NCBI RefSeq assembly: GCF_030246905.1
Contig: NZ_CP126741.1
Coordinates: 2,790,001 to 2,854,000 of the forward strand
DNA: 64,000 bases
DNA from: Microbacterium sp. zg-Y818
GTDB lineage: Bacteria; Actinomycetota; Actinomycetes; Actinomycetales; Microbacteriaceae
Direction of reading: 5' to 3'
The notes under the pieces are model-generated. The model made no database searches. It saw only the letters and a list, made by a program, of their open reading frames with translations, and was not told the DNA's origin. Positions within the stretch are counted from its first letter, which is position 1; each line of letters opens with the position of its first letter. This document shows positions 1 through 64,000 of this stretch, piece after piece. The position numbers and the translations under genes are program-made.

Positions 1-590
1 ACGTGCTCGCCGACCTTCTCCTCACCGGGCACGCCACCGCGCCGGTGACCGCCGGGAGCATCCCCGAAACCACGGCGATCACCGCGCACGTGCAGATCAC
101 CATCCCCGCCGCCACCCTCACCGGCGATAGCACCGAACCCGCCGAACTCATCGGATCCGGGCCCATCGACCCCGACACCGCCCGGCACCTCGCCGCCACT
201 GCCGAGGTCTGGGAGCGACTGTTCACCTCCCCCACGACCGGGGCGGTGCTGCAGGTGGACAGCTACCGGCCCAGCGCCCAGATGCGCCGGCTCCTCGACG
301 CCCGCGACGAGCACTGCCGGTTCCCCGGCTGTCGAAGGCCCGCCAGACTCTGCGACGGGGACCACACCATCGACGCCGCCCTCGGCGGACCGACCCGTGT
401 CACGAATCTCGCGAACCTCTGCCCCGGCCGACATCACCCCGTCAAACACGGCACCGCGTGGAGCGTGGTGCAGAAACCCGACGGCATCCTCGAGTGGACG
501 AGTCCGACAGGGCGGGTCTATGTCGACATCCCGAGGCGGGTGCTGGAGTTCATGGCCCTCGCCGCGGCGGAAGAGCCCGCGCCGTTCTAG
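1..590 (+). CDS. DUF222/HNH endonuclease domain protein (C-terminal part)
   Basis: This is the C-terminal end of a longer gene that starts before the window; the visible frame opens at base 3 and ends at TAG 588-590, giving about 195 residues. The visible end has the HNH fold typical of the DUF222/13E12-type proteins common in actinobacteria: a CRFPGC zinc-type knuckle, DGDHTIDA, GG-T--TNLANLC and a final HHPVKH. Full-length members run to 400-500 residues with an N-terminal DUF222 helical domain, which is not visible here. Such proteins are often present in many copies per genome. The nuclease role is inferred from the fold only. Confidence 0.85.
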   Translation, partial: VLADLLLTGHATAPVTAGSIPETTAITAHVQITIPAATLTGDSTEPAELIGSGPIDPDTARHLAATAEVWERLFTSPTTGAVLQVDSYRPSAQMRRLLDARDEHCRFPGCRRPARLCDGDHTIDAALGGPTRVTNLANLCPGRHHPVKHGTAWSVVQKPDGILEWTSPTGRVYVDIPRRVLEFMALAAAEEPAPF

Positions 591-597
591 GTTCGGT

Positions 598-1296
598 TCA
601 CTCGCCCCGGCCGTGCACCGGTCTGGCGTTCGCCGGAGGTTCTCCGACCTCGTCGACGGTGTGGCCGGCGCAGGCCGTCCGGGTCACGCTGGCCCGCTCG
701 ATGCGCGACACAGTGAACCAGCGCATCGCCTCGCGCAGTCGGCACCACGCGACGAGGTACCACTGGCCGTTCGTGGAGGCGAAGAGCACGGGTTCGACGT
801 CGCGGGTGGTCGTCGTCCCATCTCTAGCCGTATAGCGAAGACGAACGACGCGCTGCTCGGCCATCGCCTCCTCCAGCGCCGACCTGACGACGCGCGAAGA
901 AGGGGAAACCGCGTTCACCCAGACGCGGCCGGCCAGCTCGTCGGCTCGTGCTCGCGTTCGGGGATCGAGGACGTCCAGGATCTTCTGGACCCCGACTCTC
1001 GCCAGGTCGGCGTACGGGGCATCGGGCGCGGCGGACACGGCCGCCATGAGCGCCACGGCCTGCGTCGGCGAGAGGGTGACGGGTGACAGCGAGGCTCCCA
1101 CCACCATGCCGTAGCCGCCGCCGGGACCGGGGCGCGACCAGATCGGAGACCCGCTGCTCTCGAGCGCGTCGAGGTCTCTCTTGATCGTCCGCACGGATAC
1201 GCCGAACTCCCTCGCCAGCCGTTCGGCAGAGCAGCCCCGCGATCCGTTGCGACGCAGCATCTCCGACAGTGCATGGAGCCGCTCGGTTCGCTTCAT
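598..1296 (-). CDS. WYL-domain transcriptional regulator (YafY type)
   Basis: A 232-residue regulator with an N-terminal helix-turn-helix (residues about 1-55; ARE-GVSVRTIKRDLDAL is the recognition helix region) and a C-terminal WYL domain with a literal WYLVAWC motif around residues 185-191. The WYL domain usually binds a small ligand or nucleic acid. The ATG at 1296 was chosen because the helix-turn-helix begins right after it; the open frame runs further upstream but would read through the divergent promoter. It is divergent from the hydrolase at 1385 with 88 bp between, so that hydrolase is its likely target, probably together with its own gene. Confidence 0.8.
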   Translation of the reverse strand: MKRTERLHALSEMLRRNGSRGCSAERLAREFGVSVRTIKRDLDALESSGSPIWSRPGPGGGYGMVVGASLSPVTLSPTQAVALMAAVSAAPDAPYADLARVGVQKILDVLDPRTRARADELAGRVWVNAVSPSSRVVRSALEEAMAEQRVVRLRYTARDGTTTTRDVEPVLFASTNGQWYLVAWCRLREAMRWFTVSRIERASVTRTACAGHTVDEVGEPPANARPVHGRGE

Positions 1297-1333
1297 CGCT
1301 GCACCCGTGGCGACGTCATGGACCGAGAATTCA

Positions 1334-1352
1334 TGACATAAACAGTGACATA
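1334..1352. promoter_or_regulatory. Direct repeat TGACATA in the divergent promoter region
   Basis: The 88-bp region between the WYL regulator and the hydrolase holds two exact copies of TGACATA, 12 bp apart (starts 1334 and 1346). Two copies on one helix face are a plausible binding site for the WYL regulator. This is inferred from position only. Confidence 0.35.
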
Positions 1353-1384
1353 CACCTGTCCGCAGCGCGTGCGAAAGTCGAGAC

Positions 1385-2125
1385 ATGACAACGAGCACGA
1401 GCCGCCCGACCATCATCCTCATCGCCGGCCACTGGCTGGGCGCCTGGGCGTGGGATGAGGTCCTCGAGCGCCTCGACGCCCACGGCTCTCGCGCCACGGC
1501 GATGACCCTTCCCGGTCTCGACGCGGACGATCCGGAGCGTGCGTCGAGGACCCTCGACGATCAAGCCGCAGCGATCCTCGACACGATCGCTCGACTCGAA
1601 GTCTCCGAGAGTCAACCCGCGACGATCGTCGCGCACAGCGGCGCGAACGCGCCCGTCAGCCTCGTGCTCGACCGCCACCCTGAGCTCGTCCATCGGGTGG
1701 TGTGGGTCGACTCCGGCCCTGCGGCGACGGGCAGCGTCTTCGCGCCGGATCTGCCGGAGGAGGTGGAAGACCTTCCGCTGCCGCCCTTCGACGTCCTTGC
1801 CCAGCAGGCGAGCCTCGAGGGTCTGAGCGCGGAGGTCCTCGCGCGGTTTCGGGCTCAGGCCGTCCCCGAGCCCGGCCCCGTGCTCCGCCAGCCCGTCGAA
1901 CTCCCCGACGAGGCCCGCCGCACGGTCCGCACCACCCTGGTGTGCTGCTCGATGCCGAGCACGCAGGTGCTGGAGCTGGCCCGAGCAGGCCATCCCATGT
2001 TCGCCGAGGTCGCGAACCTCGAGCACCTCGACGTCATCGACCTCCCGACGGGGCATTGGCCCATGTGGAGCCGGCCCCGCGAGCTCGCCGAGATCATTCA
2101 GTCAGCGGCTTCTCGCACCGACTGA
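1385..2125 (+). CDS. Alpha/beta-fold hydrolase
   Basis: A 246-residue soluble alpha/beta hydrolase with no signal peptide. The oxyanion-loop region is LIAGHWLGAWAW near residues 10-21. The probable nucleophile is Ser85 in AHSGAN, a departure from the usual G-x-S-x-G because the first glycine is alanine. The catalytic His is probably His224 in TGHWPMW. This set resembles the small esterase/methylesterase-like (salicylate-binding-protein type) hydrolases; the substrate cannot be told. It is divergent from the WYL regulator and overlaps the next, convergent gene by 28 bp at its 3' end. Confidence 0.75.
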   Translation: MTTSTSRPTIILIAGHWLGAWAWDEVLERLDAHGSRATAMTLPGLDADDPERASRTLDDQAAAILDTIARLEVSESQPATIVAHSGANAPVSLVLDRHPELVHRVVWVDSGPAATGSVFAPDLPEEVEDLPLPPFDVLAQQASLEGLSAEVLARFRAQAVPEPGPVLRQPVELPDEARRTVRTTLVCCSMPSTQVLELARAGHPMFAEVANLEHLDVIDLPTGHWPMWSRPRELAEIIQSAASRTD

Positions 2126-3060
2126 AGCACGCCACCCCGCACGCACAGCCTGGCGCGGTAGACCGCGCACCGCCGGTCGTCGACGCTCTCGCGCTCGGGG
2201 TCGGGCTCCGCCGCCCGGGCCGGATGCCCGAAGTAGTAGAACCACACGTCGCCGCCGTCGCGCACGGCGGCCCCATGGTGGCCGAATCCAGGCCCGGCGA
2301 CCGCGCCGGCGCCGAGGATGACGGCATCCGGCCCACCCTGGCGCTCCCACGCGACGGCATCGTCGGAGCGGTACACGCCCATCCCCCGCCACTCGTCCAC
2401 GATCATCCACCACCAGCCGCCGAGCTCGAACGCGTACGGACCCTCGTGGGGCCTGCCTCCGATGGCGGTGCCCTCGTCGCGCCAGTTCGACAGGTCATCG
2501 GATGCCGCGACCTTGGTGACGCTGTCGGCGGCCTCGTCCTTGTACCAGAGGCGCCACCGGCCGTCCGGGGTGCGGGCGACGGCGGCGTCGATCACCCGGT
2601 CGCTGGCCAGCGCAAGTGGCGCGCGGCGTTCCCAGCGCGCGAGGTCGTCGGACACGTACTCCACGATCGACCGCGCGAAACCGGGCCACCGGTCGGGCAC
2701 GCCGTCGATCTCGGTGAGATACATGCGCCACCGCTCGCCGTCGTGCACGACCTCGGGCGCCCAGTGGGTCGCATCCACGTCGGCCGGCGGCGGCCCCGGC
2801 TCGAGCGCGAGGCCCGCGGCATCCGGCTCGAGCGTTCCCGCATAGGTCCAGGCCACACCGTCGCGGGAGCGCGCGACGCCGACGCGGCTGCCATGCACCC
2901 ACGCGACGCCCGGCCCGGGATCGGGGTGGGTGGCGCGGCGCTGGGTGTAGAACATCCACCACGTGCCGTCCGCGATGACGACGGTCGGGTCGGTCGCGCC
3001 GTCGTAGATCGGGTCCCGGTACAGCTCGGCCGGCACCGCGGGCGCGGCATCCACGCTCAC
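2098..3060 (-). CDS. Five-bladed beta-propeller glycosidase-like protein (GH43 superfamily)
   Basis: A 320-residue cytoplasmic protein (no signal peptide) with the repeated W/Y-rich blades of the GH43/GH32/GH117-type propeller: YDGATDPTVV near residues 19-28 carries the probable catalytic-base Asp, followed by WWMFYTQRRA, SRDGVAW, DATHWAPEVV and a glutamate-bearing HEGPYAFELGG. It overlaps the dehydrogenase gene upstream by 4 bp (TCAC at 3057-3060), so the two are translated together under the operator at 4177. The exact family and substrate are not clear; a side-chain or oligosaccharide glycosidase for rhamnogalacturonan breakdown products is the inference from context. Confidence 0.7.
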   Translation of the reverse strand: MSVDAAPAVPAELYRDPIYDGATDPTVVIADGTWWMFYTQRRATHPDPGPGVAWVHGSRVGVARSRDGVAWTYAGTLEPDAAGLALEPGPPPADVDATHWAPEVVHDGERWRMYLTEIDGVPDRWPGFARSIVEYVSDDLARWERRAPLALASDRVIDAAVARTPDGRWRLWYKDEAADSVTKVAASDDLSNWRDEGTAIGGRPHEGPYAFELGGWWWMIVDEWRGMGVYRSDDAVAWERQGGPDAVILGAGAVAGPGFGHHGAAVRDGGDVWFYYFGHPARAAEPDPERESVDDRRCAVYRARLCVRGGVLQSVREAAD

Positions 3061-4151
3061 GCGCCCACCCCGCGCATGTCAGCGACGGGGCTTGCGAACC
3101 CGGTGCGGTGCGTCGGGTGCGCCGCGAGGTCAGCAGGGGTGATGACGGCGCCGTCGGCGGCAGCCGAGGCGTAGATCGCGGCGACGAGCTCCAGCGACCG
3201 CGCCGGGGCGTCGGCGGTGGGCGGCAGCGGCGACCCGGTGCGGAGGGCGTCGAAGACGTCACGCAGCAGCGGCGCATGGTCGCTGCGCTCCTCGGCATCC
3301 GGCAGCGCCCACGCCGCCGCCTCGTCCTCGAACCCCGGCGCTGGGGTGATGCGCCAGTTCTCGTGGCCGTGGCCGTAGACGTGATCGACGGTCACGGTGG
3401 CCTTCTGCGTGTCGATGCGGATCGAGCTGACCTCACGCGGCGACACCGCGCTGGTGACCAGCTGCGCCACCGCGCCGCCGGCGAAGGTGACGGTGGCCGT
3501 CGAAGCATCCTCGGTCTGCGTCTCGCGATCGAGCCGCCAGAGCCGCCCCTGCACGCTCGTCCATTCGCCGAGAAGGAACGCGAGCAGATCGATCTGGTGG
3601 ATGCCATGACCGAGCGTCGTCCCGCCGCCCTCGGTCTCCCACGACCCTCGCCACGGAACTGCGAAGTAGGCGGGGTCACGGAACCACAGGGTCTGGCACA
3701 CCGCGATGAGGGGCCGGCCCAGCGCGCCGCTGCCCAGAAGCCCCCGCACGTGCGCCGCCGCGGTGCCGGTGCGCTGCTGGAACACCACCGCCAATTGCCG
3801 GCCCGCGACGTCTGCGGCACGCCGCATCTCGTCGAGCTCGGCCAGCGACGGCGCCGGCGGCTTCTCGACCACGACGTGCGCGCCGGCGGCGAAGGCGGCG
3901 AGGGTCTGGGGCGCGTGGGCGCCGGGAGGCGTGCAGATCAGCACGACGTCGGGGCGCTCCGCCTGGAGCATGTCCTCGAGGGTGTCGTACACGGTCGGCG
4001 CGCCCCATTGGGCGGCGAACGCGTCGGCGGCACTGCGGCTCATGTCGCTCACGGCAACCAGCTCGGCGTGGGGGTAGGCCTGCACAGCCCGGGCGTGGAA
4101 GTGCGCGACGGCGCCGGTGCCGACGATCACGCAGGGAAGGGAGGAAGTCAC
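3057..4151 (-). CDS. Gfo/Idh/MocA-family NAD(P)-dependent oxidoreductase (copy 1)
   Basis: A 364-residue sugar dehydrogenase-type protein. The N-terminal Rossmann motif is VIVGTGAVAHFH, followed by the family-typical ICTPPGAH and the catalytic VVVEKPPAP (EKP Lys). The mid-domain GHGIHQIDLL carries the conserved His-x3-Asp of the active site. Start: GTG 4151 lies exactly 7 nt downstream of a TAGGGT -10 element (minus strand, 4164-4159), so a leaderless message is likely; a GTG at 4160 is in frame but would fall inside that promoter. It heads a two-gene operon with the propeller glycosidase. It is a close relative in layout of the copy at 6721. Confidence 0.85.
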   Translation of the reverse strand: MTSSLPCVIVGTGAVAHFHARAVQAYPHAELVAVSDMSRSAADAFAAQWGAPTVYDTLEDMLQAERPDVVLICTPPGAHAPQTLAAFAAGAHVVVEKPPAPSLAELDEMRRAADVAGRQLAVVFQQRTGTAAAHVRGLLGSGALGRPLIAVCQTLWFRDPAYFAVPWRGSWETEGGGTTLGHGIHQIDLLAFLLGEWTSVQGRLWRLDRETQTEDASTATVTFAGGAVAQLVTSAVSPREVSSIRIDTQKATVTVDHVYGHGHENWRITPAPGFEDEAAAWALPDAEERSDHAPLLRDVFDALRTGSPLPPTADAPARSLELVAAIYASAAADGAVITPADLAAHPTHRTGFASPVADMRGVGA

Positions 4152-4176
4152 GCACTCCACCCTAGAAGCGTCGGAG

Positions 4177-4190
4177 GGAAAGCGCTATCC
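4177..4190. promoter_or_regulatory. LacI-type operator, rhamnogalacturonan regulon site 1
   Basis: GGAAAGCGCTATCC is a near-perfect palindrome (6 of 7 paired positions) with the CG centre typical of LacI-family sites. It overlaps the expected -35 region of the dehydrogenase/glycosidase operon, whose -10 is TAGGGT at 4164-4159 on the minus strand. It matches five further sites in the window. Confidence 0.75.
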
Positions 4191-4210
4191 GCACACTCCC
4201 CCGCCACCCC

Positions 4211-4239
4211 TTGGACAGCAGACGCCACGTGGTTAGCCT
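4211..4239 (+). promoter_or_regulatory. Leaderless promoter of the DUF1295 gene
   Basis: TTGGAC (4211-4216), a 17-bp spacer and TAGCCT (4234-4239) lie 7 nt before the ATG at 4247, so transcription should begin at or next to the start codon. There is no Shine-Dalgarno sequence. Confidence 0.6.
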
Positions 4240-4246
4240 GAGGCCT

Positions 4247-5089
4247 ATGGACCCCCTTCTGCTCGTCCTGCTGCTGGCTGCCGTCACGTCCGCGGCCTGC
4301 TGGCTCCTGTCCCTCATCACCAAGGACACTTCGTGGGTCGACCGCGTCTGGTCGATCGTGCCCATCGCCTACACGTGGATCTTCGCGATCGCCGTGATCA
4401 CCGACGGCGGCGATGCCGCCCGCTCGGTGCTGATGGCGGCCCTCGTCACCCTCTGGGGAGCGCGACTGACCTTCAACTTCGCCCGCAAGGGCGGCTACTC
4501 GGGCATGGAGGACTATCGCTGGGCGATCCTGCGCAAGCGGATGACCCCGGTGCAGTTCCAGCTGTTCAACCTGTTCTTCATCGTGCTGTACCAGAACGCC
4601 CTGCTCGTACTCATCTCACTGCCGGCGCTCATGGCGTGGGAGCACCCGACACCGCTCACCGGCTGGGACATCGCCCTGGCCGCGCTGTTCCTGGCGTTCC
4701 TGGTCGGCGAGACCGTCGCCGACCAGGAGCAATGGGACTTCCACCAGGCCAAGAAGCGCGCGGGCGGCACGCTGGAACCCGGCTTCGCCACCACCGGGCT
4801 CTTCCGACTCAGCCGGCATCCGAACTTCTTCTTCGAGCAGGCCCAGTGGTGGGTGTTCTACTTCATCGGCGCGGTCGCCGCCGTCTCGGCAGGCCTGGGC
4901 GTCTGGGGAGGCCTGATCAACCCCACCATCGTCGGAGCGGTGCTGCTGACGGTACTGTTCATCGGCTCGACGATCTTCACCGAGTCGATCAGCGCGTCGA
5001 AGTACCCCGCGTACGCCGACTACCAGCGGCGCACGTCGATGCTGGTGCCGCTGCCACCGCGCCGGACGGCGGCGACGACACGCGCCTGA
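4247..5089 (+). CDS. DUF1295 integral membrane protein (steroid 5-alpha-reductase-like fold)
   Basis: A 280-residue membrane protein with about six or seven hydrophobic segments. The family signature is near the C-terminal third: LFRLSRHPNFFFEQAQWW, the SRHPN-type motif shared by DUF1295 and isoprenylcysteine-methyltransferase/steroid-reductase-like proteins, then YPAYADYQRRT. It is probably an NAD(P)H-dependent membrane reductase, but the substrate is unknown. It stands alone, divergent from the dehydrogenase at 4151, and is read from its own leaderless promoter. Nothing ties it to the sugar genes. Confidence 0.8.
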   Translation: MDPLLLVLLLAAVTSAACWLLSLITKDTSWVDRVWSIVPIAYTWIFAIAVITDGGDAARSVLMAALVTLWGARLTFNFARKGGYSGMEDYRWAILRKRMTPVQFQLFNLFFIVLYQNALLVLISLPALMAWEHPTPLTGWDIALAALFLAFLVGETVADQEQWDFHQAKKRAGGTLEPGFATTGLFRLSRHPNFFFEQAQWWVFYFIGAVAAVSAGLGVWGGLINPTIVGAVLLTVLFIGSTIFTESISASKYPAYADYQRRTSMLVPLPPRRTAATTRA

Positions 5090-5096
5090 GCGGCGA

Positions 5097-5813
5097 TCAG
5101 GGCGACGGCCACTCCCAGGTCTGCAGGCGCCCGCACATACCGTAGCCGCGTTCGCCGGGCGTGGGCTGGCCGCGCACGACGGATGCCGCGGTCATGAGCC
5201 CAGGCTCCCCCGCGGCGAGCGCGACGAGCTGTGCGCGGGTGCGCTCGGTCTCGGCGGCGACGGTCCGGTCCCACCGCTCCTGCCAGTGCTCCACCCGGCT
5301 GCGCACGAGAGCGACGGCAGCCGCGTGGAACGGGGCGAGGGCCGCGACCCCGTCGCGCTGCACCGCGTCGCGCAGAGCCAGGTAGCCGGCGACGGCGAGG
5401 TCGCGACGGGCGCGGGCGGCATGGGCACGCCCCTCCCCCTCGGGCAGCGTCGACGCCGCGGCGTAGGCAGCCGGGTCGGCGAGCACCTCGGGCGGGAACG
5501 TCAGCACCGCGTCGCCTGCCTCGGGGAGCCCGGCGTTGGACATCACCACCAGCAGCCGCAACCCGCCGTCGTTGACGAGGCGGTGCACGGTTCCGGGCGA
5601 GAACCACAGCACGTCCCCCGGTGCGAGCGGATGCACCTCGGCACCGGCGGCCGAGAGGGTCTCGACCGAGCCCGTGCCGCCGACGACGATGTAGCCCTCG
5701 CTCGAGGCGGTGTGCAGGTGCGGTGAGCCGCCGCACCGACCGTCGACGGCCTCGGCGTCGTAGACCATGAGGTCGCTGACCGCCACCCCGCCGGGGAAGA
5801 GCGGCGTGGTCAT
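5097..5813 (-). CDS. Cupin-domain protein
   Basis: A 238-residue protein. Residues about 15-110 form one cupin barrel: motif 1 is GGSPHLHTASSEGYIVVGG (metal-ligand His, His and Glu) and motif 2 is PGTVHRLVND (His). A helix-rich C-terminal half of about 110 residues (repeated ARARRD, RVEHWQERW-type helices) is unusual for a single-domain cupin. It has no signal peptide. The start codon overlaps the stop of the DUF6807 gene by 4 bp (5810-5813), so it is the last gene of the operon 9672-5097. A role in sugar isomerisation or epimerisation, or in sensing, is possible; no reaction can be assigned. Confidence 0.75.
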   Translation of the reverse strand: MTTPLFPGGVAVSDLMVYDAEAVDGRCGGSPHLHTASSEGYIVVGGTGSVETLSAAGAEVHPLAPGDVLWFSPGTVHRLVNDGGLRLLVVMSNAGLPEAGDAVLTFPPEVLADPAAYAAASTLPEGEGRAHAARARRDLAVAGYLALRDAVQRDGVAALAPFHAAAVALVRSRVEHWQERWDRTVAAETERTRAQLVALAAGEPGLMTAASVVRGQPTPGERGYGMCGRLQTWEWPSP

Positions 5814-6724
5814 GCGCCGGCCGCGATCACGTCGCGCACCGTGTCTGCGAGCCCGGCGGCAGCGTCGGCGCCGCCGTCGGCGATGCCGACGCCGTACCGG
5901 AACGCCGCAGTGTGCCCCGGCGCCACCACCAGCTCGTCGCTGAAGAAGGGCGCGGGGTTCAGGCACGCGAATTCCTCGGAGCGGGCGAACCACTGCGGCG
6001 GGTGCTGCGGATTGTCGGCGGCATCCACCATGACGATGAGCGACTCGCCGTCGATCTCGTCATGCCGGCCGACGAAGCCCATCCACTCGTGCCGCTGGCC
6101 GCGCACATCGTTGCCGGAGCCGGTGCCCGATGCCGTCACGAGCGTGCCGCCGGTGAATGAGCGCGGTCCGCGCCAGAACAGTCCCCCGTACCCGGCGTTC
6201 TCACGCCCCCGGGTGGTGGGCGAGCCGATCGGGATCGGGGCGTCGGTCACGTTCGTCATCGCGGTGTCGACGGTGAGCGCCCAGGCGCCGCCCTCGAGGG
6301 TGCGTGCGGTGATGGCGCGCCGCTCGGTGAAGAGGTGGATGCCGCCCTCGCTCACCCAGTCCAGCTCGTGGGCGAAGCGCACGACCCCGCCGGCAGCCAC
6401 GTCGAGCTGTTCGATGCGGCGGTGCGCCTGGGTGCCGTCGTTGGGCAGCTGCACGTACGACTGACCCTGCACGTAGGTGGGGCCGCCCCAGAAGTTCTCC
6501 TCGCCGACGACCGGCAGCGACCAGGCGATGCCCTTGTGCCACACGTGGTCCCACGGGCGGTAGAGGCTCATGAGCCGTCCCGAACGGGTGCGCAGTGGAT
6601 GCAGGTAGGGCTTGGGGGACTCCAGCTGGGGCGAATCGGGCACGTACGTGTAGCGCAGCAGCTCGACGTCGCCGTCGCGGACGGTGAACGCGGTGGCGTC
6701 GTCGTGGTCGATCTCGAGGGTCAT
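5810..6724 (-). CDS. DUF6807 (PmoA-like) family protein
   Basis: A 304-residue protein recognisable as DUF6807 by its landmarks: RPYLHPLRT-like KPYLHPLRTRSG, then RPWDHVWHKGIAWSLP near residues 55-70, NFWGGPTY, and a late FFSDELVVAPGHTAAFRYGV. Members are annotated as PmoA family but are found far from methane oxidisers, commonly beside Gfo/Idh dehydrogenases in carbohydrate loci. The conserved histidines in the HPLR and DHVWHKG motifs look like an active or metal site. The gene overlaps the dehydrogenase upstream by 4 bp (6721-6724) and the cupin downstream by 4 bp, giving strict translational coupling of the three. No function is proven for the family. Confidence 0.75.
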   Translation of the reverse strand: MTLEIDHDDATAFTVRDGDVELLRYTYVPDSPQLESPKPYLHPLRTRSGRLMSLYRPWDHVWHKGIAWSLPVVGEENFWGGPTYVQGQSYVQLPNDGTQAHRRIEQLDVAAGGVVRFAHELDWVSEGGIHLFTERRAITARTLEGGAWALTVDTAMTNVTDAPIPIGSPTTRGRENAGYGGLFWRGPRSFTGGTLVTASGTGSGNDVRGQRHEWMGFVGRHDEIDGESLIVMVDAADNPQHPPQWFARSEEFACLNPAPFFSDELVVAPGHTAAFRYGVGIADGGADAAAGLADTVRDVIAAGA

Positions 6725-7842
6725 CGGGTGGTCTCCATCGCGGGCTTGACGGGCGGCCACGGCACGGCGCCGCCGGCCATGGACTGCAGGAACGGGTCGT
6801 CGCCGGCGATCCCGCCGGCACGCACCGGCACCCCGCGGAAGGCCGACGCGTAGGTGGCGGCGGCGAATTCGAGGGTGCGGCGGGCGTCGTCGGCATCCAC
6901 CCCGGGCGTCTCCCCGGCGGCGAGCGCGTCGACGATCGCGGCGATCTGCGCCCGGTGGCCGCTCGGCCCGCCGTCGGGCTCGCTCTCCCACAGCTCGGCG
7001 AGGTGCTCGTGCCCGGGGGCGGGGGTGAAGGTCCAGTCGGCGTCGGTGTAGCCGTACAGGTGCTCCAGCTCGACGGTGGCGTGCGCGAAGTCGAACCGCA
7101 GCCGAGAGGTCTCCCGCGGCGAGACGATGGAGTTGACCACCGTCGCCAGCGCACCGTTGTCGAATTCGACCAGCGCCATCGAGACGTCCTCCGTGTCGGT
7201 GGGCAGCTGCCTGCGGGCGGCGAACGCGGTCAGGCGCGACCAGGGGCCGAGCACGGCCAGCAGCAGGTCGAACTGGTGGATGCCGTGACCCATCGTCGGC
7301 CCACCGCCCTCGATCTCCCAGCGGCCGCGCCAGGGGAGGTCGAAGTACTCGGGGCCGCGATGCCACAGCGTCTCGCACGTCGCCACGAGCGGGCGGCCGA
7401 GCGCACCGTCTGCGACGAGGCGCATCAGGCGCTGTGCACCCGCTCCGAAGCGGTGCTGGTACACCGTGAGCGCCGGCACCCCCGTCTCGCGCGAGACCGC
7501 GACCAGCTCGTCCATCTCGGCGAGGCTCAGCGCCGTCGGCTTCTCGATGAGCGCCGGCACGCCGGCGCGCAGCGCCGCGATCGCCAGCGGCACGTGCGTC
7601 TGCGGCGGGGTGCAGATGTGCACGAGGTCCAGCTGCTCCGATGCCAGCAGGGCGTCGGCGTCGGGGTAGACCGCGTCGGCGCCGAAGCTCTGAGCGAACT
7701 CCCGCGCGCGATCAGTGTCGAGGTCGACGACGGCGGCGAGCGCGATGCGCGGCGCCAGGTCGTCGAGGGCCTGCGCGTGGGCGTGAGCGATGCCCCCGGT
7801 TCCGATGATCGCCGCCCGCAGTGGGGGTCTGGCATCCGTCAT
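6721..7842 (-). CDS. Gfo/Idh/MocA-family NAD(P)-dependent oxidoreductase (copy 2)
   Basis: A 373-residue dehydrogenase. Rossmann motif AAIIGTGGIAHAHA at the N-terminus, HICTPPQTHVPLAI, PALIEKPTALS with the EKP catalytic Lys, and the active-site GHGIHQFDLLLAV. It looks like a paralogue of the copy at 3057 (the two share TCETLWHR/VCQTLWFR and PWRGRWE/PWRGSWE blocks). The start is the ATG at 7842, 45 bp after the ABC transporter gene in the same direction. In an operon with DUF6807 and a cupin it probably oxidises a sugar or a glycoside ring carbon; the substrate is unknown. Confidence 0.85.
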   Translation of the reverse strand: MTDARPPLRAAIIGTGGIAHAHAQALDDLAPRIALAAVVDLDTDRAREFAQSFGADAVYPDADALLASEQLDLVHICTPPQTHVPLAIAALRAGVPALIEKPTALSLAEMDELVAVSRETGVPALTVYQHRFGAGAQRLMRLVADGALGRPLVATCETLWHRGPEYFDLPWRGRWEIEGGGPTMGHGIHQFDLLLAVLGPWSRLTAFAARRQLPTDTEDVSMALVEFDNGALATVVNSIVSPRETSRLRFDFAHATVELEHLYGYTDADWTFTPAPGHEHLAELWESEPDGGPSGHRAQIAAIVDALAAGETPGVDADDARRTLEFAAATYASAFRGVPVRAGGIAGDDPFLQSMAGGAVPWPPVKPAMETTR

Positions 7843-7887
7843 GTTCGCTCCTTCGCCTGGTGATCGTCGGTCGTCGTGAGGCGCGTG

Positions 7888-9672
7888 TCAGGTGAGCCCG
7901 GTCTGGGTCATGTGCAGGCGCGCGTAGCGTCCGTCGGCGGCGAGCAGGTCGTCGTGCGTCCCCTGTTCGACGATGCGGCCCTGCTCCAGCACGACGATGC
8001 GGTCGGCCATGCGCACGGTCGAGAGCCGGTGGGCGACGACGAGGGTCGTGCGCCCGCGCATGAGGCGGCCGAGCGCCTCTTTCACCAGCTCTTCGGACTC
8101 GGGGTCCAGGGCGCTCGTGGCCTCGTCGAGCAGCAGGATGCGGGGGTCCCGCACGAGCGCGCGGGCGATGGCCAGGCGCTGGCGCTGACCGCCCGACAGG
8201 CGCGCTCCGCGCTCGCCCACGACGGCGTCCCAGCCGCGCGGCTGCGCGCTGACGAACTCCCACGCGTTGGCGTCGCGCAGCGCCTGCTCGATGCGCTCGT
8301 CGCTCACGTCGGGGAGGCCGTAGGCGATGTTCTCGCGGATGGTGCCCTCGAACAGCACCGACTCCTGCGGCACGACCGACACCGACCGCCGCACCGTTCG
8401 CAGGTCCAGCTGCTGCATGTCGGCGCCGTCGAGCAGGATGCGCCCCGTCGTCGGCCGCAGGAACCCCAGCACCATGTTCAGCAGCGTGGACTTGCCCGAC
8501 CCGGAGGATCCGACGAAGGCGAACGTGCGGCCGGCGGGGATGTGCAGGTCGATGTCGTGCAGGGCGTCGTCGTCGGCGCCGGAGTAGCGGTGCGAGGCGC
8601 GTTCGAGCACGATGTCGCCCGTCACGGCCGACACGGCCCGCTTGCCCTCGTTCTGCTCGAGGTCGGGCTCCTGCAGCACCTCGGCGATGGAGCGCACCGA
8701 CTCGAGGCCTCGCGCGCCCACGGGGATCAGCATCAGCAGCTGGGTGAGCCCTTGGGTGAGCAGCGTGAAGTAGGTCGAGAGCAGCACGACTTCGCCCGGC
8801 GAGATGGGAAGGATGCCGGTGAGCGAGAACACCGCTGCGAGCACGAGGCATCCGACCCCGAGCAGCTGCATGGCCACCCACGAGATCGAGGCGACGTGGC
8901 CGTTGAGCATGTCGAGATGCAGACCCGCGCGGCGCACCCCCTCGGCGCCGGAGCTGACGCGGGTGACGGCGGTTTCCTCCAGGCCGTGCGCGCGGGTGAC
9001 GGGGATGAGCGAGGCCATCTCCCCCACCCGCGCCGACAGCGTCTCGACCTCGCGGCGGAAGACCTCGTTGCGAGTGCGGGAGCGGTTGCGCATGCCCCAG
9101 CGGATGCCGATGGCGATCGGCACCGCGAGCGCGTACACCGGCAGGAACTGGGGCACGGCGATCGCCGTCATCGACAGTGCGCCGATCATGACCATCGTGG
9201 CCGACAGCAGCGGATGGGTCACCTGCTGCAGCATCAGCTCGACGTTCTCGACGTCGCGCACCACCTTGGTCTGCACGATCGCGGCGCTCATGCGCGTGTG
9301 GTAGCCGATCGACAGGCTCTGCAGGCGCGCCGCGAGGGCGTTGCGCAGGTCCGCGCCGGTGTCGCGGACGACCGTCATGAAACTGCGCGTGTAGAGGATG
9401 TGGTTCGGGTAGTTCTGCAGCAGCAGCACCACCGCCAGCGCGAACCACCAGAGCACCGCGGTGACCTCGCCCCCGCCCGCGACGATGTCGATGATGGCGG
9501 CGGTGATGACCGGGAGAAACCACATCGGGATCTCTTTGACGGCGAACGCGCTCACCGCCAGCGCCATGCGCCCGGGTCGGCGCGCGAGCAGCCGCAGGAC
9601 CGATCGGGCCGGATGAGCGCCGTCGATCAGGTCCAACGAGCTGGAAAGCGGTTTCCGTGGCACGATGTCCAT
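7888..9672 (-). CDS. ABC transporter, fused permease and ATPase (exporter-type half transporter)
   Basis: Up to 594 residues: six membrane helices in the first 330 or so residues, then an ATPase domain with Walker A GSSGSGKST, Q-loop VVPQES, signature LSGGQRQRLAIARAL, Walker B ILLLDEATSALD and the H-loop AHRLSTV. This is the type IV (exporter) layout with both domains on one chain, probably a homodimer. It is the first gene of the operon running to the cupin at 5097. Start: ATG 9672, or GTG 9663, which sits 7 nt after a TACGAT -10 element (minus strand, 9676-9671) and would make the message leaderless. The LacI-type operator at 9643 lies inside the first codons. Its cargo is not known. Confidence 0.85.
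   Translation of the reverse strand: MDIVPRKPLSSSLDLIDGAHPARSVLRLLARRPGRMALAVSAFAVKEIPMWFLPVITAAIIDIVAGGGEVTAVLWWFALAVVLLLQNYPNHILYTRSFMTVVRDTGADLRNALAARLQSLSIGYHTRMSAAIVQTKVVRDVENVELMLQQVTHPLLSATMVMIGALSMTAIAVPQFLPVYALAVPIAIGIRWGMRNRSRTRNEVFRREVETLSARVGEMASLIPVTRAHGLEETAVTRVSSGAEGVRRAGLHLDMLNGHVASISWVAMQLLGVGCLVLAAVFSLTGILPISPGEVVLLSTYFTLLTQGLTQLLMLIPVGARGLESVRSIAEVLQEPDLEQNEGKRAVSAVTGDIVLERASHRYSGADDDALHDIDLHIPAGRTFAFVGSSGSGKSTLLNMVLGFLRPTTGRILLDGADMQQLDLRTVRRSVSVVPQESVLFEGTIRENIAYGLPDVSDERIEQALRDANAWEFVSAQPRGWDAVVGERGARLSGGQRQRLAIARALVRDPRILLLDEATSALDPESEELVKEALGRLMRGRTTLVVAHRLSTVRMADRIVVLEQGRIVEQGTHDDLLAADGRYARLHMTQTGLT
9643..9656. promoter_or_regulatory. LacI-type operator, rhamnogalacturonan regulon site 2
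   Basis: GGAAAGCGGTTTCC, 6 of 7 palindromic positions. It lies within the first codons of the ABC transporter gene, just downstream of its presumed transcription start, and about 75 bp upstream of the divergent acetylesterase gene. It can therefore serve both directions. Confidence 0.75.
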
Positions 9673-9729
9673 CGTAGTGAGGGCACCTCGCCCGTGGCAC
9701 GCCCTCGACGGATTCTCTCGGGAGACACC

Positions 9730-10401
9730 ATGACCTATCACCTCGCCGGCGACTCGACCGTCGCCCCCATGAAGCGCGGCGAAGAGCCGATGGCGGGCTG
9801 GGGCGAGGCGCTGGGTGACGCGCTCGGGCAGCCGGTGCGCAATCTCGCCTTCGGCGGCGCCACCACGGCGTCCTTCGTCGCGTCCGGCTCATGGGCGACG
9901 CTCCTGTCCGAGGTCGTCGCGGGTGACACGGTCGTCATCCAGTTCGGTCACAACGATCAGAAGGACCCGCAGCTCGCCGCCCGCGGCGGCTACGCCGACA
10001 GGCTGCGCGGATTCGTCGACGATGTGCGGGCGCACGACGCCGTCACGGTGCTGTGCACGCCGTGCGAGCGCCGCTGGTTCGACGGGGAGCGGGTCACCCC
10101 GACCCACGGCGACTACCCCAACGCCGTACGCGATCTCGCCGCCGACCTCGGGGCGGCGCTCATCGACCTCACCGTCTTCACGACGTGGCTCTACGAGGAT
10201 CTCGGGCCTGCGGCATCCACCCGCCTGCTGTCGCACTACGCCCCGGGCGAGGCCGTCGCGTGGCCCGAGGGGCTCGCGGACGACACGCACTTCCGCCTGG
10301 AGGGGGCACGGCGCATCGCCGCGTTCGTCGCCCGCTCGCTGCGCGCGATCGAGCGCCGGGACGGCGACGCGCCTGCCCGCGGGTCGCAGCTGGTCAGCTG
10401 A
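9730..10401 (+). CDS. rhgT: Rhamnogalacturonan acetylesterase (CE12, SGNH hydrolase)
   Basis: A 223-residue SGNH/GDSL hydrolase of the RhgT/YesT type that removes acetyl groups from rhamnogalacturonan I. Block I is LAGDSTVA with nucleophile Ser9; block II is NLAFGGATTASF; block III is VIQFGHNDQKD with the conserved Asn; block V is DDTHFRLEGA, giving the Asp184-x-x-His187 pair. The GDSTV start and QFGHNDQK block are the CE12 hallmarks. There is no signal peptide, so it should act inside the cell on imported oligosaccharides. A Gly-Gly-Gly-rich SD (GGGAGACACC) precedes ATG 9730. It is divergent from the ABC operon, with the shared LacI-type operator between. Confidence 0.88.
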   Translation: MTYHLAGDSTVAPMKRGEEPMAGWGEALGDALGQPVRNLAFGGATTASFVASGSWATLLSEVVAGDTVVIQFGHNDQKDPQLAARGGYADRLRGFVDDVRAHDAVTVLCTPCERRWFDGERVTPTHGDYPNAVRDLAADLGAALIDLTVFTTWLYEDLGPAASTRLLSHYAPGEAVAWPEGLADDTHFRLEGARRIAAFVARSLRAIERRDGDAPARGSQLVS

Positions 10402-10407
10402 TCCGGC

Positions 10408-11451
10408 TCAGGCGAAGGGCAGCGCCGTGGGACGCTGCCTTCCCGCATGCGTCACGCTCGGCCATCGCGGGTCGACGGTGAGCACCTCGACGCCGCTGTC
10501 GGTGACCAGCACCGTGTCCTCGACCTTCGCCCCCGGCGCACTCGGATTCCACGCGAACGCCTGGTCCACGGCGATCAGGTCCAGAGTCTGGGCCGTTGCC
10601 CGCGGGTCGCGGCCGGCGTAGCCGGTCGGCCCGCCCTGGTGGTGGCGGGTCCACTCCTCGGCGTCGAACCCGTGCGCACCGTAGGCCGCGCAGCCCCGGG
10701 CGAACGCGTGGGCCAGAACGGCGCCGGGCCGCGTGGCCGCGAAGAAGTCCTTCTCCACGGCGAGGATCCGCTCGTCATCCGGCCCGGCCGCCCCGACCCA
10801 CCGCGTGACGTTCGCGATGAGGCCGTGCCGCCGACCGCAGACGACGAGCATCGCACGGTCGCCCAGGGGCGCGTCAGTCGGCAAGGGGTGACGGTGCGCG
10901 TGACGCGAGCGGCCCGCCACGAGGATCACCAGCGGGTCGATGCCTCGTCCGGCGAGCGCCGCAGCCAGCACCGACGCCGCACCGCGCTCGCTGCTTTCAG
11001 GGGTGAGCGTGGCCGCGGCATCCGTCATCGCCTCTGCGGTCTGGCGACCGAGCAGCCGATACCGGTCGCGCTCCCCCGGCAGCAGGGTCGCCCGCGCGGC
11101 GCGCAGCGACTGGGCGAGTGCGGCCTCGGCCGCGGCAGGACCGGCGGCCGCAGCCGCATCTGCGGGAGGCGTCTGCCACGGCACGCGCACGATGCGCGCC
11201 GCGTCGCCCGGGAGCAGCTCCTCTTCGGCCAGACGCTCGGCCTCGTTCGCCGCGACGAAGAGGTGGTCGCCGTCTGCGCCGACCCGCACCGCCAGCACCG
11301 GGGGGCCCGCCAGCGAGACGTGGGTGCGCACGCCGTCGAGGTACCAGGACACCGCCTCGTGCGAGGTGAGGACAAGCGCGTCGGCGCCGGCCTCGGAGCG
11401 CACCCGGGCGAGGCGCTGCTGCTTGACTCTTCGATCGGCGAGGGAAGGCAT
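10408..11451 (-). CDS. M24-family peptidase-like protein, metal ligands apparently altered
   Basis: A 347-residue protein with the creatinase/Xaa-Pro peptidase layout: an N-terminal domain (residues 1-130; LVLTSHEAVSWYLDGV) and a pita-bread C-terminal domain. The late HHQGGPTGYAGRDPR and FAWNPSAPGAKVEDT blocks are typical for one M24 subgroup. The two metal-binding aspartates expected in the D-x-G and D-x-TR positions are not seen: the strand reads MLVVCGRRHG and the next NVTRWVG. It may be inactive as a peptidase or have another reaction. Convergent with rhgT (6 bp apart) and divergent from the LacI gene across a LacI-type operator, so it belongs to the pectin regulon. Confidence 0.7.
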   Translation of the reverse strand: MPSLADRRVKQQRLARVRSEAGADALVLTSHEAVSWYLDGVRTHVSLAGPPVLAVRVGADGDHLFVAANEAERLAEEELLPGDAARIVRVPWQTPPADAAAAAGPAAAEAALAQSLRAARATLLPGERDRYRLLGRQTAEAMTDAAATLTPESSERGAASVLAAALAGRGIDPLVILVAGRSRHAHRHPLPTDAPLGDRAMLVVCGRRHGLIANVTRWVGAAGPDDERILAVEKDFFAATRPGAVLAHAFARGCAAYGAHGFDAEEWTRHHQGGPTGYAGRDPRATAQTLDLIAVDQAFAWNPSAPGAKVEDTVLVTDSGVEVLTVDPRWPSVTHAGRQRPTALPFA

Positions 11452-11468
11452 GCACGCGTCCGTTCTAG

Positions 11469-11482
11469 GGAAAACGATTTCT
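11469..11482. promoter_or_regulatory. LacI-type operator, rhamnogalacturonan regulon site 3
   Basis: GGAAAACGATTTCT, 5 of 7 paired positions, lies between the divergent M24-like gene (start 11451) and the LacI gene (start 11528). A TATGGT -10 for the LacI gene follows at 11491-11496. This position suggests autoregulation of the LacI protein. Confidence 0.65.
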
Positions 11483-11527
11483 CGCCATAGTATGGTCTCG
11501 GGACACCAGATCGGAACGGAGCGCGTC

Positions 11528-12529
11528 ATGCGCAGGACGACGAGCAAGGCCACCATCACCGACGTGGCGCGCCGAGCCGGGGTGTCCCTGTCGACGGTGT
11601 CGCGCGTCATGAACGGCAATGCCACGGTCGATGCCGGACTGGCCGAGCGCGTGCGCGCCGCCGCTGTCGAACTCGGCTACACCGCCAGCCCGCTCGCCAG
11701 GAGCCTGGTGCTCGGGCGCACCCAGACCATCGCCGTGGTCGTGCCCGACCTCGCCAACCCGACCTTCCAGGAGATCCTGCGGGGCCTCAGCCGGGCGGCC
11801 GCGGGCGACGGCTATCACGTGCTCATCGCCGACTCCGCCGAGCAGGTCGATGAGGAGCGGGTGCTCGCCGCCGAGACGCGACGGCGCACCGACGGCGTGG
11901 TGCTGTGCGCCCCGCGCATGCCCGACGACGAGCTGGGCGCCCTCCTTCCCGCTCTCTCCCCCGCCGTGGTGGTCAACCGGCCGCCGCAGGCCGGTGCCCC
12001 CGTGGTGGCCGCCGACTACCGCACCGCCTTCGCCGACCTCATCGACCACCTGTACGGGCTCGGCCATCGCCGGCTGGTCTATCTCGCCGGCCTCGCGCGC
12101 AGCGCCTCCAACGCGGCACGGCTCGCCGCTCTGGCCGATGCCCGCGCGGCCCACACCGACCTCGAGATCACCGAGGTGGCGTGCGGCGTCGACTTCGACA
12201 GCGGCGCGGCCGCCGCAGCGGCCGTTCGCCGCAGCGGTGCGACGGGCGTGCTCGCTTTCAACGACCTCGTCGCGATGGGCCTGCTGTCGGCCCTCGCCGA
12301 CCGAGGGGTGCGGGTACCCGAGGACCTCTCCGTCGCCGGCTTCGACGACATCCCCTTCGCGCAGTACACGACTCCGCCGCTGACGACGGCGGCCGTGCCG
12401 GCGTCGGACCTCGGCGCCCGCGCCTGGCAGGCGATGCATGCGCTGCTCACCGGCGGCGACGCCGAGGCGGCGGTCTCGCTCATCCCGCGCCTCATCGTGC
12501 GCGCGAGCACCGGCCGCGTCCCCGCCTGA
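11528..12529 (+). CDS. LacI-family transcriptional regulator (presumed rhamnogalacturonan-locus regulator)
   Basis: A 333-residue LacI protein. The N-terminal helix-turn-helix is TITDVARRAGVSLSTVSRVM (residues about 8-27), with the hinge helix ASPLARSLVLGRT; the rest is a periplasmic-binding-protein-like sensor domain ending in FDDIPFAQYTTPPLTT. SD GGAG lies 7 nt before ATG 11528. Its gene is surrounded by genes with GGAAAnCGnTTTCC sites, including one in its own promoter, so it is the natural regulator of all of them. The inducer is probably a galacturonate- or rhamnogalacturonan-derived sugar; this is inferred. Confidence 0.85.
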   Translation: MRRTTSKATITDVARRAGVSLSTVSRVMNGNATVDAGLAERVRAAAVELGYTASPLARSLVLGRTQTIAVVVPDLANPTFQEILRGLSRAAAGDGYHVLIADSAEQVDEERVLAAETRRRTDGVVLCAPRMPDDELGALLPALSPAVVVNRPPQAGAPVVAADYRTAFADLIDHLYGLGHRRLVYLAGLARSASNAARLAALADARAAHTDLEITEVACGVDFDSGAAAAAAVRRSGATGVLAFNDLVAMGLLSALADRGVRVPEDLSVAGFDDIPFAQYTTPPLTTAAVPASDLGARAWQAMHALLTGGDAEAAVSLIPRLIVRASTGRVPA

Positions 12530-12537
12530 GCCCTCCG

Positions 12538-12551
12538 CCGGGAGATCCCGG
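12538..12551. terminator. Weak hairpin after the LacI gene
   Basis: CCGGG-AGAT-CCCGG forms a 5-bp GC stem just after the LacI stop codon. There is no T run, so termination is only a possibility. Confidence 0.25.
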
Positions 12552-12580
12552 GGCTTGCCCGGCACCCCGCCAATCCTCCG

Positions 12581-12604
12581 TGCTACGCTGAGAAAACGTT
12601 TCCT
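12581..12604 (+). promoter_or_regulatory. Extended -10 promoter with LacI-type operator, regulon site 4
   Basis: TGCTACGCT (12581-12589) is an extended -10 (TGn-TACGCT); no good -35 is visible. The operator AGAAAACGTTTCCT (12591-12604; 6 of 7 paired) follows at once and would cover the transcription start, a classic repression position. It controls the five-gene galacturonate operon 12629-18359. Confidence 0.7.
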
Positions 12605-12628
12605 GACCAGCACACACGAGGGCGACCG

Positions 12629-13966
12629 ATGACGAAGACCCGCTACGCGCTTCTGGGCGCCGGCCACCGCTCGCAGATGTACGTCGATGCGATCACGGGC
12701 GACTATGCCGACCGGGCCGACCTCGTCGCCGTCTGCGAGCCGAACCCGGTGCGCGCGGCCCACGCCGTCGAGCGGGCCGTGTCTCGGGGCGCCGCCGCCC
12801 CCACGGCGTGGGAGCCCGACCGCCTCGAGCAGATGATCGCCGCCGAGCGCATCGACCGGGTTGTCATCTGCGCCCGCGACGACCTGCACGCCGAGCTCAT
12901 CGTGCGCTCCCTCGACGCCGGAGCCGACGTCGTGGTGGAAAAGCCCCTCACGATCGATGCCGCCAGCGCCGCCGCGATCGAGGATGCCGTCGCGCGCACC
13001 GGGCGCTCCGTGGTGCTGACCTTCAACTATCGGTACTCGCCCCGCAACAGCGCGCTGCGCCAGGTCATCCAGGACGGCCTCATCGGCGAGGTCACCTCGA
13101 TCGACTTCTCGTGGATGCTCGACACCAAGCACGGCGCGGACTACTTCCGCCGCTGGCACCGCGAGAAGGAGCACTCCGGCGGCCTGCTCGTGCACAAATC
13201 CAGCCACCACTTCGACCTCGTCAACTGGTGGATCCGGCAGCAGCCGCGCCGCGTCTACGCCTCGGGCGGGCTGCGGTTCTACGGCGCCGACAACGCCGCC
13301 CGCCGCGGACTGGGCGATCGACCCGACCGCGGCACGCACGGGGGCGACCACGACCCGTTCGAGCTCGACCTGCGCGACGACCCGCGTCTGCAGGCGCTGT
13401 ACCTCGACGCCGAGCACCACGACGGCTACCTGCGCGACCGCGACGTCTTCGGCCCCGGCATCACGATCGAGGACAACCTCGCCCTGGTCGTCGACTACTC
13501 CGGCGGCGCGACGCTGTCGTACTCCCTCAACGCGCACGCGCCTTGGGAGGGCTACCGAGTGGCCGTCAACGGCACCCTCGGCCGCGCCGAGCTCGAGGTC
13601 GTCGAACGCGGCGCCGTGCTCGTGGACGAGGGCCTTCACCCCGTCATCGATCCGAGCGCGGTGGATGCCGCAGGCTCGGCATCCCTGCGCCCCCAGGGGG
13701 AGCGCCTGCTGGTGCAGCGCCACTGGGAAGAGGCCGTCGAGGTGCCGATCGAGAACGCCGCAGGTGGGCACGGCGGCGGCGACGCGCTGCTGCTGTCGGA
13801 CGTCTTCGTCGGCCCCGGTGACGATCCGCTGTCCCGGCCCGCGGACTGGACAGACGGCCTGCGCTCGATCGCCGTCGGGATCGCCGGCAACCGCTCGCTC
13901 GAGACCGGCCTGCCGGTGCGGATCGACGAACTCGGCATCGCCCTGCTCGGACAGCCGACCCGATGA
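12629..13966 (+). CDS. Gfo/Idh/MocA-family oxidoreductase (copy 3, long form)
   Basis: A 445-residue member, longer than copies 1 and 2. N-terminal YALLGAGHRSQMYVDAI Rossmann motif, VVICARDDLHAELI, VVVEKPLTID with the catalytic Lys near residue 106, and a C-terminal domain with FNYRYSPRNSALRQVI and HKSSHHFDLVNWW. The long C-terminal part with GGDALLLSDVFVG resembles members that act on larger glycosides. It is first in an operon whose other genes form the oxidative galacturonate route, all overlapping or nearly so (ATGA at 13963). It might oxidise galacturonate itself or a galacturonosyl oligomer; unresolved. Confidence 0.8.
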   Translation: MTKTRYALLGAGHRSQMYVDAITGDYADRADLVAVCEPNPVRAAHAVERAVSRGAAAPTAWEPDRLEQMIAAERIDRVVICARDDLHAELIVRSLDAGADVVVEKPLTIDAASAAAIEDAVARTGRSVVLTFNYRYSPRNSALRQVIQDGLIGEVTSIDFSWMLDTKHGADYFRRWHREKEHSGGLLVHKSSHHFDLVNWWIRQQPRRVYASGGLRFYGADNAARRGLGDRPDRGTHGGDHDPFELDLRDDPRLQALYLDAEHHDGYLRDRDVFGPGITIEDNLALVVDYSGGATLSYSLNAHAPWEGYRVAVNGTLGRAELEVVERGAVLVDEGLHPVIDPSAVDAAGSASLRPQGERLLVQRHWEEAVEVPIENAAGGHGGGDALLLSDVFVGPGDDPLSRPADWTDGLRSIAVGIAGNRSLETGLPVRIDELGIALLGQPTR

Positions 13967-14904
13967 GCCGCATCGTCGTCACCGGCGGCGCGGGCCGTCT
14001 CGGCCGCAGCCTTGCCGCGGGCTTGGCCACGGCCGGGCACGACGTGCTGTCGCTGGACCGCGACACCTCCCCCGAGCTCGCCCGCGCCGGCGTCGACCAG
14101 GTGTCGATCGACCTGTGCGACGCGCAGGCCACCCGTGACGCCCTCGAAGCCGCCCGCAGCGACGCGGTCGTGCACCTCGCCGCCATCGCCGTGCCCTTCA
14201 GCGCTCCGGAAGACGTGATCCTGCGCACCAACGCCGCCCTCGCCGTCTCGGTGCTCGGCGGCGCGGTGGCCGCAGGCGTGGGCAAGGTGGTCGCGGCATC
14301 CAGCCCGACCGTGCTCGGCTACAACGCACCCACGGGGTGGGTGCCCGACCGGTTTCCGCTGGACGAACAGACCCCGCCCCGCCCGTGGAACGCGTACGCG
14401 CTGTCGAAGCTCGTCATCGAGCAGACGGTCGACATGCTGCGCCGGCAGACGGGTGACGCCGTGCGGTTCGCCTCGTTCCGGCCCTGCTACGTGCTGACGC
14501 CCGAGGAGTGGGCCGGCGCCCCGACACAGCAGGGGCACACGGTGCGCGAGCGCCTGGACGATCCCGCGCTGTCGGCGCCGGCACTGTTCAACTACGTCGA
14601 CGCGCGCGACGTCGCCCGCTTCACCGACACGCTGCTGGCCGCCCTCCCCGACATCCCCAACGGCGAGACCTTCTTCGTCGGCGCCGACGACGCCCTCGCC
14701 CGGGAGCCCCTCGCCATGCTCATCCCGCGGTTCCACCCCGGCACCGACGACGTCGCCGCCGAGCTCACCGGCACCGCGCCGGCCTTCTCCAGCGCGAAGG
14801 CGCTGCGGCTGCTGGGCTGGGCTCCGCAGCACCGCTGGCGGGACGAACTCGCCCGCACCGACGCCTGCGACCCCCTCACCACCCGAAAGGACGTGCCCGC
14901 ATGA
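13963..14904 (+). CDS. NAD-dependent epimerase/dehydratase, candidate uronate dehydrogenase
   Basis: A 313-residue extended short-chain dehydrogenase. VTGGAGRLGRSLA at residues 6-18 is the NAD-binding motif, VVHLAAIA follows, and the catalytic pair is in NAYALSK (Tyr-x3-Lys). The G-x-LG layout, the ASSPTVLGY strand and short size fit uronate dehydrogenases (Udh), which turn galacturonate into galactaro-1,5-lactone. The downstream cycloisomerase, KdgD and semialdehyde dehydrogenase are exactly the later steps of that route. It overlaps both neighbours by 4 bp (13963-13966 and 14901-14904). The family also includes sugar-nucleotide epimerases, so the Udh role rests mainly on context. Confidence 0.6.
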   Translation: MSRIVVTGGAGRLGRSLAAGLATAGHDVLSLDRDTSPELARAGVDQVSIDLCDAQATRDALEAARSDAVVHLAAIAVPFSAPEDVILRTNAALAVSVLGGAVAAGVGKVVAASSPTVLGYNAPTGWVPDRFPLDEQTPPRPWNAYALSKLVIEQTVDMLRRQTGDAVRFASFRPCYVLTPEEWAGAPTQQGHTVRERLDDPALSAPALFNYVDARDVARFTDTLLAALPDIPNGETFFVGADDALAREPLAMLIPRFHPGTDDVAAELTGTAPAFSSAKALRLLGWAPQHRWRDELARTDACDPLTTRKDVPA

Positions 14905-15800
14905 ACTTCGACGGCATCCTCTTCTTCCCCGTCACCCCGTTCGACACCGCGGGGCGGGTGGACACCGACCTGCTGGCCACGCACGTCGCCACCGGGCTCT
15001 CCCACGCCCCCGGCGGCATCTTCCCCGCCTGCGGCACGGGCGAATTCCACGCCCTCAGCGCCGCCGAGGCCACCACGGTGACCCGCACGGCCGTGGCGAC
15101 CGTCGCCGGCGCCGTGCCGGTCGTCGCGGGGGCGGGAGGCCCGCTCGGGCACGCGCTGGAGGTGGCCCGCGGTGCGGCCCACGCCGGAGCCGACGCACTG
15201 CTGGTGCTGCCGCCATACCTCGTCGGCGGACCGCAGGCCGGGCTCGTGGCCTACGTCGAGGCGATTGCCGCGGCATCCGACCTGCCGGTCATCGTCTACC
15301 ACCGCGGCAACGCGCAGTTCACCCCCGCGTCGGTGCGTCGCCTGCTCGAGAACCCGAAGGTCATGGGCTTCAAGGACGGCGTCGGCGACATCGGTACCGC
15401 CCAGCTGATCGTGCGCGCAGTGGCGCAATCGGGCCGCGACGACGTCGCGCTGTTCAACGGTCTGCTCACCGCCGAGCTCACCCAGGGCGCCTACCGCGGC
15501 ATCGGCATGCCGCTGTATTCGTCGGCGGCGTTCGCGATGATCCCCGAGGTGGCGGGCGCCCACTACCGCGCCTACGTCGACGGCGACGAGGCCCGGCGCC
15601 TCGCCCTCGTCGACGGCTTCTACGCGCCCCTCGTGGCCCTGCGCGACGAGACCCCCGGCTTCGGGGTGTCGCTCATCAAGGCGGGGCTGCGCCTCGGGGG
15701 CCTGCCCGTCGGCGGCGTCCGGCCCCCTCTCGTCGACCCGACCCCCGAGCAGGAGGCGCGGCTGGCCGACATCCTCGACGCCGGTCGGGCCCTCCTGTGA
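14901..15800 (+). CDS. kdgD: 5-dehydro-4-deoxyglucarate dehydratase (KdgD), DHDPS family
   Basis: A 299-residue class I aldolase-fold dehydratase/decarboxylase converting 5-keto-4-deoxyglucarate to 2-ketoglutarate semialdehyde, water and CO2. Schiff-base Lys158 is in MGFKDGVGD and Tyr133 in VIVYHRGN, the typical KdgD strand (VIVYNR-like). The N-terminal substrate loop is GGIFPACGTGEFHAL, matching the G-G-TGEF motif of KdgD rather than the G-TTGE of dihydrodipicolinate synthases. The start overlaps the stop of the dehydrogenase (ATGA), and its stop overlaps the next GTG start by 4 bp. The product goes to the aldehyde dehydrogenase at 16917. Confidence 0.85.
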   Translation: MNFDGILFFPVTPFDTAGRVDTDLLATHVATGLSHAPGGIFPACGTGEFHALSAAEATTVTRTAVATVAGAVPVVAGAGGPLGHALEVARGAAHAGADALLVLPPYLVGGPQAGLVAYVEAIAAASDLPVIVYHRGNAQFTPASVRRLLENPKVMGFKDGVGDIGTAQLIVRAVAQSGRDDVALFNGLLTAELTQGAYRGIGMPLYSSAAFAMIPEVAGAHYRAYVDGDEARRLALVDGFYAPLVALRDETPGFGVSLIKAGLRLGGLPVGGVRPPLVDPTPEQEARLADILDAGRALL

Positions 15801-16885
15801 CCACGATCGCCTCGCTCGACGCGCGCCTGGTGCGCGTGCCGCTGCGGCGCCCGTGGGGAGCCGACGTCACCAGCGTCGGCGTCGTAGCGACCCACCTCGT
15901 GCGCTCGGACGGCGCCGAGGGCTGGGGATTCTCCTGGACGCCGCAGATCGGCGCCGAGGCGGTGCTGGCGCTGTTGCAGCACGATGTCGCGCCGGCTGCG
16001 ATCGGCCGCTCGGCCGATCCGGGCGAGGCGTGGCTGGGCTTATGGGAGCACCTGCACGAGGCGGGCGGCGGCGGACTCACGACCATCGCCCTGGCCGGGC
16101 TCGATCTGGCGGTGTGGGATGCCGCGGCGCGCGCGGCCGGCGGCACGGTCTCCAACCTGCTCGGCCGGCATCGCCAGACGGCGCGCGTGTACGGCAGCGG
16201 CGTCAACCTGCACTACGCGCTGCCCGAGCTCGTCGCGCAGGCCGAGCGGTGGGTCGCGGCAGGGTTCGACGCGGTCAAGGTCAAGGTCGGCAAGCCCGAC
16301 GCGGCCGAAGACCTCGAGCGCCTGCGCGCCGTGCGCGAGGTCATCGGACCCGACCGCGCGCTCATGATCGACGCCAACCAGCGCTGGGACCTCGACCGCG
16401 CGACGCGGGTGCTCGATGTGCTGGCCGACGTGCAGCCGGCGTGGATCGAGGAGCCGCTGCGCGCCGACGACCTCGCCGGGCACGCCGAACTCGCCCGGCG
16501 GCTGGGCGCCTCGTCGCGACTGCCGATCGCCGTGGGCGAGAACCTGCACACCGCCCACCGATTCGCGGACTACCTGCGCGCGGACGCCGCGCAGATCATG
16601 CAGCCCAACGTCGTGCGTGTGGGCGGCATCACCCCGTTCCTGCGCATCGCCGCCCTCGCCGCCGACCACGGTGCGGCGCTGCATCCCCACCTGCTGCCGG
16701 AGCTCTCCGGCCAGATCGCCCTGTGCCTCCCGCCCGTCGACGGCGTGCCGGCGCCGCTGGTCGAAGACGTCGAAGACGCCGGCTTCGGCGCGCTCGGTGC
16801 CCTCGTCAACCCCTCACCCGTCGCCATCGCCGACGGACAGCTCACCGAGACACCGCACGCGGGCCTGGGCCTGCGCTTCGCGTGA
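15797..16885 (+). CDS. Enolase-superfamily protein, candidate D-galactarolactone cycloisomerase
   Basis: A 362-residue mandelate racemase/muconate lactonising enzyme-type protein. The catalytic Lys pair is Lys161/Lys163 (VKVKVGKP), metal ligands Asp192 (MIDANQRW), Glu218 (WIEEP) and Glu248 (VGENLH), and the late His is in LHPHLLPEL. Start is GTG 15797, overlapping the kdgD stop. In Agrobacterium-type oxidative galacturonate breakdown an enolase-superfamily cycloisomerase opens galactaro-1,4-lactone to 3-deoxy-2-keto-hexarate, the KdgD substrate; that is the best fit here. A sugar-acid dehydratase (galactarate or galactonate) is the alternative. Confidence 0.7.
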   Translation: MTTIASLDARLVRVPLRRPWGADVTSVGVVATHLVRSDGAEGWGFSWTPQIGAEAVLALLQHDVAPAAIGRSADPGEAWLGLWEHLHEAGGGGLTTIALAGLDLAVWDAAARAAGGTVSNLLGRHRQTARVYGSGVNLHYALPELVAQAERWVAAGFDAVKVKVGKPDAAEDLERLRAVREVIGPDRALMIDANQRWDLDRATRVLDVLADVQPAWIEEPLRADDLAGHAELARRLGASSRLPIAVGENLHTAHRFADYLRADAAQIMQPNVVRVGGITPFLRIAALAADHGAALHPHLLPELSGQIALCLPPVDGVPAPLVEDVEDAGFGALGALVNPSPVAIADGQLTETPHAGLGLRFA

Positions 16886-16916
16886 CATCCTCGTTCCCGC
16901 CACGAAAGGAACTCCC

Positions 16917-18359
16917 ATGACCACCACCGCCGAGCAGCTCGAGACCATCGCCGCCGCCGCCGCAGCGGCCGCCCCGGTGTGGCGCGCCGCGCCCGCCGCC
17001 GACCGGGCGGCGTGGCTGCGTGCCATCGCCGACGCGCTGGAGGCGGCATCGGACGAGGTCGTCGAGATCGCCGACCGCGAGACGCGCCTGGGCGCCGGGC
17101 GCCTGCGCGGCGAGGTCGGCCGCACCACCGGGCAGCTGCGGCTTTTCGCCACGGTCGTCGAGGAGGGCTCGTACCTCGAGCTCACGGTCGACGACGCGGA
17201 TGCCGACGCCACCCCGCCGCGGCCACAGCTGCGCCGCATGCTCACCGGTGTCGGCCCGGTGGCGGTCTTCTCGGCCTCGAACTTCCCCTTCGCCTTCTCG
17301 GTGCTCGGCGGCGACACAGCCTCTGCCCTCGCCGCCGGCAACCCCGTGATCGTCAAGGCCCACTCCGGGCACCCCGAACTGTCGCGCCGCACCGCCGAGA
17401 TCGCCGCCGCGGCGCTCGAGGCCGCAGGCGCCCCTGCGGGATCGCTCGCGCTCGTCGAAGGGCGCGAGGCCGGCAACGCACTGGTGCGGCATCCGGTCAT
17501 CCAGGCCGCAGGATTCACCGGCTCGCTCTCGGGCGGCCGGGCACTGTTCGACCTCGCCGCTTCGCGCCCCGATCCCATCCCCTTCTACGGGGAGCTCGGC
17601 AGCATCAACCCCGTCGTCATCACCCCCGCGGCGGCCGCCGCACGGGGCGCGCAGCTGGCCGAGGGCCTCGCCGCGTCGTTCACGCTCGGCGTCGGCCAGT
17701 TCTGCACCAAGCCCGGCGTCGTCTTCGTACCCCGCGATGCCGGCTTCGAAGAGGCGGTCGCCGCCGCCGTGACGGGGATCGCGGGCGGACCGCTGCTGAC
17801 CGACCGCATCACCGAGGCGTTCCCCGCGGGGGTCGACGCCCTCACGGCCGACCCGTCGGTCATCGTCGTCGCCCACGGCGCCGAGACGGCCGAGGGGGCG
17901 CGACCGGTCGTGCTCGCGACCGACGCCGCCGCCGTCGCCGAACGCGCGGAGACCCTCCTCGAGGAGTGCTTCGGCCCCGTGACGCTGCTCATCCGCTACG
18001 ACGGCGACGAGGATCTGCACCGGGCGCTCCGCGCCGTGCAGGGGTGCCTGACCGCGACGCTCCACGCCGAGGACACCGACGACGTCACCGAGACCCTGGC
18101 GCTGCTGCAGGACCGCGCCGGTCGCGTGCTCTTCGCCGGGTGGCCCACGGGCGTCGCCGTCACGTGGTCGCAGCACCACGGCGGTCCGTGGCCGGCGACG
18201 ACGTCGCTGCACACCTCGGTGGGAGCAACGGCGATCCGCCGGTTCCTGCGGCCCATCGTCTTCCAGGACGCCCCACCGCGCCTCCTCCCCCCGGTGCTGC
18301 GCGACGAGGTCCTGGCGACGCTGCCGCACCGCCGAAACGGCGTGCTGACGGTGCCGTAG
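16917..18359 (+). CDS. 2,5-dioxovalerate (ketoglutarate semialdehyde) dehydrogenase
   Basis: A 480-residue aldehyde dehydrogenase. Catalytic Cys263 lies in VGQFCTKPG and the general-base Glu226 in YGELGSINPV; the F-x-ASNFPFAFSVLGGD strand near residue 125 is characteristic of the ketoglutarate-semialdehyde (KGSADH) subgroup, as is the FCTKPG motif. It oxidises the KdgD product to 2-ketoglutarate, feeding the TCA cycle. SD GAAAGGA (16903-16909) precedes ATG 16917. It is the last gene of the operon, 31 bp after the cycloisomerase. The A-rich N-terminal segment (repeated Ala) is low complexity but typical for this GC content. Confidence 0.85.
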   Translation: MTTTAEQLETIAAAAAAAAPVWRAAPAADRAAWLRAIADALEAASDEVVEIADRETRLGAGRLRGEVGRTTGQLRLFATVVEEGSYLELTVDDADADATPPRPQLRRMLTGVGPVAVFSASNFPFAFSVLGGDTASALAAGNPVIVKAHSGHPELSRRTAEIAAAALEAAGAPAGSLALVEGREAGNALVRHPVIQAAGFTGSLSGGRALFDLAASRPDPIPFYGELGSINPVVITPAAAAARGAQLAEGLAASFTLGVGQFCTKPGVVFVPRDAGFEEAVAAAVTGIAGGPLLTDRITEAFPAGVDALTADPSVIVVAHGAETAEGARPVVLATDAAAVAERAETLLEECFGPVTLLIRYDGDEDLHRALRAVQGCLTATLHAEDTDDVTETLALLQDRAGRVLFAGWPTGVAVTWSQHHGGPWPATTSLHTSVGATAIRRFLRPIVFQDAPPRLLPPVLRDEVLATLPHRRNGVLTVP

Positions 18360-18425
18360 CCGATCGGCCACGTTGTGCAGGCCCCTCGCGTCCGCCCCGG
18401 CGTCCGCCCCGGCATCCGCTCCGCC

Positions 18426-18448
18426 GGAAAACGCTTGCCGGGTACGCT
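18426..18448 (+). promoter_or_regulatory. Leaderless promoter with LacI-type operator, regulon site 5
   Basis: Operator GGAAAACGCTTGCC (18426-18439; 5 of 7 paired) lies between the -35 and -10 regions. The -10 is TACGCT (18443-18448), 7 nt before ATG 18456, so the beta-galactosidase message should be leaderless. Confidence 0.65.
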
Positions 18449-18455
18449 TGGGGGC

Positions 18456-20213
18456 ATGACTTCGCGCTTTCAGATCGGCGAGACCGACTTCCTGCTCGAC
18501 GGCGAGCCCCACCGCATCATCTCGGGCGCCCTGCACTACTTCCGGGTGCACCCCGACCTCTGGCGCGACCGGCTGCGCAAAGCCCGGCTGATGGGCCTCA
18601 ACGCCATCGAGACCTACGTCGCGTGGAACGCGCACGAACCGGTGCAGGGCCAGTGGGATGCCGCGGGCGGCCTCGACCTCGGCCGGTTCCTCGACCTCGT
18701 CGCCGAGGAGGGCATGCACGCCATCGTGCGCCCTGGACCCTACATCTGCGCCGAGTGGCACAACGGCGGCCTGCCGACGTGGCTGACCGCCGACGCCGAC
18801 ATGAAGCTGCGCAGCTCCGACCCGCGCTACCTCGAGGCCGTGACGAGCTTCCTCGACCGCATCAACGCGATCGTCGCGCCCCGGCAGATCGACCGGGGCG
18901 GCAGCGTGATCCTGGTGCAGATCGAGAACGAGTACGGCGCGTACGGCGCCGACAAGGCGTACCTGGCCGAGCTCATCCGCGTCACGCGCGCGGCCGGCAT
19001 CACGGTGCCCCTCACCCAGGTCGACCAGCCCATCCCGCACATGCTCGAGGGCGGCGCACACGAGGGCCTGCACAAGACCGGGTCGTTCGGTTCCCGCATC
19101 TCGGAGCGCCTGGCGACCCTGCGCGAGCACCAGCCGACCGGGCCGCTCATGTGCATGGAATTCTGGTGCGGCTGGTTCGACCACTGGGGCGAGAAGCACC
19201 ACACCACGACCTTCGCCGACGCCGCGCGCGACCTGGACGAGCTGCTGGCGGCCGGCGCATCGGTGAACATCTACATGGTGCACGGCGGCACGAACTTCGC
19301 CCTCACCAACGGGGCGAACGACTCCGGCCGCTACCTGCCGATGGTCACGAGCTACGACTACGACTCCCCGATCAGCGAGTCCGGTGACATCACCGAGAAG
19401 TTCCGCGCCTTCCGCGAGGTGATCGCGAAGCACGCCCCGGTGCCCGACGAGCCGCTGCCCGAGCCCGTCGACGCGCCCGTGCTGCAGGTCGCGCTGCAGT
19501 CGGTCGGCGACCCGCTGCCGCTCGTGGCCTCCGACCGCGGGCAGTTCGAGGCTCCGCCGACGCTCGACGCGCTCGGCTCCGACCTCGTGCTCGCCGAGTA
19601 CACCGCCGCTGTCGACACCGACCGCACCCGCGTGCTCGACGCCGACGTGCGCGACTACGCCTGGGTGGCGCTCGATGACCGTCCCATCGGCATCCTGCAG
19701 CGCACGGTGGGCGACCTGGCCATGCCGCTTCCCGCCGGCCGCGAGCTGCGGCTGCTCGTCGAAGAAACCGGCCGCGTCAACTACGACACCAAGATCGGCG
19801 AGCCCAAGGGTCTCGTCGGCGACGTGCGGCTCGACGGGGACCCGATCCCCGGCCCCTGGCACGTGCGCACGTTCGACGTCCCGGCCCTCGGTCGGGCGGT
19901 GGCGGATGCCGCGCCCGGCCTGCCCGTCACCGGCGGCCGAGCCGCGGGGCCGGTGGGCCTGCGCGCCACGTTCGAGCTCGCGGCATCCGCGGATCTCTTC
20001 CTCGACACCGCCGGCTGGGGCAAGGGCTACGCGTGGGTCAACGGGTTCTTCCTGGGCCGCTACTGGCGCCGCGGTCCGCAGCGCACGCTCTATGTGCCCG
20101 GCCCCGTCACCCGGCAAGGCGCGAACGAGATCGTCGTGGTCGAGCTCGAGGCGATGACGGATGCCACCGCACGCTTCGTCGCACGCCCGGATCTCGGCCA
20201 CGAGGTCGAGTAG
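18456..20213 (+). CDS. Beta-galactosidase (GH35)
   Basis: A 585-residue intracellular beta-galactosidase (no signal peptide). The N-terminal TIM barrel has HYFRVHPDLWRDRL, the GH35 signature RPGPYICAEWHNGGLPTWL, proton donor Glu159 in IENEYGAYG and nucleophile Glu235 in CMEFWCGWFDHWG, then MVHGGTNFALTNGAN. Beta-sandwich domains follow (FDVPAL, GKGYAWVNGFFLGRYW near the end). It cleaves terminal beta-galactosides, here likely side chains of rhamnogalacturonan I; the released galactose would enter the GalETK genes just downstream. Transcription from a leaderless promoter under a pectin-regulon operator. Confidence 0.9.
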   Translation: MTSRFQIGETDFLLDGEPHRIISGALHYFRVHPDLWRDRLRKARLMGLNAIETYVAWNAHEPVQGQWDAAGGLDLGRFLDLVAEEGMHAIVRPGPYICAEWHNGGLPTWLTADADMKLRSSDPRYLEAVTSFLDRINAIVAPRQIDRGGSVILVQIENEYGAYGADKAYLAELIRVTRAAGITVPLTQVDQPIPHMLEGGAHEGLHKTGSFGSRISERLATLREHQPTGPLMCMEFWCGWFDHWGEKHHTTTFADAARDLDELLAAGASVNIYMVHGGTNFALTNGANDSGRYLPMVTSYDYDSPISESGDITEKFRAFREVIAKHAPVPDEPLPEPVDAPVLQVALQSVGDPLPLVASDRGQFEAPPTLDALGSDLVLAEYTAAVDTDRTRVLDADVRDYAWVALDDRPIGILQRTVGDLAMPLPAGRELRLLVEETGRVNYDTKIGEPKGLVGDVRLDGDPIPGPWHVRTFDVPALGRAVADAAPGLPVTGGRAAGPVGLRATFELAASADLFLDTAGWGKGYAWVNGFFLGRYWRRGPQRTLYVPGPVTRQGANEIVVVELEAMTDATARFVARPDLGHEVE

Positions 20214-20253
20214 CCCTGCTTTCCGGCGCCCCGGTATCGGGCAGGATGGAAGC

Positions 20254-21231
20254 ATGTCCTGGCTTGTCACCGGCGGCGCCGGCTACATCGGTGCCCACAT
20301 CGTCCGCGCGCTCGGCGCTGCGGGGCTCAGCCCCGTCGTGATCGACGACCTCTCCAGCGGCCACGCGTCGTTCGTGCCCGAGGGGGTGCCCTTCGTACAG
20401 GGAACCATCCTGGACCGCGCGCTCGTGGAGCAGACCCTGCGCGAGCACGACGTCGAGGGCGTCATCCACGTGGCCGGCTTCAAGTACGCCGGGGTGTCGG
20501 TGAAGCGCCCGCTGCACACTTACGAGCAGAACGTCGAGGGCACCCGCGTGGTGCTGCAGGCGATGGCGGATGCCGGTGTCGACAAGCTCGTCTTCTCGTC
20601 GTCGGCCGCCGTCTACGGCACCCCCGACGTCGAACTCGTGACCGAGGACCTCCCCAAGCGCCCGGCATCGCCCTACGGCGAGTCGAAGCTGATCGGCGAG
20701 TGGCTGATCCGCGACCAGGCCGTCGCGACCGCCGAAGACGAGCGGCCGCTGCGCCACACGTCATTGCGCTACTTCAACGTCGTCGGCTCCGGCGACCTCG
20801 CCGTCTACGACACCAGCCCGCACAACCTGTTCCCGCTGGTGTTCGAGGCGCTCATCGAGGGCCGCACCCCGCGCATCAACGGCGACGACTACGCCACCCC
20901 CGACGGCACCAACGTGCGCGACTACGTGCACGTCGCCGACATCGCCGCCGCCCACGTCGTGGCCGCCGAGCGCCTGGCCGCAGGCAAGCCGCTCGAGGCG
21001 GCGTACAACCTGGGGTCGCGCAACGGCCTGTCGGTGCGCCAGATCATGGATGCCATGGCCCGCGTCACCGGCATCGACTTCACGCCCGAGATCGCGCCGC
21101 GCCGCGCCGGAGATCCCGACCGCATCGTCGCCACCGGCGAGCTCGCGGCCCGCGACCTGCAGTGGGAGAACCGCTACTCGGTCGACGAGATGGTGCGCAC
21201 CGGCTGGGAGGCCCGCCGCGCGGCGAGCTGA
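20254..21231 (+). CDS. galE: UDP-glucose 4-epimerase
   Basis: A 325-residue GalE of the Leloir pathway, interconverting UDP-galactose and UDP-glucose with bound NAD. NAD motif VTGGAGYIGAHIV at residues 5-17; FSSSAAVYG with the catalytic Ser; Tyr-x3-Lys in SPYGESK; LRYFNVVGS; and the substrate loop GTNVRDYVHVADIA. It follows the GH35 gene by 40 bp in the same direction. A CAGGAT element 6 nt before ATG 20254 could be a weak leaderless promoter; otherwise it is read from the GH35 promoter. Confidence 0.9.
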   Translation: MSWLVTGGAGYIGAHIVRALGAAGLSPVVIDDLSSGHASFVPEGVPFVQGTILDRALVEQTLREHDVEGVIHVAGFKYAGVSVKRPLHTYEQNVEGTRVVLQAMADAGVDKLVFSSSAAVYGTPDVELVTEDLPKRPASPYGESKLIGEWLIRDQAVATAEDERPLRHTSLRYFNVVGSGDLAVYDTSPHNLFPLVFEALIEGRTPRINGDDYATPDGTNVRDYVHVADIAAAHVVAAERLAAGKPLEAAYNLGSRNGLSVRQIMDAMARVTGIDFTPEIAPRRAGDPDRIVATGELAARDLQWENRYSVDEMVRTGWEARRAAS

Positions 21232-21233
21232 GC

Positions 21234-21277
21234 CCGGCGCCGCCCCGGCGCCGCCCCGGCACCGCCCCGGCACCGCC
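21234..21277. repeat. Four tandem copies of CCGGCRCCGCC
   Basis: Four head-to-tail 11-bp units fill the space between the convergent galE and galR-like genes; units 1-2 carry G and units 3-4 carry A at the sixth base. The last unit touches the galR-like stop codon. Slippage tract; it may also fold and act as a terminator. Confidence 0.7.
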
Positions 21278-22332
21278 TACGCCGGCGGCGGCGCGGTGCT
21301 CGACCGCACCACCAGCGGCGCCGGCAGCAGCACGTGCCGCCGCTCGTCACCGTCGATCGCGGCGACGAGCGCAGCGAGCGCCTCGGCCCCGAGGGCGTCG
21401 AAGTCCTGGCGCACGGTGGTCAGCGGCGGCCGGTAGTTCGCGGCATCCGTCACGTCGTCGAATCCCACGACGCTGACATCCTCGGGCACGCGCCGCCCGG
21501 CCTCGGTGAGCGCCCGCAGCGCGCCGAGGGCCATCTGATCGTTCGCAGCGAACACCGCTGTCGCGGCGGCGGGAAGATCAGAGGCGAGAGCGAACCCGGA
21601 TGCCGCAGTCCAGTCGCCCCGCACCGGCGACGGCACCTCGATCCCGGCATCCACCAGCGCCGACCGCCATCCCCCCTCGCGCTCGGCGGCAGCGTACGAC
21701 GCCTCGGGACCGGCGAGATGCCAGACGGTCGTGTGCCCGAGGCCGAGCAGGTGATCGGTCGCCGCGCGCGCACCGGCGGCGTGTTCGGTCTGCACGACGG
21801 CGAACCGGTCGTCGACGGGCGAGTCGACCACGACGAGCGCGAGGTCCGCCGGCGCGAGGGCGTCGCGCACGACCGCGGTCGCCTCGTTCAGCACGATGGC
21901 CCCGTCCACCCCCTGATCGCGCAGCCGCGCGAAGGCGTCGGCGATGCCGGATGCCTCATCCAGCGTCACGACCGCGACGGCGTAGCCCCGGCCCGTCGCG
22001 GCCTCGACGACGGCCTGCAGCATGCGGGAGTTGCCGACGGTCGCCAGGGTCGTCGCGACCAGTCCGATCGTGTGCGTGCGGCCGGTGCGCAAGGCCCGGG
22101 CGGCGCGGTGCGGGCGGTAGCCGAGCCGGGCCATCGCCTCTTCGACGCGCGCCCGGGTGGCGGGATCGACCCGCGGGCTGCCGTTGACCACCCGCGAGAC
22201 GGTCTGCCCTGAGACGCCCGCGCGCGCGGCGACGTCCAGCATCGACACGCGCTTGGCGGCGGGGCTGGAACCGGCGCCCGTCGCCTGCGCGCGCTCGAAC
22301 CGGTCCAGGTCCTTCATCGGGTCGCGAGCCAT
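21277..22332 (-). CDS. LacI/GalR-family regulator of galTK
   Basis: A 351-residue regulator. The helix-turn-helix is SMLDVAARAGVSGQTVSRVV (residues about 28-47), preceded by an N-terminal extension of about 25 residues not usual in the family; the hinge is YRPHRAARALRTGRT. The sensor domain ends in FDDVTDAANYRPPLTTVRQ. Start ATG 22332 has SD GAGGAG 7 nt upstream; an in-frame ATG at 22317 would shorten the extension. Divergent from galT across two GalR-type operators, so it should repress galTK and perhaps itself in the absence of galactose. Confidence 0.85.
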   Translation of the reverse strand: MARDPMKDLDRFERAQATGAGSSPAAKRVSMLDVAARAGVSGQTVSRVVNGSPRVDPATRARVEEAMARLGYRPHRAARALRTGRTHTIGLVATTLATVGNSRMLQAVVEAATGRGYAVAVVTLDEASGIADAFARLRDQGVDGAIVLNEATAVVRDALAPADLALVVVDSPVDDRFAVVQTEHAAGARAATDHLLGLGHTTVWHLAGPEASYAAAEREGGWRSALVDAGIEVPSPVRGDWTAASGFALASDLPAAATAVFAANDQMALGALRALTEAGRRVPEDVSVVGFDDVTDAANYRPPLTTVRQDFDALGAEALAALVAAIDGDERRHVLLPAPLVVRSSTAPPPA

Positions 22333-22356
22333 GCGCGTTCTCCTCATCCCACGATC

Positions 22357-22403
22357 GTGTTGACGATAACACAGGCACCGACGTACCATGTTGACGTGAA
22401 CAT
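22357..22403 (+). promoter_or_regulatory. Leaderless galT promoter with two GalR-type operators
   Basis: -35 TTGACG (22360-22365), 18-bp spacer, -10 TACCAT (22384-22389), then 6 nt to the GTG start at 22396. Operator 1 GTGTTGACGATAACAC (22357-22372; 6 of 8 paired) covers the -35; operator 2 ATGTTGACGTGAACAT (22388-22403; 7 of 8 paired) covers the -10 end and the start codon. Their centres are 31 bp apart, three helical turns. Confidence 0.75.
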
Positions 22404-23580
22404 TGCTGAGTTCGGCACGCCCGAAACCCCCGAACCGGTCACGCTGGGAGCCGGGGTGGTCAAGCGGACCACCCGCATGGCCGACGGCCGCGACCTCTTC
22501 TACTACGACGACCCCGACACCACGCTCGGCCCCGAGCGCGCCGTCGACGCGCGCGAGCTCGACCCACGCCCGGCCACGGCCACGATGCGTCAGGACATCC
22601 TCACCGGCGACTGGATCTCCATCGCCGCCGCGCGGCAGAACCGCGCGTTCCTGCCGCCGGCCGAGCTCGACCCGCTGTCGCCGCAGACCCCGACGAACCC
22701 GTCCGAGATCCCCTCGCGTTACGACGTCGCGGTGTTCGAGAACAAGTCGCCGTCGTTCGGTCCGGCCCTGGCCGAAGCCCACGGCGACGCACCCGCCGCG
22801 AGCGACCCGCCCCGCGGCATCGAGGACCTCGAGCACCTGGGCCTCGGCCGCACCCGCACCTCGGTGGGCCGCTGCGAGGTCGTCTGCTTCAGTCCGGAGC
22901 ACTCCGGCTCGTTCGGCACCCAGTCCGTCACCCGCGCACGCACGGTGATCGAGGCCTGGGCCGACCGCACCGCGGCCCTGTCGACGCTTCCCGGCATCGA
23001 GCAGGTGTTCCCGTTCGAGAACCGCGGCGAGGCGATCGGGGTCACCCTCCCCCACCCGCACGGCCAGATCTACGCCTACCCGTACATCACACCGCGCACG
23101 ACCCGGCTGCTCGACGCGATCGACCGCACTGCGCCCGACCTCTTCCAGCGCATCCTCGACTTCGAGCGCACCGGCCCCAGGGTCATCCTCGCCGGCGAGC
23201 ACTGGACCGCCTTCGTGCCGTTCGCCGCGCGCTGGCCGCTCGAGGTGCACCTGCTGCCGCACCGGCACGTCGCCGACTTCGCCGGGACGACCGACGCCGA
23301 GCGCGACGAACTCGCACCGCTCTACCTGCGGCTGCTGCGCGGCATCGATGCCCTCTACGACTCCCCCACCCCCTACATCGCCGCCTGGCACCAGGCGCCG
23401 GTGCACCACGGACGCGACACCGTGCGGCTGAACCTGCAGCTCACGAGTCCCCGCCGCGCCGCCGACAAGCTCAAGTTCCTCGCCGGCAGCGAGGCTGCCA
23501 TGGGCGCCTGGATCGGCGACGTTCCCCCAGAAACCGCCGCGGAGCGCCTGCGCGCCGCCGTCGAAGGAGTGTCCCTGTGA
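22396..23580 (+). CDS. galT: Galactose-1-phosphate uridylyltransferase
   Basis: A 394-residue GalT that exchanges UMP between UDP-glucose and galactose-1-phosphate. The active-site nucleophile His is in LPHPHGQIYAYPYI (H-P-H motif), with FENRGEAIG before it, WTAFVPFAARWP and LLPHRHVADF later, and AWHQAPVHHGRD near the C-terminus. The GTG at 22396 was preferred over the first in-frame codon at 22357 because it lies 6 nt from a clear -10 and the upstream codons lie within the operators. The stop overlaps galK by 4 bp (GTGA). Confidence 0.9.
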   Translation: MNIAEFGTPETPEPVTLGAGVVKRTTRMADGRDLFYYDDPDTTLGPERAVDARELDPRPATATMRQDILTGDWISIAAARQNRAFLPPAELDPLSPQTPTNPSEIPSRYDVAVFENKSPSFGPALAEAHGDAPAASDPPRGIEDLEHLGLGRTRTSVGRCEVVCFSPEHSGSFGTQSVTRARTVIEAWADRTAALSTLPGIEQVFPFENRGEAIGVTLPHPHGQIYAYPYITPRTTRLLDAIDRTAPDLFQRILDFERTGPRVILAGEHWTAFVPFAARWPLEVHLLPHRHVADFAGTTDAERDELAPLYLRLLRGIDALYDSPTPYIAAWHQAPVHHGRDTVRLNLQLTSPRRAADKLKFLAGSEAAMGAWIGDVPPETAAERLRAAVEGVSL

Positions 23581-24776
23581 CCGAGACCGCCACCCCCGAG
23601 ACCGCCGCCGCCGCTCGCGACCTCTTCGCCACGCTCACCGGCCACGAGCCGATCGGCACCTGGTCGGCACCGGGACGTGTGAACCTCATCGGCGAGCACA
23701 CCGATTACAACGACGGCTTCGTCTTCCCCTTCGCCACGCCCCACCGCACGCACGTCGCGCTGGGGACGCGCACCGACGGCCGCATCCGCGTGGTCTCGAC
23801 CTTCGACCCCGTGCCCGTGGAGGTGCCGCTCGCGGACCTCGACCTGCTCTTCCCGAGCGACGGCGCGCCGCGGGTGCCGGAGTGGTCGGCGTACCCGCTG
23901 GGCGTTGCGTGGGCGCTGCTGCACGCCGCCGGCCTCTCCCCCGACGCCGTGACGGGCGTCGACCTCGCCTTCGCCTCCGACGTGCCGGTCGGAGCCGGGC
24001 TGTCGTCGTCGGCGGCCATCGAGGGCGCTGCCGCGACGGCGCTGGCCGACACCTGGGGCGTGAGCGCCGACCGCGTCACCCTCGCCCAGGTCGGCCGCCG
24101 GGCCGAGAACGAGGCGGTGGGTGCTCCCACCGGCATCATGGACCAGATGGCGTCGATGCTCGGGCAGACGGATGCCGCGATCTTCCTGGACTGCCGCACG
24201 CTCGAGGCCCAGGTGGTGGACCTCGGCTTCGCCGCAGCGGGCCTGGAGCTGCTCGTCATCGACACGCACGTCAAGCACGCGCACGCCACCGGCGGCTACG
24301 GCGAGCGCCGCGCCTCGTGCGAGAAGGGCGCCGAGCTCCTGGGCGCCTCGTCGCTGCGCGACGTGTCGGTCGACGACCTCGACCGCGCCCAGGAACTGAT
24401 GGACGACGTCACCTTCCGGCGCGTCCGCCACGTCGTGACCGAGAACCAGCGCGTGCTCGACACCGTCGCCACCCTCCGCGCCGACGGCCCGCGCGCGATC
24501 GGCGATCTGCTCGACGCCTCGCACGCGTCGATGCGCGACGACTTCGAGATCTCGGTACCCGAGCTCGACACCGCCGTCGAGGCGGCGGTGGCCGCCGGTG
24601 CGATCGGCGCCCGCATGACCGGCGGCGGCTTCGGCGGCTCCGCGATCGCGCTGGTGCAGCACGACCGGGTCGACGCCGTCTCGGATGCCGTCACGCGCGC
24701 GTTCGCCGACGCCGGCTTCGCCGCACCGCACCTGTTCACCGTCACCCCGTCGGCGGGCGCCGGTCGCGACGCCTGA
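23577..24776 (+). CDS. galK: Galactokinase
   Basis: A 399-residue GHMP kinase phosphorylating galactose at C1. The galactokinase signature APGRVNLIGEHTDYNDGF lies at residues about 28-45, the ATP loop is VGAGLSSSAAIEGA, and the third motif is GARMTGGGFGGSAIALV. An Asp in IMDQMAS is the expected catalytic base. GTG start overlaps the galT stop, so galT and galK are translationally coupled. Confidence 0.92.
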   Translation: MTETATPETAAAARDLFATLTGHEPIGTWSAPGRVNLIGEHTDYNDGFVFPFATPHRTHVALGTRTDGRIRVVSTFDPVPVEVPLADLDLLFPSDGAPRVPEWSAYPLGVAWALLHAAGLSPDAVTGVDLAFASDVPVGAGLSSSAAIEGAAATALADTWGVSADRVTLAQVGRRAENEAVGAPTGIMDQMASMLGQTDAAIFLDCRTLEAQVVDLGFAAAGLELLVIDTHVKHAHATGGYGERRASCEKGAELLGASSLRDVSVDDLDRAQELMDDVTFRRVRHVVTENQRVLDTVATLRADGPRAIGDLLDASHASMRDDFEISVPELDTAVEAAVAAGAIGARMTGGGFGGSAIALVQHDRVDAVSDAVTRAFADAGFAAPHLFTVTPSAGAGRDA

Positions 24777-24828
24777 GCCGCGGCATCCGCCCGCCGCCGC
24801 CGCGCGCACCACGCACCACGCACCACAA

Positions 24829-24891
24829 CAGGAGATCTCGCCACACCAGGACCTTCCACCCCGGATCGTCCTGTCCTGGTGAGATCTCCTG
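24829..24891. repeat. Long imperfect hairpin with paired GGAGATCTC arms
   Basis: Left arm 24829-24852 and right arm 24873-24891 pair over 19 bp, broken by one 5-nt bulge on the left; each arm contains AGGAGATCTC and ACCAGGAC. The loop is about 20 nt. There is no T run. It sits in the 262-bp gap after galK, which otherwise holds only short CACCACG repeats and the SD region of the next gene. It could end galTK transcription or be a small intergenic repeat element. Confidence 0.65.
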
Positions 24892-25002
24892 CCTGCGTGA
24901 GCGCGGACAGCGCCCCTCCCCTGTAGCGACCTGGGCGGCCCGCCGACGGCAGCTCCGCAAGGCCTGGCGCCCGGGGGCGGCGGAGCCCTAGCGTCGACGT
25001 GA

Positions 25003-25875
<873 letters not shown>

Positions 25876-25890
25876 GGCGCGCGGGCGGGG

Positions 25891-27231
25891 TCATTCCTGG
25901 GCCGAGCCCGCGCCCGTCCGGCGGCGTCCCACGACCCGCGCGGCGAGGTACAGCACGGCGCCCACCGCCAGCAGGAGGATGCCGAACATCCACACCTGTG
26001 CGCTCTGCTGACTCAGCAGCAGCACGCACGAGGCGGCACCCAGCACCGGGACGAAGGACCACACCCGGAAGTGGTCGTGGTCGACCTTCTCCCGGCGCAG
26101 CACCAGCACGGCGATATTGGTGCTGAGGAAGACGAACAGCAGCAGCAGCACGACCGTCTCGGCGAGGGTGGCGAGGTCGCCGATGAGCGCGAGGACCATC
26201 GCGACCGCGGTCGTGGTGACGATGGCGACCCACGGCGTGCGGCGGCGCGGGAGGACCTTCCCCAGCACCGGGGGCAGCAGCCCCTGCTCGGCCATGCCGA
26301 AGGCGAGCCGGCTGGCCATGATCATCGTCAGCAGCGCGCCATTGGCCACGGCGATGAGCGCGATGAGGCTGAACAGCAGCGCGGGCACCGGCACGCCGGT
26401 GGCGGCCACGACATCCAGCAGCGGCCCGCTGGAATCCTGCAGCTCCGCTGCGGGCAGCGCGATGGCGCTGGCCAGCCCGACCAGCACGTACACGATTCCC
26501 GCGACGATGAGGGAGCCGAACAGCGCCCGGGGGTACACGCGCGAGGGGGCGGTGACCTCCTCGATGATGTTCGCCGAGGTCTCGAACCCCACGAACGAGT
26601 AATAGGCGATGATCGCCCCGCCGAGCACCGCGATGGCAGGCGAGGTGTCGGTCGGGAACTGGCCCACGCGCGAGACGTCTCCCCCGCCGGAGCCCATCAT
26701 GATCGCCACGGCGACGATCACGATCACGAGTCCACTGAGCTCGATGCACGTCATCACCATGTTGGTGCGCATCGATTCGCGGATGCCGCGGGCGTTCAGC
26801 GCCGCGACGAGCGCCAGGAAGACGACCGCCGCCAGAGTGGGAGGCACATCGATGAACGAGGTCAGGTAATCCCCGGCGAAGGCCAGCGCCAGTCCCGCCG
26901 CGCTCACGACCCCCGCGGCGAGCATGCTGAACCCGACCAGGAATGACAGCCACTTCGCCTTGAACGCGCGTTCCGCGAAAACCGCCGCACCGCCCGCCCG
27001 GGGGTACTTGGTGACCAGCTCCGCGTAGGAACCGGCCGTCAGCAGGGCCAGGGCCAGCGCCACGAGCAGCGGTGCCCACAGCGCGTCGCCGACCTCGGCC
27101 GACAGCACGCCCATGAGCGCGTAGATGCCCGCACCCAGCACGTCTCCCAGGATGAAGACGAACAGCAGCGGCCCGGTAATCCCCCGCCTGAGCTTGTCCT
27201 GCGACTGGTGCGCTTCACGGATCTCCGCCAC
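25891..27231 (-). CDS. APC-family amino acid/polyamine permease
   Basis: A 446-residue membrane transporter with about 12 hydrophobic helices. The N-terminal FVFILGDVLGAGIYALMG is the APC helix-1 unwound segment (G-x-G). FETSANIIEEV around helix 6 and ALNARGI at helix 5 match the YfnA/amino acid permease group. Start GTG 27231 has GGAG 7 nt upstream. It lies after the TetR gene in the same direction, 122 bp away. Substrate not predictable. Confidence 0.85.
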   Translation of the reverse strand: MAEIREAHQSQDKLRRGITGPLLFVFILGDVLGAGIYALMGVLSAEVGDALWAPLLVALALALLTAGSYAELVTKYPRAGGAAVFAERAFKAKWLSFLVGFSMLAAGVVSAAGLALAFAGDYLTSFIDVPPTLAAVVFLALVAALNARGIRESMRTNMVMTCIELSGLVIVIVAVAIMMGSGGGDVSRVGQFPTDTSPAIAVLGGAIIAYYSFVGFETSANIIEEVTAPSRVYPRALFGSLIVAGIVYVLVGLASAIALPAAELQDSSGPLLDVVAATGVPVPALLFSLIALIAVANGALLTMIMASRLAFGMAEQGLLPPVLGKVLPRRRTPWVAIVTTTAVAMVLALIGDLATLAETVVLLLLFVFLSTNIAVLVLRREKVDHDHFRVWSFVPVLGAASCVLLLSQQSAQVWMFGILLLAVGAVLYLAARVVGRRRTGAGSAQE

Positions 27232-27310
27232 TTTCGTTCTCCACCCTCGGCCCGGGTCGTTCGGGCCTCGGGAAGTGTACGGTGCGGCGGTGATCCGATA
27301 TCTCGCCCTT

Positions 27311-27337
27311 GCGAAAGCGCGACGGAACTGCTTTCGC
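27311..27337. terminator. Hairpin between the TetR gene and the permease gene
   Basis: GCGAAAGC and GCTTTCGC pair over 8 bp with an 11-nt loop. It lies just past the TetR stop on the minus strand. No T run follows, so it may be a weak terminator or an operator for the permease. Confidence 0.3.
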
Positions 27338-27353
27338 GCGCGTGCGGCGGGCG

Positions 27354-27920
27354 TCAGGGAGCGAACGCGCGCCGGAACTGCCGCCGCGCACGCACCGCGA
27401 CATCGGCACGGTCGGCCTCATCGGTGCGGGCGAGCTCACCGGCGAGCATGCCGACGGCGAGCATGATGTCAGCGGTGTCGACGTGGGCGCCGACGTGACC
27501 GGCCTGCCGCTCACGAACCAGCAGGCGGTCCACGACCTGGCGGAAGCGATCGCCGAGGGCCACCACGTGCGCGTCGTGGCGGTTGCGCACCATGAGGTCG
27601 ATGAGCGCGGTGGAGACCACCGCCTGATCCACGATGACGTCGAAGAGGTCCTCGAGCGTGCGGTCATCGGGCGCGGTGTGGGCCTCGATCGCCGCGACGT
27701 TCTCCTCGAAGAGCGCCGCGGCCAGCGCGGTGCGGTCGGGAAAATGGCGATAGAGGCTGCCCTGTCCGACGCCGGCGCGCTTGGCGACGGCCGAGAACGG
27801 CGCCGACAGGCCGTACTCGGCGAACACCTCGCGGGCAGCGCGGAGGAGCGCACGACGGTTCTCGGGCCCAGCCGCGCGGCCGCGGTTGACCTTGCGAGAC
27901 ACTTCCACGTCGTTGCCCAC
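27354..27920 (-). CDS. TetR-family transcriptional regulator
   Basis: A 188-residue TetR protein. N-terminal helix-turn-helix: LLRAAREVFAEYG, then FSAVAKRAGVGQGSLYRHF at residues about 42-60. The C-terminal ligand-binding part is helical and unremarkable. Start GTG 27920; other in-frame GTG codons 4 and 6 residues later cannot be excluded. Divergent from the SDR gene at 27970 with a perfect palindrome between, so it should repress that gene and its own. Confidence 0.88.
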   Translation of the reverse strand: MGNDVEVSRKVNRGRAAGPENRRALLRAAREVFAEYGLSAPFSAVAKRAGVGQGSLYRHFPDRTALAAALFEENVAAIEAHTAPDDRTLEDLFDVIVDQAVVSTALIDLMVRNRHDAHVVALGDRFRQVVDRLLVRERQAGHVGAHVDTADIMLAVGMLAGELARTDEADRADVAVRARRQFRRAFAP

Positions 27921-27933
27921 GGGTATAACCTAA

Positions 27934-27955
27934 TACCGGACACTTTTGTCCGGTA
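27934..27955. promoter_or_regulatory. Perfect TetR operator
   Basis: TACCGGACA-CTTT-TGTCCGGTA is a perfect 9-bp inverted repeat with a 4-bp centre, placed between the divergent TetR and SDR genes and ending 14 bp before the SDR start codon, next to its SD (AGAAAGGA). Confidence 0.8.
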
Positions 27956-27969
27956 GAAAGGACTACACC

Positions 27970-29025
27970 ATGGGCACCACCCCGCTCACCGGCGACTCTG
28001 CGATTGCCGACTGGCTGGCCGACCCGGCCGGCAACGCCATCCTCACCCACATGCTCGCGCAGAGCGGCCAGACCCCCGAGGTCTTCAAGCCGGTGAGGCG
28101 CCTCGCCATCAAGCGTCTCGTCAAGCTGAGCCGCGGCTCGTTCACCCAGGAGATGCTCGACGAGCTCGTTCGTCGCGTCGCCGCCGGTGAGGTGCCCGAG
28201 GGTGTCACTCCCACCCCCGTGGAGTCGACCGACGACGCCGGCGCACCCGCCGTGCCGCTGCGCGAGTGGACCGAGCGCATCGACCAGGGCCGCTTCACCG
28301 GACAGACCGTGATCGTCACCGGTGCGGGCTCCGGCATCGGTCGCGCCACCGCGTCGCGGGTCGCCCGTGAAGGCGGCCGCGTCGTGGCCGTCGACGTCAG
28401 CGAGGAGCGCCTCGCCGAGTTCACCGGCGAGCACCCGGGCGCCGACATCGTCACCGTCGTCGCCGACATCACCGACGACGCCGGCATCGCCCGCATCGTC
28501 GAGGCCGCCGGCGACACCATCGACGCGCTGGCGAACGTCGCCGGGATCATGGACGACATGACCCCCATCGGCGACGTCACCGACGCCGTCTGGGACCGGG
28601 TCATGGCCATCAACGTGACCGGCACGATGAAGCTCACGCGAGCGGTCATCCCCGCCATGCTCGCCCAGGGCGGCGGCTCGATCGTCAACACCGCATCCGA
28701 GGCGGCCCTGCGCGGCTCGGCGGCCGGAGCGGCCTACACCGCGTCGAAGCACGCGGTGGTGGGGCTCACCAAGTCCACCGCGTTCATGTACGGCCCGAGC
28801 GGCATCCGCTGCAACGCCGTCGCCCCCGGAGCGACCATCACCAACATCGAGGCGAAGTTCGCCTCGCCGCTGGGCGCCGAGCGCGTGCGCGCGGCGATGA
28901 CGATCCTCCCCGACCCCGCCGAGGCAGACGCCCTGGCGGCATCCATCACCTTCCTGCTGAGCGATGACGGCGTGAACATCAACGGTGTCACCCTGGCCAG
29001 CGACGGAGGTTGGTCGGCAGCCTGA
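27970..29025 (+). CDS. Short-chain dehydrogenase/reductase with N-terminal helical module
   Basis: A 351-residue protein. Residues about 110-351 are a classical SDR: VIVTGAGSGIGRATA (NAD(P)-binding), NVAGIMDD, Ser in NTASEAA and Tyr-x3-Lys in YTASKHA, then VAPGATITNI. Residues 1-75 form a separate helical module (SAIADWLADPAGNAI, then VRRLAIKRLVKLS and MLDELVRRVAAG) not part of the SDR fold. A very similar module closes the convergent GH3 enzyme next door. Start ATG 27970 with SD AGAAAGGA. Controlled by the TetR protein across the perfect operator. Substrate unknown; a secondary alcohol or steroid-type substrate is possible. Confidence 0.85.
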   Translation: MGTTPLTGDSAIADWLADPAGNAILTHMLAQSGQTPEVFKPVRRLAIKRLVKLSRGSFTQEMLDELVRRVAAGEVPEGVTPTPVESTDDAGAPAVPLREWTERIDQGRFTGQTVIVTGAGSGIGRATASRVAREGGRVVAVDVSEERLAEFTGEHPGADIVTVVADITDDAGIARIVEAAGDTIDALANVAGIMDDMTPIGDVTDAVWDRVMAINVTGTMKLTRAVIPAMLAQGGGSIVNTASEAALRGSAAGAAYTASKHAVVGLTKSTAFMYGPSGIRCNAVAPGATITNIEAKFASPLGAERVRAAMTILPDPAEADALAASITFLLSDDGVNINGVTLASDGGWSAA

Positions 29026-29043
29026 CCCGAACCCGCTGCCGAC

Positions 29044-29078
29044 GAGGGGCCCCGAGAGCGCATCGCGCCCGGGGCCTC
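29044..29078. terminator. Bidirectional terminator hairpin
   Basis: GAGGGGCCCCG (29044-29054) pairs with CGGGGCCTC (29070-29078) over 9 bp with a 2-nt bulge, in the 55-bp space between the convergent SDR and GH3 genes. Confidence 0.6.
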
Positions 29079-29080
29079 TG

Positions 29081-31351
29081 TCATCTACCCGAGAGACCGT
29101 TCGCCAGGGCGACCAGCTTCTCGAGCTGCCCGTATGAGACCGGCACCCCCGGAAAGCCCGCCAGCCGGCCGATCGGGAACGAGGCCATCATCTTCTGCAT
29201 CGCCTCGTCGGGCATGAGCCCGCCGCCGGCAGAGCCCCCGAGCATCATCCCCATGGCCTTCTGCACGAGGGGACCGACGACCGGGTGGCCGAGCAACTCG
29301 CCCACCGACGACGACATGGTCAGCGGCGTGCGCACCTCGTCCGCCGCGACGGGAACGGTCACCGTGCCGCGCACGTCACGGCTCGAGGCGGCCACCGCCA
29401 CCACGTAGTCGCCACCCTCGACGATCCACCGGTCGACCTGCACGTTCCAGTAGGCAAGGTCCGCGCGCGCGATCACGAGCTCGACCTCGCGCGTCTCGCC
29501 CGACTCCAGCGCCACCGATGTGAATGCCTTCAGCTCCCGCGGCGGGCGGACGATGGTCGAGCCCGGAAGGGAGGTGTAGACCTGCACGACCTCGCGCCCT
29601 GCCCGGGCTCCCGTGTTGGTCACCGTCAGCGCGACACGCAGGTCACCGGAGGCGGTGACGGATGCCGTCGGCGACCCGTAGTCGAACGCGGTGTACGACA
29701 GCCCGTGACCGAAGGGATAGGCGACGTCCATCTGCCGGGCGTCGTACCAGCGGTAGCCGACGAACAGGCCCTCGCCATAGCGCACGTGGCCGGATTCGCC
29801 GGGGAAGTTGCCGTAGGCGGGGGTGTCCGTCAGTCGCAGCGGGATGGTCTCGGCGAGCTTGCCGGACGGGTTCACCTCGCCGAACAGCACGTCGGCGGTC
29901 GCGCCGCCGCCGGCCTGTCCCAGCAGCCACGCCTCGACGATCGCCGGCACCCGGTCGCGGAAGGGAAGTGCCACCACGCCGCCGTGCGAGAGCACGACGA
30001 CCGTGCGGGGGTTGACCTCGAGCACCGCGTCCAGGAGTGCGAGCTGCTCTGCCGGAAGGTCGATGTGCTCGCGGTCGAAGCCCTCCGATTCCTCGGCGGC
30101 GGGCAGCCCCAGGAAGACCACCGCCGTCTCGGCGTCGCGCGCGGCTGCGACGGCCTCGGCCACCAGCACCCCCGCATCCGGATGGTCGGCGGCGTCCGCT
30201 CCGCCCCCGTCGAGCGCGAAGCCCACGGCCGCGACGACCACACCCTCGGACAGGGCGCGGATCTCTTCCAGGGCGCTGTCGAGGCGGGTCGGGTTGATCA
30301 GCGACGACCCGGCGCCCTGATAGCGCGGCGCGGCGGCGAAGGCGCCGATGACGGCCAGTCGCGCATCGCGCCGCAGCGGCAGTAGCCCACCGTCGTTCTT
30401 CAGCAGCACGATCGAGCGCCCCGCGGCCTCGCGCGCCAGCGCGTGGTGCGCGTCGACGTCGAGCGGGGCGGGGGCGGGGCGCTCGCCGGCCCGCGCCACG
30501 AGGTTCATGACCCGCTGCGCCGCCGTCTCGAGCGATCCCTCGGCAAGGCGCCCCGCCTCGACGGCCTCGACCAGCTGCGCATCGGTGCGCCCGCCGCTGG
30601 CCGGCATCTCGAGGTCCAGCCCTGCCGCCAGCGCTGCGACGCGATCCTCGACGGCGCCCCAGTCCGAGACGACCAGCCCGTCGAACCCCCACTCTTCCCG
30701 CAGCACCTGCGTCAGCAGCCACGGATCCTCCGAGGCGTACACGCCGTTGATGCGGTTGTAGGCGCACATCACCGTCCAGGGCAGGGCCTGGGTCACCACC
30801 CGCTCGAAGCCGCGCAGGTAGATTTCGCGCATCGGCCTCGGGTCGACGTCCGCGCTCACCCGCAGTCGATCGGTCTCCTGGTTGTTGGCGGCGAAGTGCT
30901 TCAGCGACGCGCCCACACCCTGGGACTGGATGCCGCGCACGGCGGCCGCACCGAGCACTCCGGCGACGACGGGGTCCTCGGAGTAGTACTCGAAGTTGCG
31001 GCCGCACAGCGGCGAGCGCTTGATGTTGATGCCGGGGCCGAGCACGACGGCGACGTCCTCGATCGCCGCCTCCCGCCCGATCGCCGCGCCGACGCGCTGC
31101 ACAAGGTCGGCGTCGAACGACGAGGCCAGGCCGGCCGCGGGCGGGAAGCAGGTCGCCGGCACGCTCGAGGCGAGCCCCAGGTGGTCGCCCGCGCCGGTCT
31201 GCTTGCGCAGGCCGTGCGGCCCGTCGGTCAGCGTGATCGAGGGCACCCCGACGCGCTGTACCGCCTTGGTGCTCCAGAAGTCGGCGCCACTGGTCAGCGA
31301 GGCCTGCTCGTGGACGGTGAGATCGGATGCCGTGCGCGACCGCGGTGTCAT
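29081..31351 (-). CDS. GH3 beta-glucosidase with C-terminal helical module
   Basis: A 756-residue intracellular GH3 enzyme. The barrel has TLTDGPHGLRKQ, LGPGINIKRSPLCGRNFEYYSEDP, LKHFAANNQE and the nucleophile Asp in GLVVSDWGAVEDR. The second domain has SHGGVVALPF, and the fibronectin-III-like domain has VVQVYTSLPGSTIVRPPRELKAF-type strands. After that, the last 80 or so residues (SSVGELLGHPVVGPL, then LEKLVALANG) form an extra helical module that resembles the N-terminus of the convergent SDR. Start ATG 31351 is 6 nt from a TATGGT -10 element, so leaderless. Substrate specificity is not certain: glucosides or xylosides. Confidence 0.88.
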   Translation of the reverse strand: MTPRSRTASDLTVHEQASLTSGADFWSTKAVQRVGVPSITLTDGPHGLRKQTGAGDHLGLASSVPATCFPPAAGLASSFDADLVQRVGAAIGREAAIEDVAVVLGPGINIKRSPLCGRNFEYYSEDPVVAGVLGAAAVRGIQSQGVGASLKHFAANNQETDRLRVSADVDPRPMREIYLRGFERVVTQALPWTVMCAYNRINGVYASEDPWLLTQVLREEWGFDGLVVSDWGAVEDRVAALAAGLDLEMPASGGRTDAQLVEAVEAGRLAEGSLETAAQRVMNLVARAGERPAPAPLDVDAHHALAREAAGRSIVLLKNDGGLLPLRRDARLAVIGAFAAAPRYQGAGSSLINPTRLDSALEEIRALSEGVVVAAVGFALDGGGADAADHPDAGVLVAEAVAAARDAETAVVFLGLPAAEESEGFDREHIDLPAEQLALLDAVLEVNPRTVVVLSHGGVVALPFRDRVPAIVEAWLLGQAGGGATADVLFGEVNPSGKLAETIPLRLTDTPAYGNFPGESGHVRYGEGLFVGYRWYDARQMDVAYPFGHGLSYTAFDYGSPTASVTASGDLRVALTVTNTGARAGREVVQVYTSLPGSTIVRPPRELKAFTSVALESGETREVELVIARADLAYWNVQVDRWIVEGGDYVVAVAASSRDVRGTVTVPVAADEVRTPLTMSSSVGELLGHPVVGPLVQKAMGMMLGGSAGGGLMPDEAMQKMMASFPIGRLAGFPGVPVSYGQLEKLVALANGLSGR

Positions 31352-31357
31352 GCGCAC

Positions 31358-31402
31358 ACCATAAGCCATCGGCCGCCGCGAACGCGGGGGGCGGTCTACG
31401 CT
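31358..31402. promoter_or_regulatory. Back-to-back leaderless promoters (GH3 and carboxylesterase)
   Basis: On the minus strand TATGGT (31363-31358) lies 6 nt before ATG 31351; on the plus strand TACGCT (31397-31402) lies 6 nt before ATG 31409. Neither gene has a Shine-Dalgarno sequence. No clear -35 hexamers were seen. Confidence 0.5.
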
Positions 31403-31408
31403 CGAGGT

Positions 31409-32896
31409 ATGGCCACGCCCACCCTGGTGACCACCGACGCGGGACGCGTGCGGGGTTTCTGGCGCACCCGCGGCGGCCACCGCTCGGCCGCGTTCCTCGG
31501 CATCCCCTACGCCGCCGCCCCGGTGGGGCCGCTCCGCTACGCCGCGCCCGCGCCCGTGGTTCCGTGGACGGGTGTGCGGGATGCCACGACCTACGGGGCC
31601 ACGCCGCATCGCTCCGACGACGGGCTGACCCTCATCCCGGAGCCGTCGATCCCCGGTGAGGACACGCTCAACGTCAACGTCTTCACCCCCGACCCGTCGG
31701 AGCGCTCACCCGGCCTGCCGGTGATGGTCTACATCCACGGCGGTGGCTTCACCTCGGGCTCGCCGGCCAGTCCTTGGTACGACGGCGCCGCCTTCAACCG
31801 CGACGGCGTCGTCACGGTCACGGTCGCCTACCGGCTCGGCTTCGATGGCTTCGGTGCGATCGAGGGGGCGCCCGCAAATCGCGGCGTGCGCGACTGGCTC
31901 GCCGCCCTGGAGTGGGTGCAGCGCAACATCGCCGCGTTCGGCGGCGACCCGTCGCGGGTCACCCTCGCGGGGCAGTCCGCCGGCGGCGGGGCGGTGCTCA
32001 CCCTCCTCGGTCTGCCCGCTGCCCAGCATCTGTTCCACGCCGCCATCTCGTTCTCGGGGGCCATCGCCGACGTCGCGGCAGACCGAGCCGCTGCCGCATC
32101 GCGGCGCCTGGCGGCGCTGGCCGGCGTCGAACCAACCCGGGAGGGGTTCACCTCGGTTCCCGAGGAGCGCCTCTGGTCGCTGCAGGATGCCGCCGGCCGG
32201 CCGGACGACGCCGGCGCCCTCACGGTGGTGCGGGAACTGCTGCACGAGGGCCTGCCGTGGGGACCCCTCGTCGACGGCGACCTGCTCACCATGCCGACGG
32301 TCGACGCTCTCGCCGCCGGCATCGGCGCGGACAAGCCGCTGATGCTGGGCACCACCGACGACGAGTTCACGATGGTCACCGACGGGCTGCGCGGCGTGCT
32401 TCGCCTGGTCCCGACCCCGCTCGCCCTCGGGCTCTTCCTTTCCGGCCGGTCCGTTCGTCGCGCGTACCTCGCGGCCAACCGGCCGCAGCGGCGCCTCGGC
32501 ACCGCGGCGATGGCCGGCCGCTACGTCACCGACCGGCTGTTCCGGTCGCTGGTGCTGCGTGTCGCCGACGCCCGCACCGCGACGGGCGCACCCACCTGGA
32601 CCTACAGCTTCTCGTGGCCCTCCCCCACCCGGCGGTGGTCGCTGCACTGCCTCGACGTGCCGTTCTGGTTCGACTGCCTCGACGCGGTGGGCGTGGCCGA
32701 CGTCGCCGGCCCGGTGCCGCCGCCCGCGCTCGCGTCGGCGATGCACGGCACGGCGGTCGCGTTCGTGCGCGATGGCGCCCCCGGATGGACGCCGTGGTCG
32801 GCGCAGCCGGGCACCACGCGGGTCTTCGGCGGACCGGCATCCGCCCCCGACGTCGTGCCCGACGGCTACGCGAGCGCCCGGCCGCTGGTCAGCTGA
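31409..32896 (+). CDS. Type-B carboxylesterase/lipase
   Basis: A 495-residue serine esterase. FLGIPYAAAPVGPLRY is the family N-terminal signature, EDTLNVNVF the second signature, VMVYIHGGGFTSGS the oxyanion hole, and Ser in LAGQSAGGGAVL the nucleophile. TTDDEF carries a probable acid residue, and CLDVPFWF is near the final His. No signal peptide. Divergent from GH3; it overlaps the convergent LLM gene by 8 bp. Natural substrate unknown. Confidence 0.88.
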   Translation: MATPTLVTTDAGRVRGFWRTRGGHRSAAFLGIPYAAAPVGPLRYAAPAPVVPWTGVRDATTYGATPHRSDDGLTLIPEPSIPGEDTLNVNVFTPDPSERSPGLPVMVYIHGGGFTSGSPASPWYDGAAFNRDGVVTVTVAYRLGFDGFGAIEGAPANRGVRDWLAALEWVQRNIAAFGGDPSRVTLAGQSAGGGAVLTLLGLPAAQHLFHAAISFSGAIADVAADRAAAASRRLAALAGVEPTREGFTSVPEERLWSLQDAAGRPDDAGALTVVRELLHEGLPWGPLVDGDLLTMPTVDALAAGIGADKPLMLGTTDDEFTMVTDGLRGVLRLVPTPLALGLFLSGRSVRRAYLAANRPQRRLGTAAMAGRYVTDRLFRSLVLRVADARTATGAPTWTYSFSWPSPTRRWSLHCLDVPFWFDCLDAVGVADVAGPVPPPALASAMHGTAVAFVRDGAPGWTPWSAQPGTTRVFGGPASAPDVVPDGYASARPLVS

Positions 32897-33875
32897 GCGC
32901 GGGCACGACCTCGCGCTCGAACAGCTCGATGCCGGAGCGGTCGTACGCCGCCTCGGGGAAGTAGTGGATGGCGTAGCCGAGGCCCGCGTCCGCCCGCGCC
33001 GCGAGGCGCTCCGCGACCTGCTCCGGCGTGCCGACAGCGGGTGACTCGCGATAGTCCCGCTCGATGACCCCGGCCCGCTCGGGCCCGACGAACGGCGCGA
33101 TGCGCGCCACGACGGCGGCGACGCGGTCAGCGACCTCGGCCTCGGTGTCGGCGACGATCGTGTTGAAGTTCGAGGAGCGGGTGATCTCGTTGACATCGCG
33201 CCCGATCGCATCGCAGTGGCCGCGCAGCACCTCGGACTTGTGGGTGAACTCCTCGATCGATCCGGCGAAGTTCGTGTACGACGCGTAGGTGGCGGCGATC
33301 TTGAGCGTCACCTTCTCGCCCCCGCCGGCGATCCAGAGGGGAATGCCACCCTGCTGCAGCGGCAGCGGCCGCACGATGGCGCCGTCGGCGGTGTAGTAGC
33401 GGCCCTCGAGGGTGGCCGAGCCGGTGGTCCATGCCTGGTGCATGATCTCCACGCCCTCGCGCAGGCGCCCGAGCCGCTCGCCGATCGGCGGGAAGCCGTA
33501 GCCGTAGGCGCGCCATTCGTGCTCGTACCAGCCACCGCCGATCCCCATCTCGGTGCGACCGCCCGAGATCGCGTCGACGGTCGCGGCGACCTTGGCGAGG
33601 TAGGCGGGGTTGCGGTAGCTCATGCACGTGCACATCTGGCCCAGCCGGATGCGGTCGGTCGAGGCGGCGAAGGCGGACATCAGCGTCCACGCTTCGTGCG
33701 TCGCCTCGTCGCTGGCCACGGGCGTCGTGTGGAAGTGGTCGTAGACCCACAGGGATTCCCAGGGGCCGGCGTCGGCCTGCTGGGCGAGGGTGCGCATGGT
33801 GGTCCAGTGCTGGGCCGGGTCGATGCCGACGAGGTCGAAACGCCAGCCCTGGGGAATGAAGAGTCCGAATCGCAT
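32889..33875 (-). CDS. LLM-class F420-dependent oxidoreductase
   Basis: A 328-residue luciferase-like monooxygenase fold protein of the actinobacterial F420-dependent type. MRFGLFIPQGWRFD at the N-terminus, ESLWVYDHFHT, IRLGQMCTCMSYRNPAYLAKVAATVDAISGGR (the flavin/F420 loop) and GIGGGWYEHEWRAYGY are the standard blocks. Leaderless start: TAGGGT lies 6 nt before ATG 33875 on the minus strand. The gene stands alone, after the methyltransferase. Substrate unknown. Confidence 0.85.
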   Translation of the reverse strand: MRFGLFIPQGWRFDLVGIDPAQHWTTMRTLAQQADAGPWESLWVYDHFHTTPVASDEATHEAWTLMSAFAASTDRIRLGQMCTCMSYRNPAYLAKVAATVDAISGGRTEMGIGGGWYEHEWRAYGYGFPPIGERLGRLREGVEIMHQAWTTGSATLEGRYYTADGAIVRPLPLQQGGIPLWIAGGGEKVTLKIAATYASYTNFAGSIEEFTHKSEVLRGHCDAIGRDVNEITRSSNFNTIVADTEAEVADRVAAVVARIAPFVGPERAGVIERDYRESPAVGTPEQVAERLAARADAGLGYAIHYFPEAAYDRSGIELFEREVVPALS

Positions 33876-33913
33876 GTGCTCACCCTACGGACGACGGCGG
33901 TTCAGGGCACGTG

Positions 33914-34873
33914 TCAATCGCCGTGGACGGTGGCGTGCGGCATCCGCTGTCGCATGATCGCGATCGCTTCGGGGTTGGCATCCACCAGCACCGCGTCGCG
34001 GCCGAGCGCCGAGGCGACGGCGCCGGTCGTGCCGCTGCCGGCGAAGAGGTCGAGCACGCGGTCGCCGGGGCGGCTGGAGGCCTGCACGATGCGGCGGAGG
34101 ATCCCCTCGGGCTTCTGCGTCGGGTAGCCGGTCTTCTCCCGCCCCGACGTCGGCACGATCGTGTGCCACCACACGTCGGTGGGGAGCTTGCCGCGTGCCG
34201 CCTTCTCGGGTGTCACCAGGCCCGGGGCCATGTAGGGTTCCCGGTCCACCGCGGTGGAGTCGAAGTGGTAGCCCGCGGGGTCCTTGACATAGACCAGGAT
34301 AGTGTCGTGCTTTGTGGGCCAGCGGCGGCGGCTCTTCGCGCCGTAGTCGTAGGCCCAGATCAGCTCGTTGAGGAACCGCTCGCGGCCGACGAGGGCGTCC
34401 AGCAGCACCTTGGCGTAGTGCGCCTCACGGTAATCCAGGTGCAGGTACAGGGTGCCGTCGTCGGCGAGCAGGCGCCAGGCTTCGGCCAGGCGGGGCTCGA
34501 GGAAGTCCCAGTAGTCCTCGAACCGGTCGTCGTACCGGCTGAGGTCGCCGCGCAGCCGCGCGTATTCGCGGCCGCGGAAGCCCGCCTTGACCGGGCCGGA
34601 TGCCGAACTCCTCGACAACGGCTCGGATGCGCCGGTTTCCGCCCCGGGAGCCGCGTGCAACGCGGGTTCGTGAGGAGTTGGGGTCACGTCGACGGCGGAC
34701 TCGACGGCGCGCTCGCGCCGACGCCCGGTGTTGAACGGCGGATCCAGGTAGATGAGGGTGAACGAGGCATCCGGCAGAGTGCGTGCGACCGCCAGGTTGT
34801 CGCCCTGGTGGATGTCGACGCGGCCGGGTGGGTGTGCTGTCGCCAGGTCGATCACGGAACGCGGTGCAGCCAC
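33914..34873 (-). CDS. Site-specific DNA methyltransferase (DPPF type, beta class order)
   Basis: A 319-residue amino-methyltransferase. Catalytic motif IV is IYLDPPFNTG near residue 43, and the SAM-binding motif I is LDLFAGSGTTG near residue 285, so the order is IV then target region then I, as in the beta class. KTGYPTQKPEGILRRIV precedes motif I. Residues about 52-100 are a low-complexity insert rich in Ala, Pro and Ser, not expected in the family. No restriction endonuclease gene is next to it, so it looks solitary. GTG start 34873; the first 22 bp overlap the end of the lipoate-ligase gene. Target sequence unknown; adenine-N6 or cytosine-N4 methylation. Confidence 0.85.
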   Translation of the reverse strand: MAAPRSVIDLATAHPPGRVDIHQGDNLAVARTLPDASFTLIYLDPPFNTGRRRERAVESAVDVTPTPHEPALHAAPGAETGASEPLSRSSASGPVKAGFRGREYARLRGDLSRYDDRFEDYWDFLEPRLAEAWRLLADDGTLYLHLDYREAHYAKVLLDALVGRERFLNELIWAYDYGAKSRRRWPTKHDTILVYVKDPAGYHFDSTAVDREPYMAPGLVTPEKAARGKLPTDVWWHTIVPTSGREKTGYPTQKPEGILRRIVQASSRPGDRVLDLFAGSGTTGAVASALGRDAVLVDANPEAIAIMRQRMPHATVHGD

Positions 34874-35901
34874 GCGTCGGTGGCGAACTTCGACTGCACC
34901 AGGGCCTCGGCCTCGGCGTACTCCTCGTCGGTGATGGCGCCCTCGGTCGCGCCGTAGAGCGTCGCGAAGGTGTCCTTGAACCGTTGGATGATCTCCTCGC
35001 GCGGCAGTCCGGTCTGGCTGCGCAGGGGATCGACGCGCTTGGCGGCGGAGGCGGTGCCCTTGTCGCTGAGCTTCTCGCGGCCGATGCGCAGCACGTCGGT
35101 GAGCACCTGGCCGTCCATGTCGTAGCTGAGGCTGGCGTGGTGCAGCACTCCGCCGTTGGCCAGGCGCTTCTGCGCGGCGCCGCCGATCTTGCCCTCCGGG
35201 GAGGAGATGTCGTTGAGCGGCTTGTAGGTCGCGTCGATGCCGAGGGACCGCAGCGCCTGCAGCGCCCAGTCATCGAGGAAGGCGTACGAATCGGCGAACG
35301 TCATGCCGGCGACGAGGGATGCCGGCACGTACAGCGAGTACGTGATGATCCACTCCGCGGAGATCAGCATGGCCCCGCCCCCGGAGATGCGCCGGACGAC
35401 CTCGAAGCCGTGGCGGGCCGCCCCCTCGGGGTCGACCTCGTTGCGGTACGACTGGAACGAGCCGATCACGACGGCGGAGGAGTCCCACGTCCAGATGCGC
35501 ATGGTGGGGTTGCGGCGGCCGTCGCCGACCCGCGCGGTCAGCACCTCATCCAGGGCCAGGTTCATGTTGGGCGACAGCGGCCGGTCGTGCACGATCTCCC
35601 AGTCGAACTCGCGCCAGCCGGGAGCGGTCACGAGCGCCCGGCGCACCGCGGTGCCGACCGATTCGGGGGTGAAGCCCAGCAGCTGCGCGCCTTCCGGCAG
35701 CGCTTCGCGCACCGCGGCGGCGATGGTGGCGACGTCGGATTCGATGGGAAGCCCGGTGACGGCGGCGTCGATGTCGGCGAGGGCGTCGTCGGGCTCCAGG
35801 AAGAAGTCTCCAGCCAGGTGGAAATCGGTGATCAGCCCTTCGTCCACCTCGAGGTCGACGACGACCAGCTTGCCGCCAGGAACCTTGTACTCACCGTGCA
35901 T
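34852..35901 (-). CDS. lplA: Lipoate-protein ligase A, accessory domain at the N-terminus
   Basis: A 349-residue protein joining lipoate (or octanoate) to E2/H proteins. The catalytic half begins near residue 95: NMNLALDEVL, TWDSSAVVIGSFQS, RRISGGGAML (the lipoate-binding loop), NDISSPEGKIGGAAQKR with the catalytic Lys, and LHHASLSYDMD. The first 90 residues (GEYKVPGGKLVVVDLEVDEG, DFFLEPDD) look like the small accessory domain that in E. coli LplA lies at the C-terminus. Leaderless start is likely: TAGGCT lies 6 nt before ATG 35901. Role: use of external lipoate. Confidence 0.85.
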   Translation of the reverse strand: MHGEYKVPGGKLVVVDLEVDEGLITDFHLAGDFFLEPDDALADIDAAVTGLPIESDVATIAAAVREALPEGAQLLGFTPESVGTAVRRALVTAPGWREFDWEIVHDRPLSPNMNLALDEVLTARVGDGRRNPTMRIWTWDSSAVVIGSFQSYRNEVDPEGAARHGFEVVRRISGGGAMLISAEWIITYSLYVPASLVAGMTFADSYAFLDDWALQALRSLGIDATYKPLNDISSPEGKIGGAAQKRLANGGVLHHASLSYDMDGQVLTDVLRIGREKLSDKGTASAAKRVDPLRSQTGLPREEIIQRFKDTFATLYGATEGAITDEEYAEAEALVQSKFATDAWLHRVP

Positions 35902-35907
35902 GGGTCA

Positions 35908-35933
35908 AGCCTACGGCGCGGCGCTGGTAGGGT
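35908..35933. promoter_or_regulatory. Divergent -10 elements for lplA and for the helicase leader
   Basis: TAGGCT on the minus strand (35913-35908) serves lplA at 35901. TAGGGT on the plus strand (35928-35933) lies 6 nt before a GTG at 35940 that opens the upstream ORF. -35 regions are not clear. Confidence 0.45.
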
Positions 35934-35939
35934 GGTCAG

Positions 35940-36149
35940 GTGGCCTCAGTGCCACTACGTCGTCGTCACGACTCCCCGATCCCGATCGCGGCATCTTTTC
36001 GAACGGCGAACCGATGCGCGAATCCGCGCCGTCGCCTCCCCCGCACCGCGATCCACTTCATGATCTGCGTGTGCCTGCCCGAAAGCACACATGTCTACTT
36101 TCCTTTCCCTCGGCGTACCCGAGAAGCTCGCCGCCGTCCTCGCCGCTGA
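35940..36149 (+). CDS. Possible leaderless upstream ORF in the helicase leader
   Basis: An open frame of 69 codons starts at GTG 35940, exactly 6 nt after a TAGGGT -10 element, the same geometry as the leaderless genes in this window. It is rich in Arg (three CGT in a row near codon 7), runs through the 150-nt leader of the helicase gene, and overlaps its first 59 bp in another frame. No homology is recognised. It could be a translated regulator of the helicase or chance reading in a GC-rich leader. Confidence 0.35.
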   Translation: MASVPLRRRHDSPIPIAASFRTANRCANPRRRLPRTAIHFMICVCLPESTHVYFPFPRRTREARRRPRR

Positions 36150-37605
36150 CGGCAAGACCGAGGCGTTCGCCATTCAGCGCGACACCCTTCCGGACTCCCT
36201 CGCCGGCCGCGACGTGCTCGGCCGCGGCCGCACCGGCAGCGGCAAGACCATCGCCTTCGCGCTGCCGCTGGTGGCGCGCCTGTCGGGCGCCGGAGCAGCC
36301 GCGCGTCGTCCCGGCCGCCCCCGTGGCCTGGTGCTCGCCCCCACCCGCGAGCTCGCGACGCAGATCGCCGCGACCATTTCGCCGCTGGCCGCTGCCGTGG
36401 GGCTGACCGTCACCACCGTCTTCGGCGGCGTCAGCCAGCGTGCGCAGGAGCAGGCGTTCGCCCGCGGCGTCGACATCGTCGTGGCGTGCCCCGGCCGCCT
36501 CGAGGACCTGATGAAGCAGAAGGTCGTCGACCTCGGCGCCGTCGAGATCGTCGTTCTCGACGAGGCCGACCACATGGCCGACCTGGGCTTCCTCCCCGGC
36601 GTCACCCGCATCCTCGCCGCCACCCCCGCCGGTGGCCAGCGGATGCTCTTCAGCGCCACGCTCGACCGCGGCGTCGACACCCTGGTGCGCAAGTTCCTGC
36701 GCAACGAGGTGCGTCACGAGGTCGACGAGTCCAGCGTCCCGCAGGGCGTCATGACCCACCGCGTGTTCGTCGTTCCCGGCAGCGACGAGAAGACCGCGCT
36801 CGTGCGTCACCTCGCATCGGGCCAGGGTCGCCGCATTCTCTTCACCCGCACCAAGCACCAGGCCAAGAAGCTCGCCAAGCAGCTGACGGCGTCCGGCATC
36901 CCGGCCGTCGACCTGCACGGCAACCTCTCGCAGGGTGCTCGCGACCGCAACCTCGCCTCGTTCGGCGCTGCCACTGCTCAGGGTGGCGTGCGCGTGCTCG
37001 TGGCCACCGACGTCGCCGCCCGCGGCGTGCACGTCGACGACGTCGAGCTGGTCGTGCACGTCGACCCGCCCATGGAGCACAAGGCGTACCTGCACCGTTC
37101 GGGCCGCACCGCCCGCGCCGGCGCCGAGGGCGTCGTCGTGACGGTCGCCCTCGACGCGCAGCGCGGCGAGGTCAAGGATCTGCTGCGCAAGGCCCAGGTC
37201 TCCGCGGCTCTCGAGCCCGTGGCCGCAGGCGGCTCCGAGGTGTCCGTGCTCGTCGGCGAGCCCGCCGCGCACGTCACCCCCTCCGCGGTCGTCACCGCAC
37301 CGCAGCGTTCGAGCGGCGGCAACGGCGGCGGTCGCTCGGGCGGCTCCGGCCGTTCCGGTGGCGCCGGCGGACGCTCCGGCGGTTCCGGCTCGGGCGGACG
37401 CTCCGGCGGATCCGGCCGCGGCGCCGGTGCCGGTCGGGGACGCGACGGTCAGGGCTCGGGCACCACGCGCACCGCGAGCGCGCCCGCCGCGGCATCCACC
37501 CGCACCCAGCGCCCCGCACGTCCCACCACCGGCAGCACCGTCGCGGACATCCGCGCCAACTCGGGCACCGGCCGCGGCCGCGGCTCGCGCCGCGCGCACG
37601 GCTGA
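36091..37605 (+). CDS. DEAD-box ATP-dependent RNA helicase
   Basis: A 504-residue helicase. Q motif region AFAIQRDTLP; Walker A GRTGSGKT; APTRELATQI; DEAD box VLDEADHMADLGF; SAT motif FSATLDRG; ATDVAARGVHVDDV; and HRSGRTARAG. The last 150 residues are low complexity: a GGRSGGSGRSGG-type Gly/Ser/Arg tail, an RNA-binding feature seen in RhlE/DeaD-type proteins. Start ATG 36091 has only a weak GAAAG as ribosome site. The leader of about 150 nt may fold or be translated; such leaders are common in cold-inducible helicases. Confidence 0.9.
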   Translation: MSTFLSLGVPEKLAAVLAADGKTEAFAIQRDTLPDSLAGRDVLGRGRTGSGKTIAFALPLVARLSGAGAAARRPGRPRGLVLAPTRELATQIAATISPLAAAVGLTVTTVFGGVSQRAQEQAFARGVDIVVACPGRLEDLMKQKVVDLGAVEIVVLDEADHMADLGFLPGVTRILAATPAGGQRMLFSATLDRGVDTLVRKFLRNEVRHEVDESSVPQGVMTHRVFVVPGSDEKTALVRHLASGQGRRILFTRTKHQAKKLAKQLTASGIPAVDLHGNLSQGARDRNLASFGAATAQGGVRVLVATDVAARGVHVDDVELVVHVDPPMEHKAYLHRSGRTARAGAEGVVVTVALDAQRGEVKDLLRKAQVSAALEPVAAGGSEVSVLVGEPAAHVTPSAVVTAPQRSSGGNGGGRSGGSGRSGGAGGRSGGSGSGGRSGGSGRGAGAGRGRDGQGSGTTRTASAPAAASTRTQRPARPTTGSTVADIRANSGTGRGRGSRRAHG

Positions 37606-37610
37606 CCCGC

Positions 37611-37630
37611 GCGCCCCGCACCCGGGGCGC
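37611..37630. terminator. GC-rich hairpin after the helicase
   Basis: GCGCCCC and GGGGCGC pair perfectly over 7 bp with a 6-nt loop, 5 bp after the helicase stop codon. No T run. Confidence 0.5.
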
Positions 37631-37631
37631 T

Positions 37632-37696
37632 GAGACGAATACTGACGGCCGAGACCGTGGGGAACACCCGCCGTCTCGGCCGTCGGCATTCGTCTC
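37632..37696. repeat. Long 24-bp-stem hairpin
   Basis: Arms 37632-37655 and 37673-37696 match at 22 of 24 positions with a 17-nt loop; each arm contains GAGACGAAT and ACGGCCGAGAC. It fills the gap between the convergent helicase and hydrolase genes. Too long for a plain terminator; an intergenic repeat element or bidirectional terminator is likely. Confidence 0.65.
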
Positions 37697-37711
37697 ACCG
37701 GGACGGCGGGC

Positions 37712-38581
37712 TCACGGGGCGGGCTCGACCGGGCGCAGCGGGTACCGGGCGTCGAGCCAGGCCAGCAGGTCCGCGCGGACACGCGCCTGCTCGGTCTCGT
37801 TGTAGATCTCGTGCCGCGCCTCGGGGTACACCAGCGTCGTCACATCGGTGAAGCCCGAGCGCCGGCGGTACGCGTCGGCCAGGCGATGCACACTGCGCGG
37901 GCCGCCGACGGTGTCGTCGCGGCCCACCTGCAGCAGCACCGGCAGGTCCACACCCGGCGTCCGCCGCGGGAGCCCGTAGAGTCGCAGCCCCTCGCGCACG
38001 CCGAACAGCTTCGCCAGCGGCACCGACGTCGTAAGCGGGTCGTCGACGAAGGCACGGCCCACCGCGGCATCCGAGGACAGCCATTCCGTCCCCAGCGCGC
38101 CGGCGGTCTCCCACGGCGCGTTGTAATTGCCGACCTTGAGCGAGTCCGGCCGGCGCAGTCCCGAGCCCGACAGCACGAGACCGTCGTAGGCGAAGGGGTG
38201 CTCGTCCGCGAGCATCTGCGCGAGCAACGATCCCCACGAGTGCCCGAAGAGGATGAGCGGCAGGCCGGGGTCCTCGTCGTCGTGGATGACGCGGGTCAGC
38301 TGCCACACGGCATCCTTCGCCGCCCGCATCCCGCCGGGCCCGAGGCGGCCGAGCTTCTCGACGTCACCCCCGTGCTGACGGATGCCGGTGCGTCCGTGCC
38401 CGCGGTGGTCGTCCGCGTAAACGATGAACCCGGCATCCGTCAGCGCCTCGATGAGCGCTCCGTACCGGCCGGCGTGCTCACCCACCCCGTGGAGCACCTG
38501 CACGATTCCGCGCGGCTCGGAGCGGGCAGGATGCACGTCGTACACGATCGCGATGCCGTGTGCGTCGATGAACTCGGGCAT
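37712..38581 (-). CDS. Alpha/beta hydrolase, monoacylglycerol lipase type
   Basis: A 289-residue serine hydrolase of the lysophospholipase/monoacylglycerol-lipase group. Oxyanion loop LHGVGEHAGRY, then YADDHRGHGRTG, nucleophile Ser in FGHSWGSLLAQ, acid Asp in GRDDTVGG and His in EARHEIYNE, all in family order. Start ATG 38581 was chosen because TAGACT lies 7 nt upstream on the minus strand (leaderless); a GTG two codons earlier is in frame. No signal peptide. It follows the PL11 gene on the minus strand but has its own promoter. Confidence 0.85.
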   Translation of the reverse strand: MPEFIDAHGIAIVYDVHPARSEPRGIVQVLHGVGEHAGRYGALIEALTDAGFIVYADDHRGHGRTGIRQHGGDVEKLGRLGPGGMRAAKDAVWQLTRVIHDDEDPGLPLILFGHSWGSLLAQMLADEHPFAYDGLVLSGSGLRRPDSLKVGNYNAPWETAGALGTEWLSSDAAVGRAFVDDPLTTSVPLAKLFGVREGLRLYGLPRRTPGVDLPVLLQVGRDDTVGGPRSVHRLADAYRRRSGFTDVTTLVYPEARHEIYNETEQARVRADLLAWLDARYPLRPVEPAP

Positions 38582-38633
38582 GCGCACGAGTCTAGGCGGG
38601 CGGAGGAGGCGCCTGCCCCCTCCGCCCGTCGAC

Positions 38634-41561
38634 TCAGCGGCGGCAGGCCGCCGCGGGGTAGCCCACCTCGTAGGTCGACCGGTACTCGACTCCGTCGACG
38701 ACGGCGGATGCCGTGACCGTCGCGGACCCTGCGGCGACCGAGCGCTCCCGGGTGTTCACGAGCTCGGTGACGATGCCGCCGCGGCGGACATCGGCCTTGT
38801 GCTTCTCGCTGCCCTGCACCGCGACGGTGATGTCGGCGCGTTGCGGCCCGGCGTTGAGCACGAACACACCCACGTAGACCGACCGGCCCACGCAGTGGGC
38901 GTAGGCGTCGGTCAGCAGCCTGGTCGGCTGTCCCTTGGTGACCGTCGCGGTGGGCGACGCGTCCGAGGGTTCGGACGCTCCGGCGGCGCTTCGGGCCACC
39001 ACCGTCGCTGACCAGCGGCCGGGGGCGACCGCGGCGAAGGTGACCGTGCGCACGTCGCCCGCGACCTCCTGCACCAGCGGCTCGCCCTGCTCCGGGGTCA
39101 GCGTCACGACGTACCCGGTGACCTCATGGGTCCCCGGCTCTGCCGGCCCCTCCCACGAGACGGTGACGTCGGTGCCGTCGACGACGAGGCCGGGCGCGGC
39201 GACCGGCTGGGGCGCGGCGCGCAGCGGCACGGCGGAGAAGTCCATGCCCGAGGCGAGGTGGAAGCTCGTGTATGCGGGCTGGTTGTATGTCGTCTGCTGC
39301 CGCGCGATCTCGGCCCGGTACTGCGGGTCGTGCATGAGCGTGTACAGCTTGTGACCCGTCACCTCGGTGGAGGTGTAGACCCGCAGCGCGGCGGAGTCGG
39401 CCGTGCGCACGAGCAGCTCCTCGCGCCAGTCGCCGAACACGTCGGCGACGAGCGAGGGGTTCCCCTTCGTCCCGTTGTTGGTGAGGGTGCCGGATGCCGT
39501 GAGCAGCGTCCCGCGCGTCCAGTCGTCGATCGTCGGGGTGACCTCCCCCGCGCCGTTGACGACCTGGGTCGTGAGATCGCCTGCCCAGCGGATGGACTGG
39601 TTGGTCCCGGGGTTCGTCGGGGCGAGCACGTCGCCCGTTGCGGAGAGCAGCCCCGAGGCATCCGTTCCCGCCGGCATGCTCGACCAGACCTCCATTCCCG
39701 GCACGTCGGCGCGCACGTCGCCGATCATGCCGCGGCCGGTGTCGCGGCCGGAATACGCACCGAAGAGCACCTCGCCGGTGGCGGCGTCGCGCAGCGCAGT
39801 ACCGTACGGCGCCCACGCGCCGCCCTCGTGCACGGTGAAGATCTCCAGACCGGGGCGGGCCGGGTCGATGTCGGCGACGTGCATGGCGTCGCCGTGGCCG
39901 AGGCGGGTGTTCTCGCCCGGGGCGCCGCTGCCTGCGGGCATGACGTCGAACGACGAGTACAGCAGCCCGCCATCGTCGTCGAGCGTCGCGGAGCCGTAGA
40001 CGATCTCGTGGCGGCCGTCACCGTCGACGTCGGCGGCGCTCAGGCTGTGGAAGCCCTGCGTCGTGATCGTGCCGTATTCGGAGTCGGTGCCGTCGCGCCC
40101 GTGCGGGCCGTCGTTGAACGGGTTGGTCAGCGGCACATGCCCGCTGTCGACGAACCAGCGCTGCGACAGGCTCTCGCCGTCCCAGTCATAGGTCGCCACC
40201 GTCGAGCGCGTGTAATAGCCGCGGGCGAACACGGCCGACGGCCGCTCGCCGTCGAGGTACGCGACGCCGGAGAGGAACCGATCCACGCGGTTGCCCGGCT
40301 CGATGCGGCTCATCGCATAGTCACCCCAGAGCAGTCCGTCATCACCGCGACCGGGCTCGTAGCGCACGGTCTGCAGCTCCTGCCCGGTGGCGCCGTCGAA
40401 GACGGTGAGGTACTCCGGTCCCTCGAGGATGAATCCCTCGAACGCGCGCAGCACGTTGCGGGCCGAGCGCCCTGGGGCGAAGACGTCGATGAAGTAGTCG
40501 ACGAGCTCCTCGGCGCTCTCGCGCGACAGCGGGTACTCGTGCGCGACCTCGGTGCCGAACGCCTCCTCGAGCGTTGCGGGCCACTGGCCCGAGACCACCT
40601 CTTGCCGCTCCGACCAGCCGAGGAACATCTGCACGAGGTGCTCCTCATAGTCGGCGGCGCTCATGCGGTAGTCGTCGTCGTGCGAGAAGCCCGCGGCGAG
40701 GTCCTCGGCGGGCATCGTGATGAAGGCCTCGTTCGTCACGGCGCCGTCGGGTCCGAACCCTGTCGATTTCGTGCCGGGAGCGGTCTTGAGCATCGTCTCG
40801 GCACGGCCGTCGCCGTCGAAGTCGTAGACGAGGAACTGCGTGTAGTGGGCGCCGGCGCGGATGTTGTCGCCGAGCTCGATGCGGCTGAGCAGCGTGCCGT
40901 CGAGCTCGTAGGTGTCCAGGAACACCGGGCCGGTGTACCCGACCTGCGAGACGTCCTTGGCGTTGGAAGGGTCCCACTTCACGACGTACTCGTACGCGCC
41001 GTCGCCGTCGACGTCGCCGACCGAGACGTCGTTGGCGGCGTACGTGTACGTCTCGCCGGCGGGGGTCACCCCGTCGGCCGGGCGCGTGAGCGGGATGTCG
41101 AGGTGGCCCTGGGCAAGCGGCGAGACAGGATCGCTCGGCTCCCCCTCGCGGCCGGCGAGCACCGGGGCGACCTGATAGGTCGCCGACGCCGAGCCGGCGG
41201 CATCGAGCAGGTTGGTGCTGTCGGTGACCGTCGCGATCTTCTCGCCGTCGCGGTAGACGGCGAAGTCGGTGCCCGTGAGCCCGGTGGCATCCGCGCCGTA
41301 CGCCTCACCCTGCAGCAGCCGCCAGCTGATGAAGACACCCGATCCAGTGTCGACGGCGACCACGCCGCGGTCGAGCGACTCGAGCTGAGGGCTGGCGGTG
41401 CCGGGGCCGGAGGTGGGGACGGATGCCGCGGCATCCGGTGGCACGGCCGAGGCGGCCGACATCGGGAGGGCCAGGGCGGCGGCGGTCAGGGTCGCCGTCG
41501 CGATCGCAGCGGCACGCCACCGCGGAGAGGTGCGGACGGGCCGCAGGGCAGGGATTGTCAT
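38634..41561 (-). CDS. Secreted rhamnogalacturonan lyase (PL11) with C-terminal FnIII domain
   Basis: A 975-residue exported polysaccharide lyase that cuts the rhamnogalacturonan I backbone. A signal peptide (Arg-rich start, hydrophobic core, SAASA cleavage region) covers residues 1-40. The PL11 eight-bladed propeller follows, with several DVDGDG and DFDGDG calcium-type repeats (NDVSVGDVDGDGAYEYVVKWDPSN, VYDFDGDGRAE, ADVDGDGRHEIVYG) and NPFNDGPHGRDG. Near residues 690-790 lies a fibronectin-III domain, then about 100 residues of another small domain. No LPXTG anchor. SD GAAGG supports ATG 41561 over GTG 41570. YesW-like enzymes are about 600 residues, so the C-terminal third is an addition. 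Confidence 0.9.
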   Translation of the reverse strand: MTIPALRPVRTSPRWRAAAIATATLTAAALALPMSAASAVPPDAAASVPTSGPGTASPQLESLDRGVVAVDTGSGVFISWRLLQGEAYGADATGLTGTDFAVYRDGEKIATVTDSTNLLDAAGSASATYQVAPVLAGREGEPSDPVSPLAQGHLDIPLTRPADGVTPAGETYTYAANDVSVGDVDGDGAYEYVVKWDPSNAKDVSQVGYTGPVFLDTYELDGTLLSRIELGDNIRAGAHYTQFLVYDFDGDGRAETMLKTAPGTKSTGFGPDGAVTNEAFITMPAEDLAAGFSHDDDYRMSAADYEEHLVQMFLGWSERQEVVSGQWPATLEEAFGTEVAHEYPLSRESAEELVDYFIDVFAPGRSARNVLRAFEGFILEGPEYLTVFDGATGQELQTVRYEPGRGDDGLLWGDYAMSRIEPGNRVDRFLSGVAYLDGERPSAVFARGYYTRSTVATYDWDGESLSQRWFVDSGHVPLTNPFNDGPHGRDGTDSEYGTITTQGFHSLSAADVDGDGRHEIVYGSATLDDDGGLLYSSFDVMPAGSGAPGENTRLGHGDAMHVADIDPARPGLEIFTVHEGGAWAPYGTALRDAATGEVLFGAYSGRDTGRGMIGDVRADVPGMEVWSSMPAGTDASGLLSATGDVLAPTNPGTNQSIRWAGDLTTQVVNGAGEVTPTIDDWTRGTLLTASGTLTNNGTKGNPSLVADVFGDWREELLVRTADSAALRVYTSTEVTGHKLYTLMHDPQYRAEIARQQTTYNQPAYTSFHLASGMDFSAVPLRAAPQPVAAPGLVVDGTDVTVSWEGPAEPGTHEVTGYVVTLTPEQGEPLVQEVAGDVRTVTFAAVAPGRWSATVVARSAAGASEPSDASPTATVTKGQPTRLLTDAYAHCVGRSVYVGVFVLNAGPQRADITVAVQGSEKHKADVRRGGIVTELVNTRERSVAAGSATVTASAVVDGVEYRSTYEVGYPAAACRR

Positions 41562-41585
41562 TCGGTTCACCTTCGAATCGGAATC

Positions 41586-41644
41586 GGAATGCGCTTTCCC
41601 CAGTCGCCTCCACGAGCTTATGGGCGCGGCTCCCCCACGGTCAA
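41586..41644 (-). promoter_or_regulatory. PL11 promoter with downstream LacI-type operator, regulon site 6
   Basis: On the minus strand: -35 TTGACC (41644-41639), 18-bp spacer, -10 TAAGCT (41620-41615). The operator GGAATGCGCTTTCC (41586-41599; 6 of 7 paired) lies downstream of the transcription start, where a bound repressor would block elongation. It matches the sites at 4177-18439. Confidence 0.75.
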
Positions 41645-41664
41645 TGGTTGAGTGACCCCGATTT

Positions 41665-41694
41665 ACTTAGCCGAACTAATGAGCTATGCTAAGT
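41665..41694. promoter_or_regulatory. Nested inverted repeats, probable MarR operator
   Basis: ACTTAGC (41665-41671) and GCTAAGT (41688-41694) form a perfect 7-bp inverted repeat; inside its left end TTAG-CCGAA-CTAA (41667-41679) is a second one. A TATGCT -10 lies at 41685-41690, 10 nt before the MarR start. Confidence 0.65.
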
Positions 41695-41700
41695 ATTCGC

Positions 41701-42153
41701 ATGACTACGACAGACCTCCCCGCCTCAACGCCCCCAGACCTCTCCGCAGCGGCATCCGAGCTGCGCATGGCCACCTTCCGCCTCGCCCGGCGCCTGCGCG
41801 CCCAGCGCGCGGTCGACGAGATGAGCGACGGCCAGTTCGCCGTGCTCGCGGCTCTCACCGTGCACGGCCCGCACACCCTCGGCGAGCTCGCCGACCGCGA
41901 GCGCGTGTCGGCGCCATCGATGAACCGCACCGTGAACTGCCTCGAGGAGTCCGGCTACATTGCGCGGACCCCCGACGAGCACGACCGGCGCAAGGTCAAC
42001 GTGTCGCTCACCGACACCGGCATCGCCGTGGTCGAGGAGACCACCAGGCGCCGCGACTCGTGGCTCGAGGGCGCCCTCGCCGAGATCGGGGACGAGGACC
42101 GCGCCGTGCTCGCACGTGCCACGGCGATCATGCGGGAGGTGGCTTCGCGATGA
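41701..42153 (+). CDS. MarR-family transcriptional regulator
   Basis: A 150-residue winged-helix regulator. TLGELADRERVSAPSMNRTVNCLEESGYIART is the DNA-binding helix and wing region (residues about 60-91), and DEHDRRKVNVSLTDTG the wing tip. Start ATG 41701; an in-frame ATG at 41686 lies inside the operator. It overlaps the MFS gene by ATGA (42150-42153), so the pair works together: the regulator senses a compound that the transporter exports. Autoregulation through the palindromes upstream is likely. Confidence 0.88.
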   Translation: MTTTDLPASTPPDLSAAASELRMATFRLARRLRAQRAVDEMSDGQFAVLAALTVHGPHTLGELADRERVSAPSMNRTVNCLEESGYIARTPDEHDRRKVNVSLTDTGIAVVEETTRRRDSWLEGALAEIGDEDRAVLARATAIMREVASR

Positions 42154-43517
42154 GTGCGATGTTCCGCTCCTTCTCCGTCTTCAACTACCGTGTGTGGTTC
42201 ATCGGCGCCCTGGTGTCCAACATCGGCGCCTGGATGCAGGCGACCGCGCTCAGCTGGGTCGTCCTCACGCAGCTGACCGACAACGACGCCGGCGCTATGG
42301 GCGTCACGATGGCGCTGCAGTTCGCCCCGCCGCTGCTGCTCGTCGGGGTCACCGGCTGGGTGGCCGACCGCTTCGACCGGCGCAAGCTGCTCATGATCAC
42401 GCAGAGCATGCTGCTCGTGGTGGGCGTCGTCATCGGATCGCTGCTGCTGGCCGGGGTCATGACGCTGCCGCTCATGTACGCCTTCGCGGTGCTCCTCGGA
42501 TTGATCTCCGCGTTCGACAACCCCTCGCGGCAGGCGTTCGTCTCCGACCTCGTCTCGCGCGAGAACGCCTCCAACGCCGTGGCGCTGAATGCGGCATCGT
42601 TCAACGGCGCACGCATGATCGGCCCCGCCGTGGCGGGCGTCGTGATCGTCGCCGTCGGCACGGGCTGGGTGTTCTTCGTCAACGCCGTCACCTTCATCGC
42701 GATGATCGTGGCGCTCATGCTCATCCGCACCGACGAGCTGATCCCGCGGATCAAGCACGCCGGTGCATCGCGACTGGCCGACGGCTTCCGTTACGTCGGC
42801 AAGCGCCCCGACCTCATCGTGGCGTTCGCGATGGTGTTCCTGCTCGGCTCCTTCGGCATGAACTTCCCCATCTTCGCCTCGACGATGGCGCTGGAATTCG
42901 GGCAGGAGGCCGACGGATACGGCCTGCTCAGCTCGATTCTCGCCGTCGGGTCGCTCATCGGCGCGCTGATGGCCGCCCGCCGCGACCGTGCCCGCATCCG
43001 CATGGTGATCCTCGGCACGCTGATGTTCGCCGTCGCCGGCACCGTCTCGGCGTTCATGCCGAACTACTGGCTGTACGCGCTGACGCTCATGCTCACCGGC
43101 TTCGCCGTCGTGACGACCCTGACCACCGCCAACGGCTATGTGCAGACCACCACCGACCCGGCGCTTCGCGGTCGGGTGCTGGCGCTGTACATGGCGATCC
43201 TCATGGGAGGCACCCCGCTCGGTGCCCCCATCGTGGGATGGGTCGCCAACGAGTTCGGGCCGCGAGCGGCGATCCTGCTCGGTGCGGCGGCGGCGTTCGT
43301 CGCCTTCGCGATCGGGGCGATCTGGATGCTCGTCTCGGGCCGGGTGAAGCGCTCGGAGTCGCGACGGTTCGGCGTCACGCTCGGCGAGACCCGGCCGGTG
43401 TCGGTCGTGCCGCGCGAGGCCTTCTCGGATGAGATCGCCGCGACGACGCCGATCCGGCTGCCGGACGCCGACGCGGTGCGGGCGGGCGTGCGAGGCCGCA
43501 AGCGCGTGGTGCAGTAG
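42150..43517 (+). CDS. MFS efflux transporter (EntS-like)
   Basis: A 455-residue transporter with about 12 helices. FSVFNYRVWFIGALVSNIGAWMQ at the N-terminus, the A-motif-like loop GWVADRFDRRKLL between helices 2 and 3, and FDNPSRQAFVSDLV are the hallmarks of the EntS/multidrug group of the major facilitator family. A charged cytoplasmic tail of about 60 residues follows the last helix. It is coupled to a MarR regulator, so drug or metabolite export is probable. The stop codon lies within a 15-bp tandem duplication. Confidence 0.85.
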   Translation: MSAMFRSFSVFNYRVWFIGALVSNIGAWMQATALSWVVLTQLTDNDAGAMGVTMALQFAPPLLLVGVTGWVADRFDRRKLLMITQSMLLVVGVVIGSLLLAGVMTLPLMYAFAVLLGLISAFDNPSRQAFVSDLVSRENASNAVALNAASFNGARMIGPAVAGVVIVAVGTGWVFFVNAVTFIAMIVALMLIRTDELIPRIKHAGASRLADGFRYVGKRPDLIVAFAMVFLLGSFGMNFPIFASTMALEFGQEADGYGLLSSILAVGSLIGALMAARRDRARIRMVILGTLMFAVAGTVSAFMPNYWLYALTLMLTGFAVVTTLTTANGYVQTTTDPALRGRVLALYMAILMGGTPLGAPIVGWVANEFGPRAAILLGAAAAFVAFAIGAIWMLVSGRVKRSESRRFGVTLGETRPVSVVPREAFSDEIAATTPIRLPDADAVRAGVRGRKRVVQ

Positions 43518-43538
43518 CCCCGCGTGCAGTAGCCCCGC
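43509..43538. repeat. Perfect 15-bp tandem duplication across the MFS stop codon
   Basis: GTGCAGTAGCCCCGC is present twice head to tail (43509-43523 and 43524-43538). The first copy carries the MFS stop TAG; the second is outside the gene. A recent slippage event. Confidence 0.85.
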
Positions 43539-43565
43539 GGGCTCGGGGTCGTCGGTTCGTCGGGG

Positions 43566-44816
43566 TCAGCGGGCCTCGCGCACGCCGACGCGCACGAGGT
43601 GGTCGTTGACGAATCGACCGTCGGGATCGAGGCGCTCGAACACCGCTCGGGCATCGGCCAGGCGCGGGTGCACCCGCTCGATGGCCGCACGGTCGAAGCG
43701 GTGCGCCTTGCCCCAGTGCGGGCGGGCGTCGAACGGCGCGAGCGCCTGCTCGATGTCGGGGAGCAGCGCCGCCACCTCGTCGGGGTGGTTGCGCCACGTG
43801 AAGTGGATGATCGCGACGTCCCGCTGGTAGGCCGGGCTCAGCCACAGCTCGTCGGAGGCTGCCGTGCGCAGCTCGGTGACGATGAGGTGGGGACGGATGC
43901 CATCGGCCAGCGGCCGCACCGCGGTGAGGGCTGCCGCGGCATCCCGCCGGTCGACGAAGTACTCGGTCTGGATCTCGTCGCCGAACGAAGGCTCGACGTC
44001 GAGGCGGAAGTGCGGCAGCCGCAGCAGCCAGGGGCCGGGGACGCCGGCGAGCTCGGTGACGTTGGTCATGCCGGCCAGCGGCGATTCCCCGCCGAGCTGG
44101 CGCACGCCGTCGAGCAGGGTGTCGCTGACCGGGTCGTCATCGGCATCCAGTCGCGTCTTGACCCAGACGTGTCCGATGGTGTCGGACTCCCAGAGCGAGA
44201 ACACCGACACGCTGTAGCCGGCTGAGGTGAGCTCGTCGTAGTCGGCAAGCGCGGCATCCCAGCTGATGCCGGTGTAGATGTCCTGGCGCACCCGGAAGGT
44301 GGGCTGGATCTCGAGGGTGACCGAGACCGTGATGCCGTAGGCGCCGAGGCCGACCACGAGCGCGGCGAAGTCGGGGTCGCCGCGGCGCACCTCGCGCAGG
44401 TCGCCGTCGGCGCCGACGTACCGCAGGGCCGTCACCGCGCCCGACAGTACGCCGTTGCGGTCGCCCGAGCCGTGCGTGCCGGTCGCGATGGCGCCGCCGA
44501 CGTTGATGTGGGGCAGCGATCCCATGTTGCGAAGAGCCCAGCCGCGCTCCTCGAGCCAGAGGGCCAGCTCGCCGTAGCGCGTGCCGGCGCCGACGGTGAC
44601 GGTGGCCGCATCGACGTCGAGGTCGAACGCGGGGTCGATGCGGGTGACGTCGATGAGGGTGCCGTCGGTGTCGGGGAGGTCCGTGAACGAGTGCCGCGTT
44701 CCGAGGGCGTGCACGCGGCCGCCACCCGACACGAGGCGCCGCACGTCGTCGATGGTCTCCGCGACCTCGATCCGGGGCGCCCGGTACTCATAGGTCCCCG
44801 CCCAGTTCTGCGCCAT
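43566..44816 (-). CDS. Alditol oxidase (FAD-linked, xylitol/sorbitol oxidase type)
   Basis: A 416-residue flavoprotein of the vanillyl-alcohol-oxidase fold. The FAD site is VHALGTRHSFTDLPD with the His expected to bind FAD covalently, then VGAGTRYGEL, NMGSLPHINVGGAIATGTHGSGDRNG and LGAYGITVSVTLEI. The C-terminal half has FTWRNHPDEV and ARPHWGKAH, and ends GRFVNDHLV. Length and blocks match Streptomyces AldO (about 418 residues), which oxidises xylitol, sorbitol and related polyols to aldoses with hydrogen peroxide release. It stands alone, convergent with the MFS gene. Confidence 0.85.
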   Translation of the reverse strand: MAQNWAGTYEYRAPRIEVAETIDDVRRLVSGGGRVHALGTRHSFTDLPDTDGTLIDVTRIDPAFDLDVDAATVTVGAGTRYGELALWLEERGWALRNMGSLPHINVGGAIATGTHGSGDRNGVLSGAVTALRYVGADGDLREVRRGDPDFAALVVGLGAYGITVSVTLEIQPTFRVRQDIYTGISWDAALADYDELTSAGYSVSVFSLWESDTIGHVWVKTRLDADDDPVSDTLLDGVRQLGGESPLAGMTNVTELAGVPGPWLLRLPHFRLDVEPSFGDEIQTEYFVDRRDAAAALTAVRPLADGIRPHLIVTELRTAASDELWLSPAYQRDVAIIHFTWRNHPDEVAALLPDIEQALAPFDARPHWGKAHRFDRAAIERVHPRLADARAVFERLDPDGRFVNDHLVRVGVREAR

Positions 44817-44861
44817 CCGCGCCCCCTCGCCTCTTTCGCGTCCCCCACAACATAACCCCCG

Positions 44862-44933
44862 CCGAGTGAGTATTCGGGGTCGCGACTGAGTATTCGAGGC
44901 GAGTACTCACTCGGCGCGGCGAATACTCACTCG
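44862..44933. repeat. Compound repeat of GAGTGAGTATTCG, two direct and two inverted copies
   Basis: Direct copies: CCGAGTGAGTATTCG (44862-44876) and ACTGAGTATTCG (44885-44896). Inverted copies: GAGTACTCACTCGG (44901-44914) and GAATACTCACTCG (44921-44933). The direct and inverted halves can fold into a long hairpin. The LLM gene's stop codon (44927-44929) lies inside the last copy. The 110-bp gap between the convergent-start genes holds nothing else. Confidence 0.8.
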
Positions 44934-45856
44934 AGGACGGTCGCTAGGGACTCGAGGGCGGCGACGGGGTCACCCACCGGGATGAACACCGAGCTGTGCA
45001 CGCCGGCGGCGGCCAGCGAATCGATGCGAGCGCGGACCTCGGGCACCGTGCCCGCGAGCGCCAGCTGCCTCACCCACTCGTCCGGCATCGCGCGGGCGAA
45101 CTCCGCACCGTCGGCGCACCGCGCCCGCAGCGCCGCGAACTCCGCGGCGAACGGCATCGGCGCGATGTGCGGCGCCCAATCCGGCTCACCGAACGCCGCG
45201 AGCGCGGGCCGCGCCGCCGCCAGCGCCGCGCCGGCATCCGCGCCGACGACCCCGACGTTGTACGCCACGAGCCGGTGATCGGATGCCGCGATCTGCTCGA
45301 TCGCCGCCCGCGCGTATTCGGGCGTCACGGGCTCGGCGAGCACGGTGCCGTCGGCGATGCGCCCCGAGAGCGCGAGTGACTTCGGTCCCCGCACGCCCAG
45401 CATCAGCGGCGGCGGCTCGGCCGGCACGCTCGTCGCGTCCAGTCGCACCCCGGTGTCGAGCGCTCCCCCGCCGAGCAATGTGCGCAGCGTCGTCACGTGA
45501 TCCTCGAGCGCCCGCAGCGGGCGGTCCGGCCAGGCGCCGACGGACCGCATCCAGTCCGGCATCCCGTGCCCGATCCCGGCGTCGACCCGACCGGGGAAGA
45601 GCTGCGCGAGCGTGGCCAGCTCCATCGCCGCGAAGGCGGCGTTGCGAGCACCGGCGGGAAGGATGCCGATCCCCACGCGGATCCGCTCCGTCAGCGCCAG
45701 CACGACCGCGGCCTGCGCGACACCGCCGCGGAAGCCCAGGTCCTCGACGACCCACAGCTCGTCGAACCCGAGCTGCTCCGCGCGCACGGCGAACTCCCCC
45801 ACCCGCGTCGCGTCGATGTCGCGGGGCAGCATGACCCCGATCGCGCAGCCGGTCAC
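44927..45856 (-). CDS. LLM-class flavin/F420-dependent oxidoreductase
   Basis: A 309-residue luciferase-like protein. IGVMLPRDIDATRVGEFAVRAEQLGFDELWVVEDLGF-type N-terminal strand-helix blocks, RIRVGIGILPAGARNAAFAAMELATLAQLFPGRVDAGIGHG (cofactor loop) and GVRGPKSLALSGRIADGTVLAEP are family typical. Start GTG 45856 overlaps the stop of the aldo/keto reductase by 4 bp, so it is coupled to that gene and, through it, near the LacI rhamnose regulator. Substrate not known. The last codons are formed by the intergenic repeat. Confidence 0.82.
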   Translation of the reverse strand: MTGCAIGVMLPRDIDATRVGEFAVRAEQLGFDELWVVEDLGFRGGVAQAAVVLALTERIRVGIGILPAGARNAAFAAMELATLAQLFPGRVDAGIGHGMPDWMRSVGAWPDRPLRALEDHVTTLRTLLGGGALDTGVRLDATSVPAEPPPLMLGVRGPKSLALSGRIADGTVLAEPVTPEYARAAIEQIAASDHRLVAYNVGVVGADAGAALAAARPALAAFGEPDWAPHIAPMPFAAEFAALRARCADGAEFARAMPDEWVRQLALAGTVPEVRARIDSLAAAGVHSSVFIPVGDPVAALESLATVLE

Positions 45857-46815
45857 AGCAGCGGCCGGGATTCCTCGGCGTCCCGCTCCGGCAGGGGGCT
45901 CGGCGCCGGGCCGAGCGCGTCGAGGTCCGGCCACAGTGCGTCGGGGATCACGGTGTCCCGCAGCTCGCGCAGCTGCACGAGACGGCGCGAGCTGGCGATG
46001 CCGACGATCGTCGAATCCACGAGCTCCGATCGCAGCGAGAAGTGCAACGCCGCGGCGGCCAGCGGCACGCCGTGATCGGCGCACACCTGCTCGGCGCGCG
46101 CGATCCACGCCATGAGCTCCGGCGACGCGTCGTTGTAGCCGTACGACGGCCGCGAGGCCGCCCCCTTGGCGAGGATGCCGGCGCCGAACGGCGCCGCATT
46201 GAACACGCCCATGCCGCGGCGGCGCGCCTCAGTGAACAGCGCCTCCGCGCTGCGGTCGACGAGGGTGAACCGGTTGTGCGAGAGCACCACGTCGAACAGC
46301 CCGGTCTCGACGTACCGGGTCATGAGCGGGATGGGTCCTGCCGCGATGCCGATGACCTCGACCGCGCCCGTCTCGCGCAGCTCCCGCATCCCCTCGAGCG
46401 CGCCGCCTGGTGCCTCGGCCTGCTCGAACGTGATGCTGTACGGGTCGTGCAGGTGCAGGATCTCCACCCGGTCGACCCCCAGCCGTGTCAGGCTCTCCTC
46501 GTAGGAGCGCATCACCCGGTCGCGGTCGAAGGCGCCGGTGCGCCCGTCGCGGTCGACCTTCGTCGCGATGCGGGCGGTCGCCAGCGACGGCCCCACCTGG
46601 GCGAGGGCGAGGCCCAGCACCGCCTCGGAGCGGCCGTTGCCGTAGTTGTTCGAGGTGTCGACGAGTGCGAACTCGCCCGTCAGCAGGTCCACCGCCGCCG
46701 CGACGGCCGCCGTCTCCTCCGCCGAGCCGGGAGCGGTGCCCTCCCCCAGCGCGGACGTGCCGAGCGTGATGTCGCCGACGTGGATGCCGGTGGAGCCGAG
46801 AGTCTTGTGCGTCAT
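45853..46815 (-). CDS. Aldo/keto reductase, aldose (fucose/galactose) dehydrogenase-like
   Basis: A 320-residue aldo/keto reductase. ITLGTSALGEG at the N-terminus, ALVDTSNNYGNGRSE carries the catalytic Asp and Tyr, IATKVDRDG the catalytic Lys, and VEILHLHDPY the His. The DTSNNYG-SE block and the LHDPY motif resemble D-threo-aldose/L-fucose and L-galactose dehydrogenases. Six-deoxy sugars such as L-rhamnose or L-fucose are thus reasonable substrates. It lies 41 bp after the LacI regulator on the same strand and is coupled to the LLM gene. Confidence 0.8.
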   Translation of the reverse strand: MTHKTLGSTGIHVGDITLGTSALGEGTAPGSAEETAAVAAAVDLLTGEFALVDTSNNYGNGRSEAVLGLALAQVGPSLATARIATKVDRDGRTGAFDRDRVMRSYEESLTRLGVDRVEILHLHDPYSITFEQAEAPGGALEGMRELRETGAVEVIGIAAGPIPLMTRYVETGLFDVVLSHNRFTLVDRSAEALFTEARRRGMGVFNAAPFGAGILAKGAASRPSYGYNDASPELMAWIARAEQVCADHGVPLAAAALHFSLRSELVDSTIVGIASSRRLVQLRELRDTVIPDALWPDLDALGPAPSPLPERDAEESRPLL

Positions 46816-46856
46816 GGCTGCGTCGCCTTTCTGTATGGATGCGCCTGCGTGCCCGC

Positions 46857-47867
46857 TCAGGCGCGCGTGGTCGATTCGCGGACGATCAGCTCCGGTTGGA
46901 AGCGCACGTTGCGCGGCTCGGCCGGCGCCGGGTCTGCCAACTCCTGCAACAGCAGGTCCACGGCGGTGTACCCGATGAGCGACGCGGGCTGCCGGATGGA
47001 GCTGAGCGGAACGGTGGTCGAGGCGGCGAAGTCGATGTCGTCGTAGCCGATGAGCGCGATGTCGTCGGGAATGCGCACCCCCGACATGATCGACAGCGCC
47101 TGGATCGCGCCGACGGCGAGCAGGTCGTTGGCCGCGAAAATGGCATCGGGCCGTTGGCTCACGGGGCGGTCGAGCAGGGCCAGTCCTGCCGCCCGTCCGT
47201 GCAGCACGGTGAGCGCCGGCGCCTCGACGACCTCGAGGGTCGCCCCCGCCACGGCATCCACGGCCTGCCGCGTGCCCTCCAGCCGGTCCGCGACCTGTCG
47301 GATCGCCCGCGGCCCTCCCAGGAACAGCAGTCGGCGGCGTCCCCCCGCCAGCAGGTGGGATGCCGCGAGGCGCCCGCCCTCGACGTCATCGACGGAGACG
47401 GAGGAGAACCCCTCTCCCGTCATCTCCCTGTCGACCAGGATCACCGGCGTGCCGGCATCGCGCAGGCGCCTCAGCCGCCCCACGTCATCGCTCGTCGGCG
47501 TGATGAGCACGCCGTTGACCCGCTGCTCGAGGAAGAGGTCGAGGTAGCGCGCTTCGCGCGGCGGGTCCTCGTCGGCGTTGCCCAGCAGCACCGCCATGCC
47601 CGCTTCGTCGGCGCGCGCCTCGGCGCCCCGCGCCACGTCGGCGAAGAAGGGGTTCGCAGCATCCAGCACGACGAGCCCGATGCTGCGGCTGCGGCCGACG
47701 CGCAGCTGGCGGGCGGCGTCGTTGCGGACGAACCCCAGCTCGTCGATCGCGCGCTGCACGCGCTCGACCGTGGCCGGCGCGACCTTGGCGGGACGATTGA
47801 GCACGTTGGACACCGTGCCGACCGAGACGGCGGCTGCCGCCGCGACGTCGCGGATGCTGACGACCAT
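46857..47867 (-). CDS. LacI-family regulator of L-rhamnose genes
   Basis: A 336-residue LacI protein. VSIRDVAAAAAVSVGTVSNVLNRPAKVA is the DNA-reading head (residues 3-30), FVRNDAARQLRVGRS the hinge; the sensor domain has VLDAANPFFADVARGAE and ends YDDIDFAASTTVPLSSIRQPA. SD GGAGGGG lies upstream of ATG 47867. It is divergent from rhaM/rhaI; the operator TTGAAAnnnTTCACA in that promoter recurs before the aldolase/kinase genes, making both its likely targets. It leads the operon with the aldo/keto reductase and LLM genes. Confidence 0.85.
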   Translation of the reverse strand: MVVSIRDVAAAAAVSVGTVSNVLNRPAKVAPATVERVQRAIDELGFVRNDAARQLRVGRSRSIGLVVLDAANPFFADVARGAEARADEAGMAVLLGNADEDPPREARYLDLFLEQRVNGVLITPTSDDVGRLRRLRDAGTPVILVDREMTGEGFSSVSVDDVEGGRLAASHLLAGGRRRLLFLGGPRAIRQVADRLEGTRQAVDAVAGATLEVVEAPALTVLHGRAAGLALLDRPVSQRPDAIFAANDLLAVGAIQALSIMSGVRIPDDIALIGYDDIDFAASTTVPLSSIRQPASLIGYTAVDLLLQELADPAPAEPRNVRFQPELIVRESTTRA

Positions 47868-47909
47868 CGGCGCCCCCTCCTGCTCTCCCGGCGATCCTAG
47901 ACCGGACGG

Positions 47910-47952
47910 TTGCGTCACCCGGCTTCGTCCACTAATTTTGAAACGATTCACA
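47910..47952 (+). promoter_or_regulatory. rhaM-rhaI promoter with rhamnose operator 1
   Basis: -35 TTGCGT (47910-47915), 17-bp spacer, -10 TAATTT (47933-47938). The operator TTGAAACGATTCACA (47938-47952) begins at the last base of the -10 and covers the start point. The same pattern with three different central bases lies at 59280. Confidence 0.7.
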
Positions 47953-47977
47953 TCCCCGGCGATCCAGGAGACCCTCG

Positions 47978-48355
47978 ATGACGAGCCCGTCACAGCCGCA
48001 GCGCGTCTGCTTCCAGCTGCAGGTGAAGCCCGAGATGCTCGACGAGTACCTGCGGCGACACTCTCCCGTCTGGCCAGAGATGCTCGCCGAGATCGCGGCA
48101 TCCGGCCGGCGCAACTACTCGCTGTTCCTCGGCGAGGGCGGCCGCCTCACCGGCTACTACGAGACCGACGACGACCAGGCTGCGCAGGCCTACCTCGCCG
48201 CCTCGGAGGTCGCCTCCCGCTGGGAGGCCGAGATGGCCCCCTTCTTCGTGGGGCTCGAGGGCCGTCCCGACCAGGCCGCGACCCCCCTAACCGAGATCTT
48301 CAATCTGCACGACCAGCTGGCATCCGCCGCCCTTCACGAAAGCGACGCATCATGA
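47978..48355 (+). CDS. rhaM: L-rhamnose mutarotase
   Basis: A 125-residue member of the RhaM family, which interconverts the alpha and beta anomers of L-rhamnose. VCFQLQVKPEMLDEYLRRHSPVWPEM near the N-terminus carries the catalytic His; YSLFL, LTGYYE and SRWEAEMAPFFV follow in family order. The C-terminal tail of about 20 residues is slightly longer than usual. SD CCAGGAG precedes ATG 47978. Its stop overlaps the isomerase start by ATGA. Confidence 0.88.
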   Translation: MTSPSQPQRVCFQLQVKPEMLDEYLRRHSPVWPEMLAEIAASGRRNYSLFLGEGGRLTGYYETDDDQAAQAYLAASEVASRWEAEMAPFFVGLEGRPDQAATPLTEIFNLHDQLASAALHESDAS

Positions 48356-49518
48356 CGACGTTGTCCCCCGCCATCCTCACCGAGCTCGAGGGCCAGGGTA
48401 TCGAGCTGCCCAGCTGGGCGTTCGGAAACTCCGGCACGCGCTTCCGCGTCTGGACCACCGAAGGCACCCCGCGCGATCCCTTCGAGAAGATCGCCGACGC
48501 CGCCGAGGTCAACCGCCTCACCGGGCTCGCCCCCTCGGTCGCCCTCCACATCCCGTGGGACAAGGTCGAGGACTACGGCGTGCTGCGCCGCCACGCCGAG
48601 GACCTGGGCGTGAAGCTCGGCACGATCAACTCCAACACCTTCCAGGACGAGGACTACAAGTTCGGCGCCCTCACGCACGAGAACGAGGCGATCCGCCGCA
48701 AGGCCATCGACCACCACATCGAGTGCATCGACGTCATGGATGCCACCGGCTCCCGTGACCTCAAGATCTGGCTCGCCGAAGGGTCGAACTACCCCGGCCA
48801 GACCGACATGCGCGCCCGGCAGGACCGCCTGCAGGATTCGCTGCAGCAGATCTACGCCCGCCTGTCCGGCGAACAGCGCCTGGTGCTGGAGTACAAGTTC
48901 TTCGAGCCGTCGTTCTACCACACCGATGTTCCGGACTGGGGAACGTCCTATGCCCAGGTCGCCGCGCTCGGCGAGCGCGCGATGGTGTGCCTCGACACCG
49001 GCCACCACGCCCCGGGCACGAACATCGAGTTCATCGTCATGCAGCTGCTGCGCCTCGGAAAGCTCGGCTCGTTCGACTTCAACTCGCGCTTCTACGCCGA
49101 CGACGACCTGATCGTGGGCGCCGCCGACCCGTTCCAGCTGTTCCGCATCCTCTTCGAGGTCATCCGCGGGGGCGGGCTCAACAACCCCGACGTGGCGTTC
49201 ATGCTCGACCAGTGCCACAACATCGAGGCGAAGATCCCCGGTCAGATCCGCTCCGTGCTGAACGTGCAGGAGATGACGGCCCGCGCCCTGCTCGTCGACC
49301 GCGATGCCCTGGCGGCGGCGCAGTCAGCGAACGACGTGCTCGGCGCCCAGGCCGTCTTCATGGATGCCTTCTACACCGACGTGCGCCCGGCGCTGGCCCA
49401 GTGGCGCGAGTCGCGCGGGCTTCCCGCCGACCCGATGGCCGCCTACGCAGCCTCGGGCTACCAGCAGAAGATCGAGGCCGAGCGGGTCGGCGGCACCCAG
49501 GCCGGCTGGGGCGCGTGA
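48352..49518 (+). CDS. rhaI: L-rhamnose isomerase (actinobacterial/Pseudomonas type)
   Basis: A 388-residue TIM-barrel isomerase converting L-rhamnose to L-rhamnulose. This is the non-E. coli type: RFRVWTTEGTPRDPFEKIADAAEV near the N-terminus, GTINSNTFQDEDYKFG, KIWLAEGSNYPGQ (metal ligand Glu region), LEYKFFEPSFYHTD, CLDTGHHAPGTNIEF (Asp and His metal ligands) and FDFNSRFYADDDL. All metal-site blocks are present. Coupled to rhaM before and to an esterase gene after it (GTGA at 49515-49518). Confidence 0.9.
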   Translation: MTTLSPAILTELEGQGIELPSWAFGNSGTRFRVWTTEGTPRDPFEKIADAAEVNRLTGLAPSVALHIPWDKVEDYGVLRRHAEDLGVKLGTINSNTFQDEDYKFGALTHENEAIRRKAIDHHIECIDVMDATGSRDLKIWLAEGSNYPGQTDMRARQDRLQDSLQQIYARLSGEQRLVLEYKFFEPSFYHTDVPDWGTSYAQVAALGERAMVCLDTGHHAPGTNIEFIVMQLLRLGKLGSFDFNSRFYADDDLIVGAADPFQLFRILFEVIRGGGLNNPDVAFMLDQCHNIEAKIPGQIRSVLNVQEMTARALLVDRDALAAAQSANDVLGAQAVFMDAFYTDVRPALAQWRESRGLPADPMAAYAASGYQQKIEAERVGGTQAGWGA

Positions 49519-50321
49519 CGACGGATCCGTTCCCCGCCGCCGGCGGGCTCCTGCGGGTCTATCCGGCGACCGAGCCCGACGGCTCGGGCCTCGTCTGGGC
49601 GCACGGCGGTGGGTTCCACGCCGGCGACCTCGACATGCCGGAGGCCCAGGATGTGGCTACAGCCCTCGCGACAAGGGGTACGACGGTCATGTCCGTCGAC
49701 TACCGGCTGGTACGCGAGGGATGCCGCTACCCGGCGCCCTCCGATGACGTTCTCGCCGCGTGGTCGTGGGCGCTCGACTCAGCCGCCCGACTCGCCATCG
49801 ACCGGGGTCGCCTGGCGATCGGCGGCGCCAGCGCCGGCGGCAACCTCGCCGCCGGCGCTGTGCTGCGACTGATGGAGGGCGCCACGTCCACGCTCCCAGC
49901 TCTCGTCGTGCTGGCCTACCCGACGCTGCTCGCCGTGCAGCCACCACCCGGGGCCGCCCTGCGGGCAGCACTGGATGCACAGCCCGACGCCGACCGTTTC
50001 GGGCCGGCCGTCGTCCGCACGATGTACGAGAACTTCTTGGGAGCACCTGTCCAGGATGCGCCGCTGGCTGCAGTCCCGGCGCGAGCCACTGCCGCCGATC
50101 TCGCCGCCTACCCGCGCACGCTTCTGATCAACGGCGATGTGGACGAGCTCCGCGTGGGCGCAGAGGTCTTCGCCGCGACCCTCGAGGCAGCCGGACGTCC
50201 GGTGCAAGCGATCATCGAACCGGGTACCCAGCACGGGCATCTGAACCGCCCGGATCAGCCTGCGTTCACGGCATCCATCGACCGCATCGCCGAGGCTCTC
50301 GCCGCCCTCCCCCGCGGGTAG
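49515..50321 (+). CDS. Alpha/beta hydrolase, acetyl-esterase type
   Basis: A 268-residue HSL-type esterase. The H-G-G-G oxyanion motif is WAHGGGFHAGD, the nucleophile Ser is in IGGASAGGNLAAG, the acid Asp in NGDVDELRVG and the His in TQHGHLNRP. Start GTG 49515 overlaps the rhaI stop, so it is made with the rhamnose genes; removing acetyl groups from rhamnose or small acetylated oligosaccharides is a reasonable guess. Six to seven of the longest blocks match xylan-type acetyl esterases only loosely. Confidence 0.8.
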   Translation: MTTDPFPAAGGLLRVYPATEPDGSGLVWAHGGGFHAGDLDMPEAQDVATALATRGTTVMSVDYRLVREGCRYPAPSDDVLAAWSWALDSAARLAIDRGRLAIGGASAGGNLAAGAVLRLMEGATSTLPALVVLAYPTLLAVQPPPGAALRAALDAQPDADRFGPAVVRTMYENFLGAPVQDAPLAAVPARATAADLAAYPRTLLINGDVDELRVGAEVFAATLEAAGRPVQAIIEPGTQHGHLNRPDQPAFTASIDRIAEALAALPRG

Positions 50322-50367
50322 TCGGGAGCGCCGCGAGGTCGATCGAACAGGCCGGCCGACACCGGGA

Positions 50368-50386
50368 TACGATCGTTCAATGAACC
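50368..50386 (+). promoter_or_regulatory. LacI autoregulatory promoter, operator GTTCAATGAAC
   Basis: A TACGAT -10 (50368-50373) is followed by the palindrome GTTCA-A-TGAAC (50375-50385), which would cover the transcription start of the LacI gene at 50409. The same pattern, GnTTCAnTGAAnC, occurs twice at 58378-58409. Confidence 0.6.
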
Positions 50387-50408
50387 AGACGGGTGGGGGC
50401 AGCTCAGC

Positions 50409-51410
50409 GTGGCGACGATCCGGGATGTAGCACGGCTGGCAGGGGTGTCCGCAGGGACGGTGAGCAACGTGCTCAATCGCCCATCGTATGTACGGCAGGA
50501 GACCCGCGACCGAGTTCTCCGAGCGATCGAAGAACTCCAGTTCGTCCCCGACCAGAGTTCCCGGCAATTCCGTGCCGGACGCACGCGCACAATCGGGATC
50601 GCGGTGGCGAACCTCGACAACCCGTTCTTCGTCGATGTGGCGCTCGGCGCAGAGCAACTCAGCCATGAGTTGGGACTCGGCGTCGTCGTGTGCAACAGCG
50701 CATACGATGCGGTGCGGGAGTCGCAGAACCTGGATCTCCTGGTGCAGCAGCGTGTGCAGGGGATCATCATCTCCCCCGTCGACGAGAACAGTTCGCGACT
50801 GGAGATGCTCCGAGACCGCGGCGTACCCATGGTCTTCGTCGACCGTGTAGGCGACGATCGCGACTGCTGGTCCGTCGTCGTCGATGACCGACACGGTGGA
50901 CGCGCGGGCGCCCAGCACCTGATCGACCGCGGTCACCAGCGCATCGCCTACCTGGGCCACCCGCATCACTCACAGAAGGTACGGATGCGCTACGACGGCG
51001 CGCGCGAGATGATCGATCGCACTGCGGGGGACATCACACTCGAACTCGTCGCCACCGAGTCGTGGACTGTCGAGGAGGGGCGCGCGGCCGGCAGGGCCCT
51101 GCTCGCGCGGAAGCCGGACAAGCGACCGACCGCCATCTTGTGCGCGAACGACGTCCTCGCACTCGGCCTGCTCCAGGCGGTGACGCACGGGGGCCTTCGC
51201 GTGCCGGAGGACCTCGCGATCGTCGGCTACGACAACGTCGTTTGGTCCGAGGTGGGCGCCGTACCGCTCACCACCGTGGCGCAACCGCGTGCACAGCTGG
51301 GCCGGACGGCCGTCGAGATGATCATGCACCTCATCGACAGCCCGCAGCGAAGCCCTCGGACGAATCATGTCGTCCTCGAGCCCGAACTGGTCGTGCGCGA
51401 CTCGACCTGA
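50409..51410 (+). CDS. LacI-family regulator of the ABC-importer/cupin operon
   Basis: A 333-residue LacI protein. ATIRDVARLAGVSAGTVSNVLNRPSY is the DNA-reading head; FVPDQSSRQFRAGRT the hinge; VANLDNPFFVDVALGAE and YDNVVWSEVGAVPLTTVAQP belong to the sensor domain. Start GTG 50409, the only in-frame start near the helix-turn-helix, with a GGGGGC stretch upstream. It is convergent with the ABC operon, but its own promoter and the operon promoter (58378-58409) share the same palindrome, which marks it as the regulator of that operon. Confidence 0.85.
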   Translation: MATIRDVARLAGVSAGTVSNVLNRPSYVRQETRDRVLRAIEELQFVPDQSSRQFRAGRTRTIGIAVANLDNPFFVDVALGAEQLSHELGLGVVVCNSAYDAVRESQNLDLLVQQRVQGIIISPVDENSSRLEMLRDRGVPMVFVDRVGDDRDCWSVVVDDRHGGRAGAQHLIDRGHQRIAYLGHPHHSQKVRMRYDGAREMIDRTAGDITLELVATESWTVEEGRAAGRALLARKPDKRPTAILCANDVLALGLLQAVTHGGLRVPEDLAIVGYDNVVWSEVGAVPLTTVAQPRAQLGRTAVEMIMHLIDSPQRSPRTNHVVLEPELVVRDST

Positions 51411-51416
51411 CACGAA

Positions 51417-51455
51417 AGGGGGGCGGATGCCGCTCGCGCGCGCATCCGTCCCCCT
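51417..51455. terminator. Bidirectional terminator
   Basis: AGGGGGGCGGATGC (51417-51430) pairs with GCATCCGTCCCCCT (51442-51455) at 13 of 14 positions with an 11-nt loop, between the convergent LacI and substrate-binding-protein genes. On the minus strand it is followed by CTTTC. Confidence 0.7.
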
Positions 51456-51468
51456 CTCCCCGTCCGGC

Positions 51469-52458
51469 CTAGAAGGCAGGCTCGATGTCGTCCACGTTGT
51501 CGATCGTGACCACCGTCAGCGGGATCGGCAGACGCGCATCCACGGTCTCGCCGTCGGCGACCTTCAGGATCGTGGTCAGAGCGAGCGCTCCGTCCTCGAC
51601 CGGCGACTGCAGGATCGTCGCGTAGAAGTGACCGGCCTTGATGGACTCGAAGGCGTCCGCCTGGCCGTTGATGCCCACGATGGCCGGGATGTCGTCGAGA
51701 TTGCGACCCGACTCGGTCCACGCGTCGATGAAACCGCGCGCCATCGTGTCATCGGCAGCGTACACGCCGTCGATGTCGTCGCCGAAGCGCGTGATGAGGT
51801 CGCGGCTCGCGACGAGCGCCTTCTGCTGGTCGAAGTCGGCGTTCACCGACTGGAGAATTTCGATCTCGGAGCCGAGCTCCTCCAGGCGATCGGTGAACCC
51901 GTCGCTGCGCCCGATGCTCGTGCCGTTGCCGGCTTGACCCGCGATGATCACGACCTTGCCCTGGGCACCGAGTACGTCAGTCATCGCGTCCGCTGACAGC
52001 ACGCCTTCCTCATAGACGTCGGGGCCGGTGAAGCTCGCCACGAGCTCAAGGGCTTCATCGTCCATCGGAGAGTTGATGAGCACGACGGGAATCTGCGCCG
52101 ACTGTGCCTGGATCAGACCGGGGATATAGGCCTGCGGGTCGAGGGGCCAGAGCACAATGCCGTCGGGGCTGCGTCCGACGCAGGTCGAGAGCTGCTCGGT
52201 GCCCTTCTGGACGTCGAAGTCCTGGCTGAGCATCGTGACCTTCGCGCCCGCCTCGTCGGCGGCAGCGAGGAACGCTTCGTTGGCGGGCGTCGCGTAGGCG
52301 TGCGATTCCGCCGCCGTGATGTAGCAGATCTCCTTGCCTGCCCCCGAGGCATCGCCGTCCGACGAGCCGGATCCCGTGTCTCCCGAGCCGGCGCAGGCTG
52401 TGAGCAGCATCGCCGCTGCCAGCACGGCTCCGCCGAGCAGGTACTTGTTCTTCATCAT
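51469..52458 (-). CDS. Sugar ABC transporter substrate-binding lipoprotein
   Basis: A 329-residue ribose/rhamnose-type (PBP1) binding protein. Lipoprotein signal peptide with lipobox LTAC (Cys22), then a Gly/Ser/Asp linker of about 18 residues. EICYITAAESHAYATPANEAFLAAADEAGAKV is the first lobe; DGIVLWPLDPQAYIPGL and GINGQADAFESIKAG are the usual ligand-lobe blocks. It overlaps the permease gene by 4 bp (TCAT 52455-52458) and is the last gene of the importer operon. Substrate not known; an aldose such as L-rhamnose or a rarer sugar. Confidence 0.88.
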   Translation of the reverse strand: MMKNKYLLGGAVLAAAMLLTACAGSGDTGSGSSDGDASGAGKEICYITAAESHAYATPANEAFLAAADEAGAKVTMLSQDFDVQKGTEQLSTCVGRSPDGIVLWPLDPQAYIPGLIQAQSAQIPVVLINSPMDDEALELVASFTGPDVYEEGVLSADAMTDVLGAQGKVVIIAGQAGNGTSIGRSDGFTDRLEELGSEIEILQSVNADFDQQKALVASRDLITRFGDDIDGVYAADDTMARGFIDAWTESGRNLDDIPAIVGINGQADAFESIKAGHFYATILQSPVEDGALALTTILKVADGETVDARLPIPLTVVTIDNVDDIEPAF

Positions 52459-53516
52459 GTGATCGTCCTTTCGTTCTCTTGTGTGGTGTCTTGCTGCGCG
52501 TCGCCAGTGCGCCGCCGAATGCGTCGCGCGAGTGCCGGCAGGGAGAGGTCGACACCCTGCTTGGAAAAGGTGAAGCGGTCGAGCAGGATCAGGAGTAGCA
52601 GGATGCAGCCCGTCGCAATGCTCTGCACGTACGCGGGCACGCTCTGGTACTCCATCGCGGTCGTGAGCGCCGCGAGGGTGAGCAGGCCGCCGAGCGTGCC
52701 GAGCGCGGAACCGACACCGCCCTCGAGGCGGGTGCCTCCGATCACGACGGCCGCGATCGCGGTGAGCACGATCGTGTCCCCGAACATGGGCGATCCGGTG
52801 TTGGACGCGATGCTGAACGTGACGCCCGCCACGCCTGCCATCGTGCCGCTGAAGACGAAGGCTCCGAACAGGTAAGCATTGGAGCGGACGCCGCTCGCTG
52901 TCGCGCTCCCGGCGTTGCTTCCCACGGCGAAAACGTTCCGTCCGGCAACGCTCCGCGTGAGCCAGACGTGCAGCAGAAGGATGAGCACGAGAAAGACCAG
53001 CACGCGCGACGACACCGTTCCGGCGACCGGTTGGGTCAGCGGGATGCCGAAGAACGGGTCGATGCCGCTGATCGGGCGGGAGTCGGTGACCAGGTGGCAG
53101 ACCGCCCGGAAGAAGACCATCGTCGCCAGTGTCGCCACGAGCGAGTTGATCTTCAGCACCACGACGAGCAGTCCGTTGACCGCACCCGCGGCCACGGCGA
53201 TCGCGATTCCGACCAGCGCCGCAGGCACCTGACCAAGCGCCGGCTGCAATCCGATCGCGGCGATGCCCGACAGCGCGAGGATCGCCCCTCCCGAGAGATC
53301 GAGTTGACCGGCGATGAGCACGACGGTCAGGCCGATGGCGAGCAGACCCATGGTCGCCACACGGTCGACGCCGAGGCTCAAGGTGCGCGCCTCGAAGAAG
53401 CCCGGCACGAACGAGGCCGACAGCACCAGCGTCGCGACAAGGATGACGACGACGCGGTAGCGCACAAGGCTCAGGAACACGATGCTGTCCGTGACCCGAT
53501 TGGACGACCCGGTCAT
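52455..53516 (-). CDS. Sugar ABC transporter permease (RbsC/RhaP type), 1
   Basis: A 353-residue permease with about 9-10 helices. VDRVATMGLLAIGLTVVLIAGQLDLSGGAILALSG is the family N-terminal pattern (VLIAG-LDLS), and IGGTRLEGGVGSALGTLGG is the late motif of the RbsC group. GRNVFAVGSNAGSATASGV is the loop that contacts the ATPase. Overlaps both neighbours by 4 bp, so it is strictly coupled with permease 2 and the binding protein. Confidence 0.88.
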   Translation of the reverse strand: MTGSSNRVTDSIVFLSLVRYRVVVILVATLVLSASFVPGFFEARTLSLGVDRVATMGLLAIGLTVVLIAGQLDLSGGAILALSGIAAIGLQPALGQVPAALVGIAIAVAAGAVNGLLVVVLKINSLVATLATMVFFRAVCHLVTDSRPISGIDPFFGIPLTQPVAGTVSSRVLVFLVLILLLHVWLTRSVAGRNVFAVGSNAGSATASGVRSNAYLFGAFVFSGTMAGVAGVTFSIASNTGSPMFGDTIVLTAIAAVVIGGTRLEGGVGSALGTLGGLLTLAALTTAMEYQSVPAYVQSIATGCILLLLILLDRFTFSKQGVDLSLPALARRIRRRTGDAQQDTTQENERTIT

Positions 53517-54526
53517 GACTGACCTCCCTTCCGACGCAGGTACACATCGAGCGAGACCGCCGCCACGATGAGCGTCCCTTTCGCGATGCCCTGCACTGCG
53601 GTGGGCACGCCCTGCAGCACGAGAATGTTGTTCAGCAGTGCGACGAACAGCAGCCCGCCGATCGCCCGCGGGATGCTTCCGGAGCCGCCCAGGAGGCTCA
53701 CACCACCCACGACGACGGCCGTGATCGCGTCGAACTCGTAGCCGATGCCGATGCCGGGACGCGCCGTTTGCAGCGTGACGCCCAGAAGGACGCCGGCCAG
53801 CCCCGCAAGACCCGCGGTCAGGACGAATGCCGAACCTCGCGTGAGGAACAGCGGCACAGCGCTGGCGCGCGTCGCGTCCGGGTTCCCGCCGGCGGCATAC
53901 ACCCAACGGCCCAGCGTGGTGCGGGAGAGGACGAGGTGGCCGATGACCGCGACCGCGAGAAAGACCATCACGATCACCGGGATGCCGAAGACGCGTCCGT
54001 TCAGGAAGGCCTGCGCGGCAGGGTCAGTGCCGTAGACGATGACGCCTCCGACGCTCCACTGCGCGATCCCCAGCACGATCGTGCCGACGGCGAGCGTGGT
54101 GATGACCGGGTTGATGCCCGCATAGCCGATGAGCAGTCCGTTGACCACCCCCGCGACCAGTGCGGCGAGGATCGCGACAAGTGCTGCGGGAATCGTGCCG
54201 ATCGTGGGCTGAAGGCCGAGCACGAGGATCGCGCCCACAGCCACCGTGGCAGGAACCGAGAGGTCGGCGAGACCGCGCGTGATGAACACGAAGGTCATTC
54301 CGACGACGATCACGCCGAGGATGGAGATGTTGATGAGGACGTTAGTTAGGTTGCCGATGCTCAGGAACCGGTCCGATAGGAGTGACCCGACGACGAGCAG
54401 AAGCGCGATGCCGACCGGCATCCCGACCCAGGATCCGATGCGGGAGAACGCGCTCCCCTTGGTCAGGCGGTCAACCGAACGCGCCGCGGCGTTCTGTGCC
54501 CGAGTGGGCGCGGTAGACGAGGTCAT
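53513..54526 (-). CDS. Sugar ABC transporter permease (RbsC/RhaQ type), 2
   Basis: A 337-residue permease, the partner of permease 1. NISILGVIVVGMTFVFITRGLADLSVPATVAVGA is the helix 2-3 pattern, GRWVYAAGGNPDATRASAVP the ATPase-contact loop and VGGVSLLGGSGSIPRAIGGL the late motif. Two distinct permeases with one fused ATPase is the arrangement of rhamnose and autoinducer-2/ribose-type importers (heterodimeric channel). It overlaps the ATPase gene by 4 bp. Confidence 0.88.
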   Translation of the reverse strand: MTSSTAPTRAQNAAARSVDRLTKGSAFSRIGSWVGMPVGIALLLVVGSLLSDRFLSIGNLTNVLINISILGVIVVGMTFVFITRGLADLSVPATVAVGAILVLGLQPTIGTIPAALVAILAALVAGVVNGLLIGYAGINPVITTLAVGTIVLGIAQWSVGGVIVYGTDPAAQAFLNGRVFGIPVIVMVFLAVAVIGHLVLSRTTLGRWVYAAGGNPDATRASAVPLFLTRGSAFVLTAGLAGLAGVLLGVTLQTARPGIGIGYEFDAITAVVVGGVSLLGGSGSIPRAIGGLLFVALLNNILVLQGVPTAVQGIAKGTLIVAAVSLDVYLRRKGGQS

Positions 54527-56016
54527 TGCGATGCCTCTCCGGTTGCTGCGTGCATAATGGATCGCTCATCGGCGTCGTCACGGGTGAACTCTGCTGACAC
54601 GCGCCCTTCGGTCAGCACATAGATGCGGTCGCTGACGGCGAGTACCTCGGGAAGCTCCGACGAGATAAGGAGGATGGCCACGCCTCGACCGGCGAGCTCG
54701 CCGATGATCGTGTGGATATCGGCTTTGGCGCCCACGTCCACACCTCGCGTGGGTTCGTCCAGCAGCAGCACGTCTGGCTGCGTGGCCAGCCACTTGGCGA
54801 TGACGACCTTCTGCTGGTTGCCACCGCTGAGCGTGTTGACTGCGCGCTCGACGTCTGGGGGGGACACGCCGAGGGCATTGACCTGCTCCGTGGCGAGCGC
54901 ACGCTCGCGGCGCGAGGAGATCCAGCCCGAGGTGCCCACCTTCGACAGCACGGGCAGCGCGATGTTGTCCCTGATGGATGACTCCGGGATGATCCCGTCG
55001 CGCTTGCGGTCCTCGGGGACGTAAGCGATGCCCGCGTTCACGGCCTGGCGAGGGCTGCGCGCCCGGATATCCGCACCGTTGACCCGGACGGTGCCCGCGT
55101 CGGCCTTGTCCAGACCGAAGACGGCCCGGGCGATTTCGGTGCGGCCCGCCCCGACGAGCCCGGCGAGTCCGACGATCTCGCCGGCCCGAACGGTGAGAGA
55201 GACGCCGTCGAATGCGCCGGCACGGCTCAGGCCGTCGACCTCGAGCACGACCTCGCCGATCGGCACCTCCCGCTTGGGGAAGACGTCGGTGAGCTCGCGC
55301 CCGACCATGAGTGTGATCATCTCGGCGGCGGTGAGACCGGACACCGGCCGGGTGTCGATCTGACGCCCGTCGCGCAGCACGGTGACATGGTCGGCGAGGT
55401 CGAGCACCTCACGTAATCGGTGGCTGATATAGATGATGGCAATGCCATCGGCACGCATCGCGCGCACGACGCGGAAGAGGGCTTGTGCCTCGTGTTCGCT
55501 GAGCGACGAGGTCGGCTCGTCGAGGACCATGATCTTCGGACGGGCGGCATAGGCCTTCGCGATCTCGACCAGCTGCTGCTGACTCACGGTGAGCGATCCC
55601 AGCCGGGCACGCGGATCGATGCGGGCGTCGAGGGCGTCCAGCACCGCTCGCGCAGAATCCAGCAGGCTGCGCCTCCGCACGAACCCCAGCCGGGACGGGG
55701 TCGCTCCGAGCGCGATGTTCTCCGCGACGGTCAGATCGGGAACCAGGTTCAGCTCCTGGTAGACCATGCCGATGCCGCGACGGAGGGCATCGAGCTGGCC
55801 CGCTATGCGAACCCGCTCGCCGGCGAGCTCGATCGTGCCGGTGTCCGGCTGGTAGAGCCCAGCAAGGATCTTCATGAGGGTGGACTTCCCCGCACCGTTC
55901 TCACCGACGATGGCGTGGACTTCACCGGGTGCGACGACGAGGTCCACGTCCGACAGCGCCTTGACGCCGGGAAAGGACTTCGATATCCCCCGCATCTCCA
56001 GGGCAGGCGCACTCAT
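54523..56016 (-). CDS. Sugar ABC transporter ATPase, two nucleotide-binding domains (RbsA/RhaT type)
   Basis: A 497-residue fused ATPase. Domain 1: Walker A GENGAGKST, signature region LTVSQQQLVEIAKA (non-canonical, as in RbsA) and Walker B IMVLDEPTSSL. Domain 2: GLAGLVGAGRTE in place of a full Walker A, signature LSGGNQQKVVIAKWL and Walker B VLLLDEPTRGVDVGAK. Only one complete ATP site per domain pair is expected, as usual in the group. It overlaps permease 2 and the DUF4432 gene by 4 bp each. Confidence 0.9.
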   Translation of the reverse strand: MSAPALEMRGISKSFPGVKALSDVDLVVAPGEVHAIVGENGAGKSTLMKILAGLYQPDTGTIELAGERVRIAGQLDALRRGIGMVYQELNLVPDLTVAENIALGATPSRLGFVRRRSLLDSARAVLDALDARIDPRARLGSLTVSQQQLVEIAKAYAARPKIMVLDEPTSSLSEHEAQALFRVVRAMRADGIAIIYISHRLREVLDLADHVTVLRDGRQIDTRPVSGLTAAEMITLMVGRELTDVFPKREVPIGEVVLEVDGLSRAGAFDGVSLTVRAGEIVGLAGLVGAGRTEIARAVFGLDKADAGTVRVNGADIRARSPRQAVNAGIAYVPEDRKRDGIIPESSIRDNIALPVLSKVGTSGWISSRRERALATEQVNALGVSPPDVERAVNTLSGGNQQKVVIAKWLATQPDVLLLDEPTRGVDVGAKADIHTIIGELAGRGVAILLISSELPEVLAVSDRIYVLTEGRVSAEFTRDDADERSIMHAATGEASQ

Positions 56017-57062
56017 GCCGTCTCCTTTCTCTTCGACCCGCGCACGCGGCTGGGTCCGGCGTGCATCTCCACGGCGTAGGAGACCGATTCGCCCGGCATC
56101 AGCTCCGGCAGCACACCCTCCGCATCCGCGGCGGCGCGGCCCCTGCTCCAGTCGACGTTCACCGGCTCGAGGCCGAGCACGTAGTGCCCCTCGCCGAGCA
56201 TCTTCCACTGGTGCAGCCCGGGCAGCGTGGCGGTGTCGAAGCGGATGGCCAGACGCACGTCGCGCTCCGGGTTGTCGACCGAGACCTCGGCCACACCCTG
56301 CTCGCGGAAGTCGTGCCGGAACACCTGCTCCGCGTACCCGCGCACCGGCGCAGAGATCTCGTGCCAGCTCGCGACACCGGATTCAGCGGCCGCATCCCGA
56401 GGCGTCACCGCTGCGGAAGGTATCCGCAGCACCGCATGCTCCGACAGCAACGGCCATCCCAGATTGCAGTGGTAGAGCACCATGTGCCCGGTCTGTCGCG
56501 CCCCTTCGTTGGTCACGGTATCGAAGATGCGGATGCTCGACCCGCCGAGCGGAGCTTCGATGCGGCGGCGGAGAACGAGGTTCTCGCCGAACACTGCAGC
56601 CTGGCGCACCTCGCCCTCGATGATCAGGGAGTCGTCGCCGACCTGGACCCGGGTGACCGTGGCCGGCACCGAGCTGATGCGACCGTGCATGGGATAGTCC
56701 ACACCGTCGTGCGTGCTCGCAGGCCCGAAGGAATCGAGCCCGCACGTGGTCAGCATGCCGCCGCCGAACGTGCGCAGCCAGTCCGTGCCCACGTCATGAG
56801 TGTGACCAGGAGCCCCGATGCCGACCGGTGAGATCCAGCTGAGGGGCGTCTCGCGGAAAGTGACATGTCCGAGGTCCAGCGCACGATCCGGGTGAACGTC
56901 GAAGCTCAGACCGCCGCCGGTGACGACGCGGAGGCGGCGAGCGCCGCGCGCTGAGCCCTGCGTCTCGACGAACTCGTCGATGCGAGCGATCTGCGCGAGC
57001 GAGCCGATGCGCCTACGCGCCTCGGGGAGGTCAACGCCGAACACTTCCGCTGAATCCGTCAT
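56013..57062 (-). CDS. DUF4432 family, aldose-1-epimerase-like protein
   Basis: A 349-residue protein with the galactose-mutarotase-like beta-sandwich of DUF4432. Blocks: DVHPDRALDLGHVTFRETPLSW, FGGGMLTTCGLDSFGPAS, MHGRISSVPATV and YHCNLGWPLLSE; the histidines in MHGR and YHCN correspond to positions used as catalytic or binding residues in aldose epimerases. KMLGEGHYVLGLEPVN closes the fold. No signal peptide. It sits between the importer ATPase gene and the cupin, so it probably changes the anomer or epimer of the imported sugar. Confidence 0.8.
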   Translation of the reverse strand: MTDSAEVFGVDLPEARRRIGSLAQIARIDEFVETQGSARGARRLRVVTGGGLSFDVHPDRALDLGHVTFRETPLSWISPVGIGAPGHTHDVGTDWLRTFGGGMLTTCGLDSFGPASTHDGVDYPMHGRISSVPATVTRVQVGDDSLIIEGEVRQAAVFGENLVLRRRIEAPLGGSSIRIFDTVTNEGARQTGHMVLYHCNLGWPLLSEHAVLRIPSAAVTPRDAAAESGVASWHEISAPVRGYAEQVFRHDFREQGVAEVSVDNPERDVRLAIRFDTATLPGLHQWKMLGEGHYVLGLEPVNVDWSRGRAAADAEGVLPELMPGESVSYAVEMHAGPSRVRGSKRKETA

Positions 57063-58319
57063 CTACAGGCCCAGCTCTCCACGCTCTGCGGCGAGCTGCG
57101 CGTTTGCTGGGCCGAAGTGCTTGAGGACCACCAGGTCCTCCGTCGCGGATTCGTTCACGATGGTCGTGCCGGCGGCCGCAGCCGATGCAGTCACGAAGAA
57201 CTCGTCAGACGAGAACTGGCCGTATCGGATGGAGCTGATCGCCGCGAGAGACTGGCCGTTGATGGAGCCCCGCCCGCCGACCGCGACAAGCCCGTAGGCG
57301 TCGCCCTCCTCCACTGTGACCGCACCCCCGGGACGCACGGTGAGTTCCTTTGCGCTGAAAGCCGAGGCGCGGTAGGTGATCCACTTCTCGACGTAGTCGG
57401 GGGTCGCGGCACGGGAGCTGGCGACCGTCTCGATGGGCGGAGTGAAGCGGTGGCTCCAGAACTCGGGGTCGACGTTTCGCTCCCAATCGACCAGTTCCAC
57501 GATGAAGTCGAGATCGCCGACGCGGTTGTCGGGGACGTCCTTCCAGAGCAGCTCGTCACCAACCTCGCGGTTGTTCGACCAGGATTCGGTCATCGCGAAG
57601 ACGTCGCAAGCCGCCTGCGGCTCATACGTGCACATGCTGGCGGGCGCGTGGAGGATTCCGGCGGGTACGTCCCACCCCGTGCCCGGTGTGATCCGGTAAG
57701 CCTTCGACAGATCGGTGATGCGGTTGTCTCCGCCGAGGAGGAAGCCGGCAAGCTTCTCACGCAACTGGTCCTTCGTCACCTCGGGGTGCAGCCCGAAGAA
57801 CGTGAACGGGAACTGGCCCCCGTGGTTGTTCATCTGAGGCGGGAAGTAGTAGGCCTCCGGCTTGCCCGGCTTGCCCACGAGTGCCGCGTGCTCGTCACGG
57901 TGATGGATGTGGAAGGGCAGCGGGAATTCGTTGTCGAAGAACTTCGAGTACATCGGCCACAGACCGTGGGAGTCCCACAGACCGCCGATGGCGTCGGCGC
58001 GGAAGTGCGCGATGAACTCGTCGAACGGGATGACGTTGCCGTCGGGGTCGCGCACAAGGCTCAGACCTTCGAACGGGTCGGTGCGCGGGCCGTTCTCGGC
58101 GCGCACCGCACTCGCGAGCCAGCGCTCGTCGATACCGCCTCGGTCCTTGCCGAGCGGGAAGTAATCGTCCGGGTGCAGACGGATGCGGCGGCCCGGCGTG
58201 CAGAACGAGCGCGGCACCCAGGCGGGGGCGAGGGAGAGCACGCCGCCCGATGCGTCCATGGCACGCTCGATGGCCGCCTCTGTGCTCGTCACGTTCTCGT
58301 AGGGCCCGGCGTTCGCCAT
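57063..58319 (-). CDS. Unrecognised cupin protein, phosphomannose-isomerase-like
   Basis: A 418-residue protein that I cannot assign to a named family. Residues about 130-160 read like a class I phosphomannose isomerase metal site: FPLPFHIHHRDEHA (His137, His139, His140), then KPEAYYF (Glu155), and a later PAGILHAPASM with another His near residue 225. A second cupin-like part follows (ELTVRPGGAVTVEEGD, residues about 320-400). A long SWSNNREVGDELLWKDVP loop is its own. It is the first gene of the importer operon, with SD AGGAG, and directly abuts the DUF4432 gene. A ketose/aldose isomerase role for the imported sugar is inferred. No kinase is in the operon. Confidence 0.6.
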   Translation of the reverse strand: MANAGPYENVTSTEAAIERAMDASGGVLSLAPAWVPRSFCTPGRRIRLHPDDYFPLGKDRGGIDERWLASAVRAENGPRTDPFEGLSLVRDPDGNVIPFDEFIAHFRADAIGGLWDSHGLWPMYSKFFDNEFPLPFHIHHRDEHAALVGKPGKPEAYYFPPQMNNHGGQFPFTFFGLHPEVTKDQLREKLAGFLLGGDNRITDLSKAYRITPGTGWDVPAGILHAPASMCTYEPQAACDVFAMTESWSNNREVGDELLWKDVPDNRVGDLDFIVELVDWERNVDPEFWSHRFTPPIETVASSRAATPDYVEKWITYRASAFSAKELTVRPGGAVTVEEGDAYGLVAVGGRGSINGQSLAAISSIRYGQFSSDEFFVTASAAAAGTTIVNESATEDLVVLKHFGPANAQLAAERGELGL

Positions 58320-58364
58320 GTCTCACTCCTTTGTGACGTCATGAAAAGACGCCGCTGTCTGTCA

Positions 58365-58409
58365 ACTGAATCACCTTGGTTCATTGAACCCTGCGCGATT
58401 CAGTGAATC
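58365..58409. promoter_or_regulatory. Double LacI-type operator, GnTTCAnTGAAnC, between importer operon and DeoR
   Basis: GGTTCATTGAACC (58378-58390) and GATTCAGTGAATC (58397-58409) are both perfect 13-bp palindromes with centres 19 bp apart. A further half site, ACTGAATC (58365-58372), pairs with GATTCAGT. They lie 46 bp upstream of the cupin start and 86 bp upstream of the DeoR start, so both directions can be controlled. Confidence 0.75.
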
Positions 58410-58494
58410 TAGCAAAGGTGTCCGGTGCATGCAACAACCTGCGGTCGGACGGGTCGAGTTGTGCGGGAGCCTCCGATAAAGCAATGTCGTCATC

Positions 58495-59256
58495 ATGTCG
58501 ACGACCAGCTCCCTGGACACTGAACGACGCCGACAGGCCCTCACCCACCTGGTGGAGGAGCAGGGCTCCGTGAGCCTCAGTGACGCCGCGGGCGCCTTCG
58601 GCGTCTCGGAGATGACGATTCGCCGCGATCTGCTCGAACTCGAGGCAGCAGGCCTGGTGCGACGCGTGCGGGGCGGCGCGATCCCCCTTCCGGGTCCACA
58701 GCGCTTTAGCGTCCGCAGCAACCTTCAGCGCGAGGCCAAGACCATCATCGCGCAAAAAGCAGTCAGCCTCGTTCCCCGCTCCGGAGCCGTCGCGATGGAC
58801 GCCTCAACGACGGTGGGCGCCCTGGTGGCGGCACTCTCAGGCGATGCAGCCCTCACTGTGGTCACCAACTCGTGGGAGAACTTCTCCGCAGCACGACGCG
58901 CCGGCTTCACGAACGCCATTCTCACCGGCGGCCACGCCGAGGCGTCGACGGACAGCTTCGTCGGACCGGTCGCATGCCGAGCCGCCGCATCGATGACCTA
59001 TGCCGCTCTGTTCACCAGCGCAAGCGGCGTACAGGCCGACCTCGGTTCAATGGACGTCTCCCTCCCGGAGGCGCAGGTGAAACAGGAGTTCGCGCGGAGC
59101 GCGCAACGCGTCGTGCTCCTGCTCGATTCGTCGAAGATCGGCGAGCGCGACGTCGCTCGTAGCTTCTCATGGGATCAGATCGACCTCCTGGTGACGGAAC
59201 TCGAGCCCACGGACCCGCGCGTGGCGTCGTTCAATGACGTGGTCGAGGTGAAGTGA
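58495..59256 (+). CDS. DeoR-family transcriptional regulator
   Basis: A 253-residue sugar-phosphate-responsive regulator. The helix-turn-helix is SLSDAAGAFGVSEMTIRRDLLELEAAGLVRRVRGGA (residues about 22-58). The C-terminal DeoR sensor has VAMDASTTVGALV, VVTNSWENF, LTGGHAEASTDSFVG and LLLDSSKIGER. Start ATG 58495. Divergent from the cupin/importer operon and 76 bp before the rhamnose aldolase gene in the same direction, so it could act on either. The ligand is likely a phosphorylated sugar such as rhamnulose-1-phosphate or its product. Confidence 0.85.
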   Translation: MSTTSSLDTERRRQALTHLVEEQGSVSLSDAAGAFGVSEMTIRRDLLELEAAGLVRRVRGGAIPLPGPQRFSVRSNLQREAKTIIAQKAVSLVPRSGAVAMDASTTVGALVAALSGDAALTVVTNSWENFSAARRAGFTNAILTGGHAEASTDSFVGPVACRAAASMTYAALFTSASGVQADLGSMDVSLPEAQVKQEFARSAQRVVLLLDSSKIGERDVARSFSWDQIDLLVTELEPTDPRVASFNDVVEVK

Positions 59257-59260
59257 ATCG

Positions 59261-59294
59261 TTGCCAAATTGATCATTTCTTGAAATACTTCACA
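59261..59294 (+). promoter_or_regulatory. Aldolase/kinase promoter with rhamnose operator 2
   Basis: -35 TTGCCA (59261-59266), 17-bp spacer, -10 AATACT (59284-59289). The operator TTGAAATACTTCACA (59280-59294) overlaps the -10 and matches the operator at 47938 in all positions but the three central ones. Confidence 0.7.
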
Positions 59295-59332
59295 AGAACT
59301 AACATTGCTCGTCTCGCACAGAGAGTTCCCTC

Positions 59333-61369
59333 ATGACGAACCCCGCAGCCGCCGAACTCATCGCCCGCAGCAACCGCCTGGGCGCCGACCCGAAGAACAC
59401 CAACTACGCCGGCGGCAACACCTCCGCCAAGGGCACCGAGACCGACCCGGTCACCGGGGAGCCCGTCGAGCTGCTGTGGGTCAAGGGCTCCGGCGGCGAC
59501 CTCGGCACCCTCACCGAGAAGGGCCTCGCCGTGCTGCGGCTGGACCGCATGCGCGCGCTCGTGAACGTCTACCCGGGCGTCGAGCGCGAGGACGAGATGG
59601 TCGCCGCGTTCGACTACTGCCTGCACGGCAAGGGCGGCGCCGCCCCGTCGATCGACACCGCGATGCACGGCCTGGTGGATGCCGCGCACGTCGACCACCT
59701 GCACCCGGACTCGGGCATCGCGATCGCGACGGCCGCCGACGGCGAGAAGCTCACCTCCGAGATCTTCGGCGACAAGGTCGTGTGGGTGCCGTGGCGGCGC
59801 CCCGGATTCCAGCTGGGCCTGGACATCGCCGAGATCAAGGCGCAGAACCCGCAGGCCATCGGCTGCATCCTCGGCGGCCACGGCATCACCGCGTGGGGCG
59901 ACACCTCCGAGGAGTCCGAGCGCAACAGCCTGTGGATCATCGACACCGCCGCCGCCTACATCGCCGAGCATGGCAAGGCCCAGCCGTTCGGCGGCGTACG
60001 CGCCGGATTCGAGGCGCTCCCCGACGCCGAGCGGCGCGCCCGTGCGGCCGCCCTCGCGCCGACGATCCGAGGCCTGGCATCCACCGACAAGCCGATGGTC
60101 GGCCACTACACCGACAGCGACGTGGTGCTGGACTTCCTCGCCTCCGAGAAGGCACCGGCTCTCGCCGCGCTCGGGACGAGCTGCCCCGACCATTTCCTCC
60201 GCACCAAGGTCAAGCCGCTGATCCTCGACCTGCCGGCATCCGCCTCGGTCGACGAGCAGCTGGCCCGGCTGCAGGAGCTGCACGCCGAGTACCGCGCCGA
60301 CTACCAGGCGTACTACGACGCGCACGCAGATGCCTCGAGCCCCGCGATCCGCGGCGCGGACCCCCTCATCGTGCTCGTCCCGGGCGTCGGCATGTTCAGC
60401 TACGGCGCGAACAAGCAGACCGCCCGCGTCGCCGGGGAGTTCTACGTCAACGCCATCAACGTGATGCGCGGCGCCGAGGCGCTGTCGACCTACTCCCCCA
60501 TCTCGGATGCCGAGAAGTTCCGCATCGAGTACTGGGCGCTCGAAGAGGCCAAGCTGCAGCGGATGCCCAAGCCCAAGAGCCACCAGGGCCGCATCGCGTT
60601 CGTGACGGGCGCGGCGTCCGGCATCGGCAAGGCCATCGCCACCCGCCTGGCCGCCGAGGGCGCGTGCGTCGTCGTCGCCGACCTCGACCTCGAGAAGGCG
60701 CAGGCCGCGGCCGCCGAGCTGGGCGGCACCGACGTCGCGATCGGCGTCGCGGCGAACGTGGCGGATGCCGCGGGCGTGCAGGCCGCCATCGACGCGACCG
60801 TGCTCGCCTTCGGCGGCGTCGACCTCGTCGTGAACAACGCCGGGCTGTCGCTGTCGAAGCCGCTGCTGGAGACCACCGAGAAGGACTGGGACCTGCAGCA
60901 CGACGTCATGGCGAAAGGCTCGTTCCTCGTCGCGAAGGCCGCCGCGAAGGCGCTCATCGAGCAGAAGATGGGCGGCGACGTCATCTACATCTCGTCGAAG
61001 AACTCCGTCTTCGCCGGCCCCAACAACATCGCGTACTCGGCGACCAAGGCCGACCAGGCCCACCAGGTGCGTCTGCTGGCGGTGGAGCTCGGCGAGTACG
61101 GGGTGCGCGTCAACGGCATCAACCCCGACGGCGTCGTGCGGGGCTCGGGCATCTTCGCGTCGGGCTGGGGCGCGAACCGCGCCGCGACGTACGGCGTGAA
61201 TGAGGAAGACCTCGGCCAGTTCTACGCGAACCGTACGATCCTCAAGCGCGAGGTCGTGCCCGAGAACGTCGCCGACGCGGTGTACGTGCTCACCGGTCCG
61301 GAGCTCTCGCGCACGACCGGGCTGCACATCCCCGTGGACTCCGGCGTCGCCGCCGCCTTCCTGCGATGA
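59333..61369 (+). CDS. rhaEW: Bifunctional rhamnulose-1-phosphate aldolase/L-lactaldehyde dehydrogenase
   Basis: A 678-residue fusion. Residues 1-415: class II aldolase domain with NTNYAGGNTSAKG, VDHLHPDSGIAIATA (metal His pair), GGHGITAWGD and a late FSYGANKQTARV; it splits rhamnulose-1-phosphate into dihydroxyacetone phosphate and L-lactaldehyde. Residues 420-678: SDR domain with VTGAASGIGKAIA, NNAGLSLSKP, ISSKNS and YSATKADQ (Tyr-x3-Lys), which oxidises the lactaldehyde. This fused form is known from Bacillus, Streptomyces and Chloroflexus rhamnose loci. Weak SD GAGAG. Stop overlaps the kinase start by ATGA. Confidence 0.9.
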   Translation: MTNPAAAELIARSNRLGADPKNTNYAGGNTSAKGTETDPVTGEPVELLWVKGSGGDLGTLTEKGLAVLRLDRMRALVNVYPGVEREDEMVAAFDYCLHGKGGAAPSIDTAMHGLVDAAHVDHLHPDSGIAIATAADGEKLTSEIFGDKVVWVPWRRPGFQLGLDIAEIKAQNPQAIGCILGGHGITAWGDTSEESERNSLWIIDTAAAYIAEHGKAQPFGGVRAGFEALPDAERRARAAALAPTIRGLASTDKPMVGHYTDSDVVLDFLASEKAPALAALGTSCPDHFLRTKVKPLILDLPASASVDEQLARLQELHAEYRADYQAYYDAHADASSPAIRGADPLIVLVPGVGMFSYGANKQTARVAGEFYVNAINVMRGAEALSTYSPISDAEKFRIEYWALEEAKLQRMPKPKSHQGRIAFVTGAASGIGKAIATRLAAEGACVVVADLDLEKAQAAAAELGGTDVAIGVAANVADAAGVQAAIDATVLAFGGVDLVVNNAGLSLSKPLLETTEKDWDLQHDVMAKGSFLVAKAAAKALIEQKMGGDVIYISSKNSVFAGPNNIAYSATKADQAHQVRLLAVELGEYGVRVNGINPDGVVRGSGIFASGWGANRAATYGVNEEDLGQFYANRTILKREVVPENVADAVYVLTGPELSRTTGLHIPVDSGVAAAFLR

Positions 61370-62814
61370 GCGCGGGCGCGGGTTCGTCGGGGGCCGGCGC
61401 CGTCGCCGCGGTCGACCTGGGTGCGACGAGCGGCAGGGTGATCGTCGGGCAGGTGGGCCCCGACACGCTCGAGGCGACGACGGTGGCGCGGTTCGCGAAC
61501 GACCCGGTGGCCACGCCCGACGGAATGCACTGGAACCTGCTCGGGCTGTACAGCGCGGCCCTCGCCGGGCTGCGTGAGGCCCTCCGCGCGGCGCCCGACG
61601 TCGCCAGCATCGGCGTGGATTCGTGGGCCGTGGACTACGGGCTGCTGCGCGACGGGCGGCTGCTGGGCACGCCCTTCCACTACCGCGATGCCCGCACCGA
61701 GCGCGGCGTCGCTGCGGTGCACGAGCGGATGCCGCACGCGGAGCTCTACCGCCGCAACGGGCTGCAGTTCCTGCCGTTCAACACGCTGTACCAGCTGGCC
61801 GCGGAGCCGACGGATCTCCTCGGCTTCGCCGACACGGCGCTGCTCGTGCCCGACCTCATCGGCTACTGGCTGACAGGGCAGGCGCGCACCGAGGTCACCA
61901 ACGCCTCGACGACCGGGTTGCTACGGGCCACCACCGCAACGTGGGACGAGGAGCTCATGGCCGGGCTGGGTCTTCCCCGCGGCATCCTCCCCGCCCTCAT
62001 CGCCCCGGGCGAACGCCTGGGCGCGCTGCTGCCGGAGGTCGCCGCGTCGCTCGGTGCCGGCTCGAGGGTCTCGGTCACGGCCGTCGGGTCGCACGACACC
62101 GCGTCGGCGGTCGTCGCCGTGCCGATGCAGCCCGAGTCCGCCGCATACATCTCGTGCGGCACGTGGGGTCTCGTCGGGGTCGAGGTCGAGCGGCCGGTTC
62201 TCACGGCCGAGGCGCTCGCGGCGAACTTCACGAACGAAGGCGGTGTGGACGGCCGGGTGCGGCTGCTGCACAACGTGATGGGCCTGTGGGTGCTGAGCGA
62301 GACGGTGCGCGGCTGGGAGCGTGAGGGCCACGACATCGACCTGCCGACGCTGCTCGGCGCCGCGGCCGAGGTGGATCCCGCCACGGTGCCGGTGTTCGAC
62401 GTCGACGACCCGCGCTTCCTCCCGCCGGGCGACATGCCCGCCCGCATCGCCGCCTGGTGCGCCGAGCATGACGTCGCGGTGCCCCACACGCACGCGGAGT
62501 TCGCGCGCTCGATCGTGGAGTCGCTCGCGCAGGCCTTCGCCGACACCGCGCGGCTCGCGGGTCGCATCGGCGGGGTGGACGTCGAGACGATCCACATCGT
62601 CGGCGGCGGGTCGCTGAACCGGCTGCTGTGCCAGCGCACCGCCGACCGAGCGGGGATGCCGGTGCTGGCCGGCCCCGTCGAGGCGACGGCGCTCGGCAAC
62701 CTGCTGGTGCAGGGCCGCGCGGCCGGGTTCGTGGGAGGCTCCCTGGAGTCGCTGCGGGACCTCGTCGCGCGCACGCACGCCCCGACACGTTACGACCCCC
62801 GCCCCGGCGAGTGA
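61366..62814 (+). CDS. rhaB: L-rhamnulokinase (FGGY family)
   Basis: A 482-residue sugar kinase. Phosphate-binding loop AAVDLGATSGRVIVG near residue 13, GVDSWAVDYGLL with the catalytic Asp, FHYRDARTERG, NGLQFLPFNTLYQL (typical for rhamnulokinases), and the C-terminal IHIVGGGSLNRLLCQRTAD ATP motif. It makes rhamnulose-1-phosphate, the substrate of the aldolase that precedes it. The stop codon (62812-62814) lies inside a copy of the GAGTGAGTATTCG repeat. Confidence 0.9.
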   Translation: MSAGAGSSGAGAVAAVDLGATSGRVIVGQVGPDTLEATTVARFANDPVATPDGMHWNLLGLYSAALAGLREALRAAPDVASIGVDSWAVDYGLLRDGRLLGTPFHYRDARTERGVAAVHERMPHAELYRRNGLQFLPFNTLYQLAAEPTDLLGFADTALLVPDLIGYWLTGQARTEVTNASTTGLLRATTATWDEELMAGLGLPRGILPALIAPGERLGALLPEVAASLGAGSRVSVTAVGSHDTASAVVAVPMQPESAAYISCGTWGLVGVEVERPVLTAEALAANFTNEGGVDGRVRLLHNVMGLWVLSETVRGWEREGHDIDLPTLLGAAAEVDPATVPVFDVDDPRFLPPGDMPARIAAWCAEHDVAVPHTHAEFARSIVESLAQAFADTARLAGRIGGVDVETIHIVGGGSLNRLLCQRTADRAGMPVLAGPVEATALGNLLVQGRAAGFVGGSLESLRDLVARTHAPTRYDPRPGE

Positions 62815-62821
62815 GTATTCG
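62808..62821. repeat. Single copy of the GAGTGAGTATTCG repeat
   Basis: CGAGTGAGTATTCG overlaps the rhaB stop codon. No inverted partner lies within the 20-bp gap to the next gene. Confidence 0.75.
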
Positions 62822-62833
62822 AGGAGATCACGG

Positions 62834-63811
62834 ATGACCGGATACAGCGCCGCCTTCGACTGGGTGCGGCGGCACGTCGAAGCGGGGCGCCTGCCTTCCG
62901 CGGTCCTCGGCATCACGACCGCCGACGGCGTCGTCGGGCTCGACGCGTTCGGAGCCACGCACGGCCGGACGGCGAAGGTGGACGATGCCTACCGACTCTT
63001 CTCGATCACCAAGGTCCTGACCGGTCTCACCACCGCACGCGTGATCGAGCGCGGCCTGGTCACGGCGGAGACGCCGCTGACAGCGGCCATCCCCGACTTC
63101 GGGCGCGACCGCGACGACGTGGTGCGCCTGCGCCACCTGGTCAGCCACACGTCCGGCATCCCGGAGCCTGCGCTCGACAGCGCGGTGCCGTTGCGGCAGG
63201 CGCTGCTCGAGCCCGGTCGGGATTTCGCCGCCGGCGCCGCATCGCGGTACTCGACCATCGCGTTCGAGGGGGTTGCGGCGCTCGTCGAGCAGGCGACGAG
63301 CCGCTCCTGGGATGCCGATGTGGCGGACTGGGCCGGCGCCATCGGCGCGAGCGGACTGACATTGGACGAAGCGGCCGACCCGCATGCGGTCGTCGATGGT
63401 CCGGAGCTCGGGTTCGATGCAACGGTGTTCGCCGGCCACCGCAACCCCGGTGCCGGGATGATCGGCACGGCTGCCGACCTGCTCGCCATCGGCGCGGCGC
63501 TGCTGCGGGACGAGGGCGAGATCGTGCAGCCGGCGACCCTGGCGATGATGCGGCGTCCCCTGACCGGCGACATCCCGAGGCTCGAGCCCTACCCCGCCGA
63601 GCGCGGCCAGGACTGGGGCTTCACCTGGAACCTGCGCACGCGCGCGCCCGGCCTGATCGACCAGGACGTGTACGGACACGGCGGCTGGGCCGGCACCGAG
63701 TTCTGGGTGCACCCGACGGCGGGCGTCGCCTATGTGCTGCTCACCAACCAGGTGCAGCGACCAGGAGTGGATGCCGACGAGCTCGACAACGCGGTGGTCT
63801 CCGGCGTCTGA
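62834..63811 (+). CDS. Serine hydrolase, class C beta-lactamase/D-aminopeptidase family
   Basis: A 325-residue penicillin-binding-protein-like hydrolase. Ser-x-x-Lys is in LFSITKVLTGL (near residue 57), the Tyr motif is SRYSTIAFEG (Y-S-T rather than Y-x-N), and the third motif is GHGGWAGTE in place of KTG. LVSHTSGIPE is the family loop. No signal peptide, so a cytoplasmic esterase is more likely than a beta-lactamase. SD GAGGAGA precedes ATG 62834. It is 19 bp after rhaB and may be read with it. Confidence 0.85.
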   Translation: MTGYSAAFDWVRRHVEAGRLPSAVLGITTADGVVGLDAFGATHGRTAKVDDAYRLFSITKVLTGLTTARVIERGLVTAETPLTAAIPDFGRDRDDVVRLRHLVSHTSGIPEPALDSAVPLRQALLEPGRDFAAGAASRYSTIAFEGVAALVEQATSRSWDADVADWAGAIGASGLTLDEAADPHAVVDGPELGFDATVFAGHRNPGAGMIGTAADLLAIGAALLRDEGEIVQPATLAMMRRPLTGDIPRLEPYPAERGQDWGFTWNLRTRAPGLIDQDVYGHGGWAGTEFWVHPTAGVAYVLLTNQVQRPGVDADELDNAVVSGV

Positions 63812-63817
63812 AGCTCG

Positions 63818-63907
63818 CGAGTGAGTATCCGTGCTCGGGAGTGAGTATTCGCGGTCTCTCGCGACAGCCGGCTCGAATACTCACTCGCCGCATCGAATAC
63901 TCACTCG
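63818..63907. repeat. Compound repeat of GAGTGAGTATTCG, two direct and two inverted copies
   Basis: Direct copies at 63818-63831 (TATCCG variant) and 63837-63851; inverted copies CGAATACTCACTCG at 63874-63887 and 63894-63907. The order (direct, direct, inverted, inverted) and spacing are the same as at 44862-44933. It can fold into a large hairpin after the serine hydrolase gene. Confidence 0.8.
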
Positions 63908-63960
63908 GCGGCGAATGCAAGCCCTGTACGGCGGGATGCCACGGCGCATACCGTGGCGGC

Positions 63961-64000
63961 ATGAACCAGGATCGCGATAGCGCACGGGAGCCCATCGACG
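63961..64000 (+). CDS. Start of an unidentified gene, cut by the window end
   Basis: ATG 63961 opens a frame of 13 visible codons (MNQDRDSAREPID) to the window edge. A TACCGT -10 element (63949-63954) lies 6 nt upstream, the same leaderless geometry as other genes here. The product cannot be told. Confidence 0.4.
   Translation, partial: MNQDRDSAREPID

Follow-up and report, generated by a model that had tools for sequence, protein, structure and literature searches.

The window analysed here comprises 64,000 nt of the 3.23 Mb genome of Microbacterium sp. zg-Y818 (NZ_CP126741.1, positions 2,790,001-2,854,000) and carries predicted pectin-use gene groups with palindromic sites in front of them. 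The features are given in window positions; site scores refer to matrices for two site classes, A and B, which were built from relatives.

2098..3060, minus strand: g19, GH43 family (Pfam PF04616), downstream of g20 on the same strand
3057..4130, minus strand: g20, Gfo/Idh/MocA oxidoreductase (Pfam)
4177..4190: class B site GGAAAGCGCTATCC, B 21.8 and A 11.9 bits, 54 bp before g20 and 63 bp before g21 (DUF1295), which is divergent from g20 across this site
5097..5813, minus strand: g22, cupin (Pfam)
5810..6724, minus strand: g23, DUF6807 (Pfam PF14100)
6721..7842, minus strand: g24, Gfo/Idh/MocA oxidoreductase (Pfam)
7888..9567, minus strand: g25, ABC protein, exporter-type membrane domain fused to ATPase (PF00664, PF00005)
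9643..9656: class B site GGAAAGCGGTTTCC, B 22.8 and A 14.5 bits, between the divergent g25 (83 bp) and g26 (80 bp)
9730..10401, plus strand: g26, GDSL esterase (Pfam PF13472), labelled CE12 in the initial annotation
10408..11403, minus strand: g27, M24-like (weak PF00557, 26.2 bits, cut-off 23), divergent from g28
11469..11482: class A/hybrid site GGAAAACGATTTCT, A 24.2 and B 20.4 bits, 16 bp before g28 and 73 bp before g27
11492..12529, plus strand: g28, LacI-family regulator (PF00356, PF13377), recognition helix VSLSTVSR, predicted class A reader
12591..12604, plus strand: class A site AGAAAACGTTTCCT, A 26.4 and B 18.2 bits, 31 bp before g29
12629..13966, plus strand: g29, Gfo/Idh/MocA oxidoreductase (Pfam)
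13963..14904, plus strand: g30, NAD-dependent epimerase/dehydratase (PF01370), putative uronate dehydrogenase, NCBIfam cut-offs not reached
14901..15800, plus strand: g31, 5-dehydro-4-deoxyglucarate dehydratase (subfamily NF002958, 377 bits, cut-off 278)
15797..16885, plus strand: g32, enolase-superfamily dehydratase, nearest to L-talarate/galactarate dehydratase (226 bits, cut-off of 500 not reached)
16917..18359, plus strand: g33, aldehyde dehydrogenase, likely 2,5-dioxovalerate dehydrogenase, no cut-off reached among 25 of 40 families listed
18426..18439: class B site GGAAAACGCTTGCC, B 21.4 and A 13.1 bits, 23 bp before g34
18456..20213, plus strand: g34, GH35 beta-galactosidase family (Pfam PF01301)
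20254..21231, plus strand: g35, NAD-dependent epimerase, GalE-like (Pfam PF01370/PF16363)
38634..41561, minus strand: g50, PL11 rhamnogalacturonan lyase (Pfam PF21348, PF18370)
41586..41599: class B site GGAATGCGCTTTCC, B 17.4 and A 11.9 bits, 32 bp before g50
Left of the window: g10 gene group (Gfo/Idh, DUF993 protein g09, TIM barrel, LacI g07, predicted glycerate kinase g06)
Left of the window: g15 gene group (ABC transporter and GH51)

In the predicted oxidative galacturonate pathway g29-g33, a curated cut-off was passed by KdgD (g31) only, namely that of the subfamily model, with the KdgD equivalog model staying below its own (265 bits, cut-off 374); the other steps were assigned by family and gene order. 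For the DUF6807 protein g23, we found no significant sequence relative in the PDB.

Next, we scanned the genome with the pattern GGAAAnCGnTTTCC, as a pattern search rather than with a weight matrix and using the reversed pattern as a control. At up to one mismatch this revealed nine matches, compared to one for the control, and all nine are located inside one 49 kb cluster (2782849-2831599). The initial annotation had regarded the palindromes as one set joining the glycosidase, ABC/DUF6807, GH35 and PL11 groups; a genome-specific set of LacI-type sites joining these groups is supported, and hits in hundreds of unrelated promoters did not appear at this level. At up to two mismatches the number rose to 56 matches (control: 23), and of the 47 additional ones, eight were inspected in three regions, four of which lie within called genes and four between genes; weak operator-like sites may thus exist elsewhere in the genome, away from the cluster.

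Within the window, we found one exact match (9643), four with one mismatch (4177, 11469, 18426, 41586) and one with two (904, absent from the initial annotation), a total of six which was reached in none of 100 shuffled windows (mean 0.72 matches at up to two mismatches). The match at 904 was rejected as a site according to its matrix scores (A 10.1, B 8.8 bits). Five of the six sites initially proposed are therefore matched with at most one mismatch, but the sixth, at 12591, deviates from the proposed form at three positions, a level at which shuffled windows yield about 11 matches. We nevertheless consider it real, since it is conserved at the equivalent place in relatives. Four further members are located left of the window (genome positions 2782849, 2782882, 2788646 and 2788701), so that the set numbers ten rather than six. 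Each of the ten is separated from a called gene start by 16-163 bp and reaches at least 17.4 bits with the matrices from relatives, compared to 11.5 bits for the next best position in the rest of the 96 kb scored. The operator-like sites are real and genome-specific.

By their sequence, the ten sites before the predicted pectin-use gene groups form two classes, which differ mainly in the outermost base. Class A (AGAAAnCGnTTTCT; in Microbacterium AGAAAACGTTTCCT) carries an outer A and is located before g28 (11469) and before the galacturonate operon g29-g33 (12591); the former site is a hybrid with one B-like and one A-like half-site. Class B (GGAAAgCGcTTnCC) carries an outer G and is found at 4177, 9643, 18426, 41586 and the four places left of the window, its targets being g10, g15, g20, g25/g26, g34 and g50. 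When promoters of relatives were searched with the outer base masked, 219 of 250 half-sites before g28 and g29 proved to carry A at this position, and 132 of 140 half-sites before g06, g07, g10, g15, g20, g25 and g34 carried G, although related sequences make these half-site and site counts non-independent. The difference persisted on distinct 14-mers (g29: A 21, G 10, T 3 of 34; B targets: A 7, G 52, C 1 of 60; Fisher p 1e-7), it holds inside one and the same locus in 29 of 33 cases, and in other genera G occupies 55 of 56 half-sites before g10. Matrices derived from relatives alone assigned the sites of zg-Y818 as eight B and two A, and in a leave-one-out test 59 of 64 distinct sites were assigned correctly. 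A weaker difference between the classes exists at -2 and -8.

A second LacI gene, g07, is located 10.5 kb left of the window. It is encoded outside the stretch and had escaped the initial annotation. Both g07 and g28 match PF00356 and PF00532/PF13377 above cut-off, that is, a LacI helix-turn-helix and a periplasmic-binding-protein-like sensor domain, and both adjoin promoters with CG-centred even palindromes, which are kept in relatives. Among the 25 LacI proteins of the genome, only these two have Leu at position 1 of the recognition helix, and they also have Arg6 in common. The shared Leu1 would explain the common GAAA..TTTC of the operators, with a difference mainly at the outer base; among g28 orthologues this residue is not fixed (39 of 52, representing 52 of 81 rows). 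A recent duplication was rejected, as the two proteins show 35% identity and do not group as sisters when 24 of the 25 LacI proteins are placed in a tree, which has long branches and weak forks. Membership of g07 in the CcpA-like subgroup with a hinge leucine was likewise rejected: in g07 and 29 close orthologues (30 rows) the Ala is kept, but the Leu is replaced by Thr in 28 and by Ile in 2, and we therefore class g07 as LacI family only. The hinge of g28 reads ARSL.

The two classes can be followed across a genus sample of 119 genomes, in which g07 occurs without a close g28 in 37, g07 is absent from 50 and g28 is present in 32. The mean number of B sites was 3.68 in the 37 genomes and 1.08 in the 50 (reversed control about 0.5; one-sided Mann-Whitney p 1.3e-10, relatedness ignored). 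Five of the 37 genomes, picked for high counts, were read for targets: B sites precede g10 and g15 in all five, g25 and g34 in both genomes showing them, and PL11 in the one showing it. In G111, a genome with g07 but lacking a close g28, the site at 41586 recurs before a PL11 gene with 77% identity. No genome among the 119 has g28 without g07, and all 28 genomes with g28 outside this sample also carry a g07 relative (38-57% identity). The exact AGAAAACGTTTCCT was found in 29 of the 119 genomes, 28 of which have g28; it is missing in four of the 32 genomes with g28 and present in one without a close g28. Not every site is equally well kept, since the B sites before g20 and g26 are frequently missing (each present in 3 of 8 relatives) and the class A site before g28 is patchy (50 of 81 at a match of at least 9/10). 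Beyond the genus, an orthologue of g10, with which the core operon starts, occurs in 34 of 85 sampled genera of the family, and a B site precedes it in 27 of 29 loci read, from which we conclude that the result extends beyond zg-Y818. Of 28 more distant genomes, ten, namely those with places listed, have a site no further than 5 kb from the g07 relative; its form is GG..CC in nine and mixed in one, and the recognition helix of the relative is VSLATASR in nine of these ten and VSPATASR in one. At this distance, however, the pattern occurs frequently, with as many as 31 matches compared to at most 10 for the control, so that its specificity is lower there.

Taken together, the ten sites of two classes probably have two LacI-type repressors of distant relationship as their readers, each of which would control its own share of the predicted pectin genes. 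We infer that g07 binds class B and would be released by a breakdown product of the side chains or the backbone, and that g28 binds class A and would be released by galacturonate or galactarate; the hybrid site 11469 would let g07 touch the g28 promoter too, and each protein may also bind sites of the other class. The LacI protein initially placed at 11528 (called here from 11492) had been taken as sole binder of a single regulon. This does not agree with the outer A at its own targets and the outer G elsewhere, nor with class B tracking g07 and persisting in genomes without a close g28 orthologue.

Full cross-talk, in which both repressors bind both classes and the outer base only tunes affinity, is possible, but we consider it unlikely. 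The matrices do overlap: under the B matrix the two class A sites of zg-Y818 score 18.2 and 20.4 bits, under the A matrix its eight B sites score 11.9-14.5 bits, and the half-site consensus of both classes agrees at -6 to -3 and -1; however, such cross-talk would not require the split to be kept within single loci (29/33) and across genera (G in 55/56 half-sites before g10). That g28 binds all sites, with g07 as a bystander or an additional repressor, appears improbable. It would fit the location of g28 in the middle of the cluster, the B-like half of 11469, the Leu1 and Arg6 found in both recognition helices, and the mean of 8.25 B sites in genomes with both regulators compared to 3.68 with g07 alone, which indicates that g28 may bind B sites as well. 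It accords poorly with B sites kept at the same targets in the five genomes read that lack a close g28, with the B site that precedes g10 in 27 of the 29 loci read in the family, and with conserved g28 and g29 sites that carry an outer A instead of G. A generic LacI or catabolite-control palindrome that each of the 25 LacI proteins could read is hardly credible. CG-centred even palindromes are indeed the LacI-family rule in the available part of PMC4052901, but just nine matches occur genome-wide, in one cluster, though LacI genes are spread over the chromosome, and only two LacI proteins have Leu at helix position 1.

For the preferred reading with two regulators, the content of the system is narrower than the "whole rhamnogalacturonan system" initially proposed. 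Of a complete rhamnogalacturonan-I system, the rhamnogalacturonan lyase is present as PL11 g50. By the matrices, neither an A nor a B site precedes the predicted L-rhamnose genes (46857-62814), which two LacI genes adjoin. A GH88/GH105 gene for the unsaturated lyase product was not found, as the genome has no match to PF07470, which we take to be the model covering GH105, and the same search was positive in 3 of 14 control genomes. A doubtful reading takes the class B regulon as the mark of a hitherto undescribed route from pectin-derived sugar acids to glycerate, in place of the GH88/105 pathway. It would comprise oxidation/reduction by Gfo/Idh enzymes, a TIM-barrel isomerase, cleavage by a DapA-like DUF993 protein and glycerate kinase, under control of a LacI protein without hinge leucine that would read a CG-centred operator and be set apart from the neighbouring regulator through a single outer base pair. 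NCBI assigns DUF993 proteins the name dihydrodipicolinate synthase family, and Lys226, invariant in nine sequences, is a candidate Schiff-base lysine. Sequence relatives in the PDB, 4dnh for DUF993 and 3ju2, 3qc0 and 7vpf as the best of six for g08, revealed no pathway.

Independently of gene order, the site set places DUF993, DUF6807, three Gfo/Idh enzymes and a cupin in a predicted pectin programme, and it points to a regulator that is invisible from the window alone. It further offers two LacI proteins of distant relationship as a natural pair with operators differing mainly at one base pair, which makes specificity testable by single changes.

In the literature searched, we found no paper on DUF993; judged by listings, none related to LacI control of galacturonate genes in Microbacterium appeared, nor anything on topic for Microbacteriaceae pectin genes and LacI, and a search with the site letters gave nothing on actinobacterial pectin genes among the matches listed. 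Arthrobacter and rhamnogalacturonan do not occur in the main text of PMC4052901. The available part of this work describes the local sugar regulons of LacI-family regulators in RegPrecise, with even palindromes, a central CG, positions mostly 140-30 bp before start codons, frequent autoregulation and related regulators with diverged sites, and it includes the glucuronate and galacturonate pathways among those under LacI control. The g07/g28 system resembles these regulons in its CG-centred even palindromes, site position, predicted autoregulation and related regulators with diverged sites; it differs in that the pair, at 35% identity, is not a recent duplication. RhaR of Actinomycetales and RhiR of Rhizobiales and Erwinia are LacI-type regulators of rhamnose/rhamnogalacturonide genes according to the accessible text of PMC3870299. 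They share with the present system the LacI-type control, here predicted, of genes for rhamnose-containing oligosaccharides and the palindromic sites, but judged by target genes, the B set has PL11 and arabinan/galactan-type enzymes and omits the rhamnose genes of the window. For SacR of Lactobacillus plantarum, the part of PMC2329647 consulted describes operators of the LacI type in which G is conserved at -7/+7, and as in class B, this outer guanine makes the operator one pair wider on either side, whereas here the outer base would separate two predicted repressors of one locus. Finally, IdnR and GntR of Enterobacteriales, as described in the portion of PMC4052901 available, are likewise a pair of related LacI regulators with overlapping operators and one metabolic theme; these two are closest paralogues, however, which g07 and g28 are not.

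The palindrome that the initial annotation proposed as the shared operator of six promoters was searched for in the source genome (3.23 Mb, a single contig; window at 2790001-2854000), whose genes, labelled gNN, were called with a codon-usage script and named by Pfam and NCBIfam. Within the window, the pattern search found an exact match at 9643 and matches with one mismatch at 4177, 11469, 18426 and 41586; the site at 12591 has three mismatches, yet it is strongly conserved in relatives. Genome-wide, nine places match with at most one mismatch, every one of them within 2782849-2831599, whereas the reversed pattern matches once. Four of these lie left of the window, as a pair before the Gfo/Idh gene g10 (33 bp apart) and a pair before g15, an ABC transporter and GH51 group (55 bp apart). 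With up to two mismatches, 56 places match versus 23 for the reversed control. With 25 LacI genes in the genome and only nine sites, the palindrome is not one that LacI proteins use in general. The proposed site set is real and genome-specific, and its gene groups largely hold. However, the assignment of all sites to one LacI regulator, g28 (window 11492-12529, forward strand), fails, because the sites split by outer base into class A (A) and class B (G), and class B follows a second LacI gene, g07.

Matrix scores of the own sites (class A matrix; class B matrix).
12591: A 26.4, B 18.2
11469: A 24.2, B 20.4
9643: A 14.5, B 22.8
4177: A 11.9, B 21.8
2782849 (genome): A 14.4, B 21.5
18426: A 13.1, B 21.4
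2788646 (genome): A 12.2, B 21.1
2782882 and 2788701 (genome): A 12.8, B 17.7
41586: A 11.9, B 17.4

Both matrices were built from the sites of relatives alone, and the own sites were scored over 96 kb, in which the best score elsewhere was 11.5. Leave-one-out assignment was correct for 16 of 18 distinct A sites and 43 of 46 distinct B sites. The largest difference between the two matrices is at position -7 (A 0.81 versus G 0.88), with weak differences at -2 and -8.

The relatives comprised 80 named loci around g28 orthologues, those nearest by g28 being Microbacterium. The genes g28 to g33, i.e. the regulator and the predicted oxidative galacturonate operon, form a constant block (matches at ≥ 45% identity: g28 83, g29 76, g30 76, g31 74, g32 73, g33 61). 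Before g29, 37 of 75 loci have AGAAAACGTTTCCT as the best site and 23 have AGAAAACGCTTTCT, the former belonging to Microbacterium-type and the latter to Arthrobacter-type loci; the GG...CC form stands before g10, g15, g25, g34, g06, g07 and at times g20. An upstream search per orthologue with the outer base masked (threshold ≥ 9 of 10 fixed positions) placed a site before the class A genes g29 (75/76 loci) and g28 (50/81), and before g10 (14/14), g15 (8/8), g25 (9/9), g34 (5/5), g06 (15/21), g07 (16/21), g20 (3/8) and g26 (3/8). Half-sites before g28 and g29 have A as outer base in 219 of 250 cases, and those before g06, g07, g10, g15, g20, g25 and g34 have G in 132 of 140 (distinct 14-mers, g29 against these B targets: Fisher p 1e-7). 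This split is visible inside 29 of the 33 loci holding both kinds of site, the exceptions being L071 (a tie with AGAAAACGTTTCCT), L100 (a mixed site), and L089 and L095, where the scored site falls in a stretch common to the divergent g15 and AGAAAACGTTTCCT lies 36 bp before g29.

The class A site before g29 (12591 and orthologues) is the asymmetric AGAAAACGTTTCCT, whose orientation with respect to g29 is constant among the listed Microbacterium loci. Read toward the gene, the B site before g10 is GGAAAGCGyTTACC in Microbacterium loci (own: L010:12849-12895) and, as if inverted, GGTAArCGCTTTCC in most loci of other genera (L188-L216). The own B pairs stand at L010:12849 and 12882 (g10) and at L010:18646 and 18701 (g15); spacing is 55-56 bp for g15 in six genomes or loci (own, G008, G096, L069, L072, L074) and varies from 28 to 56 bp for g10. 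Cooperative binding at paired sites is possible.

The second regulator, g07 (genome 2778494-2779525, minus strand), is encoded fourth in the operon that starts with g10 and has a B pair in its promoter. Among 119 genus genomes, g07 occurs in 69 and g28 (≥ 65% identity) in 32, all of which also carry g07. The mean number of B-pattern sites per genome is 8.25 with both genes (32 genomes), 3.68 with g07 only (37 genomes; 3.38 if limited to the 29 genomes that do not have even a weaker g28-like match) and 1.08 in the 50 genomes without g07, the reversed-control means being 0.56, 0.43 and 0.48, respectively. The g07 region was inspected in five g07-only genomes, picked for high counts (6-8 sites), and a B site precedes g10 and g15 in all five. 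It lies directly before g20 in two of them (G008, G096), and in the g07-only genomes G111 and G040 before a gene group containing g20; among the five, g25 and g34 are preceded by one in both genomes showing these genes, as is PL11 in G111, the one genome showing it. An exact A site is found in 29 of the 119 genomes, 28 of them with g28, and is absent from four g28-bearing genomes; the one in a genome without a close g28 orthologue lies at 116523 of contig 12 in G072.

Beyond the genus, g10 has a match at E 1e-110 in 66 of 249 genomes drawn from the family (34 of 85 genera), and a B site precedes it in 27 of the 29 family loci inspected, the own locus apart; in other genera, 55 of 56 half-sites at g10 have outer base G. 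The 28 g28-bearing genomes from outside the genus all hold a g07 relative at 38-57% identity. In each of the ten for which site places are listed, a site lies ≤ 5 kb from this relative; its form is GG..CC in nine genomes and mixed in the tenth. The recognition helix of the relative reads VSLATASR in nine genomes and VSPATASR in the other. Since B counts follow g07 and sites adjoin g07 relatives across genomes, g07 is likely to be the reader of class B. The regulator g28 might bind B sites as well, since no genome with g28 and without g07 was found among the 119 genus genomes or the 28 outside it. Our best reading is two LacI repressors with operators distinguished mainly by their outer base pair; one repressor, g07, is encoded outside the window.

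Class A sites precede g28 and the predicted galacturonate operon, in which KdgD alone exceeds a curated cut-off. Class B targets include a binding-protein ABC transporter with GH51, GH43, GH35, a GDSL esterase and PL11, together with three Gfo/Idh proteins, DUF6807, a cupin, DUF993, a TIM-barrel isomerase-like protein and glycerate kinase (g06). The g06 orthologue occurs in 21 loci, in a few still inside the operon, and has a B site directly before it in 15 of them, which suggests glycerate as an intermediate. A GH88/105 gene was not found in the genome. An exporter-type ABC protein (7888-9567) recurs beside DUF6807 with a B site in relatives. The DUF993 protein (L010:10406-11605) has one PDB sequence relative, the uncharacterised 4dnh, and no open-licence paper containing the name was found. 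No A or B site stands in front of the predicted L-rhamnose genes (46857-62814), i.e. two LacI genes (g56, g60), an isomerase-like gene, an FGGY kinase and a fused aldolase-dehydrogenase (59333-61369), nor at galT and galK (22396-24776), which face another LacI, g36. The CG-centred palindrome ATGTTGACGTGAACAT at 22388, between g36 and galT, is possibly the own site of g36.

In the LacI family, the first recognition-helix position and its neighbour set inner operator bases. Only g28 (VSLSTVSR) and g07 (VSLATASR) have Leu at this first position among the 25 LacI proteins of the genome; in g28 orthologues it predominates but is not invariant (39 of the 52 rows read). Identity between g28 and g07 is 35%, and a tree of 24 rows, weakly resolved, does not place them as sisters. 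With the centre unconstrained in the search, 67 of 72 sites are centred on CG, the remaining five all lying before g07. The hinge-leucine position is Thr in 28 and Ile in 2 of 30 members of the g07 group, own included, and Met, Val, Ile or Leu in more distant relatives, where readable. In the own g07 (L010:8494-9525), the hinge reads AQAT, with Thr for Leu, although the presumed operators of g07 are still CG-centred.

No description of a class A/B regulon was found in open-licence papers; for LacI operators and rhamnose genes, comparison was made with PMC4052901, PMC3870299 and PMC2329647. The fused aldolase-dehydrogenase resembles RhaEW as presented in PMC3870299. According to PMC2329647, the conserved Arg contacts G at -6, and another subfamily has lost both Ala and Leu of the hinge helix together with the CG at the operator centre; in contrast to that subfamily, g07 lacks the Leu but keeps the Ala, and the central CG is retained in its presumed operators.
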